From positions 1,178,001-1,242,000 of the forward strand of contig OZ017762.1 of NCBI GenBank assembly GCA_963969365.1: a stretch of DNA of 64,000 nucleotides, in the 5' to 3' direction. This document shows positions 1 to 64,000 of the stretch, in pieces. Within the stretch, counting starts at the first letter, position 1. Every line of letters starts with the position of its first letter. Under the pieces are notes generated by a model. The model was not told the DNA's origin, searched no databases, and was given only the letters and a program-made list of their open reading frames with translations. This DNA is from Asterochloris sp. CNOR1. Taxonomy: Eukaryota; Chlorophyta; Trebouxiophyceae; Trebouxiales; Trebouxiaceae. The translations under genes and the position numbers were made by a program.

Positions 1-1876
1 AGCAGTGTTTAGGGCACATCACGTCAAGCTGGTCACTTTAATTTAAACGTAGTGCTGGTCGCAAGCATGAGGCAATCTTCCGCAGCATCTCCTGTGGGTC
101 CATAAAGCCCCCTGTGGGGGCAACCAGCACTGACCGTGCACAACATACCTTGGGTTGGAAGGCAGCTTTGCTGTCCCAGTTTGACAGCAGGCCCTGACAA
201 TGCGCAAGCCATCTCAAGACCCAATCAACATCAGCTGTGATGCTCCCAAGGATGGGGCAACATGCAGGGGCATGGTGAATGCTTTCCATTGCCTGGTCTG
301 TAGCAGGCCTGCCTTTGCTCAGGGAGGGACTGGATGTGCATGCCACCGCTGGTTTCCCCCATGTCATGAGGTGTGCTTCCGGCCAATATTGCTTGCATTC
401 GTGTGGAGCAGTGCGCCCTTGAGGGCGTATTGCAACTGTGGGGTGCTGGGCTTCACAGCGAGGCCCTGCACTGTGTGTATGCGTTACAACCAGTGGCGGC
501 CTGTGACGCTGGTGGCTCCTGATGTGCATAGAGGCTACACCTTTGAAGCAGCCCTTGTTCTGGGTCAAATGCTGCACCATTGGGAGGGCCATTGTGCAAA
601 GGACTAGCTGGGTCTTTGAGGATCCCCAAATTAACCTCAAGGAGGTCTCACTGACATGCCTGGGTGTCTGAGCTGTCTGGCCCATCTGTGCGCCCATCTG
701 GGCGGTGAAGCTGGGCTCAAAGACTGTTCAACTGCTTCAACATGTTGAGTGCTGCCTGCAATGGGAATACCCTGTGACGACCATCTACAGCCCGTTCAGA
801 GCCTTGCACTCAGGACCGATGGCCCTGTATAGATAGTATTGTTCATTGCTATGCCCTCCTTGGGAAAGGTTTTCTTGGGGCATATCCCAATCTGCCTGAG
901 CTGCATTTTGTCCAGTGGTGCGCTGCACCAGTTTGAAAGCAGCTGTTGAGTCTCTGCAACACAAAAGTGGCAGACACCAGAATTTAAGTATGTGGACAAA
1001 AATGTTGATCTGTTGATACAAAAGCAGGCCTGATGTGTGAGGCCATCCCTGTGATTGTTTCCAGCAGCCATCTGCGGCGCCCTCTGGGCGGCGGACATGG
1101 TACTGGGGACAACACAGGGATGCTAAAGTGTGTCGGGTCTTGTCTTTGTCTTGCCAAACCATGTCGGGTCTTGTCCTTGTCTTGCCAAACCATAAGTGTG
1201 GTCTGATCTGACCTTGCCCATGTGACGGCCGGCTAAATTGTCTTTGATAGCGAGGTTCCATGCCCTCCAGTGCCTTCAAAGTGTTCACAAGAAGCTGGGC
1301 AGGTGACTCAGGCAGAACAAATATGCCAGTCAGCTCCAGCTGGTGTCTGTCCTCGGACACATACTGGGCTTCTATGCATCGTTGGTGTCTCATGCCAATG
1401 GGTGCCTTAGTACTTGCACATGGTGTGAGCTATTGCATGAGATCTCACTTTGGTGTGAGCAGCATCTCAGCGAGCACATGGCTACGCTTGTGGCGGCATG
1501 TTCAAGGAGGCAAGATCGATTTTATGCCATCACGTCTGGTACGAAGCTGCACTTGCCACCCATCATTAAATATCTTGCAAGGTTACTGGCTGCAAATTGA
1601 GCTTCTGTCTCAAGGCAACTGCCAGCTACACACGAGGAAGTGACTGTGCTAGTCAAGGGTGTGGCCATGTTTGATGAGATACCTCACTGCAGCTGCCAGC
1701 CTCTCTTGTATTGAAAGGCGCAGTCCAGTCATGGACTTGAACCAGCATTACAGCCTGATACTCTCTGGCTTGACAGCCATACACTCTCTCTGGCTTGACA
1801 GCCAAAGTCCACCAGAGCATGGGATGAAACACAAGCAGGTGCCTACATCTAAGCAGATCGCTGCTGCCTGTTGCAG
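1..1876. other. No identified gene; two minus-strand open frames
   Basis: I recognise no family here. Two minus-strand frames stay open: 697 down to 38 (219 codons) and 1393 down to 785 (202 codons). The first 50-60 residues of the second look protein-like, around EDRHQLELTGIFVLPES, so these may be exons of an unidentified gene or an old element. The plus strand should carry the first two thirds of the SelO gene that begins at 1877, but I find none of its conserved blocks. The stretch is therefore either an unusually long intron, inserted DNA, or flank of a truncated copy. Confidence 0.3.
1131..1192. repeat. 31-bp direct tandem repeat, two copies
   Basis: Copies at 1131-1161 and 1162-1192 begin TGTCGGGTCTTGTC and end GCCAAACCA, with one mismatch between them. 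The low divergence means a recent duplication. It lies inside one of the unidentified minus-strand open frames and adds 62 bp without breaking that frame. Confidence 0.9.
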
Positions 1877-2820
1877 GTGGGGCTGCTGTCGCTGATGTAT
1901 GAGGACCAGACTGACTTCATCAACACCTTCAGAGCCCTGGCCAGTGCAGAGCCCCAGGCTGACAGTGAAGACCTCCCAGCGCCTCTGCACAAGGTGTGGA
2001 TCTGTACCGTTGCAACACTGCAACTACCCTGGGTCAGATCAAAGCACAGATTCTGACCCATTGGTGCAGCCTACAGATGCCAGGCGCAGCTTCTCTTGAT
2101 GGCTGGCTGCAAGATGTCTCTTCTCCAGCAGCAGTTGCATTCCGTCAGCGTCTCCAGTGTGCCGCCGCTCTGCAATGTGCTCTGCGTCAAGATTGCAAAC
2201 CTGACACCAGCAGCATTGACGCAAACCTAGCCTTGGAAGCACTGCCTGCTGGCTGTCTGCCTCTCAGACCTTTGCCTGAGCAGTAGCACCCAGCTCAGGT
2301 CCCCTCAAGCCATCTTCCTCTGCCTACAGGCAGCGGGGTTCTCAGAGCTGAAGCCGGAGCGCCAGCAGAAGTGGCGTGAGTGGTACCAGCAGTACCAGGC
2401 TCTCCTGAGGGCTCAGGGGCTGAGTGATGTGGACCGGCGTCAGATGCAGGACGGTGCCAACCCCTGCTACATCCCCAGGAACCACCTTCTACAGAAGGCC
2501 ATTGAGGCAGCTGAGAAGGGAGACTATGGTCTGGTGAGCTTTGACTTCATTGGTTTGCTTACTTGGTGCCTGGATTTGGATTCCCTCTGCGGGGCTGCTT
2601 TTCATCTGTAGCTCCCCATGCATTGTTCATGCATAGTGGCCCCAATGCGCTGAGCTGCCTTGGCATCGCTTCTTGACATGGTGGCCTGCATGCGTTGCAG
2701 GTGAACAGGCTGTTCGAGGTGCTGAAGAGGCCCTACGAGGAACAGGCAGGCTGTGAGGACCTGCGAGAGGTGGCCCCTCAAGTCAGGATGGGCATTGAGT
2801 GCCTCTCCTGCTCTTCCTGA
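1877..2820 (+). CDS. SELENOO: SelO protein adenylyltransferase, C-terminal exons only
   Basis: SelO/YdiU is a pseudokinase-fold enzyme that transfers AMP to protein Ser/Thr/Tyr, found in bacteria and in mitochondria or plastids. Three exons join in frame: 1877-1993, 2330-2533, 2701-2820. They encode LMYEDQTDFINTFRAL, then WREWYQQYQALL and NPCYIPRNHLLQKAIEAAEKGD, then NRLFEVLKRPYEEQ and the family's terminal CSS motif (LSCSS). Animal and some algal forms carry selenocysteine just before the final SS; here the codon is TGC, so this is the cysteine form. The catalytic kinase-like core should lie upstream but is not visible in 1-1876. The gene is thus either interrupted by a very long intron or 5'-truncated. 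Its stop faces the stop of the next gene 576 bp away. Confidence 0.82.
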
Positions 2821-3396
2821 TGCACAAGCACAAGAGTCAGCTGGTGACAAACAAGCCTGTGGAAGTCCAATTTCAGGAATTGCTGTTGTTCAGTTCTCTG
2901 ACCTCAAATTGAATCTTGCTACGGCATCTCTGTAGTCTGAGAACCTTGATCCAAAGCCTTGTATGTCCACCACTTTGTGGCAAGTTGTTGATGAAACCAC
3001 ACCTGACTGCAGCTTGCAAGCCTCCAGTTTAAGGTTGAGGCAGACCAACAGACGTTAAGTCAAGGCAGCATCTATCTGCACTATGTCCTCTGTATCAGAA
3101 TTCATCTGACATATTGCTAGCTCTGAGCTTCACAGAGTGTGTTCCCCTTCTGTTTGTTATTTACTTAAATGAGGAATTAGCAAAAGCTTCTTACAGAATC
3201 TAACCACATCAGGCCACAATGAGCCTGATGCAGCACTCCTTCAGTTCAATAGCAGCTGAGCAGGGCAGTCTAGGGCAGTTCAGTGACAGGCTGCAGCAAA
3301 ACATCAGAAAGACATGCAATGCACTCAACGGAAAAGATGCAGTCTGCAAACATGGAGATTAGTGTTCAGCAGCAGCAGCTCTGGGTAACACAGACA
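2821..3396. other. Convergent intergenic region
   Basis: This separates the SelO stop (2818-2820) from the stop of the minus-strand propeller gene (3397-3399). I see no open frame, RNA gene or clear repeat. It should contain the 3' untranslated regions of both genes. Confidence 0.5.
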
Positions 3397-6300
3397 TCAG
3401 TGTATGACTGAGCTGCTGCTGCACCCATCTGCTGCAATGGTCAGCACAGCCCCTGGCACCTGGCACAGCGGCTTCCAGGGACCTGAGGCAGGATCTGGTG
3501 ATGCAAAGAGCTTTCCACTGTTGGTGCCCAGCACAGCGCCCTGCTCTGCAAAGTACGGCACTGGGGTGTGTGCCCCTAGGTCAACCTGCTGCCTGACGTT
3601 GTCTGACAGGTTCTGGAAGGTCTTGCCGCCGTCTGTGCTGTGGTAAATGTGGCAGCCAATGCCTGCACAGGCAAGTGAGCTCCTCAGCAGTGTGCAGCTG
3701 ACTCGTTGCCTCGCAAGTCTGCTGCAGCTGCTGTCACGAGCACACATGGCCACGCGCAGTCAGACAAGCTTATCTTGATGGCTAGAGCTCTGATCAGTGA
3801 TGCAGGCGAAGCAAGTCAAGCTGCACATAAGGAAATCAGCAGCCACGCTCAAGCAGACCAGGGGCTCAGCACAAGCTGTGTGATGCAGCGCAAAAATCCC
3901 ACAGGTGCAGGCCGCTGCCCTCCCTGCACGCTGCAGCCTGGCTGGCAGCACACCATACCTCTCAACCAAGGTCTCACCTTGGGACCAAGCCCTGCTGTCA
4001 CCAGCAGCTCCTCCTCTCTCTGCAAGCACAACCCCAGCCAGCCCTGCAACATGGCTGCCTCTCCCCCTGCAGCCGGCCCTGCAGCCCGGCCAATGGCCCC
4101 ACAGCAAGGCCCCCACCTAACCTCTGCTCCCCACCTGGGGGCCTGTCCCCTGCCGTCACCAGGAGCTCCCCCTGCCTCTTTGGGTTGAGTGCCAGCCCTA
4201 TGACATAGCCCAGCCCCCGGCCGGTCGTCTTGCTCTGCCCCTCCCCCGCGCCGCCGTCAAAGATCCGCTGCCAGGTGCGCCCCTGGTCCTCTGTCATGAA
4301 GAGACCTCCTCGGATGTCTGAGGTGCTGCCGCAAGTCACGTACCACCTGCAGGGGCCAGGATGAAGCCCAGATGGCTCTGCACAGTCTGGAAGCATTGCA
4401 GCTGCCCACCATGCGCAGTTATATCCAGGTGTGGCCCTGGTCCTTTGTCAGGAAGCGGCCCCACAAACGTATCAAGGTGGTGCTGCAAGCCAGTTACCAC
4501 CTGCAGAAGGGCAGCAGAGTAGTCAGGGGGGGGACACACAGAGAGGCCGGGGGCCCTGAATCCCACAAGTGCTCCAGACTCTGCAGCTGGCAGCCCAGAT
4601 GTGAGCTTTGGCACCATCAGCAGCTCACAGGTGGCAGCACTTGCGCCGGCCCTGCATTCAGCAAGGATCCCTCGCCCGAGCTCAAGGCTGACTTGTCCAA
4701 AGCGCTCGCTAAATGAGGGCAGAGTGAGAAGCTCGCAGCAGTCCACTTACAGGACAGGCAGGTTCAGGCTGCTTGCGGGCTTTGAGTAAGTTCCTTGGCC
4801 TATTTTGGGGTGGAAGTAGAGGTTACGTGGCTAAACAAGGCTTTACACGGTCCACATGATGCACAGCACTTCATGCAGGCCTGCATGCTAGAGAGCTTCC
4901 CCCTGCAGCAGGCACCTCGAGGGATTGAACGAGTCTGGCTTGAGTTGGGGTGGATCATATCTCACACTTAGGTGTCACTTTGAAAGCATTAAAAAGCGGA
5001 CAGGTGGTCTCTGGTGCACATCATAGCCAAAGTCACCTTGAGGGGTTGAAAGGGTCTGGCCTAGCCTGGTGCACGTCGGGGCAGAGCTTGGTGGGGGAGC
5101 CCTCCTCTCCATGCCGCACCTCCCAAAGCTGCCCTGAGGCGCCATTGTCCACCAGCAGGCCCCCAACCTGCAGGGGCATGTCTTCCATATCACACGCGAT
5201 GCTTTCTGCAGACCTCACTGCCCGTCACACATTGGGATGGCAAACGTGCCCTGTTTGAGCTTGGGTGGGGAAGAGAGAAGACATTCCACTTGCAGGTGAT
5301 GCGTCCTGTAGGACTGTGCAGCTGACAACCTGGGGGGTGGGAGACAAGCTCTAACATGCAAAAGCCTCCCACATGCCTTTAGCCCTGTGGTGAGGAGGCA
5401 GACACACTGCAGGTGCAGCAGCTGACCATGTCAACCTGAGGTCAACGCACACCAGCAGGTCCCCATCTTGTGAGCCTGCTGTTGTGCACCCCTGCTGGCC
5501 ATGCAGGGATGTGGTCCATCACGCACTCTGTCACAGCCATGTTGCAGGCCTTGAGCTGAGCCCACCTCAATGCCAGCCAGCACCAGTCCCTCTGGGTCGC
5601 CCACGCCATCTCCTTTGCTCTGGGTGTCAGGGCAAGTGGCTATACTCAGCACGTGCGGCATGTTGGGTTTGGCTGGGAAGGACCTGCAGCAGCAACCCCC
5701 GACCCTGACTGCAACGCCAATCCTGTGGGATGGTCCTTGCTTGGACAGAGCACATGACAGGCAGGGTTGATTGAGACACGCTCCAATTGGTTCAGCAGCA
5801 TTCACGTCTGACGTGTGAGACAGCACTGGCATCTGCGGCAGCAGTGACTCAGGGCGGTGATCATCACACAGCTTGCCCTCTTTTGCGTCAAAGATGCCGG
5901 CTGGACCACCGCATGCACTGGGCCTGCACACCCAAGTGCCCTGAAGCTGCCTGCTGCGCTGGTTAGCAGTCAGGGTGCAGATGCACAGACCTCACCAGGT
6001 CCTGCGGCCGGGGATGGCGGCGAAGCTGCCAGTGTCCCTCCAGGTTTTGCCCTCATCCTCACTCAGCAGCACATCTGCATGAGTGTGGCAGGCTCTCTAG
6101 CTAATCAGGTGTTCTGTGGCAAAGGGGTCCTGTGGACTTGGTGGGGGCACTGCCCGGAGGCTGGTGCAAGACGTGCTGGGCGCGTTGTGTGCAGGTGTTG
6201 CATTGAGCAGCCTGGATGCCAGCGAGTCTTGGCAAATGGAATGCACCAGTACATGCCTCTGTTGAGAGGGACAGCCGCTCAGACACATAGTCGGCAGTCT

Positions 6301-7109
6301 GATCCAGGGCAAAGCAGCGACAGTGCCTCGTGTCGAGATGTGGCCAGCTGCTGGGACATGCTGTGGCCCCGAGCAATGCGGCCAACTTGCCTGCTGGTTC
6401 CACGCCGCCATACAGGGTGCGGGCACCTGGCTCGCTGCTTTTGCGCCCAAAGGCACAGCTCTTGGCATTGCCGCTCCACAACTTGGTGGCCCAGTGGCCA
6501 CTGTCATCAGTGCCCAGCATCCACAGGCCAGGGTCCTGCTCCTGCCCACCAGCCCAGTCCATCATGGTGTGCACCTGCATGCAGACTGCTGAGGGAAACT
6601 TACACATCGCTCTGTCGTCAGTAGCCAGCATCCACCAGCCGGCGCACTGCTGCAGGCGATCAGCCCGACTCCATGCTATTGACACAGCACAGCCATGAAA
6701 AATTTTGAGCTGCCAATCAATGTACAGCAGTGTTGAGGCTGCCCCTGGCTGCAGCCCCAGATCAGCAAGCAGTCCACCTGCAGATCCACACAAGATTCTG
6801 AGCTGCAAGAAGGTCAAATGGGGCTGAGTCTGTGCCCGTCCCAGTCCCCAACCTGTCGCATTGTGCACCACAAAAGGTGCCTGGCTGGGTGTAGTCTTTC
6901 AGGCTGAGCAAATGTGCTGTTGGCACAGCAGACATGTCAACTGTGCAGCGTAATAGCAGGCGCACCTCTGCAAGCTCTGGGACTGCTGCCAGCACAGCAC
7001 TGCCTTGGATTGCAATCTGCGACACTGTCATCCCTTCCAGGCCCAAGCATCTGCTGGCTCCCTGCCCATCAATATTATACACTCCCTGTGTGGTACTGAC
7101 CAACAGCAT
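3397..7109 (-). CDS. Asp-box (BNR) beta-propeller protein
   Basis: Seven exons in consistent phase: 7109-6966, 6574-6391, 6074-5996, 5683-5566, 5167-5037, 4346-4135, 3662-3397, giving 377 aa. Three Asp-boxes are visible: SEDEGKTW (exon 3), TEDQGRTW (exon 6) and STDGGKTF (exon 7). Segments such as LYGGVEPADVLLS and PDVHQARPDPFNPSRWYVT match the WD40/YVTN/BNR-like, sialidase-fold propellers that are often annotated as glycosyl hydrolase or photosystem-assembly-like proteins. No signal peptide is obvious. The exact function is unknown, and I do not claim sialidase activity. Exon 2 uses a GC donor (CAG|GCAAGT at 6390). Its first 20 codons are the least certain part. Introns contain decayed copies of exons 2, 5 and 6. 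It starts 332 bp from the divergent gene at 7442. Confidence 0.78.
4347..4510 (-). repeat. Decayed copy of propeller exon 6 inside its own intron
   Basis: On the minus strand, about 155 bp before the exon 6 acceptor, a second GCAGGTGGTA is followed by sequence that tracks exon 6 through GACAAAGGACCAGGG...CACCTGG (real exon: GACAGAGGACCAGGGG...CACCTGG). The copy is frameshifted and cannot encode the Asp-box. It is an example of the window-wide exon-edge duplication. Confidence 0.8.
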
Positions 7110-7441
7110 GCTGCAGGCCAGTCTGTGAGAAACTTGTGCTGGACTTTCGTGCAGCAAGAAGGAGAAGTCAAAACATAAGCAGCTTAGCTGAGGAACTACA
7201 TACCATGAGCTGTGATTGCCAAAGACATCAGGTAGCAAGGATGTGCCAGAGTTGACCATCACATCGCCACCTAACACAGCCGAAATGCTTCGCCCATGTG
7301 GTCCCCTCTCTAGCAGATGGAACTGCCACTGGACAATGCCTCAGGACCAGAGACAGGGTGGCAGACCGTTTCACAGTGAGTTCTCCAGCTGCAGACTTTC
7401 TGTAGTCATGAAATTTTGTCTTGAGCTCTGATGTCCAAGCG
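7110..7441. promoter_or_regulatory. Divergent promoter region, propeller gene / YkgJ-type gene
   Basis: 332 bp separate the two start codons, read outward on opposite strands. I see no TATA-like or other named element. Some plus-strand codons are open just before 7442 (in-frame stop at 7409), so the YkgJ-type gene could have a further upstream exon with a targeting peptide. Confidence 0.5.
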
Positions 7442-8686
7442 ATGGCTGCAGGCCTCAGGCATATGGAGTGCCGTGCTGAGCACCTCCTCTTCGGCAAATC
7501 CTTCAAGTGCACAGGTATGGCCTGCGTGGTGCAGAGAGCTGTTTGCTGCTGTCTGCTTGCTGTAAAGTGAATGCTGCTGCTACAGCATGTATGCTGGCCC
7601 TGCATTGGCTGGGGCCATGCTTAAGTTGTCACTGTGCATGCAGAGGGCAGCAAGTTCTGCAAAGCTACACAAGCACCCCTCATAAGCAATATGCACAGCC
7701 CAGTTTGATTATGTGCACAGCCTCACCAACAAGAGCAATGCAGACCAGGATGATGTGGTGCTGCAGAGTGTGGGAAGTGTTGCACAGGCGATGGGGAGAT
7801 CTGGGCCACCACAGCAGAATGCAGAGTTATTGCAGAGCACTTGGGGCAGTCCATGGGAGCGTTCAAACGGCAGTACACCAAGCACTGGCACAACAACCCC
7901 GGCTGGCACATGCTGCAATCAGTCAGATCTGAAACCGGATCCCTGGTGAGCGTCTGGGTTACAGCACAGGATGAATCACAGCCTCTTCTTTGACCACAGC
8001 TGCAGTCCTCCATGACTAGGTTGAGCTGGAAGATGAGCTCTACAGGAGCTGCGAACCAGTCCCCCTGCCAGACTCAACACCCAAGTCTAATATGCTCAAA
8101 TGATAGCGCTCTCCTTTGCAGGCTTGTACAGGCAGTGGATAGCAACTTGATGTCCAGCATAGCTGTAGTGCATCTTTAGCGTGCATGCTTGTGCTGACAT
8201 CCGCTGAGAGTGCTGGACATGTGTCTGCAGGACTGCATCTTTCTCAAAGATAACAGGTGCAGCATCAATGCTGTGAAGCCTGTGCAGGTGGGCTGAGCAC
8301 AAATTGCCAAATTTTAGCCTGTTGCACAGCAGACATTGCTTATAAGATTGTACAATCAGCCTGAGCAATGCACTTTCCAAAGTGAATGTTGTTCCAGCAT
8401 GTGGTCACCTGATATACTGTCCCGAGACAGCTTGCTGGCCCTGCAGTGTGCCACCTACCCATGGTGGCCTGAGCTTGTGATGCAGCCCGATGCCTGGGAG
8501 TGGGAGAAAAACAATGTGTGTGAAGGCCTGGACCATGAAGAGGGCGCTCCTGCTGGCAAAGCTGAGATGATTCAGCTGCTGCAAGCTGCACAACATCTTG
8601 GAAGCAGAGTGCCAGACTGGGCACCAGCCGAGGAGGTTGCTGAAGCCGTTGCAGGCCAGAACGAGTCCTCTGACAGGGCAGCATAA
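7442..8686 (+). CDS. YkgJ/UPF0153-type zinc/iron-chelating cysteine-cluster protein
   Basis: Four exons join in phase: 7442-7514, 7767-7945, 8231-8287, 8447-8686, giving 182 aa. Family landmarks are all present: FKCTECGKCC split across the first junction, GDGEIW, DCIFLKDNRCSI, then CATYPWWPE. These cysteines form the putative Zn or Fe-S binding cluster of the family, whose members are small soluble proteins of largely unknown role. In plants some are plastid-targeted. The start used is the first ATG after an in-frame stop (7409); a second ATG at 7463 also fits. The C-terminal 60 residues after the domain are acidic and unconserved. The stop lies 133 bp from the convergent kinesin stop. Confidence 0.85.
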
Positions 8687-8819
8687 ATGACATGTTACTT
8701 GTACCCTCTGGTAGCTGCTGAAGCTTGAAATCTGATGATGCAGCAACTGACAATAGGCCTTTCATCAATTCATTTTCAAATCCACATGTCACATTCAATG
8801 GTAAAACATGCAGACTGCC

Positions 8820-11800
8820 TCACTTCAACATGGATATCTTGTTTCTGAGGTCTGACATGCGCTGGCTCTCAGGGATACGTAAGAGCGTGAAAGGGGTAGT
8901 GGCAATGCCCGGGGTGGCAGCCAAAGGCATCCTCAGGCTGCTGCCAGGCCTGGTGGGGCTGTCACAGCGTGATCCTACATCACAGCAAGCCAAGCAATGA
9001 ACGCAGGCCACATGGCTTAGGGACTGATTGGGCAGGGCGTCACTCGCTCTGCATTGTCAAGTGGCCCACAGCTGCTCAGGGACAACACAGCTCAGGACCA
9101 GATCCCCAAGTCTTCATGCTAGCTGCTGTCAATGAGCTCACCCCTGCTCAGCCCCTGCAGACGGCTCTTGAGCTGCGGCAGCGAGGTGGTAGGCGTGGAG
9201 GATACCGGGCCCCTCAGTCCCACGCTGCACTGCTCAGCCCGGGCAGGCGCTGGAGATGGTCCCACACGTGCAAGTGCCTGCTCCAGCTTCAGCTGCACCA
9301 CTGCATTCTCTGTAGAGGCAGTCAAGACTCATTTGGCTGCACAGGCAGAACGTCCTCTGTGCCTGCACCTGGCCAGCACTGCTGTGCTTCAGCTCCAGCT
9401 GCACCACTGCAGTCTCTGCAGACACTTGCAATGCTTATGTGGCTGTCCGAAGGCAGAGCTTCACTGTGCACTGCAGAGCAGGCTGCTGTGTGGCTGAGTT
9501 GTTGCGGCTGCAGCCGCTGAGCAGCCTGCTCTGGAAACCTGGTCCCCAGCAGCCTGGGGCACACCTTTGTCCTGCTGGGTGGCGGCAAAGCGCGACAGCC
9601 CCTTCCCACTGGGCATGCTCTGCAGGTGGAGCCTGCCAGCACCCGCCAGCTGCGTCCTGCAAGTCACCTCTGCACTGCGCTGCAGTGGCGACAGCACGGA
9701 CCTGCACACCACAGCAGGCAGCTCCATGGCCTGGTCACCTTATCAATGCAGCACAGTAAGCTGCAGCCTGCCAGAAGGTGCAGTGTGCTGCAGAGGCATC
9801 AGCGCAGGGCAGCAGGGCTGATGATGTGTGGATGTTTCAAACTGCCAGCCTGTCAGAGCATCTGTGGCCTGCAATCAACATGTTTGCCTGGTGAAGTGGA
9901 CTCAGCACAGTTCTGCAGAGCACAGCACTCACCAATGGCAACTTATAGATGTGCTGACAGCCTGGTCTCATACCTGTCACAATGTGTTGAGAGCATCATG
10001 CTGGCAGCTGAGTCCTGTTCCTGCCCCAGCATGAGCTTACCGTGGCCAAGGTCGCACTGGCATGTCACGCTGCAAGCTGCTAAGAGAAGCCTACCCTGCT
10101 GGAAGCTGCTAAGAGAGTGCCTGCCACACAGGCAGTCTGATCCCCAGCCATGTTGGCCCCTCACATGGCAGCCTGTCACTCAGAGGTCACTGCAAGCATT
10201 TATGATTCATGGATGCATGTCACGAGTTGTAGCCACTTGCGGTGCAGGGCAGAGGCTGTGGCCTGCCACCTGAAGACCCTTGCATGCATCCTGAAGCTGT
10301 GACTGACCTGGTCCTGCCACGTGCCAATCCCATGTCGGGCATGTGCGCAGCCAGCTCCCCCTTTGCAGACAGCCCCTGCCTGTCCCCGGCCGCCGCAGAG
10401 CGCTTGATGCTGCCACCAGCTGCTGCAGCGCTGCCGGCACCACGCTCCATCAAGTCCCCTGGCTGGCTGCTGCTTGCACGCTGCTGGCCAGCAACAGCAG
10501 CAGGTGTCCCCAGGTCTGCCTGGGCTGCCTCTGAGCCTGTGCCTAAGCTCAGCACCTGGGGCTCACATGCTACCAGGGGCTGCTGGCAGGCCAGCCAGGC
10601 TGTGTCTGGGGACTGGGTGCTGGCAGGCTGGGTCGCCCTGAAGGGCGTCAGCCAGTCTGCCCTGCAGGGCAGCACCAAGCCTGAGCACAGGTGTTGCTGG
10701 AGGTAGCTAGTGAAGCCTGCGCGACTTGGCAGGGCTGCGACTTGGCTCCGCGCGTCAGCCAGTCAGCCCTGTGGCAACATGAAGGCAGAGCGCAGCAATT
10801 CATGGGGACCAACTTGGGTACCCTGTTTGAGGTTCTCTTCATAGTCGCTCTGAGTTGTGCAGCTTTGGCAGTGGGCCCAGTTCGGCAGCCAGCTGACATG
10901 CCGCAGAAGAATGTTCTGATGGAGCTAGCCACCTGCTTGCAGCTGGCTCAGCCGGCAACTACGTCAGCTCTCCTGCATGTGCGCCCGCTTCGGTCCACTG
11001 CAAGCCTCTTCAAGACGCAGCATGACTGTCAGCAGCAAGCCCACAGTGGCTGCATCTGCCGGACTCTGTTTGCACCAGCGTTGCAGGCAGCCCGCGTGCT
11101 TTCAGCATCCCAAGCCTGCGCGCTTACCCTGGCCCGCTGCAGGCGGCATCCAAATTCATGACAGGCGAGTCCATGTGCTCCGGCTGGGGAACAGTGTCAG
11201 CTGCTGCGACTCGTGTCTCTGGCTGCCCCACCTCCGCTCCTGGCTGTGCCCAAGCCGCCACACTCCTCTTGCCTGCTGCATGACTCCCCGCCTCTGCCCC
11301 CGCCTCAGCTGGTGACCCTGCTGCACTGGCTGCTGCCATGCGGTCTGTGACACCATTCGGCAGCAGAGTGCCACCACCCAGGCAGTCCGTGGGCTGCAGC
11401 TCACTGGCAGTCTGGCCGCTCCTGTGGCAGCCACCGCTCCTGCTGTCCAGTTGCCGCCTGCCAGCGTCGGGCTGGATGCCACCCGGGCTGCTGGGCAGCT
11501 GCTGCTGGCCTGGTGGGCTCTTCCTAAAGCTGTCACTGCACTCCTCCTCCCGGCTGCCTAAATTACAGCTTGGCTGCTGGCTGATTGCGGTGCTGGGGCT
11601 GGTAGCGGGCCAGCAGGCGTTGCCGTGGCTGTGAGCAATGATGGCTGCTCGCTGCATGGCCCGTGTGTGGGCCTGCTTGGCAGGTGTCCCGCCAACACTG
11701 CCTGCATCGTGACACCAGGTGCTTGGGTCAGTTCGGATTCAGATGAGAGCACGAGGACCGAGCTCGTGGTGCTGTGTGTTAGTTGCAGGCTTGCATTGTG

Positions 11801-12919
11801 CCCAGTAGAATACACACATCTGCTGCCTACACCATGAAGGCACATGGCTGCATGCCTGTCTGGCAACCAACTCTGAGAGCATGAGCTTCAGCTCAGTAGC
11901 CAGGCAACCGCCCTGGAGGCTCAGCTACGCGCCGAGACCACAACCCGTGCAGCCTTTTCTGAGATGTGTTATCTACCGTGGCAATGCAGCACAAGGCAAC
12001 CTGCGCGGGTTACAAACAGCAGCCACGCTGATCAGCAGACAGGGACCCGGGCTAGAGGCAGTGCACCTGAGGACGCTGGCCCCTGGCTGCGAAGAGCATA
12101 TCTGCGCCGCTGCTGCTTCTTCTCAGCCTGCACAGCAGGTGCAGGTCAAACGAGCATGGACAGCCTCGGCTGATCATCAGCCTTACCATGTCAGCACATC
12201 AGCCAGCATAGCAGCTCTTGCTTGAAGGCCCAAACTTTTGTGCTGGCATAAATTGACAGTCACAGCATGCTTGCATGCTGCCCCCAGCTGCTCCAGCGCA
12301 GTGCTGCTAAGGCCAGTGCCAGCGACTGCAAGGCTGCCCTTGTCCCTGTCAGCAGGGCCACGCTGCTCTAACACGCCAGCTTCAGCACCCCTACCAGGAA
12401 CTGATCCTCCCCTCCCCTCACATCCCCCAGCACCGCAGGTTTCAAGCCACAACAGAGCGACTTCAGGGACCCTTGCTGCTGCTTCCTGCGCAAGCTCTGC
12501 TGCAGCTGCCAGCACCAGACATTGCCGCACCCCCGCTTCTGAGATCGCACTGTATGGCTGAGCACTGGCCCCCTACACAACTGCACACTCACTGATCCAG
12601 GGAAGCTCTGCAGCGGCCAGTGACACCTGAAACTGCTGCTGCATCTTCGCCCTGCCAACACAGCCAGCCTTGATGCTGGCTCAGAAGCATTTCAGCAACC
12701 CTTATTGCCCACACTTAGGCCATACGCTGCAGCGCCCCCGTACTTAATCTCTGCCAGCACAGCCAATTCCCGACACATGATGCATATAAGCCTTTGTTCA
12801 CCTATGCCAGCTCTGCAGCCAACTCCAACGCCGCAGGTGCGCGTGACCGTGCACATGGCACGGCACGGCACAACACTCAAGACCTCCAACAGCACGCCTG
12901 AACAGCGCCCTCCCTTCAC
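8820..12919 (-). other. Probable 3' exons of the kinesin gene: disordered tail
   Basis: Minus-strand coding-like segments follow one another: an Ala/Gln-rich helical block near 12630-12190, an EKKQQRRR-containing piece near 12155, a long Ser/Gly/Pro/Ala-rich disordered frame about 11590-11124, another about 10660-10250, a helix near 9312-9150 (AVVQLKLEQALARV), and a final exon ending TLLRIPESQRM...KISMLK with stop at 8820. Exon boundaries here are approximate because low complexity leaves little to align. Many segments are flanked by partial repeats of themselves. It could also be a separate gene, but I see no convincing start. Confidence 0.45.
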
Positions 12920-15900
12920 CTGCGCCAGCTCTGCCGCCGCTGCCAGTGCCGCAAACTGCTGCGCCTGCGCCCTGACGTCTGCCAGGACAGCCAGCCCCCT
13001 GCAGGCGCTGCTGTGGCAAGCGATGCTGTCTGCCAGCTGCGCAATGCAGGCCACCACAGGCGACATCCCCTGCGGCGACGCTGCTGACGGGGAGGCCGGC
13101 CTGGCAGCCGCCAGGAAGCTCTTCATGGTTGACAGGACCACAGGAGGGTCCAGCTGAGCAGCTGCACCAGCAGTCATGGCCTGCAGCAATGCAGACTCAC
13201 TAAAACAAATGTGGCCACACGTGCTGCAGGCCAATGTGAGGGTGACCAACAGAGCCACAGCAGAGACGGCCACCCAGGTGAAAGTCTGCTGCCAGACAGC
13301 CCAGGTGTGTATCTCAACTGAACGGCAGTGCTCTGCGGTATTCAGAAGGCAGACAGTTGACGAAGCAGGCCTGTAGGCAGAGCTAAATGCCCAATTGGGC
13401 AGCTGCCTCAGCAGCAATGGCCCGCAGCCGGGCAGCACAGGCTTGAAGAGGCAGCACATCTGGAGACCTGTGCAAGGGGTGCAGCTGACGTACTGCATCA
13501 GCAGTCGTTGCTTGCAATCAGGCAGCACAAAGCGTACTGGTGTTGACATGTGCACAAGTCCCGCTGCTGGCCAACATGTAAGGACTAGCTCAGTGATTGC
13601 CTCACAGCTGATTAGGCAGCAAGGTGCCTACACCACCTCTGCTGTGCCATTCTTTTAAAGCACCTTGATGTGTTGATTTGGACTATGGGTGGCAAGGCAG
13701 GTCCTGTAGATGTTCTGGCCTGCTGCAGTCAGCCAATTTGAAAGTATGTCCTCTGAACATTGCAGCCAGCGCCGTCCCCTGTAGCTCCCACGGAAGCTCC
13801 TGCTAGGGCACTGAGCTCTGTGCTCCTTCTGCAGCCAACCAGGTTGCCCACCTGCGACATTATCCCAAGACACTCCACCATGTTGGCCTGGACAAACTCT
13901 GGCAGCGCTGTGTCCTGCAGCTCTCCCAGCATGAAGGGCACCAGGGCCTTCCAGCAGCTGGCAGCGGCAGGCTGCTCCAGCAGCGCAGCGAAAGTGCTGT
14001 GCATGCAGGCGGCCAGGCCTGCGTCGGCAGGGGCAGCGTAGTTCACCTGCAGGCAGAGCACTGCCTACTGTCGGCATGCTGAAGCTCTGTTGCATCCAGG
14101 GTGTTGTGCTGGCTGGCAGCCAGGCTTGCATCAGCAGGGGCAGCGCAGTTCACCTGCAGGCAGAGCACTGCTTGTCACCATGCTGAATCTCTGTGGCATC
14201 CAGGCTGGCTTGTGCTGGGTGGCAGCCAGGCGTGCATCAGCAGGGGCAGCGCAGTTCACTGTGTTGTGGTGTGTGGTGGGCAGACTGACGCCCAGGCCTG
14301 TGTCCGCAGGAGCTAGTTGATCCACCTGCAGGCACACACAGGGTCTGCCCGTCTACACGTCAGAGCCACCGCAGCCTACCTGCAGGCAGACACTTAGTTT
14401 TCTATCAGTAAGCTGACAGCAATGCTGGCTGGCTTGGCCCAAGCCCAAGCACAGGACGCTGGGCTGCACTTGCCAGCTGATGTCGTTCAGCATTGTACTG
14501 AAGGTTGATCAAGTAGGGGAAACTCTGTGCCGGTGTAGCAAGTCACAGTGGCGGGCGGAAGAAGTTGAGGACGATCCCTTTTGAGGGGTCCATGCCAGAT
14601 TCCATCAAGCTGTCCCACCTGCAGAAATGCCTTGACCAGCCGCAAAAGGTGGTGTTCGTCCAATTGCGCCAGCATGTCAGAGCTGCCCAGGATCTGCTGC
14701 ACGTGGGGCAGTTGGGAGTCCTTCAGCACAGAGCCGAGCACCTCTGCGCCACCCACATAGGCGCCTGCAGAGCAGCAGAGCCTCAACACCAAGATCAAGC
14801 AATCCATGTGATGCTGGTGCATGGCGCCCAACATCTGTGCACCGCCTGTGCGAATATCTGCAGAGAAGCTGCTACTCAACACTAGAACAATGTATGGCAA
14901 TCGTGTACATGTCAACCTAGAGCAGCTGAGATTCGTGCAGCGCAGTACAAAGAGGTGAGGCCTCACAGGCTCCTGCAGCACAGCATGGGCCAAGATCAGC
15001 GAAGATTGGTCATCCTGGACAAGGCAGGCACTGAGTCTGGCAGCAGGACACACTCAGGCCAGAGGAACGCCACGTCGCCTGAATGACTCACTGATCATGC
15101 TGCAGGTGCTGGCCACAGCCTGCTGCACTGAGCGCTGGAAGCTGAGCGCTAGGTTGGCTGCATGGGCACGCTGCCCTTCTGCGCTGAGGCGCTCGCAGAC
15201 AAGCTCATTCTCCAGGAAGTTGACCATCCTGCGGGCACGCTCAAACTCTGCATCCTGCAGGGCAAGGTCGCATGCAATCAGCGGCCAAAAGAGCATGACC
15301 AGTCTGCGCTCACACGCTCGCACAAAAGACTTTCCCCCCATTCTGGGGAAGGGGCCAGACAGTGGTCTCGCTCGCCTCCTGTGGAGTGGTGGGGAGGCGC
15401 ACTGGCATAGGCCAGGCTGACAGCTTGGTGACCACCACGGGTCAGCTGTACCTGCCCTACTCGTCACCCTCACTCTGCACAGCCCTGCTGCAGCCAACCT
15501 CAAGCATTGTGGCATGGTGGGGGATTCCCGTGCAGAGAAATATCAGAACAGTCATCTGTGCTGTGCCCGGGTCACGACACCAGCTGGAAAGAAGGCTTCT
15601 GCGATTGCCCGCCTGCCACTCCAGAAGGCAGCCCCCAGCTTGACCCACCTGGGCCTGCGAGCTGCTCTGCAGCTCCCGCAGCCGCTGCTGCTGGTCACGC
15701 AGCTGCGCCTCTGCCGCTGCCGTGCCCATGCCACGCACTTGAGCTGCCAGCCCTGCCATCTGTCCATTCTGCACATAGCGCACCTGCAGCAGTCAAGTGG
15801 TTTTGAGCTGCCAGCTCACATGATGCATTTGCAGCAGTGAAGTGGCCGCAAGCTGCGTTGTTGCACCGATCTAGACATCCTGCAACTGCAGACTAGATCA

Positions 15901-18900
15901 GGGGATCAGGGAGGACATACGGCTGTGCATCCTCAGAGAACATGGACAGGTGAAACGAGCTGGCATCACTGAAGGGTGATTCAGCTTGCAGACCACCAGG
16001 TGCCATAGGGGAGCCACTGGACAGATTTCTGGCTGGGACAAGCAGCTGGCACGTCTGCTGCAGGTGCACAGGGCAGGCAGCACCCTTGAATCTGCCCACC
16101 ACTGCACCTGCACCACACCACCACAGTGAATGGCTCACCTGCAAGATTGTGCACCAGGAACCTCAGGCCCAGGCAATCTTCAGGGGCCCCAGACTGTCTG
16201 CACGCACGCCAGCATAGCAAGCCAGCAACGCACCTTTGGCATGGTAGGTGATGAAATCTACAGACATCTGACAATGGCAGCAACTTGCAGGCCTTACTTG
16301 CAGACATTTGAGGACTGCAGCGTCTTGCAGGCCTGGCCAAACGCAATGTGCCTAGGCTCCCTGCTTGGTGTGCAGGGGGTGGCCTCGAAGTAGGGGAGCT
16401 GCAGGAGGTCAACAGGTGTGAAGGCTCTCCGGCACAGCAGCTGTGTGGCTCACCTCCGGTGTGGCGTGCAGTGACTTGCAAGCCTGGGCAAACTGCAGTG
16501 TACCCAGGGTGTCTGCGTGGTCCTGGGCGGCCTGCGACAGGCAGCAGAGGACCAGCAGCACCGCATTGCCGCACAGGCTCTCCTTCAGCAGCTTCGTCAG
16601 CTTGGACTCCTTGAACGGGATGAGGTGGTCCTCAGGGGGGATGGCTGCAAGCACCAGTCAGGGGGGATGGCTGCAAGCACCAGGCAATTTATTGTCTAGT
16701 TCGGCATCCACAGGCAAGGCCAGGTGCTGCAGCTGATCCTCAGGAACAACGGCTGCAGATGTCTCCATTTGCCATCCAAGTTGTAAGAGATCTAAAGAGC
16801 GCACGCGCCTCATTCAGATGACCCAGCATATGCTCAGCCTGCTGCTGCTGCTCCACTAACATATCTGAGTGGCAAGATGTCCACCGCCCCTGGCCCTAAC
16901 ATATCTCCAAAGCCTTGCATGCAAGTCAGCTTCCTGCCTGCCGCAACTCCAGAAGTGCATCAATTCCAAGCCACACACCTCCTCCCAGCTTGGTGCCCCT
17001 GCATGAGCACCTCACACCCTCATGTGCTGAAGCACTCAGCTGCAAGAGCGGCCACAAGCTTGCGTCATCTGGAGCTATACCCCTACACACGTCCACCACG
17101 CTTGCCCCACCCACCCACAGGTACTGCTTCAGTAGGCAAGCAAGCCTTGATCCACCCTCCGCCATGCCACGTGTGGGTCGACCTCCATCCAGCTGCCCTT
17201 GCGATGCGTGCTGCCTGCGGCTGCTGCTTCAGCCAGGCCAAGGAAGCCCCATCCCTGTGGAAGCAGTGCAAGTCGCCTCCACACAGCTGCTTATGCATTT
17301 GCTGCATGCCATGCGGGTCCAGCCAGCCAGCTGTGCTGAGTGGGCCTAGCACCCTCTGAATATAGCCAGACCCACCTCCACCAGGCTGCACCCGCATATG
17401 AGCCGCCCGCCGCTGCTGCTCCAGTCTTGCCGCCACCACGCGCCGCAGCACATGCAGTGTGCTGTTTATGAAGGCGGCCTCCCGCAGCTGGACCCCCTGG
17501 GTCCCCGTCTGGAGCTGCCTCTCGCTGCCGGCCAGGTCGCACAGGTGCAGGCGGGCGCACCTGACAGGCCCGCCCGAGCCTCCTGCTGCGCAACTCTCCA
17601 CCTGCAGGCGCCGATGGGAGGCTGCCAAGATGAAGCAGAACCTTCTCACAAAACAAGATGAACCCCTGTCTGAGGCACTGCCGACCGAGTCGCACAGGTG
17701 CAGGCGGTTCATCCCCTCCCAAGCCTCCTGCGGGGCGGCTCTTCACCTGCAGGCGCAGACAGGGCGCTGCCGAGGTGAAGCAGCACATCCTCACAAACAA
17801 GATGCACCCCTGCCTGAGGCACGGCCTGCCTGAGCCCTCAGCTGGGCAGGCTTCACATCTGCAGGCGCAGAAGGGAACTCCTGAGCTGAAAAGGCAGTTT
17901 GGAATGGCAATAGGGTGGCGCCTCTCAGGCGCCCGCCTGGGGCTGCCTCTCCTTCTTTAGAAGAGCACCTAGGTGCTGGACCTGTGAGCTGCCCCACTGG
18001 TCAGCTCTTCACCTGCAGCATGGACACAGCACTGGGTGCTGTGCAGGCAGCACATCTTGCATCTGAGTGCGTTGCCTGGCCTGGCGGCACACCAGAGGGC
18101 CACACGCAGCGCAAGCAGTTCACATGGGTACTCCTTGACAGCCAGCTGTTTGCCTAACAGGGAACAGTCCTGGGAAGTAGTGGCAGCCTCCCTGAGCTAT
18201 CCAAAACTGCAATAGCCAGCTGCAGGACATGGCCTGGCTGCCTTGCCATCAGGAGCTAGGCGTATGCAGCAGGCTACGTAAGTCAAGGGGGCACGGCAGC
18301 ACATCAGGCCGTCTCCATCAGGCCACAACGCCAGAGGAAGCAGGTGTTAGTCAGCAACAGCCCCCCTCAAATGCATTCTGAGGAGACCTCTCATTCATGA
18401 AACACGCGATGAGGGCCCAGTGAAACAGGGGACAGCAACATGGTTCAAGCTCGCACCTTCAGTATGACATCAGCAAAGCTGCGTGAGCTCGACGTGTTCA
18501 TGTTGTGAGCAGCGACATGCCTCCGATGGTTGCCAGCAGCGATCAGGTGCAGCACCTGACAGGGGCAATCCCGAAGAGGTGTCACTTATCAGCAATTGCA
18601 GAGAGCATGACACATTCCCAGAGCTGCTCAGCTTTTCTTCTTTTGAAGTGCCAGCCCAATGGATTGGCCTGTGGCTGACATGCCTGCTGCCATGCACTCG
18701 TTGCCAGCATCCTCACATCTTATGGCTTTGCAGATGTGCTGCATGTGCCAAACAAAACAGAAACCAATCCACATGTGTACGACGGCAAAGTCAAGATCGG
18801 GCGGACCTGCTCCAAGTCCCTGATGGGCTCCTCCCGCAGGCCATCCACCTCAAAGTTCCCCTCTGCATTCTGCTTCAGCTGCAGGGGCTGGGGCTTGGAG

Positions 18901-20346
18901 CCAGGCCCTGCACAGCGTGGACAGCCAGCCTCCAACTGGCTGCCTCAACATGAGCAGCCAGCTGCATATAGAGCGCACACAGCAGGTGGAGTACATACAG
19001 CAAGGCAGCCAGCTGCAAATGGAGTACACAAGGCGGCTGACAACTCTTCAGAGTCCCCCACCTCTGCCAGGGTGGGCCAGCAGGTCTGTCAGCTGCTCCC
19101 GGTACAGCTCCACATATGACAGTGTCACCAGGTAGCTGCCAGCGCTGGCCTGCCCGATCCGCCTGAGCAGCTCGTCCACAGCAAAGGGTATCAAACCCCA
19201 GTCTTCGCGGTCGACCAGGCCACAGCCCTCCATCTGCAGAGGGCACAGTGGGTTCGCAGCCATAGGTGGCAGTGAGTGTAAATTGAGGCTTGAGCTCGCA
19301 ATGTCAGCCTTGCCGCAGCCCTCCATCTGCAGGCGAAGGCACTGGCGTGGCTGCATGGAAGCAAGGCATGCAGATTGGCCTTTGCACAGACCCTGTTCTA
19401 CTGCCAGTCCTTGCCGGTGGCTTTGCCCAGCTTCAGGCATCCCTGCAGTCAGCAGACAATTTTCAGGTCTGTTGGCGCATGGCAGCAAACCAGTGCAGTG
19501 ATAGCTTGGGCGCGCGGGGCGCCAAAAGCATGCAGCCCACATGGCATGCAGCAGTACAGCATTGCATGGGCTGCCCAGTCAGTTCCTGTGAGAGGTAGCT
19601 GCACTGAGGCGTGGCCTGCAGCCACTCCCAGTCTGGCTGCAGGATCAGATATAATAGACAGTAAATGACAGAGCTGACTGCCCTGCCCACCTGATATGTC
19701 TTGCCAGAGCCAGTCTGTCCATACGCAATGCAGGCTGCAGAACGACCCTCCATGATTGCTGCAGCACAATGGTATGGCCTGAGCATTGAGTGCTTTGCAT
19801 ATCCTCTGGAGGCAGCGTTTTGGCTGCTTCAGCTGTGCTTGGCAGTGAAGCAGATTAGAGAGTGTACTGAGGCAGCATGGCCTCAGCAAAGCTGGATTCC
19901 AGGCACATTGACTCAAAGGTTCACCTTCGATCAGGGGCACAGCCTGCGCATGCAAGTCTGCTCGAGGCGCCTCGCTGTGCAGCACCGTATCAAAGTGGCT
20001 CCTGCTGAAGGTGTGCTACACAAGCATGGGTCATGGAGTCAGGACATGTGCAAAGGAAGACTTGGCCAAGATTAATTGCAGAAGTCACCTGCACAGCCAT
20101 CCCGTCAGCTGCCAGCCTGGTCAACACCAGGCGCTGTAGCTCCGTATCAAGTATCAGTGCAGGTGCTGCGGAGCTGCCGATGGGAAGCGGCCTGATGACC
20201 AGCACCGTCTTGACATGTGTTGCTGGGAACTGCGCTCCCCGACATGGCTGCCTGTCAGGGCTATCTGGCACGAGTCGGCGCTTGGTGCCAGGAGTCTTCC
20301 GTGGGGTCTTGAGGGCAAAGCCAACCGTGCTGCCAGAGTTGGCCAT
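8820..20346 (-). CDS. Kinesin, N-terminal motor with helical and low-complexity tail
   Basis: Motor exons in phase: 20346-20089, 20015-19925, 19758-19691, 19233-19062, 18907-18807, 18555-18457, 17601-17376, 16644-16454. They contain the P-loop AYGQTGSGKTYQ, switch I NMNTSSSRSF (the usual final His is Phe), switch II CDLAGSER and HLIPFKESKLTKLLKESL. They are followed in phase by a coiled coil (15783-15649), helical exons 15254-15092, 14764-14619, 14046-13852, 13180-12920, and a probable tail to a stop at 8820. The motor walks on microtubules using ATP. The tail is not a recognised cargo domain; helical repeats after the coiled coil recall HEAT/ARM folds but I cannot assign them. Motor identity is certain. 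That everything down to 8820 is one gene is inferred from continuous phase to 12920 and the absence of an intervening start. Confidence 0.85.
14047..14345 (-). repeat. Four-copy acceptor array before a kinesin-tail exon
   Basis: The exon starting at 14046 (VNYAAPADAGLAA) is preceded by three decayed copies of its own start, beginning at 14153, 14259 and 14325. They read VNCAAPADASLAA, VNCAAPADARLAA and VDQLAPADTGLG. Two of the three keep a CTGCAG/TGCAG acceptor; at 14259 it is lost. Spacing is 107, 106 and 66 bp. Only the copy at 14046 continues into a complete exon with a donor. Confidence 0.88.
15893..16057 (-). other. Possible alternative terminal exon of the kinesin gene
   Basis: After a GCACCTGCAG acceptor, a phase-0 frame runs 54 codons (QTCQLLVPARNLSSG ... 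YVLPDPLI) and ends in TAG at 15895-15893. Exon 8 of the motor also ends in phase 0, so splicing here instead of to 15783 would give a kinesin that stops right after the motor, about 455-460 aa. The composition looks protein-like. The alternative is that it is a decayed exon copy. Confidence 0.4.
16632..16683 (-). repeat. Perfect 26-bp tandem duplication of a splice acceptor
   Basis: Two identical 26-bp units (16632-16657, 16658-16683) span the acceptor of kinesin exon 8. Each contains the minus-strand acceptor TGCTTGCAG followed by the first 12 exon bases. The copy nearer the exon is taken as the working one. No mismatch between units means a very recent event of the same kind as the older arrays. 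Confidence 0.93.
17602..17870 (-). repeat. Two decayed copies of kinesin exon 7 start
   Basis: Exon 7 (start 17601, VESCAAGGSGG) is preceded by copies beginning at 17746 and 17858, each after GCGCCTGCAG. The first copy reads VKSRPAGGLGG and then, out of frame, RLHLCDSVGSAS against the real RLHLCDLAGSER. It thus preserves a recognisable ghost of switch II. Spacing is 145 and 112 bp. Confidence 0.87.
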
Positions 20347-20524
20347 TGTGGAGGGATACTTGACACCACGTCACTGCCAAACGTCTGGGCCTGCCTACTT
20401 TTTCATAGTGCTGCCCCACCACTTCATGCACTTGGGCTGCAGAAAGGCTCATGGTCAACGGAATCTACAGTCATGTTTGACACTTGCCACGCACCACATT
20501 TTGAGGCCGTGCATTATCATAAAC
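20347..20524. promoter_or_regulatory. Divergent promoter, kinesin / SRPBCC-type gene
   Basis: Only 178 bp lie between the start codons of the minus-strand kinesin (20346) and the plus-strand SRPBCC-like gene (20525). The two 5' untranslated regions and promoters must share this space. No named motif is evident. Confidence 0.55.
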
Positions 20525-22197
20525 ATGCAAGCTCAGCTCTCCCGAACCTCAAAGAGCTCAACTATGCAACTGTCAAACCGGCCACCGACGCGCAGCAGTT
20601 CAGCCCAAAACCACATGCAAAGCAGGCAAATCAGCTCAGTCCACGGCAGGCAAGCAGGTCAGCAACACTTCAGGAGTCAGATTGCTTTTGGGCGTCGGTT
20701 GGGCAGCTTCAGGCAAAGGACAGGTCCCGCAACAAGCGCCCTATTTGGGCACACAGTGGCTGAAAATTCTTTTGTTGTGAATGGAGACATAGAGAAGGTG
20801 AAACATGGAGTTGCAGCAGTAGTCCCCACACTCGCTTCTCTGTCTCTTTATTGGGTGCTCAAGCTGCACTCTGCAACCATCCTGCAGGTCTTTGAATACG
20901 CAGCAGACTTTTCACATATCAACCGGTGGGACCCTGGTGAGTTCCAGTAGCTGTGCAGGCCCCTGTGAATGCAGCACTTGATTTTTGGCTTGCTGCTCAC
21001 AAATATCTAATTGGCTTGCTGCTCACAAACATCTGATTGTAGGGACTGAGGAGAGCAACAACATGGAAAGCAGCAAGCGTGCAGCACTGATGGAGGGGGA
21101 CAAGATTGCCATGTCCACTGTGCTGCTGGGCACAACGACGCCCACTGTGTGAGTATACAGCATCTCAACAGCCCCTCAGCTTGCTGTGTGAGTGTACTGC
21201 GCATCTGCAGCCTTTGGCCGGCCATGCAGCAGCCTGCTGTATTCAGTGAGACAACCCCCTACATTTTGTGCTTGTGACTGACTTCGCAGCCACACTTCCC
21301 ATCTAATTGCAATCTGCGTGTCAGCATGCCCCCTGCATTTGCTGTGCTGCAATGTGAACTCCTGCTGTCCTACATTATGTAGGCTGCTAGGCATTGCCAC
21401 ATACACTCTGCCACACACACTCTGCAAGTGAACAGCCTTGCACCCAGGCCTGCTGCTTGCATCCACAGCACATTAATGGTGCCATAGTTGCCATGAGCAG
21501 CAAATCTCCGGAAGGCACCTTTGTGGGGAGCTGAGGATCCATTTGCTGGCAAGCCTTTTAAGGCAGCCTTTTATGCCTGCAGTTACATGGTGCTCGAGCT
21601 GAATGCACCTCAGAAGGTGGTGTTCTTTGGTGTCTCAAGGTTTCATGAGAACAAAGGTATGCCTACTTAGACGATGCTTCTGCAGTGCAAGTTACAGTCA
21701 TGCACTCAAAAGCTATTTTGCCCGTGCAGACACAGTCACCTTCAAAAAGGGGCCAAAGGAGGGGCAGACCATCGTGAGCCCCTGCTGAACCTGCAACAAC
21801 ACATGCATATGCGCTGTCAGCCTGGCCTCACAACACTGCGACCCCTCTGCAGGTCACTTATGTTTCTGACATTTGGCTTATCAGATGGTTCAAGTGAGCC
21901 CCAGCATTTGTTGACACTTCTTGACAAGCTGCTCTGTATGGCGCTTCAAAGGGCTTGATTTCTCAAATGCTTTCTGTGCGCAGATACTTCCAGCCTGTCT
22001 GTGGCATCTTGATGGCTAAGCTGGCCAAGGAAGCAGGTGAGAGAAGTTGCTCTGCAAGAAGCCCGGCGCTTCATGTTTGTATTGTGCCATAACATGCACT
22101 CACCCATGCAGTGGACGGTCTGGAGAAGAAGTTGAAGCAATTGGAGCCTCAACTCACAGCAGACCGACGCGCTCTGCAGGCCAACAGTGTTGGCTGA
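20525..22197 (+). CDS. SRPBCC/polyketide-cyclase-like protein, probably plastid-targeted
   Basis: Eight exons with matching phases: 20525-20797, 20888-20936, 21043-21148, 21583-21656, 21730-21773, 21853-21893, 21984-22036, 22112-22197, giving 241 aa. The first about 60 residues are rich in Ser, Arg, Gln and Thr and poor in acids, like a green-algal transit peptide. The mature part has the START-like fold signature VFEYAADFSHINRWDPGTEES, a beta-rich middle (YMVLELNAPQKVVFFGVS, TVTFKKGPKEG) and a C-terminal helix LEKKLKQLEPQL. SRPBCC proteins bind hydrophobic ligands in a deep cavity; no catalytic role can be deduced here. The start is the first in-frame ATG giving a leader. It shares a 178-bp promoter with kinesin. 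Confidence 0.8.
20985..21036 (+). repeat. 26-bp tandem repeat upstream of an acceptor
   Basis: Copies 20985-21010 and 21011-21036 (TTGGCTTGCTGCTCACAAA followed by YATCTRA) differ at two sites and end seven bases before exon 3 of the SRPBCC-like gene. They duplicate the branch-point region of the intron rather than the exon edge itself. Confidence 0.88.
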
Positions 22198-22219
22198 CTG
22201 TACACTTGCCAGTGTACAG
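22198..22219. other. Perfect 9-bp inverted repeat just after a stop codon
   Basis: Arms CTGTACACT (22198-22206) and AGTGTACAG (22211-22219) enclose a TGCC loop and begin directly after the TGA of the SRPBCC-like gene. In RNA this would be a stable hairpin in the 3' untranslated region. It could help 3' processing or stability, or be chance. Confidence 0.6.
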
Positions 22220-22441
22220 CAATTTTTGTGTGCCCCGACCTTGCACACTGTATTCTTTGCAGACCTTGATAGTCCCCCTTCTGTCTGACAAGGTCTGGTG
22301 ATGTTTCACAGCATTGCTCAAACTATTGCTTGAATTCATTGATCAAGGCATTGTGCACCAGAGAAGATCTAAGAACTCCAGCAGGCATCATGCTAGTGGA
22401 CTGATGGGGTGGCCAAGCAGAATCTATGCATCAGGCAGATT

Positions 22442-25400
22442 TTACTCAGCACCGACCACCCACTGTGGCATAGCCGGCACAGCAATCGTACGAAGATGGC
22501 CAGCCAGTGGGTGGGGCTGCTGTTGTACCTCTGTCACTGCAGGCCGACGCAATCCATAAAATGCGTGAGGTCGCAGGTTGGGCTCTACAGCTGAAAAGCG
22601 CCATCCCTGCACAGGCACCAGCGGTTGCAGCTTGACAGCTGAAAAACATCAGCCTTGCAAGGCACAGGCAGGCCACCAGCATGGGGCAGGGCTCAACACC
22701 TGGAGGAGGTCAGCCCTGCACAAGCACTGGCTGGCAGTAGGAATGCAGAGAAACCTTGGCTCCAAGCAAGAAAGTGCATGGCTCCCGCCTTGAGCAGCCT
22801 CGACATGTGTGTTGAGGCAGGCGCTGCTAAGCATGCCTGGAGTGCGCAGCCATAAAATGGAATTAAAAAGAGTCTGGCTCACCAGGTGGTGGCCACAACC
22901 CTCACAGTAGCAGAGCGTCCAGGCATAACCTGCACAGAAAGCCATTGCACCAGTGCGGGTCACGGACTGCAAATGTCCTTTTGTGCAGATGTGCATCGCT
23001 GCAGACCTACTCTGTGGCGGGTAATGCAGCAGGGGCTTGCCTCAGCAATAATCAAAGTACGGCACTGTGTGTAGCAGCATGCGACTCACAAAACGGGGCT
23101 TGCCATGTGCAAATGCCACAGCAGGGTAGCCTGAATCTGTACATGTCTCACCAGGAAACCAACTGTTTTCCGTTTCTGTCTGTCCTTCAAGCTCAACATT
23201 CACAGCATGCCGCACCGTGACCATGTCATGAATGTACCTGGGCAGCCATGACAGCTGAGACGTCAGCTCAAGTAGAAGATCTAGAAGGTATGACAGACGT
23301 CAGTGGCACATCGCAGCAAGGGCAATGCTGGGTCGCGCACAGCAAAGGTGGCACAGCCACAGTGGCGGTAATTAGCTTAGCCAGGCTTTCAGAAGGGTTT
23401 TTGCGCACAGCTGGCCAGTGCACATGTGTGGGCAACTGTGCTGCTGCATTACACATCTCACAGCTCAAAAGGTTGCTGCTACACTGCACAGCTAGGTCTG
23501 CGTACCCATAGGGGTTGACGAAGCAGCCGCGGGTGCCAGCCTCTGACATGCTGAGCAGGTGCTGTAGGGAAGCCAGCTGCAGGCAGCACAGCACCTCTTT
23601 TCAACAGAGACAAACACAGAATAAGAGCCAGCCTGCAAAGGCGCCCTCACAACTGGAGTGTTCAGACGCCCTGTCTGCTTTCAGACAGCTTTGAGCTGAT
23701 CAGGACATTGCATATGCCACACATGAGACAGCCTGCAGAGCTGGCCTTTTGCTCCACTGCTCATTACGTAGGAAGTTCTTTCAAGCCGACTACAGGTGGC
23801 GCAGGACTTGAATTGGAGCCTGCTGGCTGCAGCAGACCACCCCCGTGCTGTCACCCATACTAATGCATGTCAGGGGCAGTGCTGCACCTCTCACCTCCAC
23901 AGAGCAGATGAGGCACCTGATGGCTGCCAGCGACCTCATGATGCTCAGCTCCTGCCGCAACCTGCAGCGTGACAAACTGCTTGGTAAGACCGCAGGGATG
24001 CCAGACAGATCTAGCGAGCTGAACATCTGGCAGCATGGGCATTGTCTGGTCCAGCCATTCAATGTACGCATCAAGCAGACGCACAGCTGTAAAGGGAACC
24101 CACAGCCACTGAATGCTCAACATTATGTAGACGTGCAGCAGCGATGAGACCCATGAAGCACTGCATGTGCAGCAGCAAGCAGACGTGTCGCAGAGAGGGA
24201 CTCACAGCCACCTGAAACGTGCAATGTACAGGGAGGGCAGCAGGCGGTAGGCGATTTGGGCAGCGGGGACTGCGAGAGGGTAGTGCGCTGCGCAGAGCAG
24301 ACACATTCGCGGCCAAGCCCACTCGTTGTCGACAAGAGAGCCTGGCCTATTTGTCCATCTAAAACATGATGCAATCAGGGCCTGTGCATGTCAATTGCCC
24401 ACCTGGCGCCTGGCAGATGGACGCTACCGCAACTTCAGGGGATACAATGCTTCTGCACAGTGCACTTGGCTAACCCCTGTGCAGGCCAATAGAGCTCCTG
24501 AGCAGCCTTGAGGGATATCACAAGCATTTGTCTCCATTCAAGTGCTCTGCAGGCCATGGGCCGGCCCACCTGGCGCTCACGGAGGGGCACTCCAGCAGTT
24601 TTTGCCTGGTGTCATCCTCCAGCGGCATGTTGGCGGCCAGCCAGTAGGACAGCGCCAGAGGATCGCCCTGAAATGCTTTTGCCTGCAGATAAGCGCTTGC
24701 AGATAGGTTGTTGGTGGCACCTTGGCAGCAGACTGGCGCTGGAGGGTCGCATCCAAATGGCTGCACCTGCAGACAACACAAGACGAGATGCGCTGTTGAT
24801 TCTGATACAGGAGAACACAAGCAACATGAAGCCCAACCAGCAGGACACTGCCAGAGGGTCGCCCCTGGATGGCCTCAGCCATGCAGATGAAAGTTACAAC
24901 AGATGCTTTGGGTGGCATGTTGCAGGGACAACTGCTGCAGGGCATGATAACACTTCACAACAGAGCTTCATTGACTAGACATCGTGAGCTACACCAGCAG
25001 GGGCACCTGCACAGAGAAGCCGCCGATGAGCAACACAAATGGCTGTTTATTTGGGCAGCCTGTGCACACAGGGCATTGAAAGACCCCACCTTTGGGGCTG
25101 CACGTGCAAAGAGCAACTGCGCCTGCTCTGCCAGTGCAAATGCGTCCAGCTGGAGCCACCCTAGGTGTGCGACATAGGTCAGTCCGTAGTGCACCTCTGG
25201 GGGCAGCGGCAGTGGCTCCTCATCAGGTATGATACAGGTGGGAGCGGCGGCATCGGGAGTGTGGCGCATGCGCTGGCGGCCTGCAGGCACAGCAGGAACG
25301 GGTACAGCCCAGCGAATGACTTCAAGTGACAGAGCTGTGGTTGTGGGCGGGGTGGTCAGAAGGTAGCATGCGCTGGCAGCCTGCGGGTCCATGAATGCAT

Positions 25401-27576
25401 GCTTGGCATGTTTGGGGGCTCAAAGCTGTGCCTTGGTAGCATAGCTTGGCAGGAGTTGACGGCGGCAGTGGTGTAGCAATCCTGCAGGCGCATTACACTG
25501 AGGCTGGGCTAATTCAGGAGCAGCAAATCACATGCTGAGCAGCACGCACGCTACCAGTCTGCAGGGGCCACCACCAATTCATGGTCTAGCAAAACAATGA
25601 GTCCAAACAGCAGCAGTGGCTGCTCAACTGGTATTACAAATGCTGGTTGCGGCCCCATGGGGGGTGCAGCGCATGCATTGCCGGTCTGCAGGGATGGCAC
25701 AGGAGACATTCAGGCCTTGGGCTCGTCAGCATCCGCAATCTGCAGGTTGGGAGTGCAGGAGCTGGCGGCCGATCGATGCAACTTCCGGCATGAGTTGCCT
25801 GCAGGTGGCGGGGCCGCGTCACAGGGACCAGATCCCAGCTGAGTTTGGGGGCACTCCAGATGTAGCACGCGCTGGCAGCCTGCAGGCATGACTAGCCCCC
25901 GCCCAGCCGCTGCTGAGTAGGGGAGGTCCAAGACCAGGCCTTCCCAGAGGCGATGTGCCTCTTTGACGCAGAGAGAGGTGACCTGCCCCAGGACACTCTA
26001 CCTGCCCCGAGTGCTGCACAATCAGCCATGCAAATGTGCAGGGTTGACCTTTGGCAATGACGGCCACAGACCCGTCCAGCTGCCACTTGACCTGCTTCAG
26101 CTCTGCCGTGCAGCCCACGCCGTGCAGCCACCGCCTGCCGATCACGACCTGCCGCATACGCACCTGCAGCAGGCAATGCAATCCCTGGGAAGGGCCGGTG
26201 CTGTGGGGGCCTGTCCCAGTGCGCTTCAAACCTCCTAGCTCGTGAGTGCAGAGACGACAGGCATCTGCCAAACCAGCCCCTGCAGCAGCAGAAAGGTGCG
26301 GGTCTGCACCGAGCAGGGCCTCTGCCAGCTCATGCCTGCCATCACCCACCCAACGTTGCGCTCAAGGCCTACCATCCATGCAGAGCACAAGTTGCCACAG
26401 AGCATGGCTTGGGCCCTGACAATCTGCATGCTTTTTAGGGCATCCCAGACAATACCGTCTGACTGGTTCCAGGTGGCTAGCTGCCCTGGGACAGCTGCCA
26501 CCCCCAGGCCTGATTCCCCACTGCACACGGACAGCCGCCTGGTGCATTCAGTGCATGACAGCTTCCCCAGCCATCTGTGCAACAGCACTGTTTGAGATCC
26601 CTTAGCTCACCACAGCAAGGAGGCACCCATATGGGGGAGGTGCCCTCAGAGCGCTTTGAATAGCTTGCACATTGTCATGGCCCCGCAGGCGTAGCGGCAG
26701 CGTGTCCCCAGGCATCAGCACCACACCTGCGGCCAGCACTGGGCCTTGCACATAGGGTTAGGTCGATGCAGTGACAGGGTGATGATTGGCAGAAGCACGA
26801 CCCCTGCAGCAGCCATGGAAATCAGAGGCAGGAGCACATTGCATGCTCTGCTCACATGCCTAAAGGCGCTGGGGCAGTGAAGCCCCAGGCATCAGCAGCA
26901 TACCTGCAGTGCCCAGGAGACTAAGCCAGTGAGATGACTGGTGTGGCATGCAGTGTGTTGACTGCAACCAGCTCCTTGTCTGCTGCCCAACGCCAGGCTG
27001 GGAAGGGATTGACAGACTGGGAAGAGTCATGGAGCAGGCTAGGGCGCTCTGGAGTCAAGCATTGTGACAGCAAGCATTGCAGTGATCGAGTAGGCAGCAC
27101 TTGTGTGCATGCGTGCACCAAAAACAGACACACTATTGTTGCGAGCATGCAGCCTCAGCCCATGGGGGACAGGTGCACATTCTCGAGGGTTTCGAAGGAG
27201 CTCACCCTCCACGGGCAGCAGTGGAAGTGTGCACTCATGCCCCGGCTCCAAGTCAAAGGAGATGCCTTCGACATCGTCTACTTCTGCATCCAGCATGTGG
27301 CTCGGCCTGTCAGTGCGCTGAGTTGCAGCATCAACCATGTATAGATTGGTTGCACTGTGCTGATTTGCAGCAAGGACTTGCAGAAGCTTACCTCCTAGGT
27401 ATGTGTGCCGCTCTGTCAAGCTCTGATCAAAGGCATTTGCATCTGCAAAACAATGTTAGGATTAGGTGGAGCTTGGGCAAACAAAAGGCTTCTGACACAA
27501 GTACGCAAAGCATCACACCGTCTGAAGCAGTTGACGAGCTGTCCTGCCACTCCTCTGTGTCCTCAGCTGGCTGCAT
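22442..27576 (-). CDS. CRBN: Cereblon, CRL4 ubiquitin ligase substrate receptor
   Basis: Twelve exons close in phase: 27576-27519, 27442-27392, 27283-27206, 26726-26611, 26163-26049, 25280-25090, 24682-24570, 23961-23895, 23576-23506, 23237-23152, 22929-22883, 22606-22442; 385 aa (human about 440). An acidic N-terminus is followed by HTYLGG and a LON domain (TLPLLPVEGVVLMPGDTLPL; GCTAELKQ...VIAKGRQRMR), a helical bundle (LSYWLAANMPLEDDTRQ; RLRQELSIM) and the CULT domain. The CULT domain has both zinc knuckles (CLIC, CEGC), VNPYGYIHD and the three-tryptophan cage (NSWFPG, GYAWT, GWRF). Cereblon docks on DDB1-CUL4 and recognises C-terminal cyclic imides; it is also the thalidomide target. Human His378 is Asn here. 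Exon 5 ends at an atypical donor (GTCAAC), chosen because it gives GRQR. Introns carry large acceptor arrays. Confidence 0.95.
22607..22740 (-). repeat. Two decayed copies of cereblon exon 12 start
   Basis: The last exon starts at 22606 (GGATGGCGCTTTTCAGCTGT). Partial copies start at 22654 (GGCTGATGTTTTTCAGCTGT, acceptor decayed to GCAA) and 22715 (GGCTGACC after TGTGCAG). Spacing is 48 and 61 bp. The first copy retains 9 consecutive identical bases, TTTCAGCTGT less one. Confidence 0.75.
24683..24890 (-). repeat. Two decayed copies of cereblon exon 7
   Basis: Exon 7 starts at 24682 (AKAFQGDPLALSYWL). Copies start at 24766 and 24880. The outer one still reads AEAIQGRPSGSVLLVG and continues to an equivalent of DDTRQKLLEC (QNQQRISSC), so nearly the whole exon was copied about 200 bp upstream. 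Its acceptor has mutated to CTGCAT. Spacing is 84 and 114 bp. Confidence 0.85.
25281..25890 (-). repeat. Seven-copy acceptor array in cereblon intron 5
   Basis: The true exon 6 starts at 25280. Six further acceptor-plus-exon-start copies begin at 25380, 25481, 25558, 25685, 25798 and 25879, all preceded by CTGCAG, TGCAG or CCGCAG. The best keep GCTGCCAGCGCATGC against GCCGCCAGCGCATGC. Spacings are 100, 101, 77, 127, 113 and 81 bp, so the intron is essentially one degenerate tandem array. Confidence 0.88.
26727..26920 (-). repeat. Two decayed copies of cereblon exon 4 start
   Basis: Exon 4 starts at 26726 (GVVLMPGDTLPLRL). Copies start at 26803 (GVVLLPIITLSLH) and 26903 (GMLLMPGASLPQRL, then a stop). 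Both keep a CTGCAG acceptor. Spacing is 77 and 100 bp. Confidence 0.88.
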
Positions 27577-28805
27577 GCTGTGCTGTTAAAAAGTTTGACC
27601 TGACCTGTCTTACTCATTATGAGTAGTCTGGTCTGCATCATGATCAGTGGAGGACCCATCAGTCACCGTCATACAGCTTGACACAACTCTCTGTAGCATC
27701 AACTTGCGGGATTCTTCTGTCCTGTCAGTGCTGCGTCAGTCAAATATCAACGATTCTTTACAGATATAGATCTGTAGTCTCTCTACTGCATCTATATAGT
27801 TGTGCTCACTTGCAAGGACCCACAGTGATTCCCCTGTCCTTTCCTGCTTGTCCAGGGCTGATGCTGCGTTGGCCAGTGATACATTTGACTTGTTCACGAT
27901 GTGCTTGTCATGTCTAATGTGTTACTGATGAGGGACTCCAGGTGACCCAGTGACATTAAACCTAGCGCACTCTGTCTATAGCGCACCATGACAGTCTCTT
28001 TCAGATTGCAAAGCCCTCCAGCCAATATGCTGGCATATCCTGCAAATAAAACATACTGTTGGCCCAGCAGATGTTTCCTACAGGCACAGCTGCCAGGTGT
28101 GGGACTTGAAGGCGCCAGGCAAACTGTTGGTCTGATACTGCCCTCACTCATTTTATTTAATCACAAAGGCGCAGGCAGACCCCTGAGTGTGACTCAGAGT
28201 TGCTCTTGATGCTGCAGAGCAGCACTCCAGCCCACCTGCGTCAGCTGGCTGGTTGCTGCTGCTCCTCATGCTCGCTCACTAGTCGGGCGTCACGCTCCTG
28301 CAAGCAGTGCTTTCAGGCTCAGTGCCCCCCATGAGCGGCAACAGAAGCAGGGGTGCTAAGGTTCAGCGGGGATGCTAAGGATCAGCTTACATGCAGCGCC
28401 AATGTCAGCAGCAGCATGCTAGCACTCAGGCAGTACATACAGAGGCAGCTGGCAGGTGACTGACTGCGTAAGCCAGGAGAGGACTTGCACTGAGCTCTTA
28501 AGCAGCACCTGAAATTCAGACCTAGGTCATTTCTGTTGAGAACAGCAGCACTGCCAAGGATGTGGCTCAGGGGCTCTTTGAATCCAACGACAACGGAGGG
28601 CGACATGCCCACCTGCTGCAGTACCCCTGCCAGCTTCAGAAGTGGACATGCATGAGATGCAGCACAGATGTCTGATTCAACAGGTCTGTGAGGCCACTGC
28701 TCAGGGATGCAGCACCAGCCAACATACAAACTGCCTCCATGCAACAAGCATTAATATGTGCATGAGGAGTGCACATGGCAGACCCGACATGTCCACACCA
28801 GGGGT
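27577..28805. other. Cereblon promoter and unassigned sequence
   Basis: The part next to 27576 must hold the cereblon promoter. Farther out, the minus strand has two coding-like pieces: one near 28640-28500 reading VGMSPSVVVGFKEPLSHILG after a TACTGCAG, and one near 28090-27950 reading a hydrophobic segment YVLFAGYASILAGGL. They may be exons of a small membrane protein. I could not join them in phase or name a family. Confidence 0.25.
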
Positions 28806-29142
28806 TCAGCGTCTGCCCCATGCACAGCAGCAACCAGCAGCGCTGATCCTGTTTGAAATCCTTTTGGCGGCTGCACTTGTCCACCCCTGTGACATTCTGC
28901 TACAAACACAGCGCCAGCTGAGATGCTGCGCCTTGACTGCTGCATGCCAGCCAGTGACAAAGGCATCTGCAGGACGCTTGGCTGCAAAAACTTGCCTGCA
29001 CGCGCCGATCCCACTCATCCACGCCTGTGGCCTTGGGCTTGCCATACAGGCCCTTGTGAATGAAGCCTGGGAGGGCGCCCATGGCTGCAGTGGCCACGCA
29101 GATGATCGCCATGGGGGGCACTGTCTCCCAGGGGAAGGGCAT
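28806..29142 (-). CDS. NDUFA1: NADH dehydrogenase (complex I) MWFE subunit, NDUFA1-like
   Basis: Exon 29142-28996 encodes 49 aa: a short start (MPFPWETVPP), one membrane helix (MAIICVATAAMGALPGF), then IHKGLYGKPKATGVDEWDRRVQ. This matches the single-pass MWFE subunit of mitochondrial complex I (plant form: helix, YIHK, RPKHIG, DEWD). It sits in the inner membrane and is needed for membrane-arm assembly. The exon ends at a GC donor (GTGCAG|GCAAGT). The most economical second exon is 28886-28806 (GWTSAAAKRIS ... stop), total 75 aa, near the usual length. An alternative acceptor at 28897 gives NVTGVDKCSRQ and a much longer frame. Upstream copies of the first exon occur at about 120-bp steps. Confidence 0.7.
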
Positions 29143-29162
29143 GGCGCCGTTGGGGCTGCGCC

Positions 29163-29420
29163 TGCAGACAACGCACACATTATCGGAGGCTGCTGAGCCT
29201 CAAAGCTTGACTGCGAACAGCCCCAGGAGGGCACAGCTGAAAGATGCTGTCTCACATGGGAAGGGCATGGTGTCATCATTGAGCCTGCAGAGAGCCAACA
29301 AATTGCCTGAGGGCATTGAGCTCTTAAATACAAGGTCTGGAAGAGCTTGACAGTAATGGTTGCCCCGCAGACAGTGCTGATGTCAGGGGAAGAGCATAGC
29401 ATTGCTGCAGGGCCTGCTGA
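29163..29420 (-). repeat. Decayed copies of the NDUFA1 first coding exon
   Basis: The exon acceptor precedes 29163. Similar units begin at 29284 and 29404, 121 and 120 bp apart. Both contain a recognisable ATGCCCTTCCC-like stretch (ATGCCCTTCCCATG; ATGCTCTTCCCCTG). If spliced in, each would supply a spurious upstream ATG. Confidence 0.82.
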
Positions 29421-30078
29421 CAACAGGCATACTCCTTGGGCAGCTGGGCCCTGGAACAGCCTGGCTTCAGACAGCACTGGCTCCATGAGGGAATAAGCTG
29501 GCCTGCACATGGCAGCTACTGTCCTGCGCCGCATGGGCATGACAATGCTGCTGCCAGAATTGGCCGCTTGAGATGGCTAAGGGGAGGCTGGCTCAGACAG
29601 CCTAGCTCTACTTTCAAAGAGCATGCAGCACCTTACTGGATGTCAAGTGCAGTCTCAGCTTCAGGCAAGATGTGTTCAATCATCTGTGTGGCTCCACAGA
29701 GGACAATTATCACCAATCAGGCTATCTGCGCTGCCCTCAGTGTGCTCTGCGAAGGCCATGCTGCCATGTGCACTCATGCAACAGTGTTCAAGAGCAGATC
29801 AGAATTGCAATGGGGGTAGCAGCACAGACTGCACACATGCAGCCAGGCCCCACCTGTCACAGGTCAGGGCCTCTGCAGGCCTGCTGAGACCCTGTCACTT
29901 TCAGCCCTCACGACCCCTCTGCCCAAGGTGTAAGCAGTCTCCCCTGCAATCTTTCAAGTCAGCCCGGAGAGGTTGCAGGCCTCAACGCTTCCTGCTCAGG
30001 AAATGTTCCTTAAACTTTCCAACACCCTCAGGTCATCAGCCTCTGGCACTAAGCTTTAAGATCTCTCGAAGTCCAAGT
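29421..30078. other. Region between NDUFA1 and USB1
   Basis: This should contain the NDUFA1 promoter and the USB1 3' untranslated region. A 205-codon plus-strand frame (29623-30240) crosses it, but it is antisense to the last USB1 exon and matches nothing I know. No other feature is visible. Confidence 0.4.
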
Positions 30079-31784
30079 TCAATCAGGCGATTGCCTCATT
30101 TGCCAGACAGGAACTGTTCTTTGGCCTGTCTGGCAGCTGATCAGCGTGACCATCTGGTCAAGCTGGACATCCATGGTGTTCTGACCCATGATGGCAGCTT
30201 GAGCAGCATGTTCCTGGTCCCCAAGCAGCCAGGCAATTGACACATGTGGCCTTGGTACCTGCCATAACAACGACAATGCTCAGTACATGCTATGCTGGAC
30301 ATGGCAATTGCAGAGGCTCACAAGGTCTGACCTGATGGAATGGCTGCAGGCTGAAGCCTTCAAAGGCAGCATCAATCCTCTTGATGATGCTGCTTACCTG
30401 CAGATGTCATGCACTTGAGGATGTTATGCAAGTAGCCTGTTCAGTCTGCAGAGGGGCCATGTTTTACGCACTGCTGGGCAGGCTGCTGATGGGCACAGCC
30501 AGGTCATTGACTGTAGTCGCGGGAGACTGCTCACCTGCTGGGCCCCTGCGGTAGCTTCAAGTGCAAGGAACGTCCTGGTCCTGTCATCGTTCATGATAAC
30601 TTGCAGACCCCCAAAGCTTATCTGAAAGCTGTGCTGCATAGACACAGGCAGGTGGCATTTCAGGCCAACCCAGTGCACACTGCTGGGTGGTGAATGGCTG
30701 CTGCTGCCCACAACACTGAGCTGCCGTCAGGAATGTGATGTTGTTGCCCGTGAAGGGTGCTCAGGCATGCATCAAGGTCAGGAAGTCAGGCACAAGAAGC
30801 CCCACCTGTCGTGGTCACGCAGCACCTGCCTCAGCAGGTCGTGCAGAGGGTCAATCTGGCTGTAGCGAATTGGGACGACCCTGGACAGGCTGACGTGAAG
30901 GCCCCTGGGACTTGCCTGCACACCGAATGATGCAGCATGGCACACTAATAATGGGATTTCCACTGGCCACAGGACAGGCGCAGTCCTGATGCTTGCTTAC
31001 CTCTGTTTTAGCAGTGTGCCTGCCAGGCTGCTCCTCAGCAGCAGCCATCACGGGGTGCAGGCCAGGCAGCTGGCTTTGCAGCCGACCCAGCAAAATGTCA
31101 ATGGCAGCATCGGCTTCCGGCAACAGGGACACTGCAGAAAGGCATTTCTGGAGGCACAGAGCTGGTGTCACATGCACTTGCAGCTCAACGCTGTGTGCAG
31201 CAAGCAGCTGCATATTGCATCTCTCTGGCGATGCACAGGATTTGGCCATCTCATGCTGGTGTAGCTACAAACATGGCTTGCCGTGCCAAATCCGTGAAAT
31301 TGCACATGACAAATGCAGACCGTATCTGCTGCATGATGTGTCTGCAGGCCTGCCTCTCTGGCAAAAGCACGGCACTCCCTTCTGTTGCGCAGCAGTGCAC
31401 ACATGGCCCCTGCTGACCTGGAATGAAGACAGAGGTGGCATAGTTCCCCTCCACATGCTTGAAGCGCCTGCTGCGCCCCTGATGCTGTTCTGGGCACTGT
31501 GCAGCTTCAGGGTCAGGCCTTCCAGCTCTGTACTCCAGGCCAATTGCATCACCTACAGGCAGCAGGCAGAGTGTCAGATTAGATTGAGGCAGACAAAGCA
31601 CTGACAGCATTGGCAGACCTCCAGAGGCCCCTGCAAGCAGATCAGCTGCCCCTGGCAGGGCCTTGCGCTTTCTTCCAATCAGCTGAATCTTCCCAAATTG
31701 GCACTGTCCGCGGAATGCATCTTTTGGCTGGCCAGGCCCATCACTGTCGTCTTCACTGCTGGCATAGCTAGCCAGAACATCCAT
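30079..31784 (-). CDS. USB1: U6 snRNA phosphodiesterase USB1
   Basis: Seven exons in phase: 31784-31619, 31552-31418, 31131-31001, 30915-30806, 30628-30535, 30397-30332, 30258-30079; 293 aa. USB1 trims the oligo(U) tail of U6 snRNA in the nucleus, leaving a terminal phosphate that protects it. The start MDVLASYASSEDD is typical of plant and fungal USB1. The 2H-phosphoesterase landmarks follow: KHVEGNYATSVFIP, HVSLSRVVPIRY (first HxS), FGGLQVIMNDDRTRTFLALE, then PRPHVSIAWLLGD (second HxS) and the C-terminal VTLISCQTGQR. Both catalytic HxS motifs are intact. It diverges from the coiled-coil gene, with only 89 bp between start codons. I see no frameshift or missing block. Confidence 0.94.
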
Positions 31785-31873
31785 GTGAATCTCATGCGAA
31801 AGTAGAAGCAGCGGCCTGGCAGTGGCGCTCATGCCCGTTGCCTGGCAGCCCATCGGTCTGTTGGGAGGTCAGC
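31785..31873. promoter_or_regulatory. 89-bp divergent promoter, USB1 / coiled-coil gene
   Basis: USB1 starts at 31784 on the minus strand and the coiled-coil gene at 31874 on the plus strand. With 89 bp for two 5' leaders, transcription of each probably begins inside or beyond the other's leader. No named motif is seen. Confidence 0.6.
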
Positions 31874-34800
31874 ATGGCCGCGTCCAGCATGGTGGCCGAG
31901 CTGGAGAACCTCAGGGCCCTGCTGGACAAGCCTGCAGCTGCCATTGCAGCAGACCCTGCTGCAGTGGCAGCAGGCCCTCCAACAACATATGCTGGAGCTC
32001 TCAACACAGCTGAGGTGTGTTCCTGCATTGGGAAAGAACAATTTGCAGCCCATCCTGGATGCTGCAATCCCTGAGGTGTGACTCATCTGCCCTTGGATGT
32101 GGCCTGCACACTGCTTGCCTGCTGCGTATGGGGTTAGCCTGCATAGCTTTTTACTCACATGCTAGCAATGCTACGGCCCGCGTATCCAGTGCGGAACCAT
32201 GTCTCAAAGGCTCTTCGTGCTTTGCACAGGTGAGCGTGGAGAGGCTGAGTAAAGCCATGGAGGCTGCAGAGGACGAGATGGAATCAGCCTTCAGACGAAC
32301 AGGTGCACAGAGCTCTTTGCTGCAGCATGTGTGAGGCCCACTTGACAGGTGCTGCATTGTGCATTTCACAGCCTGGTGCATTCCAGTGGGCTGTGCCGTG
32401 CCGTGACATGTGTGTGTAGGCTGTGTTATTTGAGGACACATGCTCTCTGCTTAGCAGTGAGTGCCGTTTTCTGCACTTTGTCACTGCTGCTGCAACAGCT
32501 GAGACGCGGCACTTGACCCTGCTGCCCCAGCATTTCACACAACAACTCAACGTTAAGCACATGCTTCTCCTGTGCAGGAGAGCTGCACCGCAACAATGCG
32601 GCCAAGAAGGAGCAGGAGCTCCAGGAGCTGAGGCGCGTGGTGGCTGCGAAAGAAAAGTCCATCGACAGCCTGCGGGACCAGCTGTCCTCCCTCAAGCGCA
32701 TGCTGGAGGGGAGGGCGCAGCAGGCCGAGGACCAGGTCATTCAGAAAGACCTGGAGGTGGGTTTCTGCACATGTCCCCGGGGCAGATACAACCCAGTGCA
32801 TGTAGGGCCTTAAGTGCTGCCATTGATAGGCAGAAGAACTAAAAGAGTTGGCTTGAGACCATGAGCTGGAGGTGTGGGCGACGCAGACCGAGGACCAGGT
32901 CATTTGCAGAGACCTGCAGGTACGCCGTCAGCACCGCTGGTGGTCTTGTGACTGCTGCTGCGTGTATGTGTGCGCTGCTGTGTCGCAGAGGCAGCACCTG
33001 CTCTACCTGGCACCGACAGGCAGGCACACGGGGCAGTGCGGGGCACAGCTTGCATCCGATCCTTTCCATCTCTCATGTGCAGATACGCCAGCTGCAGGAG
33101 CAAATGATGGCCCTGCAGCAGGCCAAGGAGCAGAGCGATGCTGCGCTGAATGATCACATGGAGGCTCTCGAGCAACTGCAGGCGGACTGCACCAACTGGC
33201 AGCAGCAGGCGCAGGATGCATCGCACCAGGCAGAGGAGCAGGCAGCGGTGGCTGCTGCAAAGCTGCGGCAGGGACAGCACCTGCAGGTGCAGATGTGCTT
33301 TTGAATAACACGCTGGTTCCGCATGGTGGTTTGGCACAGGCGTGACAGAGGCAGCACATGCATTGATAGGCAGCAGCACGCATAGGCTGCAGGGGCGGGG
33401 GAGCATGCAGCGGGGCACTGCTTGGGGGAACTAAGCTTGGTTTGTATGGTGGCTTGGCCGGCGTGAAGCAGGAGCAGCACATGCTTGACAGGCAGCATCA
33501 GGCGCAGGCTGCAGCAGGGATAGGTGCAGCAGCTGCAATTAGGTCCGCTCAGGGTGGGGTTTGAGTAAAACAGGGCATAGTGTTAAGCCAGCAGCAGATG
33601 CACGCTGTCCAGGGTGGCAGCTGTGGCCGCTGCCAAGCTTAGACAGGACAGCGCTTGAAGGTGACCTATGAGCTGCACGACTGGAGTTGTGGGCTGGCAG
33701 GTGGGTTGTGGTTTGGTGCCTTGGGGTCAGGAGGACTGCTTGTCACTGGTGCACTGCACTTTCCAGTTGACTGCATGCCAAGGGGTGCAGCAGCTGCCCA
33801 CCTCTGCTGCTGCTGCTCATGCTGCTGAACTGCTCAGCAATAGCTGTGGAAACCAGACAGCTGCACTGCAGGACGGGCTCAGGAAGCAGGCCGCTCCCCT
33901 TCCTTGTCGCTGCTGCCCATGCTGAGCGTGAGTCATCTGACCACGGTGCTGACACCAGCCAACTGTGCTGCAGAATGAGCTGAAGGCCCAGGTGGAGGGA
34001 TTGCAGGCGCAGCTGGCCAGCGCGCAGCAGCAGGTGAGCCTTTTAGCCTGACCGCAATGTAAAACTGGATGAGCTGCATCTCCAGTAAATGCCTTTCTCC
34101 AGCTCCTGTTCCACGTGTCCAAGGGTGTGCTCAGCCGCCTGGCATGTGGCAAGGCAGCGGGGCCTGCACAGCCGGCCGCTGCTGCTGCACATTGGGGAGG
34201 TTGACATGTTGCTGCAGTTGACAGGCATTGCCCACAATGTCTCCCAGCCTCACAGCTGCCTGTCCTCCCTGCAGTAAACAGCAAGCGGGCTGCCTGTTAT
34301 GGTGTCTGCACTGTCTTCAAACCAAAGCCCAGTACTGTTTTGTCCACATGCCTCAAATCAGTTGAAGGCCTCAAAGCTGCCCCCCCTGCCTGCAGCTGAA
34401 CGCAAGGGCTGCCTCCCAGGACAAGCAGCAAGAGCAGATGAATCGGGAGCTGCGGGCGCTGCGCAAACGTCTGAATGCTGAAAAGGTCGGTCAAGGTGTC
34501 CCCAGCCTGTCCTACAGTCACAACTCTGGTTGTGATGGACCGGCATGTGTATGCTGGCCTTGATGCGCAGGTGCACAAACACTGATAAGGTCACTTTCCC
34601 CATCACATCGTCCACAGTATTGGTAGGTCTGCTGAAAGGGCAAATGCGTGCTGGCCTTGGTGCGCCATGCGGCTCAATGCTTGACAGCTTGGCAATGTCA
34701 TCACACAGGGCGCTGCGCCAAGTGGCTGAGCGTTGAGAGGAATGGCAATGTTGTCGTCGGCTGCTGAGCAGGCAGGCAATGGCGTATCGCGCAAACTTTA

Positions 34801-36317
34801 TGCCCGTGTAGCGCCCCTGGCAGCTCCACATCTGGCTGCAGGAGGAGGACCTGCGAGACTTGAGGCTGCAGCTCAAGATGCAGCGGAAGGCCAGGAAGGC
34901 AGCTGAGCGGTGGCTCAGGATGGAGCTCAAGTCCAGGGTGCGCTCGGCCTGCGCGAGCGATGTGACTGTGTGCCCAAGTCTGCCAAATGCCACTGCCGCC
35001 TGGTGTCAGCAAGTCCCCCATGACATGGGCTGGGTTGCTCACTACTTGAACAGTGGACCTTGAATGACTACGGTCTGAACTGCTTGACCTGCTTGAGTGC
35101 AGGACAGGATGCATGCGCCTTGGATGACAACGCCATGAGATGGTTGACCTGCTGAGTGCAGGACAGGATGCAGGTGTTTTCATGCACGTAGACTGTAGCT
35201 TGCAGATGGGATTGCTGCTGGACTGCAGGAAGGGAGCTTGTCACTCAAGGCTTGCACTACTGACATATGTGTACCTTCCCATATCTGCTGCTCCTCCTCA
35301 GTGTTTCCTGTATAGCATACAAGCATGCATGCAGGAGGAGATTGAGGAGCTGTTTGTTTCTGTGCGAGACCTGATTCTCTCCCGACCAGATGGAGATGTG
35401 GCAGAGGTGAAGTGGCTGCTGGACCACCTCCCATCTGCACAGCAGCAGGGCGGCAGGCGGCAGCAGCAGCATCAGGACAGCATAGGGCAACTCATACAGG
35501 TAAGGACAGCACCATGGGGTGCAGTCTTGCATGGCCTGTCAGGCAGCCATAGCATGTTGGCATCAGGATTCCAGGTAGCAGTGCCAATGAGCATGATCAC
35601 GTGTACTCATTCCTGCTCTGCAATAGCACCGCACCTGGTGGACTTGCAGCACGGACATGCCTACAGCAGTGATCTGCAGTTGCTGCCCTGCAATAGATGT
35701 CTCCAGACACAGCTGCTGACAAGCATGGGCCTCAGGGCTGTTCCCTTGATGCCTGCCTGACAGTCGCCAGGTCACTCAACTACAATGCCGGACAGAGAAT
35801 AATGCCCTGCATGACACTCTGCTTGGTGTCCTGCAGCCCCGCCAGATGCAATAGCAGAAGCAGCCGGCCAGCCATAGGCACCACTGAGGCTGTCTCCTTT
35901 GCGCCTGTGCAGGAAATGGCGCTGGGTCCCCCACATGGGGCCCTTAGAGAGCTGAAAGCAGACTACGATGCACAGCGGCGGCAGCTAGAGCAGGAGAATG
36001 CGAGCCTGCGAGCCGAGGTGGAGCACACTCGCCTGTTGCTGGCTCAGCCCAGCGGTGACATGCAGACCATTGCAGCTGCAGAGCGACAGCACAGCAGTGG
36101 CAGCAGGGTGCAGCTCGCGCAGGGGCTGTCCAGGGAGAGCAGTCCGAGCAAACAGGTTCTGAGCGAAGACAATGCCAGGCTGAAGCGTGAGCTGGCCAGG
36201 CTGCGGGACAAATCCATGGGGCACTCCAAGGCCAGCAGAGCGGCAGCCAGCGGCAATGCAGAGGACCATGCTCTGGGCATGCAGCTGCTGAAGCACAGCT
36301 CAGTCACATGGCAATGA
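31874..36317 (+). CDS. Coiled-coil protein of unknown function
   Basis: Nine exons join in phase: 31874-32014, 32230-32302, 32578-32756, 33083-33286, 33974-34033, 34396-34485, 34842-34937, 35335-35499, 35913-36317; 470 aa. An Ala-rich start (MAASSMVAELENLRALLDKP) leads into long heptad runs, for example LHRNNAAKKEQELQELRRVV and RQLQEQMMALQQAKEQSDAA, with a less helical insert (EELFVSVRDLILSRPDGDV) and a C-terminal basic helix NARLKRELARLRDKS. The pattern vaguely recalls afadin/alpha-actinin-binding (ADIP/SSX2IP-type) centrosomal proteins, but I cannot confirm it. An extra exon between 33286 and 33974 is possible. The introns there are filled with decayed repeats. Confidence 0.72.
33287..33530 (+). 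repeat. Tandem intron-exon edge repeats in the coiled-coil gene
   Basis: Segments containing TGGTGGTTTGGC...AGGCAGCACATGC and TGGTGGCTTGGC...AGGAGCAGCACATGC recur at about 125 bp, each followed by a CAGGCTGCAG-like acceptor (near 33389 and 33513). No copy leads to an open exon of useful length. They look like remnants of the duplication process after donor 33287. Confidence 0.65.
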
Positions 36318-36633
36318 ACACACCCCTCCTACTCCCCGATAGTCTTGATCAGCGCTCACAGCCTGCCCACTCTTGAGTCTGCACCACAACTGACCAGCTC
36401 TGCAGGGCTCTCACTTGGATTCTTGCAGGCTCCTGCTGACAGGTTTATACAAATTCAACCGCGCATATGCGCAAACGCCACTTCGATGGTAGCTGCTGTG
36501 AGAAAGCACTGTTTGAAAGGCCAGGGCTGCTGGTGGGCACAACAGCTCAGCGTCTGAGGGTCGGGGCTGCTGTTTGAGCGACAGTGCCCAATACAGCTGC
36601 TGCTGATAAGAGCAGCAGTTGCGGCCATCCTGA

Positions 36634-38127
36634 TCATGCCTCTGTGTTGGTAGCTCTTGTGTAGATCTCCTGCTTGCTGTGCTTGGCCACGACGCGAATG
36701 TGACCAGCCTCCAGAAGCTCCCGGATGGCAGCGCGGGCCAGGCTGCCATTGATCTGCAGCCAACAGGGAATTGAGGACTTTAGCAGGGTTGCTAGTGGAA
36801 AGCACTTGCTGCCGTCAGGTCTGTACAGCAGTGCTCTAAGCTTCAGAGCATACTCAGAACACGACATGGTGTAAGCCAGGCTGACATTGGTCTGAGCAGT
36901 GTAAGTCATGTGCTGTGTTGACAAACCTTACTCGAACACCATCTACCTACTGAACACCTTGTGAAGTGCTGCCCGCAAGAACACATTGTGAGGAAAGCAG
37001 CCCCATGGACAACCTGGCAGACCAAGAACACAGGTGCAGGCTCACCCGCAACCTGTCGGAGAGCACAGAGGGGGTGATCATCTTGTACTTGGGCACCTCA
37101 GACTTGAGCTTCTCGTATGTGCCCTGCAGCAGGAGATGACATGCTGATCCAGCTTTCCTCAAGATTGGCTGTGTGGTATGTACACTGGAACAAGAGCTTG
37201 CTGATCTGCGCAGAATCTGGGGTTGGCTTGACTCATCCAGACAACATTTCTGCAGCAGCTCAGCATCCCATCTCAGCTTGCTGAAAATTCAGTGTTGTTT
37301 CTAAGGCTACAGCTCATCGTCAAGATGTGATAAGAGCCCCTGCCTATGTGCTGCCAGCAGCCTCCTGGGATGGGCTGACTGCTGCTGGGCAGCATGATGC
37401 TACTGGAGGGCAGCACCCTGCTCTGGGTCTGTCTGCACAGAGTCAGCCTGCCTTGGGTCCCCTTACATTGGGATCAAGCAATGTCAACAGTGTCATTATC
37501 ACAGGCTTGTCGTGAGGCCGCAGGTGGACCTGTGACCACAGCTGACCTGACGTGCAATATAATGGGACAGCCTGATTGCACAGGAGTGCACAGGTGTCAG
37601 CATTGCCATGTGTTCCGAAGCGCCCCATGCCAACTTCAGATGATTGGCACAGGGGCACAGCTCACATTCCTTGGCGTGTGTGCTGTGTAACCTGCTGACT
37701 TCAGAAGAAGCATGTGGCTGCAGTGCTTACCTTGTCGAACAGGACCTGGTTGTTCACCTTCTCCTTCATCTTTCCCTTGGACCATTTCTGCAGCAGCAGG
37801 AGGGCACAGGTGCTGTACAGTAGGCCACTCTTGCTGTGGCAGAGACAATCTCATCATGGAAAGAAGCCATCACAAGCTTGGCAACTGTTGATGCCCCAAC
37901 AGACCGCAAGCATTCAACATGCGCAAGTCAGGCGCTGCCCGTGGCACAGGGCAACAGACAGCACACCTTCTTCTTTCCCTTGCTGCTGTTTGATGCAGCC
38001 AGTGCCTTGGCCTCCTTTGAGGCCTGGGCCTTGGGTGCCTGCAGGCATGGATCACCAAGCAGCAATATCAGTGCCATTCCAGGGTCCTGAGAAGACGGGT
38101 GGGCCAGTGGTAGGCACAGCTCACCAT
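36634..38127 (-). CDS. RPS25: Small ribosomal subunit protein eS25
   Basis: eS25 sits on the head of the 40S subunit. Coding exons: 38127-38125 (only the ATG, followed by GTGAGC), 38038-37967, 37787-37731, 37123-37046, 36753-36634; 109 aa. The N-terminus is Lys/Ala-rich ([16 protein letters not shown]...GKKK), followed by [39 protein letters not shown] and [20 protein letters not shown], all diagnostic, with YTRAT near the end. The one-codon first exon is chosen because MAPK-type starts are usual in green lineages and the phase is perfect. A minus-strand frame upstream (38477-38121) overlaps this ATG and could be an upstream ORF in the leader. Divergent from eL30. Confidence 0.93.
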
Positions 38128-38824
38128 CCTGGTTGGTTCTGTGCAGCTCCTCCCGCACTCAGAGACAAGCCGTCAAAGAAATGGACGGATTTCCGTTTAC
38201 CTCTTCGTTTAGTTTCAAGCCGGCGGTGGCGATCCAGCAGCCCATTCTCATAGCACAACTCACCTGTAGCTAGCCTCTGGAGCCCAAAAGGCAGGACTTC
38301 ACTGCTGTCTGGACTGGGGCTGCAGAACACTCTCTGAAGTGCCTCAACCCATGTCACAGCGCTGTTGCTGCTGACTGCAGGCTGAGAAGGAGGTCCATCT
38401 GAAGCAATGGCACCCACCACAGGAGCCAGCGCCAAGAAATCTGCAGTAAGACAACGCACCTCTTCGGGCTGTGCCAAGCTGTATCTGCAGTATGACAGCT
38501 AGAGGCCTGGCACGTTGTCCCAAATGCAGCCTGGCTGCCCTGCCTTTCTGTCTTGCGGAGTAGCTGCTGCGTGCGACGCGGCACAGCTTGTGTTGCAGAG
38601 TGTATTTTGCTGAGTCGAATTCCCCTGCCTACTCCTCATGGGTGTGAGCTTCAGCTTGTCGGTACATGGCTTCCCCTGCGTGACTCTCCTGGGTAGCGCT
38701 ATCTGCACTCCTACAGGCTGCACCATCTGCAGCACCTTGCTTGCTGAGTGTCACAGCCTGCACATCTTGCGCCATCCCAGCATCTCACTCAGCTCAGTAC
38801 CACCCTGTCAGGCCGTGTATCGAT
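38128..38824. promoter_or_regulatory. Divergent promoter region of two ribosomal protein genes
   Basis: About 700 bp lie between the eS25 and eL30 start codons. Shared control of two ribosomal proteins is plausible. I see no named promoter motif. A minus-strand frame of 118 codons (38477-38121) lies in the eS25 side. An additional 5' exon of eL30 may lie in the eL30 side. Confidence 0.45.
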
Positions 38825-40103
38825 ATGGCCCCACTGTTCTGTCTGCAGAAGAAGAGCCAGGAGAACATCAATGCCCGGCTCACGCTGGTGATGAAGAGCG
38901 GCAAGTTCACTCTGGGCAGCAAGACCTGCCTGAAGACCCTGCGGAGCGGCAAAGGTGGGCTGCTGGTAACACTGCACCAGAATACCTGGCCTGGTCGCAC
39001 TCAGCATCGGGCATCCTGTGTCACTCAGAGTTGAGCCTAGGTGGGCCACGCCCTTCCTGGCAAATCTCAGGGCTTGACCTGGGTTTGGCGGGTGGTGACG
39101 AGTACCATAGTCCTACTTATGGGGTCCTATCCTGCCAATCATCTGGTCTGGCAGCAAGACCTGCCAAACAAGCGGCAAACTTGCCAACCAGCAGGAGGCT
39201 GCTGCACAATAGCAGATGTGCTGTTGCAGCGAAACCCACACCTGCTGAGCATCACCGGCTTGGCGTGTGAAGGGCAGACATGGATGTATTGCAGCGGCAG
39301 CAGTATTGCTCAATGTCTGCAGCAACCAACCTTGACACTGCTGGCTGCAGACTTGTTAGTGCCACTCCATCAACATTATCTGTAATGTGAAGAAAAAGCA
39401 TAGACAGCAGCTTGATGCATGCCTGCTTCTCCCGCAGCTGAGCTGGCGACTATCAGCAGCACATGCTGGCCAACGTCTGCCGAGGGTCTGGCGTCTCAAT
39501 TTAGTGCTGTGCCTTGCCTGCAGCCAAGCTAGTCATCATCAGCAACAACTGCCCCCCCATCCGCAAGTCTGAGATCGAGTACTATGCTATGCTCTCCAAG
39601 ACTGGCGTGCACCACTATGGCGGAAGTAAGTCGCCCTTGAGCTCTGCCTGATTGGGGCGTTTGCTGTATGTACTGTCAGATGAGCGTGGACCACCGCTGG
39701 TTCCTTCTGTCTGCTTGTATAGTGGCGCTCCAAGCTCTTGGACTATGCAGCTCTGTGAGACTCCAGGCGCCTGTTCTGATTGAAGGGAATCTGCATGATG
39801 ATGCTTGCCAACACCATGGCGCATTACTCTTGCATGAGGGAGGAGAATGAAAATCCTGGGTGCTTTTGCTACCAGGGCTGACTGATGCCCCCTCATGCAG
39901 ACAATGTCGACCTTGGCACAGCCTGTGGCAAGTTGCATCGCGTGTGTGTGCTGGCAATCACAGACCCAGGTGACCATGGTCTGCTGCATTGCTGGCTGTG
40001 CTTGTCAATGCTGTGCATTGACAACAGGAATTGACAAGGTCCTGGATCTGATGCAGGTGACTCTGACATCATTAAGACATCTGTGCCGGGAGCAGAGGCA
40101 TGA
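38825..40103 (+). CDS. RPL30: Large ribosomal subunit protein eL30
   Basis: eL30 is an L7Ae-fold 60S protein that bridges subunits. Exons: from 38825 (or acceptor 38849) to 38954, 39524-39625, 39901-39969, 40057-40103; 115 aa if the ATG at 38825 is used. Conserved blocks: [86 protein letters not shown]. The start is uncertain. ATG at 38825 reads MAPLFCLQ directly into KKSQEN without a splice, yet TTCTGTCTGCAG before KKSQ also looks like an acceptor, so a separate ATG exon upstream is possible. A TGTAA element follows the stop. Confidence 0.93.
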
Positions 40104-40118
40104 GCTACCCCACTTTCA

Positions 40119-40123
40119 TGTAA
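40119..40123 (+). terminator. TGTAA polyadenylation signal after eL30
   Basis: TGTAA, the usual green-algal polyadenylation signal, occurs 16 bases after the eL30 stop. No similar close signal was noticed after most other genes here, so its use is inferred from position. Confidence 0.45.
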
Positions 40124-40234
40124 TAACAAAAACACACTGTCAGACATGATTGGCTAGGGCTAGCTCTGATACCACCCGCCTCGACATCACGGGCTAGTTC
40201 TGCTCTGCGTAATCTGCAAAAGGACTGAAAAACA

Positions 40235-40934
40235 ATGCAGATGCGGTCAATGGCAGCCATGACTCTCCCAGCGCCAGCATCAGGAGGATGCCGGCAGACA
40301 GCTCCTCATGCCCAGCAGCGCCTGCATTGCAGGTCCTCCAGCTTCATGGGCACCTGCCAGAACATGCGCTCCATCCAGAGGGACAGGTGCTGCAGGCAGC
40401 AGAGGAGACAGGTGTGCAGCTGCTCCAAGTGTGCTGCATGAGGTTTCAACCTGGGCTGGGAAGGGAAAAGAGTGCTTTGCAGCGGAAGTGGCTAAGAAAG
40501 AGCACACTTTCAGCCTGCAGCAGCTGATGGCATTCCTGCAAGCAGTCTGTGTGGGTTGGCAACAGTTCACTGTCCCATGTCCATCATATTGCTGGTCACC
40601 ACAGCAGGCCGATTTGTGGTCAGCAGTGCTGGGCTTGGAGTCAGTAAGTGTATGTGCAGCTGTCAGACAAACATGCAGATCCATCTTGCTGTAGGTGATC
40701 ACAGCAGGCCTCTTTGGGCTGGGCGGCCCGGAGCTGGCAGTCATTGCAGGCGTGGTGGTGCTCATCTTTGGTCCCAGCAAAATCCCAGGCCTGGGAAAGG
40801 AGCTGGGGAAGACAGCAAAGAGCTTCAAGGAGGCTGCCAATGAGTTCAAGTCAGAGCTGCAACAGGGGGCAGAGGAGACTGCAGAGGCTGCTCAGAAGGC
40901 AAAAGACAATGCTCAGCAGGAAATCAACAAGTAG
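40235..40934 (+). CDS. TATA: Thylakoid twin-arginine translocase subunit Tha4/TatA
   Basis: Tha4/TatA oligomerises in the thylakoid membrane to let folded proteins with RR signals cross using the proton gradient. Exon 1 (40235-40411) encodes a 59-aa leader rich in Met, Ser, Arg, Gln and Cys with no acids until late, fitting a plastid transit peptide. Exon 2 (40695-40934) encodes the mature protein: ITAGLFGLGGPELAVIAGVV, with the essential membrane Glu after Pro, the hinge FGPSKIPGLGKELGKT, an amphipathic helix and a charged tail ending NAQQEINK. Total 138 aa. The FG hinge and short tail favour TatA over Hcf106/TatB. A decayed copy of the exon 2 start lies at 40589-40644. Confidence 0.92.
40589..40644 (+). 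repeat. Decayed copy of TatA exon 2 start
   Basis: TTGCTGGTCACCACAGCAGG at 40589 matches the real TTGCTGTAGGTGATCACAGC at 40687 with an indel, and continues GCCGATTTGTG / GCCTCTTTGGG and CTGGGCTTGGAG / GGCCCGGAG. It would read TTAGRFVVSSAGLG against ITAGLFGLGGPELA. Spacing is about 98 bp. Its AG acceptor is lost. Confidence 0.75.
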
Positions 40935-41251
40935 AGTGTGTGCCGCTAGTTCAGCGCTCCACAAAACGAATAGTCTCCCTGTCCCTGATTTATGGTGAAA
41001 TTGTTGTGAAGCAGTATGAATAGTCATGGCCAGAATCCCACCCGAAAGCAGCTGCTTTGCACACAAGCATTTCCAGGTGAGCATCGATCCTGAGCGGTGC
41101 ATCAGGCATAGCAATGCAGTGCCTCCGTGCCCTGGCCAGTGCTGCCACGATATCTGCATGTGCACCTGCCATGGCAAAGCATGCTGGCAAGTTGGAACGC
41201 TCACCATGGTGTGGCTTTCCTCTGGCAGGACAGATCCACCACTTCAGCACA
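40935..41251. other. Short intergenic region
   Basis: 317 bp between the TatA stop and the first proposed ATG of the NTF2-like gene. A possible non-coding first exon of the latter ends at AGCATTTCCAG|GTGAGC (near 41076), spliced to the acceptor CTCTGGCAG before 41230. Confidence 0.4.
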
Positions 41252-44200
41252 ATGACAGGAGCGCAGAACAAACTGATCTTCATTGCACAGCAGTGGGAGG
41301 ATGTGGTGCAGACAGGCCAAGTTGAGGTGAGTATGTCCCGTGATGCCGATGCAATGCACATTGCTGTACAGCACAGTGCATGCCACTGGCATGCTCTCAT
41401 GAATCTGCCAGCAAGGCCTAACTCAACAGCATGTTGTCCAGCATGTTGTCACAGGCTGGCTGGGACTAGTGGCCCGCCTGCTGATGACACAAGCAGTCTG
41501 CTGTGTTGCCTGGCCTGTGCATTTTGCATCATCCTGTGCTGTGCCGCCTTGTTGGACCAAGAGTGGCCCATGCCTGGCTTGCTTCCGCTGTGCTGTGCTT
41601 CCTGAACCTCTCAGTAAGCTTGGCTCAAGATGCCACCAAACACCCTGCAGCCTGTTCCTGCAGGACCTGAACAAGCTGGCATCCCCAGGCATTGTGCTGC
41701 ACAAAGACAGTGTGACGCTCCAGTCAGACCTGAAGGGTCTGGACCAGGTCAAGAACTACTACCGGGTGAGTGCCAGAGCAGTATGCCCTGAGGCCCACGG
41801 GGCATGGCAGGGTGCAGGATGAACGCAGCTGCAACGACACAGACAATGCACTGCTCCCAGAAGTATGCGTCCAAGCACAGCATGCTGGCCTGCTCTGTCA
41901 GGCTGAAGGCAACAGTGCTGTCATCTGCTGGTTGGAGCTGCTGCAGTGCAGGCCTGCTTTTAGAACCATGATGAGAGTCTTACGGAACTCCTGTCCCCAG
42001 ATCTCTGAACAGTGACTCTCCTGGGTGCAGGGCTACGCTGCAAAGTACGATTACAAGCACAGTGTGCTGGCTTCCGCTGCCTGGTTGAAGGACAACATCG
42101 CCTTCACCTTCACACTGGATGATGTGAGCCTCACTGCAGCACACCCACACCCACTGTGTGGGGGTGTGCTATGGTGTCCCTTGGCAGCAACCTCAGCTGC
42201 CAGTGTTGCCATCCTGCCCTCTGTGGAGGCTGCTGCCTTGCTGGTCCTGAAATGAGGTATCTGTACACCGCTCCATCGTTGTTGGGCAGCGGCCATGTGT
42301 GCCTGCACGTAATGTGCACGGGAGTTGTACATGCCCGCTGTGCACCCAAAGACTTTGCCTGGAATCAGTCTACCTGCAAGTGATACAAGTCTGCTGTGCA
42401 CCCAGCAAGGCCTGCATGCAACGCAGACATCATACTTGCCAACACTGCACATACCAGGTGCAGTGCTTGGTCTAGCAATATACTGCAGGCGTCCAAGCAA
42501 GCCGCCAGCCTCCCTGCCTGCGCTGCGCATGTGAGGGGGCAGGTAGTGGGTCCCTGCTGCGTTACACAGGCCGCTTTCGGACCCTGCATGCTTGAAGGGT
42601 TGTAGACAGTGCAGGAGCATTCTGGCCCATGGTACACTCAGTGTGTCCTCCAATGAAGTAAGTGTCTCTGCTGACTATAGGATGTCAAGCCCAAGGACGG
42701 CGTGTTCACCAAGCTGGATGACAAGGACACAGCTCCCAGCAGGAGCGTGGGTGAGCTGGGCTTCCTGCAAGAGTGCTGTGCCTTCACTGAAGTGATCAGC
42801 ACGGGGCAGGGCCGTGCATCAGTCCCTGCCTGCATGGAGCTCCTGTCCTTTGAGGGCAGCCAGGGCTGTTGTTGGGCTGACGTCTGACACAGTGCAGCCG
42901 GCTGTTCAACCAGCAGCCCCTCTCAGTGCTTGATGTTGTTTCTCCCTGCCCACAAGACTCATGCAGCCATACACCAACCTCTGGACTGAGCCGCGTCACG
43001 CTGCGGTGCTATAAATCATGATGCTTTGTTTTTCTGCTCCATACAGCCTTGTGCGGCGTCAGCACTGATGTGCATGAGTGGCCCTGAAGGTCTGCTGGCC
43101 TCAGTGCTGTTGTGCAAGTGCCTTCTGGGGCAGTGTGGGTCTGATGGCAACACATCCTCACATGCCAACAGCATTCGCTTTGCACCCTATGCCAACCTCT
43201 TACGTCATCGCATGGCAACAGCACTCACCTCATGCTCCCTGCGGCAGGCATTTTCAAGTATGTTGTCAACTCAGAGGGCCTGGTGACCGACATCTGGTTC
43301 CAGAGGCAGCCTTCCAAGGATGAAATAGCAAGAAAGGTGAGCTTGTGGGCGTCCTTGCAGAAACATTGCTGTGCCCTACATCGGAGACCCTGAGGTGCAT
43401 TGCTGCGCAGTGACATCTGTCCTACAGCAAGGCCATACTGGAGGGCCATGTCCCTTTCTTCCAGTGCTTTTTCCAGTCCCCATGTGCCCTCAAGCTCAGC
43501 AACAGCAGCAGCTGTGCACAGGTGAAGCGCAGCTGGCAATTGCACAACACAGTGTTGGGGCATTGCTCTGCAGCAGAGTAACCTGCACAGGGCTGCGTGC
43601 TGACATTGTGGTGGCTGCCTGCAGTTCAAGAACCCCCCAGACTACTCAGAGATGCACCTGAGTCCTGCCCAATTTGAGCAGTACAAGCTGCATGCCGATG
43701 CTGACCGCACAGCCAAGATGCACTCAGCGGTAGGCCATTGGCTTCAAGTCTCTAATGCACAGCAGCCTTGCTCTGCCAAGTCAGCTGAGGCTTGGCAGGA
43801 ACCTACGCGGGCTTGTCCAGGCACTGAAGGCATTTCTTGGGATGCAATTGCTCTATGCATGCATGTCTGTGCAGCTGTCTGCAATGCCTTGACAGGGTTG
43901 CATGATTGCGTCTGTATTCAAGCTGCTGAAGTTATGTTTCTTGCCAGCACTCTGCACGCAGCTGCAACCTGGACTACCCTGGGCTCCCTTCGGGGGCGGA
44001 TATCAGCATTGCCATGCTGTACCCTGCGACATCCTGCAGTGCCATGCGATCCTGCCGCTGCTTCGTCCCAACCTTGCTGCATTAGAACTGCATCATTGCT
44101 GCATACTCTGTACTACTGCTGCATCATGCAGGGATCACTGCAAGCAGCTGCCAGATGCCCGGCCGTATGACGCCATGCAGGTGGCAGAGCGGGAGACCAT

Positions 44201-45215
44201 CTGGGTCGTTGATAATTTGGAAGACCAAGCAAGATCCCTGCAAAGGGTGGTATTATCTTGCAGGCAGCAGTTCTTCAACATGTGGTGAATGGCGCTTTTG
44301 AGGCCATCAGCAAGATTTCAAGAGAATGGCGAGAATGGGAACCTCCTGTTTGCCCTGCAGGCAACAGAGTTTGACATCTGTGTGCGCTTAGGCGATATCA
44401 CGCCGCCTGCAAGACCTCTATAGGGCTTGATGACGCTCTGCAGGCAGTTGAGTTCAACAACATCTGGAAGACTGGCGATGTCGGCGCAGTCCCCAAGATT
44501 TTCAAGGAGGACTACAAGGACTGGAACCTGCTGTTTGGGGGCGTTAGGGAGGGGCGTCAGCCCTTCAGCGAGATGATCAAAATGGTGTTCAAGGTCAGGC
44601 TGTGTAGCTCCTGGTGGCCAACATCTCATCACGCTCGCTTGGATTGTGCACCTGCCAGCATAAGCATGCCAATTCACAATGAGACCGCTGCCTTGCATAT
44701 TTCTCTCAATGATGCAGCCTCTGACGTGGGACAATGGGCGCCCTGCACAGGCCCAGGCTGGCCTATGAAGGCAGCAGTGGCCCTCTAACTCCTGCGATTT
44801 GGCTGAGACCAGCATGACCTGCAGAGCTGGCGGCCCCAAGAAAACAAGAGCGACATTGCCGTGACCCCCGACTCCAACAAAGCTTTCATTCACTGGAGCG
44901 CCAGTGGCGAGGAGGCTGACAAGGGACTGCATGATGAATTCTATGGCATGAACATGCTCTTGTTTGACCCCAAGGTGAGGGCATTGTGCAGCCACAGTAG
45001 CTTTGTGTCAGCAGGCACCAGCATGTGCAATATCAAAGCGCCCTCAGCATTTGTCATGGGGTGTGCGCAGCCTGCCACTCACTTGCTGCTTGAAGGAGCT
45101 CAGGCACGTCTAGCATCTGTTCACCTGTGCTCCCTGACTGCAGGACTGCCTCATCACAGATGTCTTCGGCTTCCGGCAGCCAATGGCGTCTGAGCGCCCC
45201 TCCCTCCTCAAGTAG
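41252..45215 (+). CDS. Protein with two tandem NTF2-like (SnoaL) domains
   Basis: Nine exons in phase: 41252-41326, 41664-41765, 42031-42123, 42681-42750, 43248-43336, 43625-43729, 44444-44593, 44825-44974, 45144-45215; 301 aa. Domain 1 (about 1-125): IAQQWEDVVQTGQVEDLNKL, helix, IAFTFTL, GLVTDIWFQRQ. Domain 2 (about 160-290): FNNIWKTGDVGAVPKIFKED, FSEMIKMVFKSW, KAFIHWSASG, MNMLLFDPKDCLITDVFGFRQP. Both follow the alpha-plus-beta cone order of the NTF2 superfamily, with a W...G initial helix and a final D-[IV]-[WF]-x-F-R-Q strand, so one probably arose by duplication. No catalytic residues can be assigned; binding or structural roles are equally possible. No targeting peptide is seen from this ATG, although the in-frame upstream codons QIHHFST would fit a longer start. 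Confidence 0.75.
44181..44443 (+). repeat. Three decayed copies of NTF2-like exon 7
   Basis: Exon 7 starts at 44444 (AVEFNNIWKTGDVGAVPKI). Copies start at 44181 (VAERETIWVVDNLEDQA), 44265 (frame broken, but matches through to the equivalent of DWNLLFG, GGAACCTCCTGTTTG against GGAACCTGCTGTTTG) and 44361 (ATEFDICVRLGDITPPA). Spacing is 84, 96 and 83 bp. Each keeps a TGCAG acceptor. Confidence 0.9.
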
Positions 45216-45371
45216 GGCGCGCAGGCAGCCAGCTAAGCTTAATTCAGCCCACTAAAAGTAGTCTTCATTTTGAAATGAAAATAGAACTTTCTCGAATGCA
45301 TCTTATAGAACCACTTATGAACACATGATGCAGTATCACAGCAGGCAAACATCAATAGCAGCTGCCAAAAG

Positions 45372-48300
45372 TCATTCATCAAGGTCGGCACCAGCATTAA
45401 AACGGGGGACTGGCTTGAATTCTGTCATGGGATTCCCTGAACCTGTGACGCCCACCTACACAGGCATGACAGTTCTCAAAGCTCGTATGGCCAACGACAT
45501 ACATGTGAGCATTGCAAGACATATGCATGACAAGCTGCTACAGTCATTTGCCAACCTCACCTTGGCCTCAGGATTGTCTGGCACACTGAATATGCTGCCT
45601 TTCTGTTTGCCAGTGAAGAAGCCGGCCTGCACAGGCAGTATCAGCTCAGGAGCACAACCCCTCCTAGTGGGTAGTCTTTCGCAGATGTGATGCTGAGAGT
45701 GTCCTGGGCATTGGCAGCCATTTTGTCACTGTGGATTTGCCTGGCAGGTACAAGCAGAGAGGCAACCATGTTGTTCAGCCAATGCCTGTACAAGAAACCT
45801 CAGCATGCTACTCAGCAGCAGCGGCCCACAGGACGAGGCAAGCAGGCGCATCCTGACCACAGCCGCACCTTTTTCTGGCTGCCCTTGCCCTTTTTGAAGT
45901 TCTGCCAGCTTTGCTGGCGCTGCTGTGTCTCTGCGTCCAGGCGGGCAAAGCGCTGCTTGCTCTTGTGGCTCTTCTGCAGCTTCTTCTTCTTGGCCTTGGT
46001 TTTCTCGTCGTCAGTCTCCTTGATCTCCAGCCACTGCAGCGAACTTGCTCTCCGTGGTCTGCGTGGCAGTTGCCACCCACCAGCTGCTGCAACAGTGCAA
46101 GATACCTGTGCCCTGTGCAGTGCCTGTGTACAGTGCAGTGCTGCAGCAGCGAGCCTTGTGTAGTCCTCTCTTGCCAGTCTGTGGTGCCGATACAACCCAC
46201 TCCCCTGAGCACAGTGTGGGTTGTGCTATGACCCAGGACTTGCGGGCACTCACAGTGCTGCCCTGGCACACAACTGCTGTCGAGAACACCCAGCACCGCA
46301 ACTCAGTGCCCAGGCACACGAACCGCAGCCCGGGATCCACAAACACCCCATCTGCTGCCCAGGATGTCCTGGCACTGTTGACCTGATCCCTGGGCACCAC
46401 AGCGTCTGCCAGGTGCCCCAGGCACCTCCATAGAGTGCAAGAAGCTGACGTGTCAAGGTGCACCCAATGCCTAGCGTGGCACAGCGCCAGCAGGACTCAC
46501 TGCCGGCATCTCGAGATCTTCCGGCTTTGAGGGTTCGTTCACTGCCTTTCGCCTGGGCGCTTGCACCCCTCTGTAGATCTCTGCTCCCTCAGGCCGTGGT
46601 CGGGCATTCTGGCGGTCCACCTACAGGGCAATGGGATGCATGGCCAGGTGAAGGGTGCACGCCGCCAGTCATGCAAAGAGCAGCACGGTCTTCAGAAGCT
46701 CCACAGAGCATTGCCCCATGCTTCACTTTGGCTAGTAAGGAGACTTTCATGCAGACTTTCTCATCCTGCTGTCTGATGATGGCCGTGACACACAGCCCAG
46801 CAAGGCTATAGCACATGACACACAATGCACTGCCAGCAGCAACACAGCAGGGGGTTCCATGCAGGCGTCTGAAAGTACGAGCTTGACAGCACGGTGAAGA
46901 CGGCATGTGCAACACAAACACCAAAAGAAGGCCACCTCCTCTTCAATTCCATACTCGTCAAAGCTGACAAGGAAGTTGCCCGCGCCAGTCACGCCCTTCA
47001 CAGTGGCTGAGTACCACTGCCCATCCCCTGCATACAGAGCCTCACAGCGCGCTCCGATAGCCCAGGCTGCAGGGGCCTGCCCCGAGAGGGCTGCCTTCTG
47101 CTGGGCAGCACGGATCTGCTCAGCCACCTGCAGGAGCGCCATGGAAAATGCTGAAGTGCTGCTGCCAGGACAGGGCTGCCTTCTGCTGGGCAGCAGGGAT
47201 CTGCTTGGCTGCCTGCAGCAGGGGCACACACATGGGATGAGGTGCTGTTGCCAAGAAAGGGTTCCGCCATGTGCAGGAGAGGCATGGCCACAGGCTGAAG
47301 TGCTACTGCCAAGTCCGAGCGGGCTTCTGCTGGGCAGCAGGGTCTGCCTGGCCACCTGCAGAAGGGACGTCGGCAAGACCTGAAGTGCAGGTGCCAAGTT
47401 TCTGCTGGGCGGCACAAGTAAATGGTCACCTATGTGAGGGGCTGGACACAGGGGATAAACAGCCAATGGAGCAGGACAACTAACCCTCAGATGGACAGAG
47501 CAAAGCAGGGACCCGCTGCAGTGATATATGCAACACGAGGCTGCCTTCTGATGGACAGTGCAGCTCTGCTTGGCCACCTGCAGAAGGCACATGCTTGGCG
47601 TGGTGCGTGAGGGACAGTCAGCGTCTCAGCAGGAGCCTCCTGATGCTTACAGCACACCCTGTGAGGCATTTTCTCAATGCCAACCCGCAAGGCTGACCGT
47701 GCTGCGTGCGCCACCTTGGGCAAACAGGCATCTATGCAGCCCCTCTCAAGCCGAATTGCAGGCGCCAAGGCTTCCTGCACACCCATCCTGCGGCTCTAAA
47801 GCGTCTCAGGACAATAATCTGCAGGGCTGTACGCCACCTGCACTTTTCAAGGGCGCAACCTCACTGTGGCGGCATAATGGAAGGATCAGCAGGTTGAGTA
47901 TCCTACTCTGGGGTTTTCTCCTGTCTGGCGGGTGCTTGAAAGAAGAGGAGAACCCTGCTTGGAACCCACCTGTGGGGGCAGGATGGAGGGGATCTGCAGG
48001 TTGGGCGGCGCCACCTGCACCGGGGCAGCAGCTGGCTGCCCGCCCATTGCACCAGGGACCACTGGCTCAAAGCGGGACCCTGCAGGCACAACAGCTGATC
48101 ACTCTGTACTCAGCGGCAGCGAAAGCGATCGCCACGGGGTTCACAGGCTCTACGCAGGAGGCTGCAGGCACAGCAAGCCAGTCAGCCCGTGCTCAGCGCT
48201 GGGAGGAGCGGTTGCACTAGGGGTCACAAGCTCAATGCCAGACCTGCAGGCAGGGTGAGCAACTAGTGGGCATGCAGCAGTATGACCTCAGTGCTGGACG

Positions 48301-49474
48301 TACGCAATGGAGCTCCGCTGCAGCCCACAACTGGCGTAGGTTGCCCTAAAAGCAGTGGCTGCGCTGCACGCACTGTCCATCATGCAGTCGCCACAGGCAG
48401 ACGAGGACCAGCTGATCAGGTAAGATGATGTGAAGGCTGCAGCTCTCAAGATGCTGCCTGCCAGCGCACCCATCTCACTGCATGCTGAACAGGGGCCAGC
48501 AGATCAAAGCTAGCAGGGCGGCTCCTCATGTGTCTGCTTCCTGTGAACAGGCTCGTGCAGGAGTGAGTCCGGCACCTGGAGGGCTGAGCCATTTGCAAGC
48601 TGCGCAGCACCAGTTCATGCTCACGTCTGTGCTGTGTGGGAGCAGGCACCTGCATGAAGTGAGCCTGGCCTGCAATGCTCCCATCAAGCAGCCCACTGTG
48701 CATCCTGTGGTGGCCCCAGGCAGGTCTCACGTCTCTGTTTTTTGGGAGCAGGCTCCTGCACCTCGCCCGCTCCCTGCATGGCAGCCTCTGCCTGCAGGGA
48801 CTCCTGCAGGAGGTCCCGCGTCAGCTGAATCACCTGCAGGGAACAGGGCAGACCTGGAGCACAGGTTTGGCACATAAGGCAACCTTGCAAAATCTGAAAC
48901 GTGATGTTGTGGCTGCAGTACGACAGTTGCAGTGTTCTGCATTGGCTCTGGTGGGCACAGCTCGGCAGAAGCAGCTGGCAGCAGGTGGTAACAGCACCGA
49001 GGGCCGTCGCCCTGGAGCATGCTTGCAGAGCACAATCTGTGTGGCAGGCAGCGCGGCAGAGCCTCTGCTGATGAAAGTCTTTCAAGCCCAGTATCAGCCC
49101 TCGCCCTTGCATACTGCCTGTGGGGCCGGCCTGCCTTGCCTACACATGCTACAAACAGTCGCCTGGTATGCTCTTGCCCTTGCTGTATGAAATGAGCTTG
49201 CAGCAATCATCGCACACCTCCACTAGACTTGTCTGCAGGTCCCTGTACTCCTCATTGTCGGCATCCATTGCCAGAAGCTCATCCACCTGCATATGTAGCA
49301 GGAGCAGTGTTACAGCATGGCTCCAAGTTTGCCCTGCCTGGTCCAGTTGTTGAGCGTAAGACCACCAGTGCTGAGGAGCTGGCATGCACAGATGGGCTAG
49401 GCAACTGAGGGCACCTGGCGCAATTGCTCCTCATAGTCCTGTAAGTTTTGTTGTAGCTCGGCTGCATCCCCCAT
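45372..49474 (-). CDS. SMNDC1: Survival-of-motor-neuron-related splicing factor SPF30
   Basis: SPF30 is a Tudor-domain factor needed for tri-snRNP joining during spliceosome assembly. Exons: 49474-49415, 49286-49218, 48833-48731, 48079-47970, 47127-46936, 46620-46501, 46033-45869, 45626-45561, 45455-45372; 322 aa, all phases consistent. The N-terminal helix pair (LQQNLQDYEEQLRQVDELLA, IQLTRDLLQESLQ) precedes a Pro-rich linker. The Tudor domain follows: WAIGARCEALYAGDGQWYSA, GNFLVSFDEYGIEEE. Next come IYRGVQAPRRKAV, a Lys-rich helix (KETDDEKTKAKKKKLQKSH, QQSWQNFKKGKG), GSIFSVPDNPEAKVG and GVTGSGNPMTEF. It shares a 215-bp promoter with ARPC2. Three decayed acceptor copies precede the Tudor exon. 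Confidence 0.93.
47128..47592 (-). repeat. Three decayed copies of the SPF30 Tudor-exon start
   Basis: The exon starts at 47127 (VAEQIRAAQQKAALS). Copies start at 47212 (AAKQIPAAQQKAALS), 47355 (VARQTLLPSRSPLG, shifted) and 47577 (VAKQSCTVHQKAASC). All keep a TGCAG acceptor. Spacing is 85, 143 and 222 bp. The copy at 47212 is in frame for at least 15 codons and could act as an alternative acceptor. Confidence 0.9.
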
Positions 49475-49689
49475 CCTGGCCCTGCTTGCTTTTCAGGTTG
49501 TGCCACCGGCAAGGTGATGGGGTGAGACTTGGGGATTGCACTGCCAAGTGAGGCAACTCTGTAGCCTGCTTCTGCTGGCCTTCTTTCCTTTGCCTCGCGA
49601 TCCGAGGCCAGCCACATTGAACGTCATGGCGCTCCTTCAGTAAAATATGCAAGGTAGCACGTTTTGATAAGCGGCAAGAGCCCAATGCC
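49475..49689. promoter_or_regulatory. Divergent promoter, SPF30 / ARPC2
   Basis: 215 bp between start codons on opposite strands. No named motif is visible. Some plus-strand codons upstream of 49690 are open in the ARPC2 frame, but without an obvious earlier ATG. Confidence 0.5.
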
Positions 49690-52153
49690 ATGCCCAGCAA
49701 CGCCTCCTTGGAGCCAGCCAATCCCCTGGTGGCAGCGTTCATCAGCTCACGCTTAACCACTCACAGAAAGGACTTCAATGACAGCACCATCGTTGAGGGG
49801 GCCTCCAGGTGATCCAGAGCGTAGGCTGCTGCTGCAGCTGCCTTGCACTGATATCTGGCTCTGAACTTCAGGCGATCATAAATTCGTTATAGCAGTTGCA
49901 TCCATCTCCTGCCAGGCAGGCATCAATGTCGGCACCTCTCATGCACTGCAGATACTTTCTGGAGCGTGATGCCGGCCAGCCTCACCTGGTGCACATCTCA
50001 GTGCACATTGCCAGCAGCCCCTTTGCTGACCAGCTGCTGCCTGAGGGTCACCAGCAGCTGCTGCAGCACATCACTCACATGCTGATCGGCTTTGCTGTTC
50101 CAGCAGCCAGCACAAAGCCTGGCTGCTTGCTCACGGTTGATGCCAACCTGACAGCCCTGACGGAGCAGGACACAGCCACCCAGGCATCCAGCATTGCGTG
50201 CCTGGCCAGCCTGCATGCCACTGCTGCGAGCTGGCAGATCAGGTGCGTTTGCATGTCAGCTCTGCATGTGGCCAGTGGCAAGCAGCTCTGGCAGCCGTAT
50301 GCCTGTCAGTCATGGCAGCGCCTGTGTGTGTCTTTCCTTTGGGGATGGCGGCTTGTAGGTGCGCTTGCATGGTTCTGCTCAGTGCCACTCAGGCGCGCTG
50401 CATGTGCAGCACAGTGCCTGTGTCTATCATGTGCAGCACAGCGCCTGTGTCTATGGCAGCTTGCAGGGGTGTGCCCTCCCTTGTTATCTGTCCACCCTGC
50501 TGCAGAGGCGCCCCAGGCACCCACCTGCAGCCTAGCCACCTGTCAGGGCCATGCAGCAGGTTCCAAATGCTGCCCACGCAAGCTGAGCTCAAGCATACAC
50601 TGTTATTGCAGGGGCATCCTGGACACGGCTGCAGCTTAGCCAGCCGCCAGGGCAACCTCTGCAACAGCACTCCCTGCCGCTCAGCTCAAGTAAATACTGT
50701 TGCTGCAGGGGCATCCTGGCAGGCCTGTGCACCACACCAGCGCAGCCAGCAGCAGAGTCCTCTGGGGCAGTGCATGTCTTCTGCAGCCGCCCTGAACAGC
50801 CCTTCTTTGTGCAGCCTGGGCCAGACCATGTCCTTGTGGTCTACCCCATCTGGCTGCCCACTGGGGCCAGCAGGGCGTACACTGCATGCTTCATGCAGGT
50901 GGGAAACAACACCACAACTGAGTTGCTGGCAGTGCGACTGCCTGCCTTGCCACCCATGATGCTGCTAAACCAGGAATGCAGTGGCAACAGAGGAGATGGC
51001 AGTTCAACCGGAGCCTGTCTCAGCAGCAGTGTCTCGCAACCAGAGTCAGGCCGCCTCATGCACAGAGCCAGAAGGCGCACACTAGCCAAAGCCCTCAGGA
51101 AGCGACTTTAATGCAATCATCTCCACAGCCAGCCGTGCAGAGGTCGCTGCAGGCAGCGGCTGTGCAAACCCCGCTCCCCTGCCTCTGAGCATGTGTCTAC
51201 TTGGTGCTGCAGGGGTTCACTGAGTCAAGGAAGACAGGAGACATGCCAGCCTCCACCTATTCCAGCGGCCAGGTGGGCATCACAGCTTCTGCAAAGCCGA
51301 CAAAGGTGCTCAGAGGGATGACACACAGCGCCTCTGCCTGGTGTTGCCCTGCTGCAGCAGCCCAGAACTATATTGTTGGCAGCACTCCCTCAAAACGTGC
51401 TCATATGTATGTGATTGCTTGACATGAAACACTGCTTGATTTGCTGCTCTGCAGGCTCTGCCTGTCCTGGTTCCCCAGCAGTGCAGGCAGCGTGTGGCAG
51501 AGGCTGACGGCGGCTTTGTGACAGTCACTCTCCAGCCACACCACCTCAAGAGTGACAGCCTGGACAGGCTCGCTTGGAACGTGCTCACCTTTCAGGAGTA
51601 CATGAGCTTGCATGTCAAGAGCTTTCAGGTGGGTTCTCTGGCCTGTTCATGATGCAATGGCAAGGCAGGGTCCCACCATTGCAGGCAATGCACAAAAGCC
51701 TGCATGTGCAAACTTTGCCCATATCATGAGCAAGTTCCGGCCAGCCCTACCAGTGTCACCTGGGCAGGCAATGGCATATGAGATACATAACCACAGCAAA
51801 GCTGATGGATTCTCCACTTCGGAAGGATTGCCATCAGTATGCTGTATAGCATGATCCTAGCCCATGCATCAATATTCAACGGCAGAAAGTGTTCTGGCAT
51901 CAACGGCTGGCTGTGTGGGTGTTTCTGCACCCTCCTGCCTCCCGCCAATTGCCAGGGGAGCTTCTGGGCATTGACTATGGCAGGTGGCTTGACTGGCAAT
52001 ATCCTCGGGCTGGCTACTCTGTATGCCAAGTGAGGACTGTGATCCTGATCGAATCAGTGCCTGGTGCAGGCATTCATACATTCAAAGATGCGCAAAAGAA
52101 TGAACATGATGATGATGGAGCTGGCACAGGCCAAGGCCACCTTTGATGATTAA
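49690..52153 (+). CDS. ARPC2: Actin-related protein 2/3 complex subunit 2
   Basis: ARPC2 (p34) is a core, actin-contacting subunit of the Arp2/3 complex that nucleates branched actin. Exons: 49690-49808, 49952-50242, 50710-50899, 51213-51272, 51455-51628, 52070-52153; 305 aa against 300 in human. Landmarks: HLVHISVHIASSPFADQLL, an arginine at the next junction, PDHVLVVYPIWLPTGASRAY followed by TACFMQ, GFTESRKTGDM, then the most conserved end, GGFVTVTLQPHHL, LAWNVLTFQEYMSLHVKSFQ and AFIHSKMRKRMN (human AYIHTRMRAK). The first exon is weaker but phase-correct (SLEPANPLVAAFI resembling LLEVNNRIIEETL). Decayed copies of the exon 3 start precede its acceptor. The gene ends 148 bp from the convergent coiled-coil stop. 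Confidence 0.9.
50401..50454 (+). repeat. 27-bp tandem repeat in ARPC2 intron 2
   Basis: Units 50401-50427 and 50428-50454 (CATGTGCAGCACAGYGCCTG then TGTCTAT) differ at one base. Each holds a TGCAG acceptor-like core. Confidence 0.92.
50581..50720 (+). repeat. Duplicated acceptor of ARPC2 exon 3
   Basis: GCTCAAGCATACACTGTTAT before TGCAGGGGCATCCTGGACAC is repeated as GCTCAAGTAAATACTGTTGC before TGCAGGGGCATCCTGGCAGG. Acceptors end at 50610 and 50709, 99 bp apart. The upstream copy runs into TAG after eight codons. Confidence 0.9.
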
Positions 52154-52301
52154 GCTGGGCACATGCTGCAAAGAACTCCGTTGTCTCTTCTCTTGATGGC
52201 AAGTCAGAGGGCCTGATGTACAAGTAGGTAAAGATGTGCATCAAATGATGACACTGGCATCTTTGCTGGGGGCTGTACATGACGTTGATGAACCCTTCTG
52301 C

Positions 52302-55300
52302 TCACTGCTCCTCACCTAGCAGGCTGCTATCCTGGGATGGCCTGCGGCGACTGCTGCGCCCCTGCAGCCTGGTCGCAATCCTGTCACAGTCACTCCTGAG
52401 GTCGCTGGTGGTCAGGCGCTGGGCATCCAGTGCAGCCTTGTACAGGTCCAGCTGCTCATTCTGATGCTGAATGATGTTGAGTAGCTCTTGGCCCTGCAAG
52501 CCTCAGACAGCACCTTGTCAGCACCTTGTCAGCACCCGCTCCTCCCAAATGCTGGACAACTCTTGCAGCTGCAAGTCACTGGCCCCATTTGCATACAAGG
52601 GTCGCTGGAAGCCTCTCTCAAGTCGTTGATGCAGTACAGCCATTGCGAGCGTCAAACCCCAGACAGGCTTAGCCAGTCTGCCCAGGACACCCACCTGGGG
52701 CTGCTGTGCGTCCACACGGAACAGCTGACGCGAGCCCCAAGACAACAGATCTCTCCATGGCAGCTTGGACGGGGATCCTTGCAGGGGGCTGATTGGCTGG
52801 CTGGTGCCAAGGGACCTGGATGGAAAGGGGTGTGCCTGACAGCGCTGGAGCTGGTGACATGGGTCCATGCCTGGACTGCCAGCTAGGAGCCTCAGCACCT
52901 CAGGCGCATATGCAGTTGTGAAGCAGCGCCTGACCTGGTGGGCTGGAGTGATGCAGTGGGCTCAACACTGGGGTCCCCAAGCCCCCCTCCCCCCTCCATC
53001 GTCATCCTGCGGCTGCCAGCTGGCGACAGGAATGGTGTGCTGCAGAAGATGTCAAACTCCCAAATTGGTGCCAGATCTTGTCGTCAGTGTTGGGGGAAGG
53101 GGCCAAAGGCAGGTGGACATGCAAGGATGAACATGCACTTTGCTGATCTTGACAAAAACTTGTGAGCGATTGGCGCAGTGCTGGAGGCAGGAGAGACAGC
53201 CGTGTACATGCAGCACTGCATGGGGCACAAAATCTGTGAGTGCCTTCTGTAAACGGACATGCAGACTCCCAAGCAAACTGCAGCGGGGAGTGCCAGGTGC
53301 TCAGTCAATCTGCAGCTCCGGAACGTCTGCAATGTTTTACAGGTTGGGCAAGATGGTCCCCAGCTGCCCAAAGATGCCTGTGGCGCTCCCAAATGCACGA
53401 GGCAGGCCTGCAGCTTGCTGAGCTTCCCATGGGGCTGGCCCAGGTGAACTCAGCTGCCCTCAAGGGCACAATTGTGAGTTCCTAGACTACCTGCCGGGAC
53501 TGATGCTGCCCAGTGTCGCTGCTACAGATGGGGCCTGCACATCTGCAGGGGCGGTCAGGTGCCCTGCATGGCTGTGCGCTGCCAGCGTGGCTGCTGTCAT
53601 TGCTGCAGTGGCATCTGACCCATTTTCACTGCCACCTGCAGCGTCGTCCCCTGCCTCGTCCCCACTCTTGCCGGCCTGAGCATGTGAGTACGGCTGGCCA
53701 GCCTCCCAGGTGCCACCAGCGGCACCCTGCTGCAGGCGTCGCTCACTGTCATGATTCTGTGCATGTGATGGCCGCCCAGGCACCCACATGCCACCATTGG
53801 TGGGGTGCTGCTGCTGCCCCTCGCCCGCAGCAGCCTGCGCAGCGGGGAAGTGGCCAGCAAGGCCGCTTGAGCTCGCAGCCTGGGCTTGCATGGCTGCCAA
53901 GGCCATGTCAGCTTGTCCCCGCAGCGCCTGCTCCTGCCGCAGCTCAGCCTGCAGCCTCTCGAGGGTCCGCATGAAGACAGCTGTCTCCACCATCCTCACT
54001 GAGCCTGTTTGTGCAGCAGACCCCAGGTGGCCCTGTAGGGCACTAGGCAGCACTTCAGCCTCACAGCCTAGGCATGTGCACAATGCAGGCACCGTGGTCA
54101 CATCAGACCATGGCAAGCAGATGGCAAGCCCGTTGAGATCTCAGAGGATGCCGACCTGCTCTGCACTCTCTGCATCTGCTGCCTGCCCTTCCGCAGCGGT
54201 GACCCACAGCTCTGACTGGCCCTGCTCGAGCGCTCCCAGCCTGCCCCTTAAGTCAAGGGACGGCTCTGCAGACAGCTGCTCTGCGCTGGCGGCCCTTGCC
54301 ATCTCCTCATCGTCAACCGCCCACTGCAGCAGCAAGAGTCATCTTCTCAGTGCGTTCTTTTTGCTCAAGCAGTTCTAGGGGGCATGCCGTCAGGACCCCT
54401 GCAGTGCTACACTGAAAAATCAAACACTGCCAACACCTGTGGCAGCTGTCAGGCATGCAGCTCAGAGGTGACCTGGTTGAGGAAGCCTCACCATTGCATG
54501 GGAGCACAGGCATAAAGATGAAGACAAACTAGAGCTCAAGGGCCTGGCAGGCTGCTGTGTAGGCTGCCTCTTGAGACGCACTTGCAAGCTGCAGAGCACC
54601 ATCTTGCCTTGCAGCTGGGTGTGCATCTGATTGTGGGACCGTGTCAGCTTCACTTCTGCAGCATCCATCTGGGCAGTGCCAAGCAGCCACAGACTGACAG
54701 CCATGTTGTGAGCACAGCCCGCAACATGGCTTCCAGAAAGCCTGCCATTGTTGCAACTGACCTGCAGCTCGGCTATCAGCGCCTGCGCTGAGGACAATTG
54801 GGAATTCAATGTGCATCGCTCCACCCTCATGACCTGCGCCTGAGTCTGCTCCTCATGGGGTGCTGCAGCTGCAGGGTCAGCTACACTCTGGAGGAAGTGC
54901 ACTCGGGGCACGCCGCTGCCAGCAGGTAGAAGCCCCTCGGCTGGCAGGGATGTCATGGTCTGGATCCTAGCAGCAGTGGCCTCAGCTGCAGCCAGGTGCT
55001 CCTGCAGGCAGTGGCCCTGGCGTCAGGCACAGATGTCAGGCTCAGCGAGTCAAACTCATTTGGACAGCGCGAACATCTTTGGAGCAGTGCACACGCGCCT
55101 CAGCAGCAGTCAAGTTCCAGACAGACGCGTCTTGCACAGTGCTGCCACATGTTTTTGCAGGCAGCTGTGGCCTCAGTTGCAGCCAGGTGCTCCTGAGCAT
55201 GCGAACTGAGAGGGCAGCTGCCGGTTCATGCTTGCTGACCAGACTTGATGTAGGCCACAAGTCCTGCAGTTGGCAGTCGTTGAGGAGGTTTCCAGGAGAC

Positions 55301-58300
55301 ATTGGCCCTCCTCTTTGTGGGCCAGAGCTGTGTCTGGAATGCATGCAGGGCTCTCAGCATGGAGGCCAAAAGGCTTGCCCAGTCAGAGTCGAATTGCTTC
55401 AAGAATGCTGCAGGGCGTGGGCTGTGTCGCGCAAACAGGTGTGCAAGGGGAACTCTGTAAGCTGCACCATCTGCAGGCTGCTGGCAGACGCATGCCTCTG
55501 CCCCAGCTGCTGCCTCTCGCACTGGCAACTCTGCTGCTGCTTTATGCTGCAGGCTTGGAAAGCCTGTCCTCTCTCCAAACCACACCCACCTGCAGGCTGC
55601 CGGCAGCTGCATGCTTCTGCCTCAGCTGCTGCCTCAGGCAGTGGCGACTGTGCTGTTGCCTTATGCTGCAGGCAGGCAGCCAGACAGACACATCCGTCAT
55701 TGTACACCACACCTACCTGCAGGCTGCTGGCGGAGGCATGCTTCTGCTCCAGTTGCTGCCTCAGGCGCTTGACCCTGCGCTCCGCGTGGGATAGGTCGCA
55801 GGACTTTTGCCGCAGCTCCCCAGCAGCGGCAGCTGCTGCGTTGCGGGCCTTCCTGCACTCCTCGCTCAGATGGTGCACCTGAGCCTGCAGCGCAGAGTGG
55901 GCTGCAGCTCCCCAGCACTTGCAGCCGCTGCAGTCCTGGCTCATATGTTCATCTTGGCCTGCGTGGCAGCCTTAGGCAGAAGTGGGCCGCGGCCCCCCAA
56001 GCACCGTTACCCGCTGCTCTCTCAGGGTGTTCCTACACCTGCTTGCTCAAGTGTTGCACTTGCGCCTGCATGGCAGGAGGGTGAATGAGGCACGCAGCAG
56101 CAGCCGGACCTGTACCTCACCGGGATCGATTGCAGCCACAACCCTGGCCTTCCTGCACTCCTCAGACCGGCAGGGAACCACAGCAATGTGCATCACCTTC
56201 CATGTGCGATGGTGATTGCGGTGACAGCTCACACATATTCCAGATGGTTGTGAAGACATTATAAGGTGGTGAGCACTCCTTGTCGGCTGCCAATGGCTAG
56301 TGGTATTGTCTGATGGCGGCGCTTGCGGTGGCGCCACAGACATAGTGTCCTGTCATCTCGAAGCATCTAAGGACCTCAATCACTGGCCAACGTCTTGCCA
56401 GTGCCCAGATTCATTTGTGATCCCTCGACTTCTTGCTGCAGCCTCTCCTGCGCCACTGCCGCAGCAGCAACACTCTACAATGGGCAGTGCAGCGAATTGA
56501 ACCCCCATTACATTGATTAAGCAATAAACTAAATCTCTGGCCAGCTTCTGCCCAAAAGCAAAGCTGACCTTTGCCCCCGTCACCTCCTGCAGCAGCCTTC
56601 CTTGCGCCACTGCAGCAGCGGCCTGGCTCTCGCTCAGGGTGCCCTCTGCCTCCTGCAGCCTCTGCAGCAGGTGTTGTGCCCGCCCCTCGGCCCGCTGACG
56701 GGCCTGCTCTGCGGCACTCAACTCCTGCTGGATGGCAGCCAGCTGGCTGGCTGCGGCCCCATCGTGCGATGCCTGCTCCTGCTGCTGCTGCTCCAGCTGA
56801 GCGGCAGCCTGGCTCAGCTGCTGCTCCAGGCAAGCAACTGCAGCATCGTGCTGCTGTTGCAGAGAGGCACTGGCCTCCTTGTGCTGCTGCTGCAGCTGCT
56901 GCAGCTGGGCATCAGCCTGCCTCTGCTGCTGTTGAGCCTGCTTCAGATCCCTCTCCCGCTCCTGCAGCAGGCTGTGATGCTGGGCTTGCTGCCCTGCAGC
57001 TTCCCTGGCAGAGGCCAGCTGCTGCTGGGACAGTGCCAGCTGTGCTCTGAGGCTTCCCAGCTCCCGCTGCAGAGCGGTGATGCGGGCCTCTGCTGTCCGG
57101 GTGGCTGCCTGTGCAGCGGCCACCTCTGCAATCAGGCCCTCTGCCTTTGCCTCTGCCTCCCACTTGGCTGCCTGGACAGCGACCAGCTCTGCAGACAAGT
57201 CGTCTTCCTGTGCTGCAGCATCCTTTCTGGCGTCCTGCATGCCAGGCAGCTTGCTCAGTTGGCTGGTGTTCCTAGACACCCTCACTCACTTTGTACAAGG
57301 AAGACAGCCTTGTTGATTGGGCATTGTGCAACACAAACCAGCACTTGTCAAGGCCGAGACAGCTGATAGCAAACAACCATAAGCCACTGTGCTGTTCAGC
57401 AACTGCGCAGCTGCGACTGCGGGAGGAAACGACAGATGAAAAGAAACCGCACTCAAAGGCGCCGCTCAACACATGAGCTGCAGTGATCAACGCAGGAGGG
57501 TACACAGTGGATGGCAAACAACGGGAAACCACCGCCTTGTGAGGACGTCCCCTACCTGTTGCTGCTGCAGGTCTGCAAGCTCTGCTTCCAGCGCCTGCAC
57601 CCTCTGGCTTGAGACCTCTCGCTGCTCCTGCGCAAAGCTCCCAGCCTCCTGCGCCGCAGCAAGCTGCTCCTGAAGGTCCAAGACTGTGGCCTCTGCAGAG
57701 GCTGCGGCGCCCTCAGCTGCTGCCACATGCCGCCTGACAGCGTCCAGCTGAGACTGGGCAGAGTTGCCAGTCTCCTGTGCAGCGCCAAGCTGTTTCTGCA
57801 GCTCCGCAGACCGTGTCTCTGCAGAGGCTCTCCCCTCCTGAAGTGCTGCATCCTGCTCCTCAAGCCTTGCCTGCCACTTGGCAGACAGGCCCTCAGCAGC
57901 CTGCACCTGCCCCTGCAGGCCTGATACCCGGGCCTCTGCCAAGGCAAGGGCCTCCCGCACTGTGCTCAGCTCCTCTCGGCTGGCTTGCACCAGCGCTGCA
58001 TGGTCAGCAGACAGGCAGGTGCGGGCTTGCAGCTGCTCCTCCAGGTCCGCAGCCCTGGCGTCTGCAGCAGTGGCGGCCCACTGCGCTGCTGCCGCGCGCT
58101 GCCTGGCCTCTTTCGTCTGTGCCTCAGCGGACATGCTTGTCTCCTGTGCAGATCTAAACTCCTCCTGCACATCATGCAGGCAGCCCTGCCTGGATGCACT
58201 ACACACTCACAGCAATAGCTGCACAAGCACAGTTTACCAGTGCTGACGCTTGGTGGTCAAGAGGCTTCCAAGTGCATTGCCCATGTCATCACATGGTAAA

Positions 58301-61300
58301 CACACACAGCACAGAGGTGTAGTGCTGACGCTGGCCATGATGGCAAACAGACTGCTGACTGCCTGGCACCAGGACAAGCTGCAAGGCAGCCTACCTGCAG
58401 GCTGGTGATGGTCATCTCTGCATCCAACAGCCTTTCATGCTGCCTGGCAGCTGTTGCCTGTGCCTGCTCAGCGGCCTCGCGCAGAGCAGCAAGTTCCACC
58501 TGCAGGGGCAGCCAGGAGGCAGATCTCAGGCACGGGCAGGGCATCAGGTCCAGCAGGTCACTCAAGGGATCAGGCTGCACCATATTTTGCAGAGAGGTGA
58601 GCTGGCAGACAGGGCTGCCAATGCGAAGCTGTGCCGGCGCTGGCTGGGCACATTCATATGAACACATGCAGGTACCAGCTGGAGGCAGGAATGCACGCAG
58701 GCCGCTACTGCAATTGTGCTGCTGTAGCACAGCAACAGCTCGGATGGTGCAGGAGGTCAATGCATACCTCTGCAGCTGCCTTAAGGGCTGGGTCTGGCGC
58801 AGCAGCCTGTGCCTTCTGCAACTGCTCCTCCAGGTCTCGAATCTGAGCGGCATCAGCCTCCTGCTGGCTCAGGCCGGCAGCCTGCAGCTCCTGCTGCAGC
58901 AGCTGTATCTGGGCGAGGTCCCCTGCATGCTGCTCCTCTAGCCTGATCTCCTGAGCGGACAGCTCTGCTGTGTGCTGCTCCTGCAGGCCCTGCTTCAGGG
59001 CAGCCAGCTCCATCAAGTGCTGCTCGCGCAGGCCCTGCTGCAGGGCAGCCAGCTCCACCGAATGTTGCTCCCGCAAACTCTGCTGGGCACAGGCATGCTC
59101 AGCACGACACACTGCCAGCTCTTGGCAAGCCTCTTCCAGCTGCCTAGCTTGCTGCTCCTGCCCCTTCTCTGCATCCCTCAGCTCTGCAGCCCGCTGGATC
59201 AGCAGCTGCTTGACAGAAGCCCGGTCTGTGGCATGCTGCTCCTGGAGAGATCGGCTTAGCGAGGCAACGTCAAGCCTGTGCTGCTCCTGCTGTAAGGCTG
59301 TGGCCTGCGCATGTTGCTGCTGCAGCTGCTCAAGCTGAGCAGCAGCTTGGCTGAGCTGCTGCTGAGCCTGCACCACATCCCTCCCCTGCCGCTGCAGCAG
59401 GCTCTGCTGGTGGTCAGCAGCACCGAATCCGTCCACCCAGCCGTCCTGAGCTCGCTGCTCTGCGTGTTGCAGCTCAGCAGCGTGCTGCTCCCTGAGGTCC
59501 CGCTGCTGCTGCTCCAGCTGGTGCACTGCAGAGTTGTGCTGCTCCTGCAACCGCTGCATCTCCTGTTGGGCTGTCGCCAGCTGCTTCCTCAACCCACTCA
59601 GCTCAGCAGCATGTTGGCTCTGCACCTGGCCAAGCTGTGCAGCATGGCCTTCCTGCAGCTCAGCCAGCTGCTGCTTTGCAGCCAGGTGCTCCCTGCTGAG
59701 GCTCTCATTCTGCTGCTGTGTTTGAGCAAGGCTGACTGCCTGCTCCGCCAGGTCTGCCTCCAGCCCATCCCTCACGCTGAGCAGCTCAGCAGCATGCCGC
59801 TCCTGCTGCGACTGCCTCTCGAGCTCTGCAGCCGCTGCCTCTGCAGGGTTGAGCAGCTGCCAGTGTCTTTCAGAGCCAGCAGCAGCTCCGGGCTGCCAGG
59901 GGTGCATGGAAAAACCTGGGGGGGGTTTCAGCATGACCTGCTGCACCCACTGCATGGCCCCTGTGTGCTCCCGCTGCTCTGCAGCCAGCCCATCTTGCAC
60001 CTGTAGCAGGCGCCTGGAGGTTGTCAAAACAGACACTGTCATTGTCTGTGTTGGGCTCTGGATGCCCCACGTGATGAATCCGCAGACTCGCTCTGCACAG
60101 TGCTCATCAGCTACTCAGCACACAGCAATGCCTCGGCAAGACAGCTGGGCTACAGGCAAACGAAATCATGCCGGACTGCTAGCCTCCCTGCTACCCGGCA
60201 GGTACAGTGTGCAGCACTTTCAAGGCTGGCCATCAGGCATGGCAAGACATGTGCAGCAGTCGCCCAACAGACATGTCCTTGCCTGGCGCAGCTCCTGCTG
60301 CAGAGCGTGCAGGACGGCAGCATGCTCCTGGCGTGCTGCCTTGTCAAGACGCTGCATGGATACAGCAGAGTTTGTGAGACGAACTGTTGCTCAGCAAGGG
60401 ATGCACATGATCGGCACTGCTGCTCAAAGCAAGAGCAACAAGCCTGAGATACACAGGCAGTCTGAGATGTGCACAGGTTGCGAGCCGCACAGGCCTTCGA
60501 CTTTAGAACCGTGAGCATCCCCGGTCACAGCCAATGCACTGAGCAGAATGAGATCTGTGCTCACAACCTTGGAGATTGCAAAAGCAGCATGAGTGCTGAC
60601 TGGGTTGCAGTCAACAATGTAACTTCCTTTCTTAGTGGCGGCAGCACCATGCAATTTAATTAAAGCAACTGCTGCCTCTGATAGCAGCAGTAGCCACAAA
60701 TTCCAATGGGCACACCATCAGTGAGGGTGGTGCCGCCCTGTGCTGCTCCTGCTGCAGGGCCAGCACCGACTGCGCCCCCTGCAGCATCTCTCCTAAGCTG
60801 CGCAGCGCTTCACAGTGCCGGGCCTGCAGCGCCGCCAGAGCCTGCTGCAGGGCAGCCTTTGCTGGAGGAGCCACCTGCAGCGGCACAAGCATGCTGACTG
60901 TTGGGTGTAGCTATCACAGGAATGCATGCAGTGCTATGCCAAGCCTGCATGGCCGCCAGCTATTAGCACTTGTGCTGCAGATCCTGCCGGCAGGGCAGCA
61001 CCGCTCCAGGCGGCCACCTGCAGCAGCAGCAGCAGGTGCATACAATCAGGCTCCAGCAGGCACCCTGGTCTCTGCAAGCAGGCACAATGCTCCACGCTGC
61101 ACAGCCTGCTTCCACAGGAAGCCCTGACTAGACTGCGCCATCAGGTGACAGGGATCAATTTGCACAGCAGTTTGCAGCCGAAGTTCCACCTTTGATAACA
61201 TTCATGGGACCTCTGCTATCCCACCTCATATCATACAGCCCATGTGCAACAGCCTCATTCCTCACTCTGCGTAGCTCAAGTCACGCACACCCACATTTGT

Positions 61301-64000
61301 TCAGCACTCAGGACCCCCCTGCCACCCGGCCCACCTCATCTGGCTGCCCGGCAGCTGCCACAGGCGCCTGTCTGAGCTCCGCAGCCTCGGCACTCAGCTT
61401 GGCGGCCCTGTCCTCTGCTGCAGCCAGCAGCTGCACCTGCTGTTGCAGACGGGCTCCTGCCTCACTGCGCTGCTGCTCTGCAATTGACAGCAGGGCATCA
61501 TGTGCTTGACCCCTGCAGGTGGGCAGCCACTGCAGTGAGGGAAGCTCCTTGCACCAATGGAAGACTGCAACTGGCTGCCCTGTAGCCTCTCATGCAGCTC
61601 TGCTGCTCTACCAAGCAGCCTGGTGTCCTGCCCATGGCCACTGCAGCCTGCGCCGCTGTGCTGCTTGTGCCGCAGCCAGCAAATATCAAGTGTCTGGTCC
61701 ATGCCAGCAAACACAGATGCACTGGACTTGTTACCGTCTGTGCCTGATGCTCTGTGAGCTCAGCCAAATGGGCAGCTGCTGCAGTCTGAGAGCCTGAGTT
61801 GACGTTCAGCCGGTGGCAGCAGGCCATGCTGAGATCCTGACTGCTACCAGGGCCCGAGGGCCACTTCTGTGTAGCTTAAGCTTCACTGATTTCCCACTCG
61901 CAAGCAGCTGAGCGCAGGCTCTCTCAACGGCTGCACACTGCTAAAACCCGGCGTCAAACCCTTCTTCACCCGCCTCTATTGGTGTCATGCACATGCAGCT
62001 GCCCGCCACACTATGATGCGACTTGAGCCAGGGCCTCCCTCCAGTCTGTCAAGGCAATTCTGCTCTGCACCAGCATGGACCATACCTTGCATCGACCTCT
62101 GCCAGCGCCTCTTGCAGCTGCACCCGCAGCTGGTCGGCCGCGCTGGCACCTGCTGCCTGCATGTGCTCCGCGCGCCTCAGCTGTGCCTCCAGCCTGCCTC
62201 TGTCTACAAAGGACTCTTCCAGCTGCTGTGCCAGGCTGTGCAGCTGCTCCTGCAGCAAGGTGATGTCAAGCTTGATCTAGATCACATTGTGGTGTGAGGC
62301 TCCCTGACAGGTTACCTCAACCCACGCTCATCTCATTGGTCTCAAGACTCTTGTGTATTGCGTAGTGAGCAAGGTGCAAAGCCATCTTTACACATTGTTG
62401 AGCAGGTTGCCCTCTCCTGTGACACTCACTGCCCACAGCGTCACGCATTTGGCTGAGCATGCATAGACGAGCTGACATTGTAGACAGAGGGACCATAATG
62501 TGCCCTACCGCCAGGCCAGGGTTGCATCAAAGTGAGTCTAATCTCATTGGGAAGGCTTGGACAAGGCTGCTGCGACCTGCTCGTCACCGATACCAGCAGG
62601 CCTGGAGCCGCACCGTCAGGCTGGGCTTGAAGGTTGAAGGGCCTGTGAACTGTCTGCCATCAGGAGGGGGCTACCCCAGGTCTGCTCAGACAACTTGCTA
62701 CAGGCAATCCCTTGAGCCATGTGCAGCATCACTGCCCTGCCACCTGGCAGGTCTGGTTCTGCCCCAGAGCCTCTGGCTGCTGTGTCACCCTCTCCAATGC
62801 AGCTCCGCCTCGCAGGGCGGGACAGAACACCCTGCCACGCACTTCCAGGGACCTGGCCTTCAGCAGTCTGGGGCTGCAGCCTGGACCTAGCACCAGCGAA
62901 CTATCCAAACCACCTCAATCCTGCCCAGGTAGGAAGCTGGACTGCCCCTAGAAGCCCTTGCTATGCATGCATGAGCCTAGAGGTGGCCGATGAGCAGATC
63001 ACAGACAGACCTGACGTGTGATGCCAAGCCTGGCTGGAAGCCCAGCTGCCCTGTCTGGGCCAGGGACGCCATGAGTGGGCCTGACAGTGGGGTAGAGATG
63101 ACCCAAAGGGTCCGGGATGGGGCACACCCGATTGCATGTAACCCTGCTGTACCCGCTCACTCAGCCCACCCAGTCCTACCACCTCTTCCTGTCTTACTTG
63201 ACCTCAGCCACCCGCATGTTGCCTGGTGCTCCACTTCCACCGACCCAGCCACTGCACCAACCTGCATCATTCCCTGCTGAGCTGCAGCCCCCTCATACTC
63301 CCGCACCCACGCCTCCAGCTGCTGTGCACGCTGCTGCAACCGCTGGTGGGCTGCTCCCTGATCTGACAGCCGCTCATGGGCTTGAAGCAGCTCCCGCTGC
63401 AGCAGAGCAATGGTTTGCTGGGCCAATAGCAACTTGTCGTCTTCTGGCTGCTGAGGACTATGGTCGGTAGCCATGACAATCACTGAGCCTGCAGGGCACA
63501 CCTGGCAGGTGTTGGTCAGAGGCAGAGGAGGACCCCCCCCTTGACAGCTGCTGTCATGGAGGCCAGAAGGCGTCCCGACTCCCCATTTGAGCGTTCCAGA
63601 GCCATGCACTGCTTGCGGGCCCGTTTCATGCATGCAATTGACTTGTCGAGTGGGCCGCCCACTGGCTGACACTGTTGTCCAGCCATTGCTGGCATTTCCA
63701 ACAATAGCTGGCTGGCACCACAGAAGAGCCATTCCTCTTGTCTGGCAGTGATGCACAGCTCACTGCACAGACGTTCACTGCGGACTAATGTGCACAACCC
63801 CACACACTTCAGAGACAGCCACCTGTGGGGATGACTGGGCCCCCATCGCTGGAGGAGTCGCTGTCAAACATTGCGTGGTGGCGCTCTCTCTGCCGGCGAG
63901 CCTCCGCCACCTGTGCAGCTGCAGCGCTGCCTGCAGCAGAGGCACCTGCAGGCAGAGACGTCAACCTGCGTGCTACCGGTCCTGCAGGTACAGCCCAGTC
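52302..64000 (-). CDS. Very large coiled-coil protein, 5' end outside the window
   Basis: Coding exons include, in minus order, about 63950-63833 (RQRERHHAMFDSDSSSDGG), 63474-63275, 62270-62090, 60880-60725, 60000-58768 (411 codons), parts of 58190-57556 and 57280-56600, about 54950-54760, 54330-54145, 54110-53490, 52568-52536 and a last exon 52493-52302 ending SSLLGEEQ. Almost all is Gln/Ala/Glu/Leu heptad coil, with a register of about 16 residues around LREQHLMELAALKQGLQEQH. It resembles golgin or centrosomal scaffolds only in composition, so I name no family. The C-terminal helix LNIIQHQNEQLDLYKAALDA is the least repetitive part and best for searching. Intervening exon limits are approximate. 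An alternative start at 63474 exists, but coding signal continues upstream. Confidence 0.65.
52509..52535 (-). repeat. 11-bp repeat creating tandem donor sites
   Basis: AGCACCTTGTC occurs twice in direct tandem (52509-52530) and is followed by a partial third AGCACC. On the minus strand this yields GTGCTG three times, 11 bp apart, at the donor of the penultimate exon (GAGCGG|GTGCTG). Alternative donor use would shift the frame. Confidence 0.75.
55471..55770 (-). repeat. Three-copy exon-edge array in the large coiled-coil gene
   Basis: Units with CTGCAGGCTGCYGGC followed by GCATGCYTCTGCYYCAG (plus strand) begin at 55471, 55590 and 55718, 119 and 128 bp apart. On the minus strand each reads as Glu/Ala-rich coil (EACLRQQPA-like) running into a donor. 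I cannot tell whether all three are exons or only one is. Confidence 0.8.

Follow-up and report, generated by a model that had tools for sequence, protein, structure and literature searches.

Decayed copies of exon edges in introns of Asterochloris sp. CNOR1, probable remains of old short tandem duplications

Roughly three-tenths of the modelled introns of the alga Asterochloris sp. CNOR1 contain a decayed copy of a neighbouring exon's edge, and these copies are probably what can still be read of old short tandem duplications, most of which did no harm. Copies of this kind were found in 67 of 241 introns (28%), on the acceptor side in 42 and on the donor side in 31. An earlier note on this DNA had attributed such copies to most introns and to the acceptor edge; both descriptions were overstated, because fewer than a third of the introns carry a detectable copy and donor edges contribute alongside acceptor edges. 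If the proposed origin is true, it shows in a simple way where a compact genome can obtain intron sequence, and it also sets up a natural experiment on how splice sites are chosen, with tens of junctions at which a once-identical second acceptor or donor lies beside the real one; the keeping of ghost acceptors and the loss of ghost donors would then tell which kind of decoy is harmful. Exon-like sequence within introns can also mislead gene finders.

Sequences and gene models

The window is a stretch of 64,000 nucleotides (GCA_963969365.1, contig OZ017762.1, positions 1,178,001–1,242,000 of the forward strand), and it was analysed together with 20 further 10-kb stretches of the same genome, giving a total of 264 kb. 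The 241 introns come from self-trained gene models, for which the repeats were not used in training. Direct repeats were screened for copies 40–600 bp apart at a score of at least 85, with Markov-3 sequence and self-comparison at a displaced distance as controls. Four repeat-family loci (L002, L007, L013 and L014; a fragment of the family also lies in L015) were excluded from the other loci when these were compared with the window, where 26 of 65 introns carry a copy, against 41 of 161 elsewhere.

Abundance and position of the local repeats

The local repeats are real and far above chance: 208 direct-repeat matches were obtained in the 264 kb, whereas Markov sequence gave one and self-comparison at a displaced distance gave 10. 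They are also strongly oriented, with 100 direct repeats and one inverted repeat at a spacing of 50–500 bp. Repeat clusters are about half as dense between genes (0.134/kb) as in introns (0.259/kb). All 12 sites given as examples in the earlier note are local direct repeats at a score of at least 85, the weakest, at 22607–22740, barely reaching this value. The independent gene models place an exon edge at the junction named there in seven of the 12 (4346, 14046, 17601, 25280, 26726, 44443/44444 and 47127); the models hold no gene at 22607–22740 or 29163–29420. The array at 55471–55770, previously read as acceptor-side, is donor-side in the gene models. The sites in the window are as follows.

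4271–4506, minus strand: acceptor-side pair 4271–4352 / 4425–4506, 77%; exon 4135–4346
9279–9475, minus strand: acceptor-side pair 9279–9367 / 9385–9475, 76%; exon 9119–9309
13985–14334, minus strand: acceptor-side array, period 107 then about 66 bp, the window's clearest head-to-tail array; exon 13852–14046
16632–16683, minus strand: perfect tandem duplication (26 bp x 2) over the acceptor, a young case; exon 16454–16644
17525–17876, minus strand: acceptor-side copies, period 153, with an extra copy at 17823–17876; exon 17376–17601
24637–24922, minus strand: pair 24637–24724 / 24833–24922, 69%; exon edge at 24683 in the earlier note, at 24766 in the model
25204–25888, minus strand: acceptor-side copies at 25366, 25608 and 25865; exon 25090–25280
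26687–26907, minus strand: acceptor-side pair 26687–26730 / 26864–26907, 80%; exon 26611–26726
32702–32921, plus strand: donor-side pair 32702–32758 / 32865–32921, 82%; exon 32578–32756
44259–44537, plus strand: acceptor-side pair 44259–44352 / 44439–44537, 71%; exon 44444–44593
47063–47593, minus strand: acceptor-side array, copies at about 47162, 47263–47291 and 47539; exon 46936–47127
48620–48760, minus strand: donor-side pair 48620–48654 / 48726–48760, 86%; exon 48731–48833
50582–50719, plus strand: acceptor-side pair 50582–50622 / 50679–50719, 85%; exon 50709–50898
54970–55195, minus strand: acceptor-side pair 54970–55004 / 55161–55195, 94% over 35 bp, flanks unrelated; exon 54762–55001
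55467–55766, minus strand: donor-side array, period 119; exon 55717–55884

Exon edges were also compared with their own introns and, for each, with 60 controls from the introns of other genes, matched and scored identically, with scores near the linear regime (220 introns; 21 of the 241 were too short). For the acceptor edge, the own intron outscored all controls in 52 of 220 introns, where about 3.6 would be expected, and its reverse complement did so in six. For the donor edge the counts were 29/220 and, for the reverse complement, 3/220, and with exon-only queries the own intron reached 35/217 and 30/216, against 9 and 5. The earlier note had named similarity to the own intron no higher than to other introns as evidence against its proposal; the own-intron excess is the opposite of this.

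In 131 internal exons, copies in the upstream intron derive from the 5' part of the exon and copies in the downstream intron from the 3' part, so that the two exon-decile profiles are mirror images. Pairs with one copy in the intron upstream and a partner across the acceptor downstream numbered 43, versus 7.7 by random placement (an expectation that spans all loci, and whose intergenic value is inflated by the repeat-poor repeat-family loci). The reverse arrangement was absent: no acceptor copy had another copy after it, whether in the exon or in the intron, versus 3.9 and 2.4 expected by random placement. Twelve pairs have a donor copy followed by an intron copy. The presumed functional copy is the one adjoining the exon, and the displaced copy carries the exon edge together with its splice site. 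Exon edges only are involved; whole-exon copying is confined to single exceptions, in L016 (an exon of 31 bp) and in L012 (a unit of 403 bp). Where both members of a pair lie in exons, their offset is a multiple of three in 17 of 17 cases.

Decay and age of the copies

The copies decay as non-coding sequence. Offsets of the best pairs modulo 3 (15/14/13 and 10/13/8) show no frame preference, and all three codon positions carry mismatches (0.21/0.20/0.25 and 0.18/0.16/0.27), which argues against the coding use that had been considered for them. Identities of at least 85% were seen in 25 of 196 pairs with units of at least 40 bp, and only three of these 25 span most of the unit. Clear head-to-tail arrays are present at 13985–14259 and in L008 at 6918–7157 (121 bp, spacing 119, 88%). 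In most pairs, what lies between the copies does not resemble what lies beyond the ghost (local z>2 in 4/27 and 5/26), whereas about 10/27 would be expected at t 0.28, the best single pulse; such missing similarity fits a tandem origin only if the events are old.

Simulations that include the detection bias do fit old tandem duplications, with units of about 110 bp and about 0.25–0.45 substitutions per neutral site, a fit that depends on the values assumed for unit length, indel rate and the constraint on exons. Acceptor-side identities and the quartiles of length relative to spacing agree with these simulations, and the weak residual similarity over the remainder of the unit fits t 0.35–0.43. 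A uniform age spectrum is rejected (logL -61.0, versus -17.9 for the fitted one), and there are too few young units above 40 bp for a steady process. Because uniform ages are rejected, the earlier view that duplication is continuing is weakly supported for units above 40 bp. On a single-pulse estimate, a past wave of duplication may have affected between one third and one half of splice junctions.

The two kinds of ghost splice site differ in their retention. Ghost acceptor cores are fully intact in 20 of 39 cases, versus 31% simulated at t 0.28, and their overall retention is 160/194 (82%), versus 77% simulated at the same t, so no selection against ghost acceptors is seen in this set; 82% is the fairer measure, an alternative figure of 88–90% depending on alignments that reach into the intron. 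Ghost donor cores are intact in three of 25 cases. In these small numbers, ghost donors look to be lost faster than neutral and ghost acceptors do not.

Origin of the copies

Tandem duplication across intron–exon junctions as a source of intron sequence, the idea put forward in the earlier note, is supported by the direct orientation, the anchoring at junctions and the fit of the simulations. Counting against it are the scarcity of young units above 40 bp, exon overhangs that are shorter than simulated, and the lower density of clusters between genes. Short segments, mostly of about 50–200 bp, would be duplicated in tandem in this genome, presumably through break repair or replication slippage. 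A duplication within a coding exon would mostly be purged unless in frame, and one within an intron or between genes would have no effect on the protein. A duplication crossing a junction could also be silent, provided that the spliceosome stays with whichever site is nearer the exon, namely the acceptor lying downstream or the donor lying upstream. The displaced copy would then become part of the intron, bringing a ghost splice site and some exon sequence with it, and would decay, probably neutrally, while its partner in the exon was maintained by selection. Because the exon partner is held in this way, an exon-edge pair should stay readable for longer than an intron–intron pair, and exon edges would therefore be what is detected. 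More broadly, most intron sequence might consist of decayed copies of the alga's own genes, left by a past wave of tandem duplication, with ghost donors weeded out, ghost acceptors tolerated or kept, and introns growing by absorbing their own exon edges; we put this forward tentatively, as somewhat doubtful. The earlier statement that such copies dominate intron content corresponds to this model-based estimate, detectable repeats making up 9.8% of intron bases.

The most serious competitor, although unlikely, is short-patch templated insertion, in which break repair or template switching would place 30–80 bp of exon edge with unrelated filler in the neighbouring intron. The aligned parts are indeed short relative to their spacing, even at high identity, some ends are sharp (33 of 35 bases match, then nothing), and exon overhangs are shorter than in the tandem simulation (medians of 40 versus 55 bp for acceptors and 46 versus 59 bp for donors at t 0.3). 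The first head-to-tail tests also saw hardly any resemblance outside the copies (mean z 0.29 and 0.24; in a second test, local z>2 in 4/26 and 4/26), but the second of them took its ages from biased identities and overstated the case. Old tandem duplications look alike once the choice of best-preserved fragments is simulated, and the head-to-tail test with detection bias included no longer excludes them. Templated insertion would, moreover, need an extra assumption to account for junction anchoring, which tandem duplication yields by itself, and the copies are almost exclusively direct. An origin from cDNA was rejected, as ghost flanks resemble the exon across the intron no more than controls do (31.8 versus 30.5; 32.5 versus 31.2).

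Tandem duplication could also have been directed to exon edges, for example through splice-site motifs or transcription. With uniform ages, simulation leaves exon-edge pairs two to three times too common relative to intron-internal ones (0.40–0.46 expected per intron-internal case; for each intron-internal cluster, about 1.4 introns with acceptor-side and 1.0 with donor-side copies were observed), and intergenic density is low; this excess disappears once the old ages from the fit are combined with a single per-base rate, which predicts 26 intron-internal detections against 30 clusters (42 pairs) seen. Exon edges are thus not required as a special target, and we consider such targeting improbable. 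It is slightly less improbable, but still unlikely, that ghosts persist because they serve a purpose, for instance as decoy acceptors tuning splicing or feeding nonsense-mediated decay. The fully kept acceptor cores would suit this, and the scarcity of young copies could reflect an equilibrium under weak constraint, but donor cores are lost, neither offsets nor mismatches respect the reading frame, and CTGCAG in intron bodies is at Markov expectation (360 versus 377). That the introns themselves were born when an exon segment containing AGGT was duplicated in tandem, a mechanism known elsewhere (PMC3443670), is very improbable, since it needs a spacing equal to the intron length and, among 105 pairs, the nearest misses this by 82 bp. 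Introners, a known source of introns (PMC9860276), or other mobile elements have the least to recommend them and can practically be set aside: at E<=1e-4, loci matched each other or themselves 13 times; the repeat family (L002, L007, L013, L014 and the L015 fragment) accounts for 11 of these matches, and the remaining two are one inverted repeat internal to L007 and one coding repeat of the window. Fifty-five spacers gave three weak matches to other loci (E 0.005–0.01), and near-identical introns at many places were found neither in the 264 kb nor with the single spacer searched genome-wide, which matched itself alone.

Comparison with known systems

Tandem or mutually exclusive exon duplication involves a copied whole exon, a preserved frame and coding constraint, none of which applies to the alga outside the single exceptions in L016 and L012. 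No genome with this pattern was recognised in the open-licence literature, represented mostly by titles and the beginnings of abstracts, and an earlier description is possible. The Chlorella NC64A genome paper may discuss repeats in introns. The retrieved passages of the Coccomyxa genome paper make no mention of such repeats (PMC3446292).

Rogers 1989, Hellsten 2011 and Gao and Lynch 2009 are reportedly linked to intron gain by tandem duplication. In that process, as is proposed for the alga, gene segments and splice sites are duplicated and the mRNA is unchanged; it differs in that the spacing of the alga's 105 pairs never comes close to the intron length. Direct repeats near intron splice sites, as described in one study, likewise lie at intron–exon borders, but these are of 4–30 bp and were obtained by comparing both borders of one intron, whereas those of the alga are of tens of bp, inside the intron and on one side (PMC11782384). 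Staggered DNA breaks yield small tandem duplications in mouse and human cells, and these head-to-tail units of tens of bp make such breaks a plausible source in the alga (PMC8355091). Another close parallel is the potato RdRp gene, in which a tandem duplication across an intron–exon boundary made a new intron, confirmed by transcripts (PMC4974935). As in the alga, that duplication covers the intron end, acceptor and exon start, the splicing signals are inherited, and a further 83-bp duplication lies inside an intron; in the alga, unlike in potato, the extra copy seems to have been absorbed into an old intron, at tens of junctions and mostly long ago (PMC4974935). The mechanism is already known from single genes, and it is the scale that may be new.

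Gene models and local repeats

The genome of Asterochloris sp. CNOR1 comprises 56.38 Mb in 21 contigs (C1 to C18 range from 4.47 down to 1.99 Mb), and the window occupies C17:1178001-1242000. C21 carries an rbcL gene, for which the nearest PDB sequence is 8q04, followed by 1gk8 (Chlamydomonas), as suits a green alga. The sample analyzed here, consisting of the window and 20 stretches of 10 kb (264 kb in total), was used for the self-training of a generalized hidden Markov model, with long open frames as the starting set. The resulting models contain 55 genes, 296 exons and 241 introns (median length 393 bp), with the splice consensus CAG/GTGAG at donors and CTGCAG/G at acceptors. They are surely incomplete, some genes having been missed, including those at two examples from the earlier note. 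Nine of the 10 window proteins submitted (12 were predicted) match a Pfam family (E ≤ 0.001), eight of them above the curated cut-off (SelO, kinesin, LON, S25, L7Ae/L30e, TatA, SnoaL_2 and P34-Arc), and several matches extend over at least three exons.

The local repeats are real. Self-comparison in 10-kb pieces yielded 100 direct repeats versus one inverted repeat (at least 36 bits, 50–500 bp apart), and Markov-2 control sequence yielded none within these limits. Direct repeats become fewer at distances above 500 bp. At least one occurs in 15 of the 20 loci outside the window. A banded Smith-Waterman search (40–600 bp, score of at least 85) found 208 matches, versus one in Markov-3 sequence and 10 in a displaced-distance self-comparison; 196 pairs were left once overlaps had been removed.

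Placement relative to exons and introns

The earlier note described the introns as degenerate tandem arrays of the neighbouring exon edge. The observation is real but somewhat overstated, as copies of an adjoining edge on either side are present in 67 of the 241 introns (acceptor-side copies, of the following exon, in 42; donor-side copies, of the preceding exon, in 31; any pair, in 79). Exon edges resembled their own intron more than other introns at 52 of 220 acceptors and 29 of 220 donors, versus 6 and 3 for reverse complements.

Pairs with an upstream copy in the intron and a downstream copy across the acceptor exceed random placement (43 versus 7.7), as do exon-then-intron pairs (31 versus 13.8) and, slightly, donor-then-intron pairs (12 versus 8.0). 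No acceptor-then-exon pairs were seen (3.9 by random placement). Intron-intron pairs (42 versus 61.1) and intergenic pairs (22 versus 52.0) are below random placement; part of the intergenic deficit comes from an expectation raised by four repeat-family loci. Across 131 internal exons of 100–250 bp, upstream-intron copies cover 22, 19, 15, 6, 2, 2, 1, 0, 0 and 0% of successive deciles (5' to 3'), and downstream-intron copies 0, 0, 0, 0, 0, 1, 5, 10, 15 and 17%. At spacings of at least 200 bp, the acceptor-side copy reaches or spans the junction in 21 of 23 cases, and the donor-side copy approaches it to within 8 bp in 10 of 14.

The 17 exon-exon repeat pairs of the sample all have offsets divisible by three. 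Those of the window (56774-59858) lie inside a long coiled-coil-like gene (53487-64000) and are, therefore, probably coding repeats. The four repeat-family loci (L002, L007, L013 and L014, with a fragment in L015) share sequence at 88–100% identity, have long open frames (1150 codons in L002, 830 in L014) and are probably transposons; L007 also has a perfect inverted repeat of 1.2 kb. At another sampled locus, L012 (6198-7001), an exon and its flanks have been duplicated in tandem as a larger unit: a 403-bp direct repeat (81%, spacing 401) with both kinds of splice site within each copy.

Age and origin of the copies

Detected copies are mostly 70–85% identical, with an aligned part that is short relative to the spacing, so early tests seemed to exclude head-to-tail duplication. 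In simulations of tandem duplications across junctions, with a constrained exon copy and the detection step included, old duplications viewed through their best fragment resemble the observed copies. For the acceptor type (t, the age in substitutions per neutral site, 0.3; indel rate 0.15), quartiles of identity are 0.70/0.74/0.78 simulated versus 0.72/0.77/0.81 observed, and those of length/spacing 0.34/0.49/0.68 versus 0.33/0.50/0.72. The fit is poorer for the donor side (length/spacing 0.33/0.50/0.71 versus 0.21/0.39/0.55) and for exon overhangs, whose observed lengths fall short of the simulated ones. Residual similarity across the rest of the unit is consistent with t 0.35–0.43.

The fitted age curve, in which the oldest classes are poorly fixed, climbs with age (logL -17.9); a uniform distribution was rejected (-61.0), and the best single pulse, at t 0.28, lies between (-33.0). 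Single pulses at 0.28–0.33 imply 72–104 events per junction kind in 226 introns (a third to half), many of them no longer visible. These age and event estimates rest on assumptions about unit length, indel rate and exon constraint.

Exon edges need not be a target of duplication and are probably just the place where its fossils are preserved. At t 0.28, about half of simulated junction pairs are detected, versus 11% of intron-intron pairs, and the 26 intron-internal detections expected from the fitted ages at one rate per base are close to the 30 clusters (42 pairs) seen. Against edges as mere preservation sites, cluster density between genes is half that in introns (8 in 59.5 kb versus 30 in 116 kb). 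The copies are not new introns of the AGGT type, do not behave as coding sequence and are not derived from cDNA; no mobile family emerged from the 264-kb sample or, for one spacer, from the whole genome. The repeats are most economically read as a layer left by old tandem duplications and visible through selection on one copy.

Displaced splice sites and young duplications

Splice-site cores in the displaced intronic copies ("ghosts") were scored alike in real and simulated data. Ghost acceptors kept 160 of 194 core bases (77% in simulation at t 0.28) and 20 of 39 were fully kept (31%), versus 76 of 125 bases (75%) and 3 of 25 (31%) for ghost donors. Thus, in these small samples, the loss of ghost donors seems to outpace the neutral rate and that of ghost acceptors does not, which is a lead. 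This contrast would fit a situation in which the exon-proximal acceptor wins even while the decoy persists, whereas a second donor would be harmful. The CTGCAG hexamer is nearly fixed at real acceptors in introns of all loci, occurs inside introns at Markov expectation (360 versus 377) and is scarce nowhere except in the 25 bp immediately preceding the acceptor (0.72 per kb).

Young duplications are rare for units above 40 bp but not for small units: 7 of 13 small-unit repeats are at least 91% identical (units of 18–27 bp), including the perfect one at 16632-16683. Four small tandem duplications in the window (units of 26–31 bp, 93–100% matches) are much younger than the larger units:

16632-16683, perfect small tandem duplication, 26-bp unit, exactly across an acceptor
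50401-50454, small tandem duplication
20985-21039, small tandem duplication
1131-1193, small tandem duplication

The youngest sampled array with a unit above 40 bp is at locus L013 (545-748; 68-bp unit, 96% identity). The scarcity of young large units could reflect a past wave, assembly collapse of young repeats or a change in unit size.

The open-licence literature searched, mostly as titles and abstract openings, yielded no account of such duplications at this scale; the mechanism itself is known from single cases (PMC4974935).
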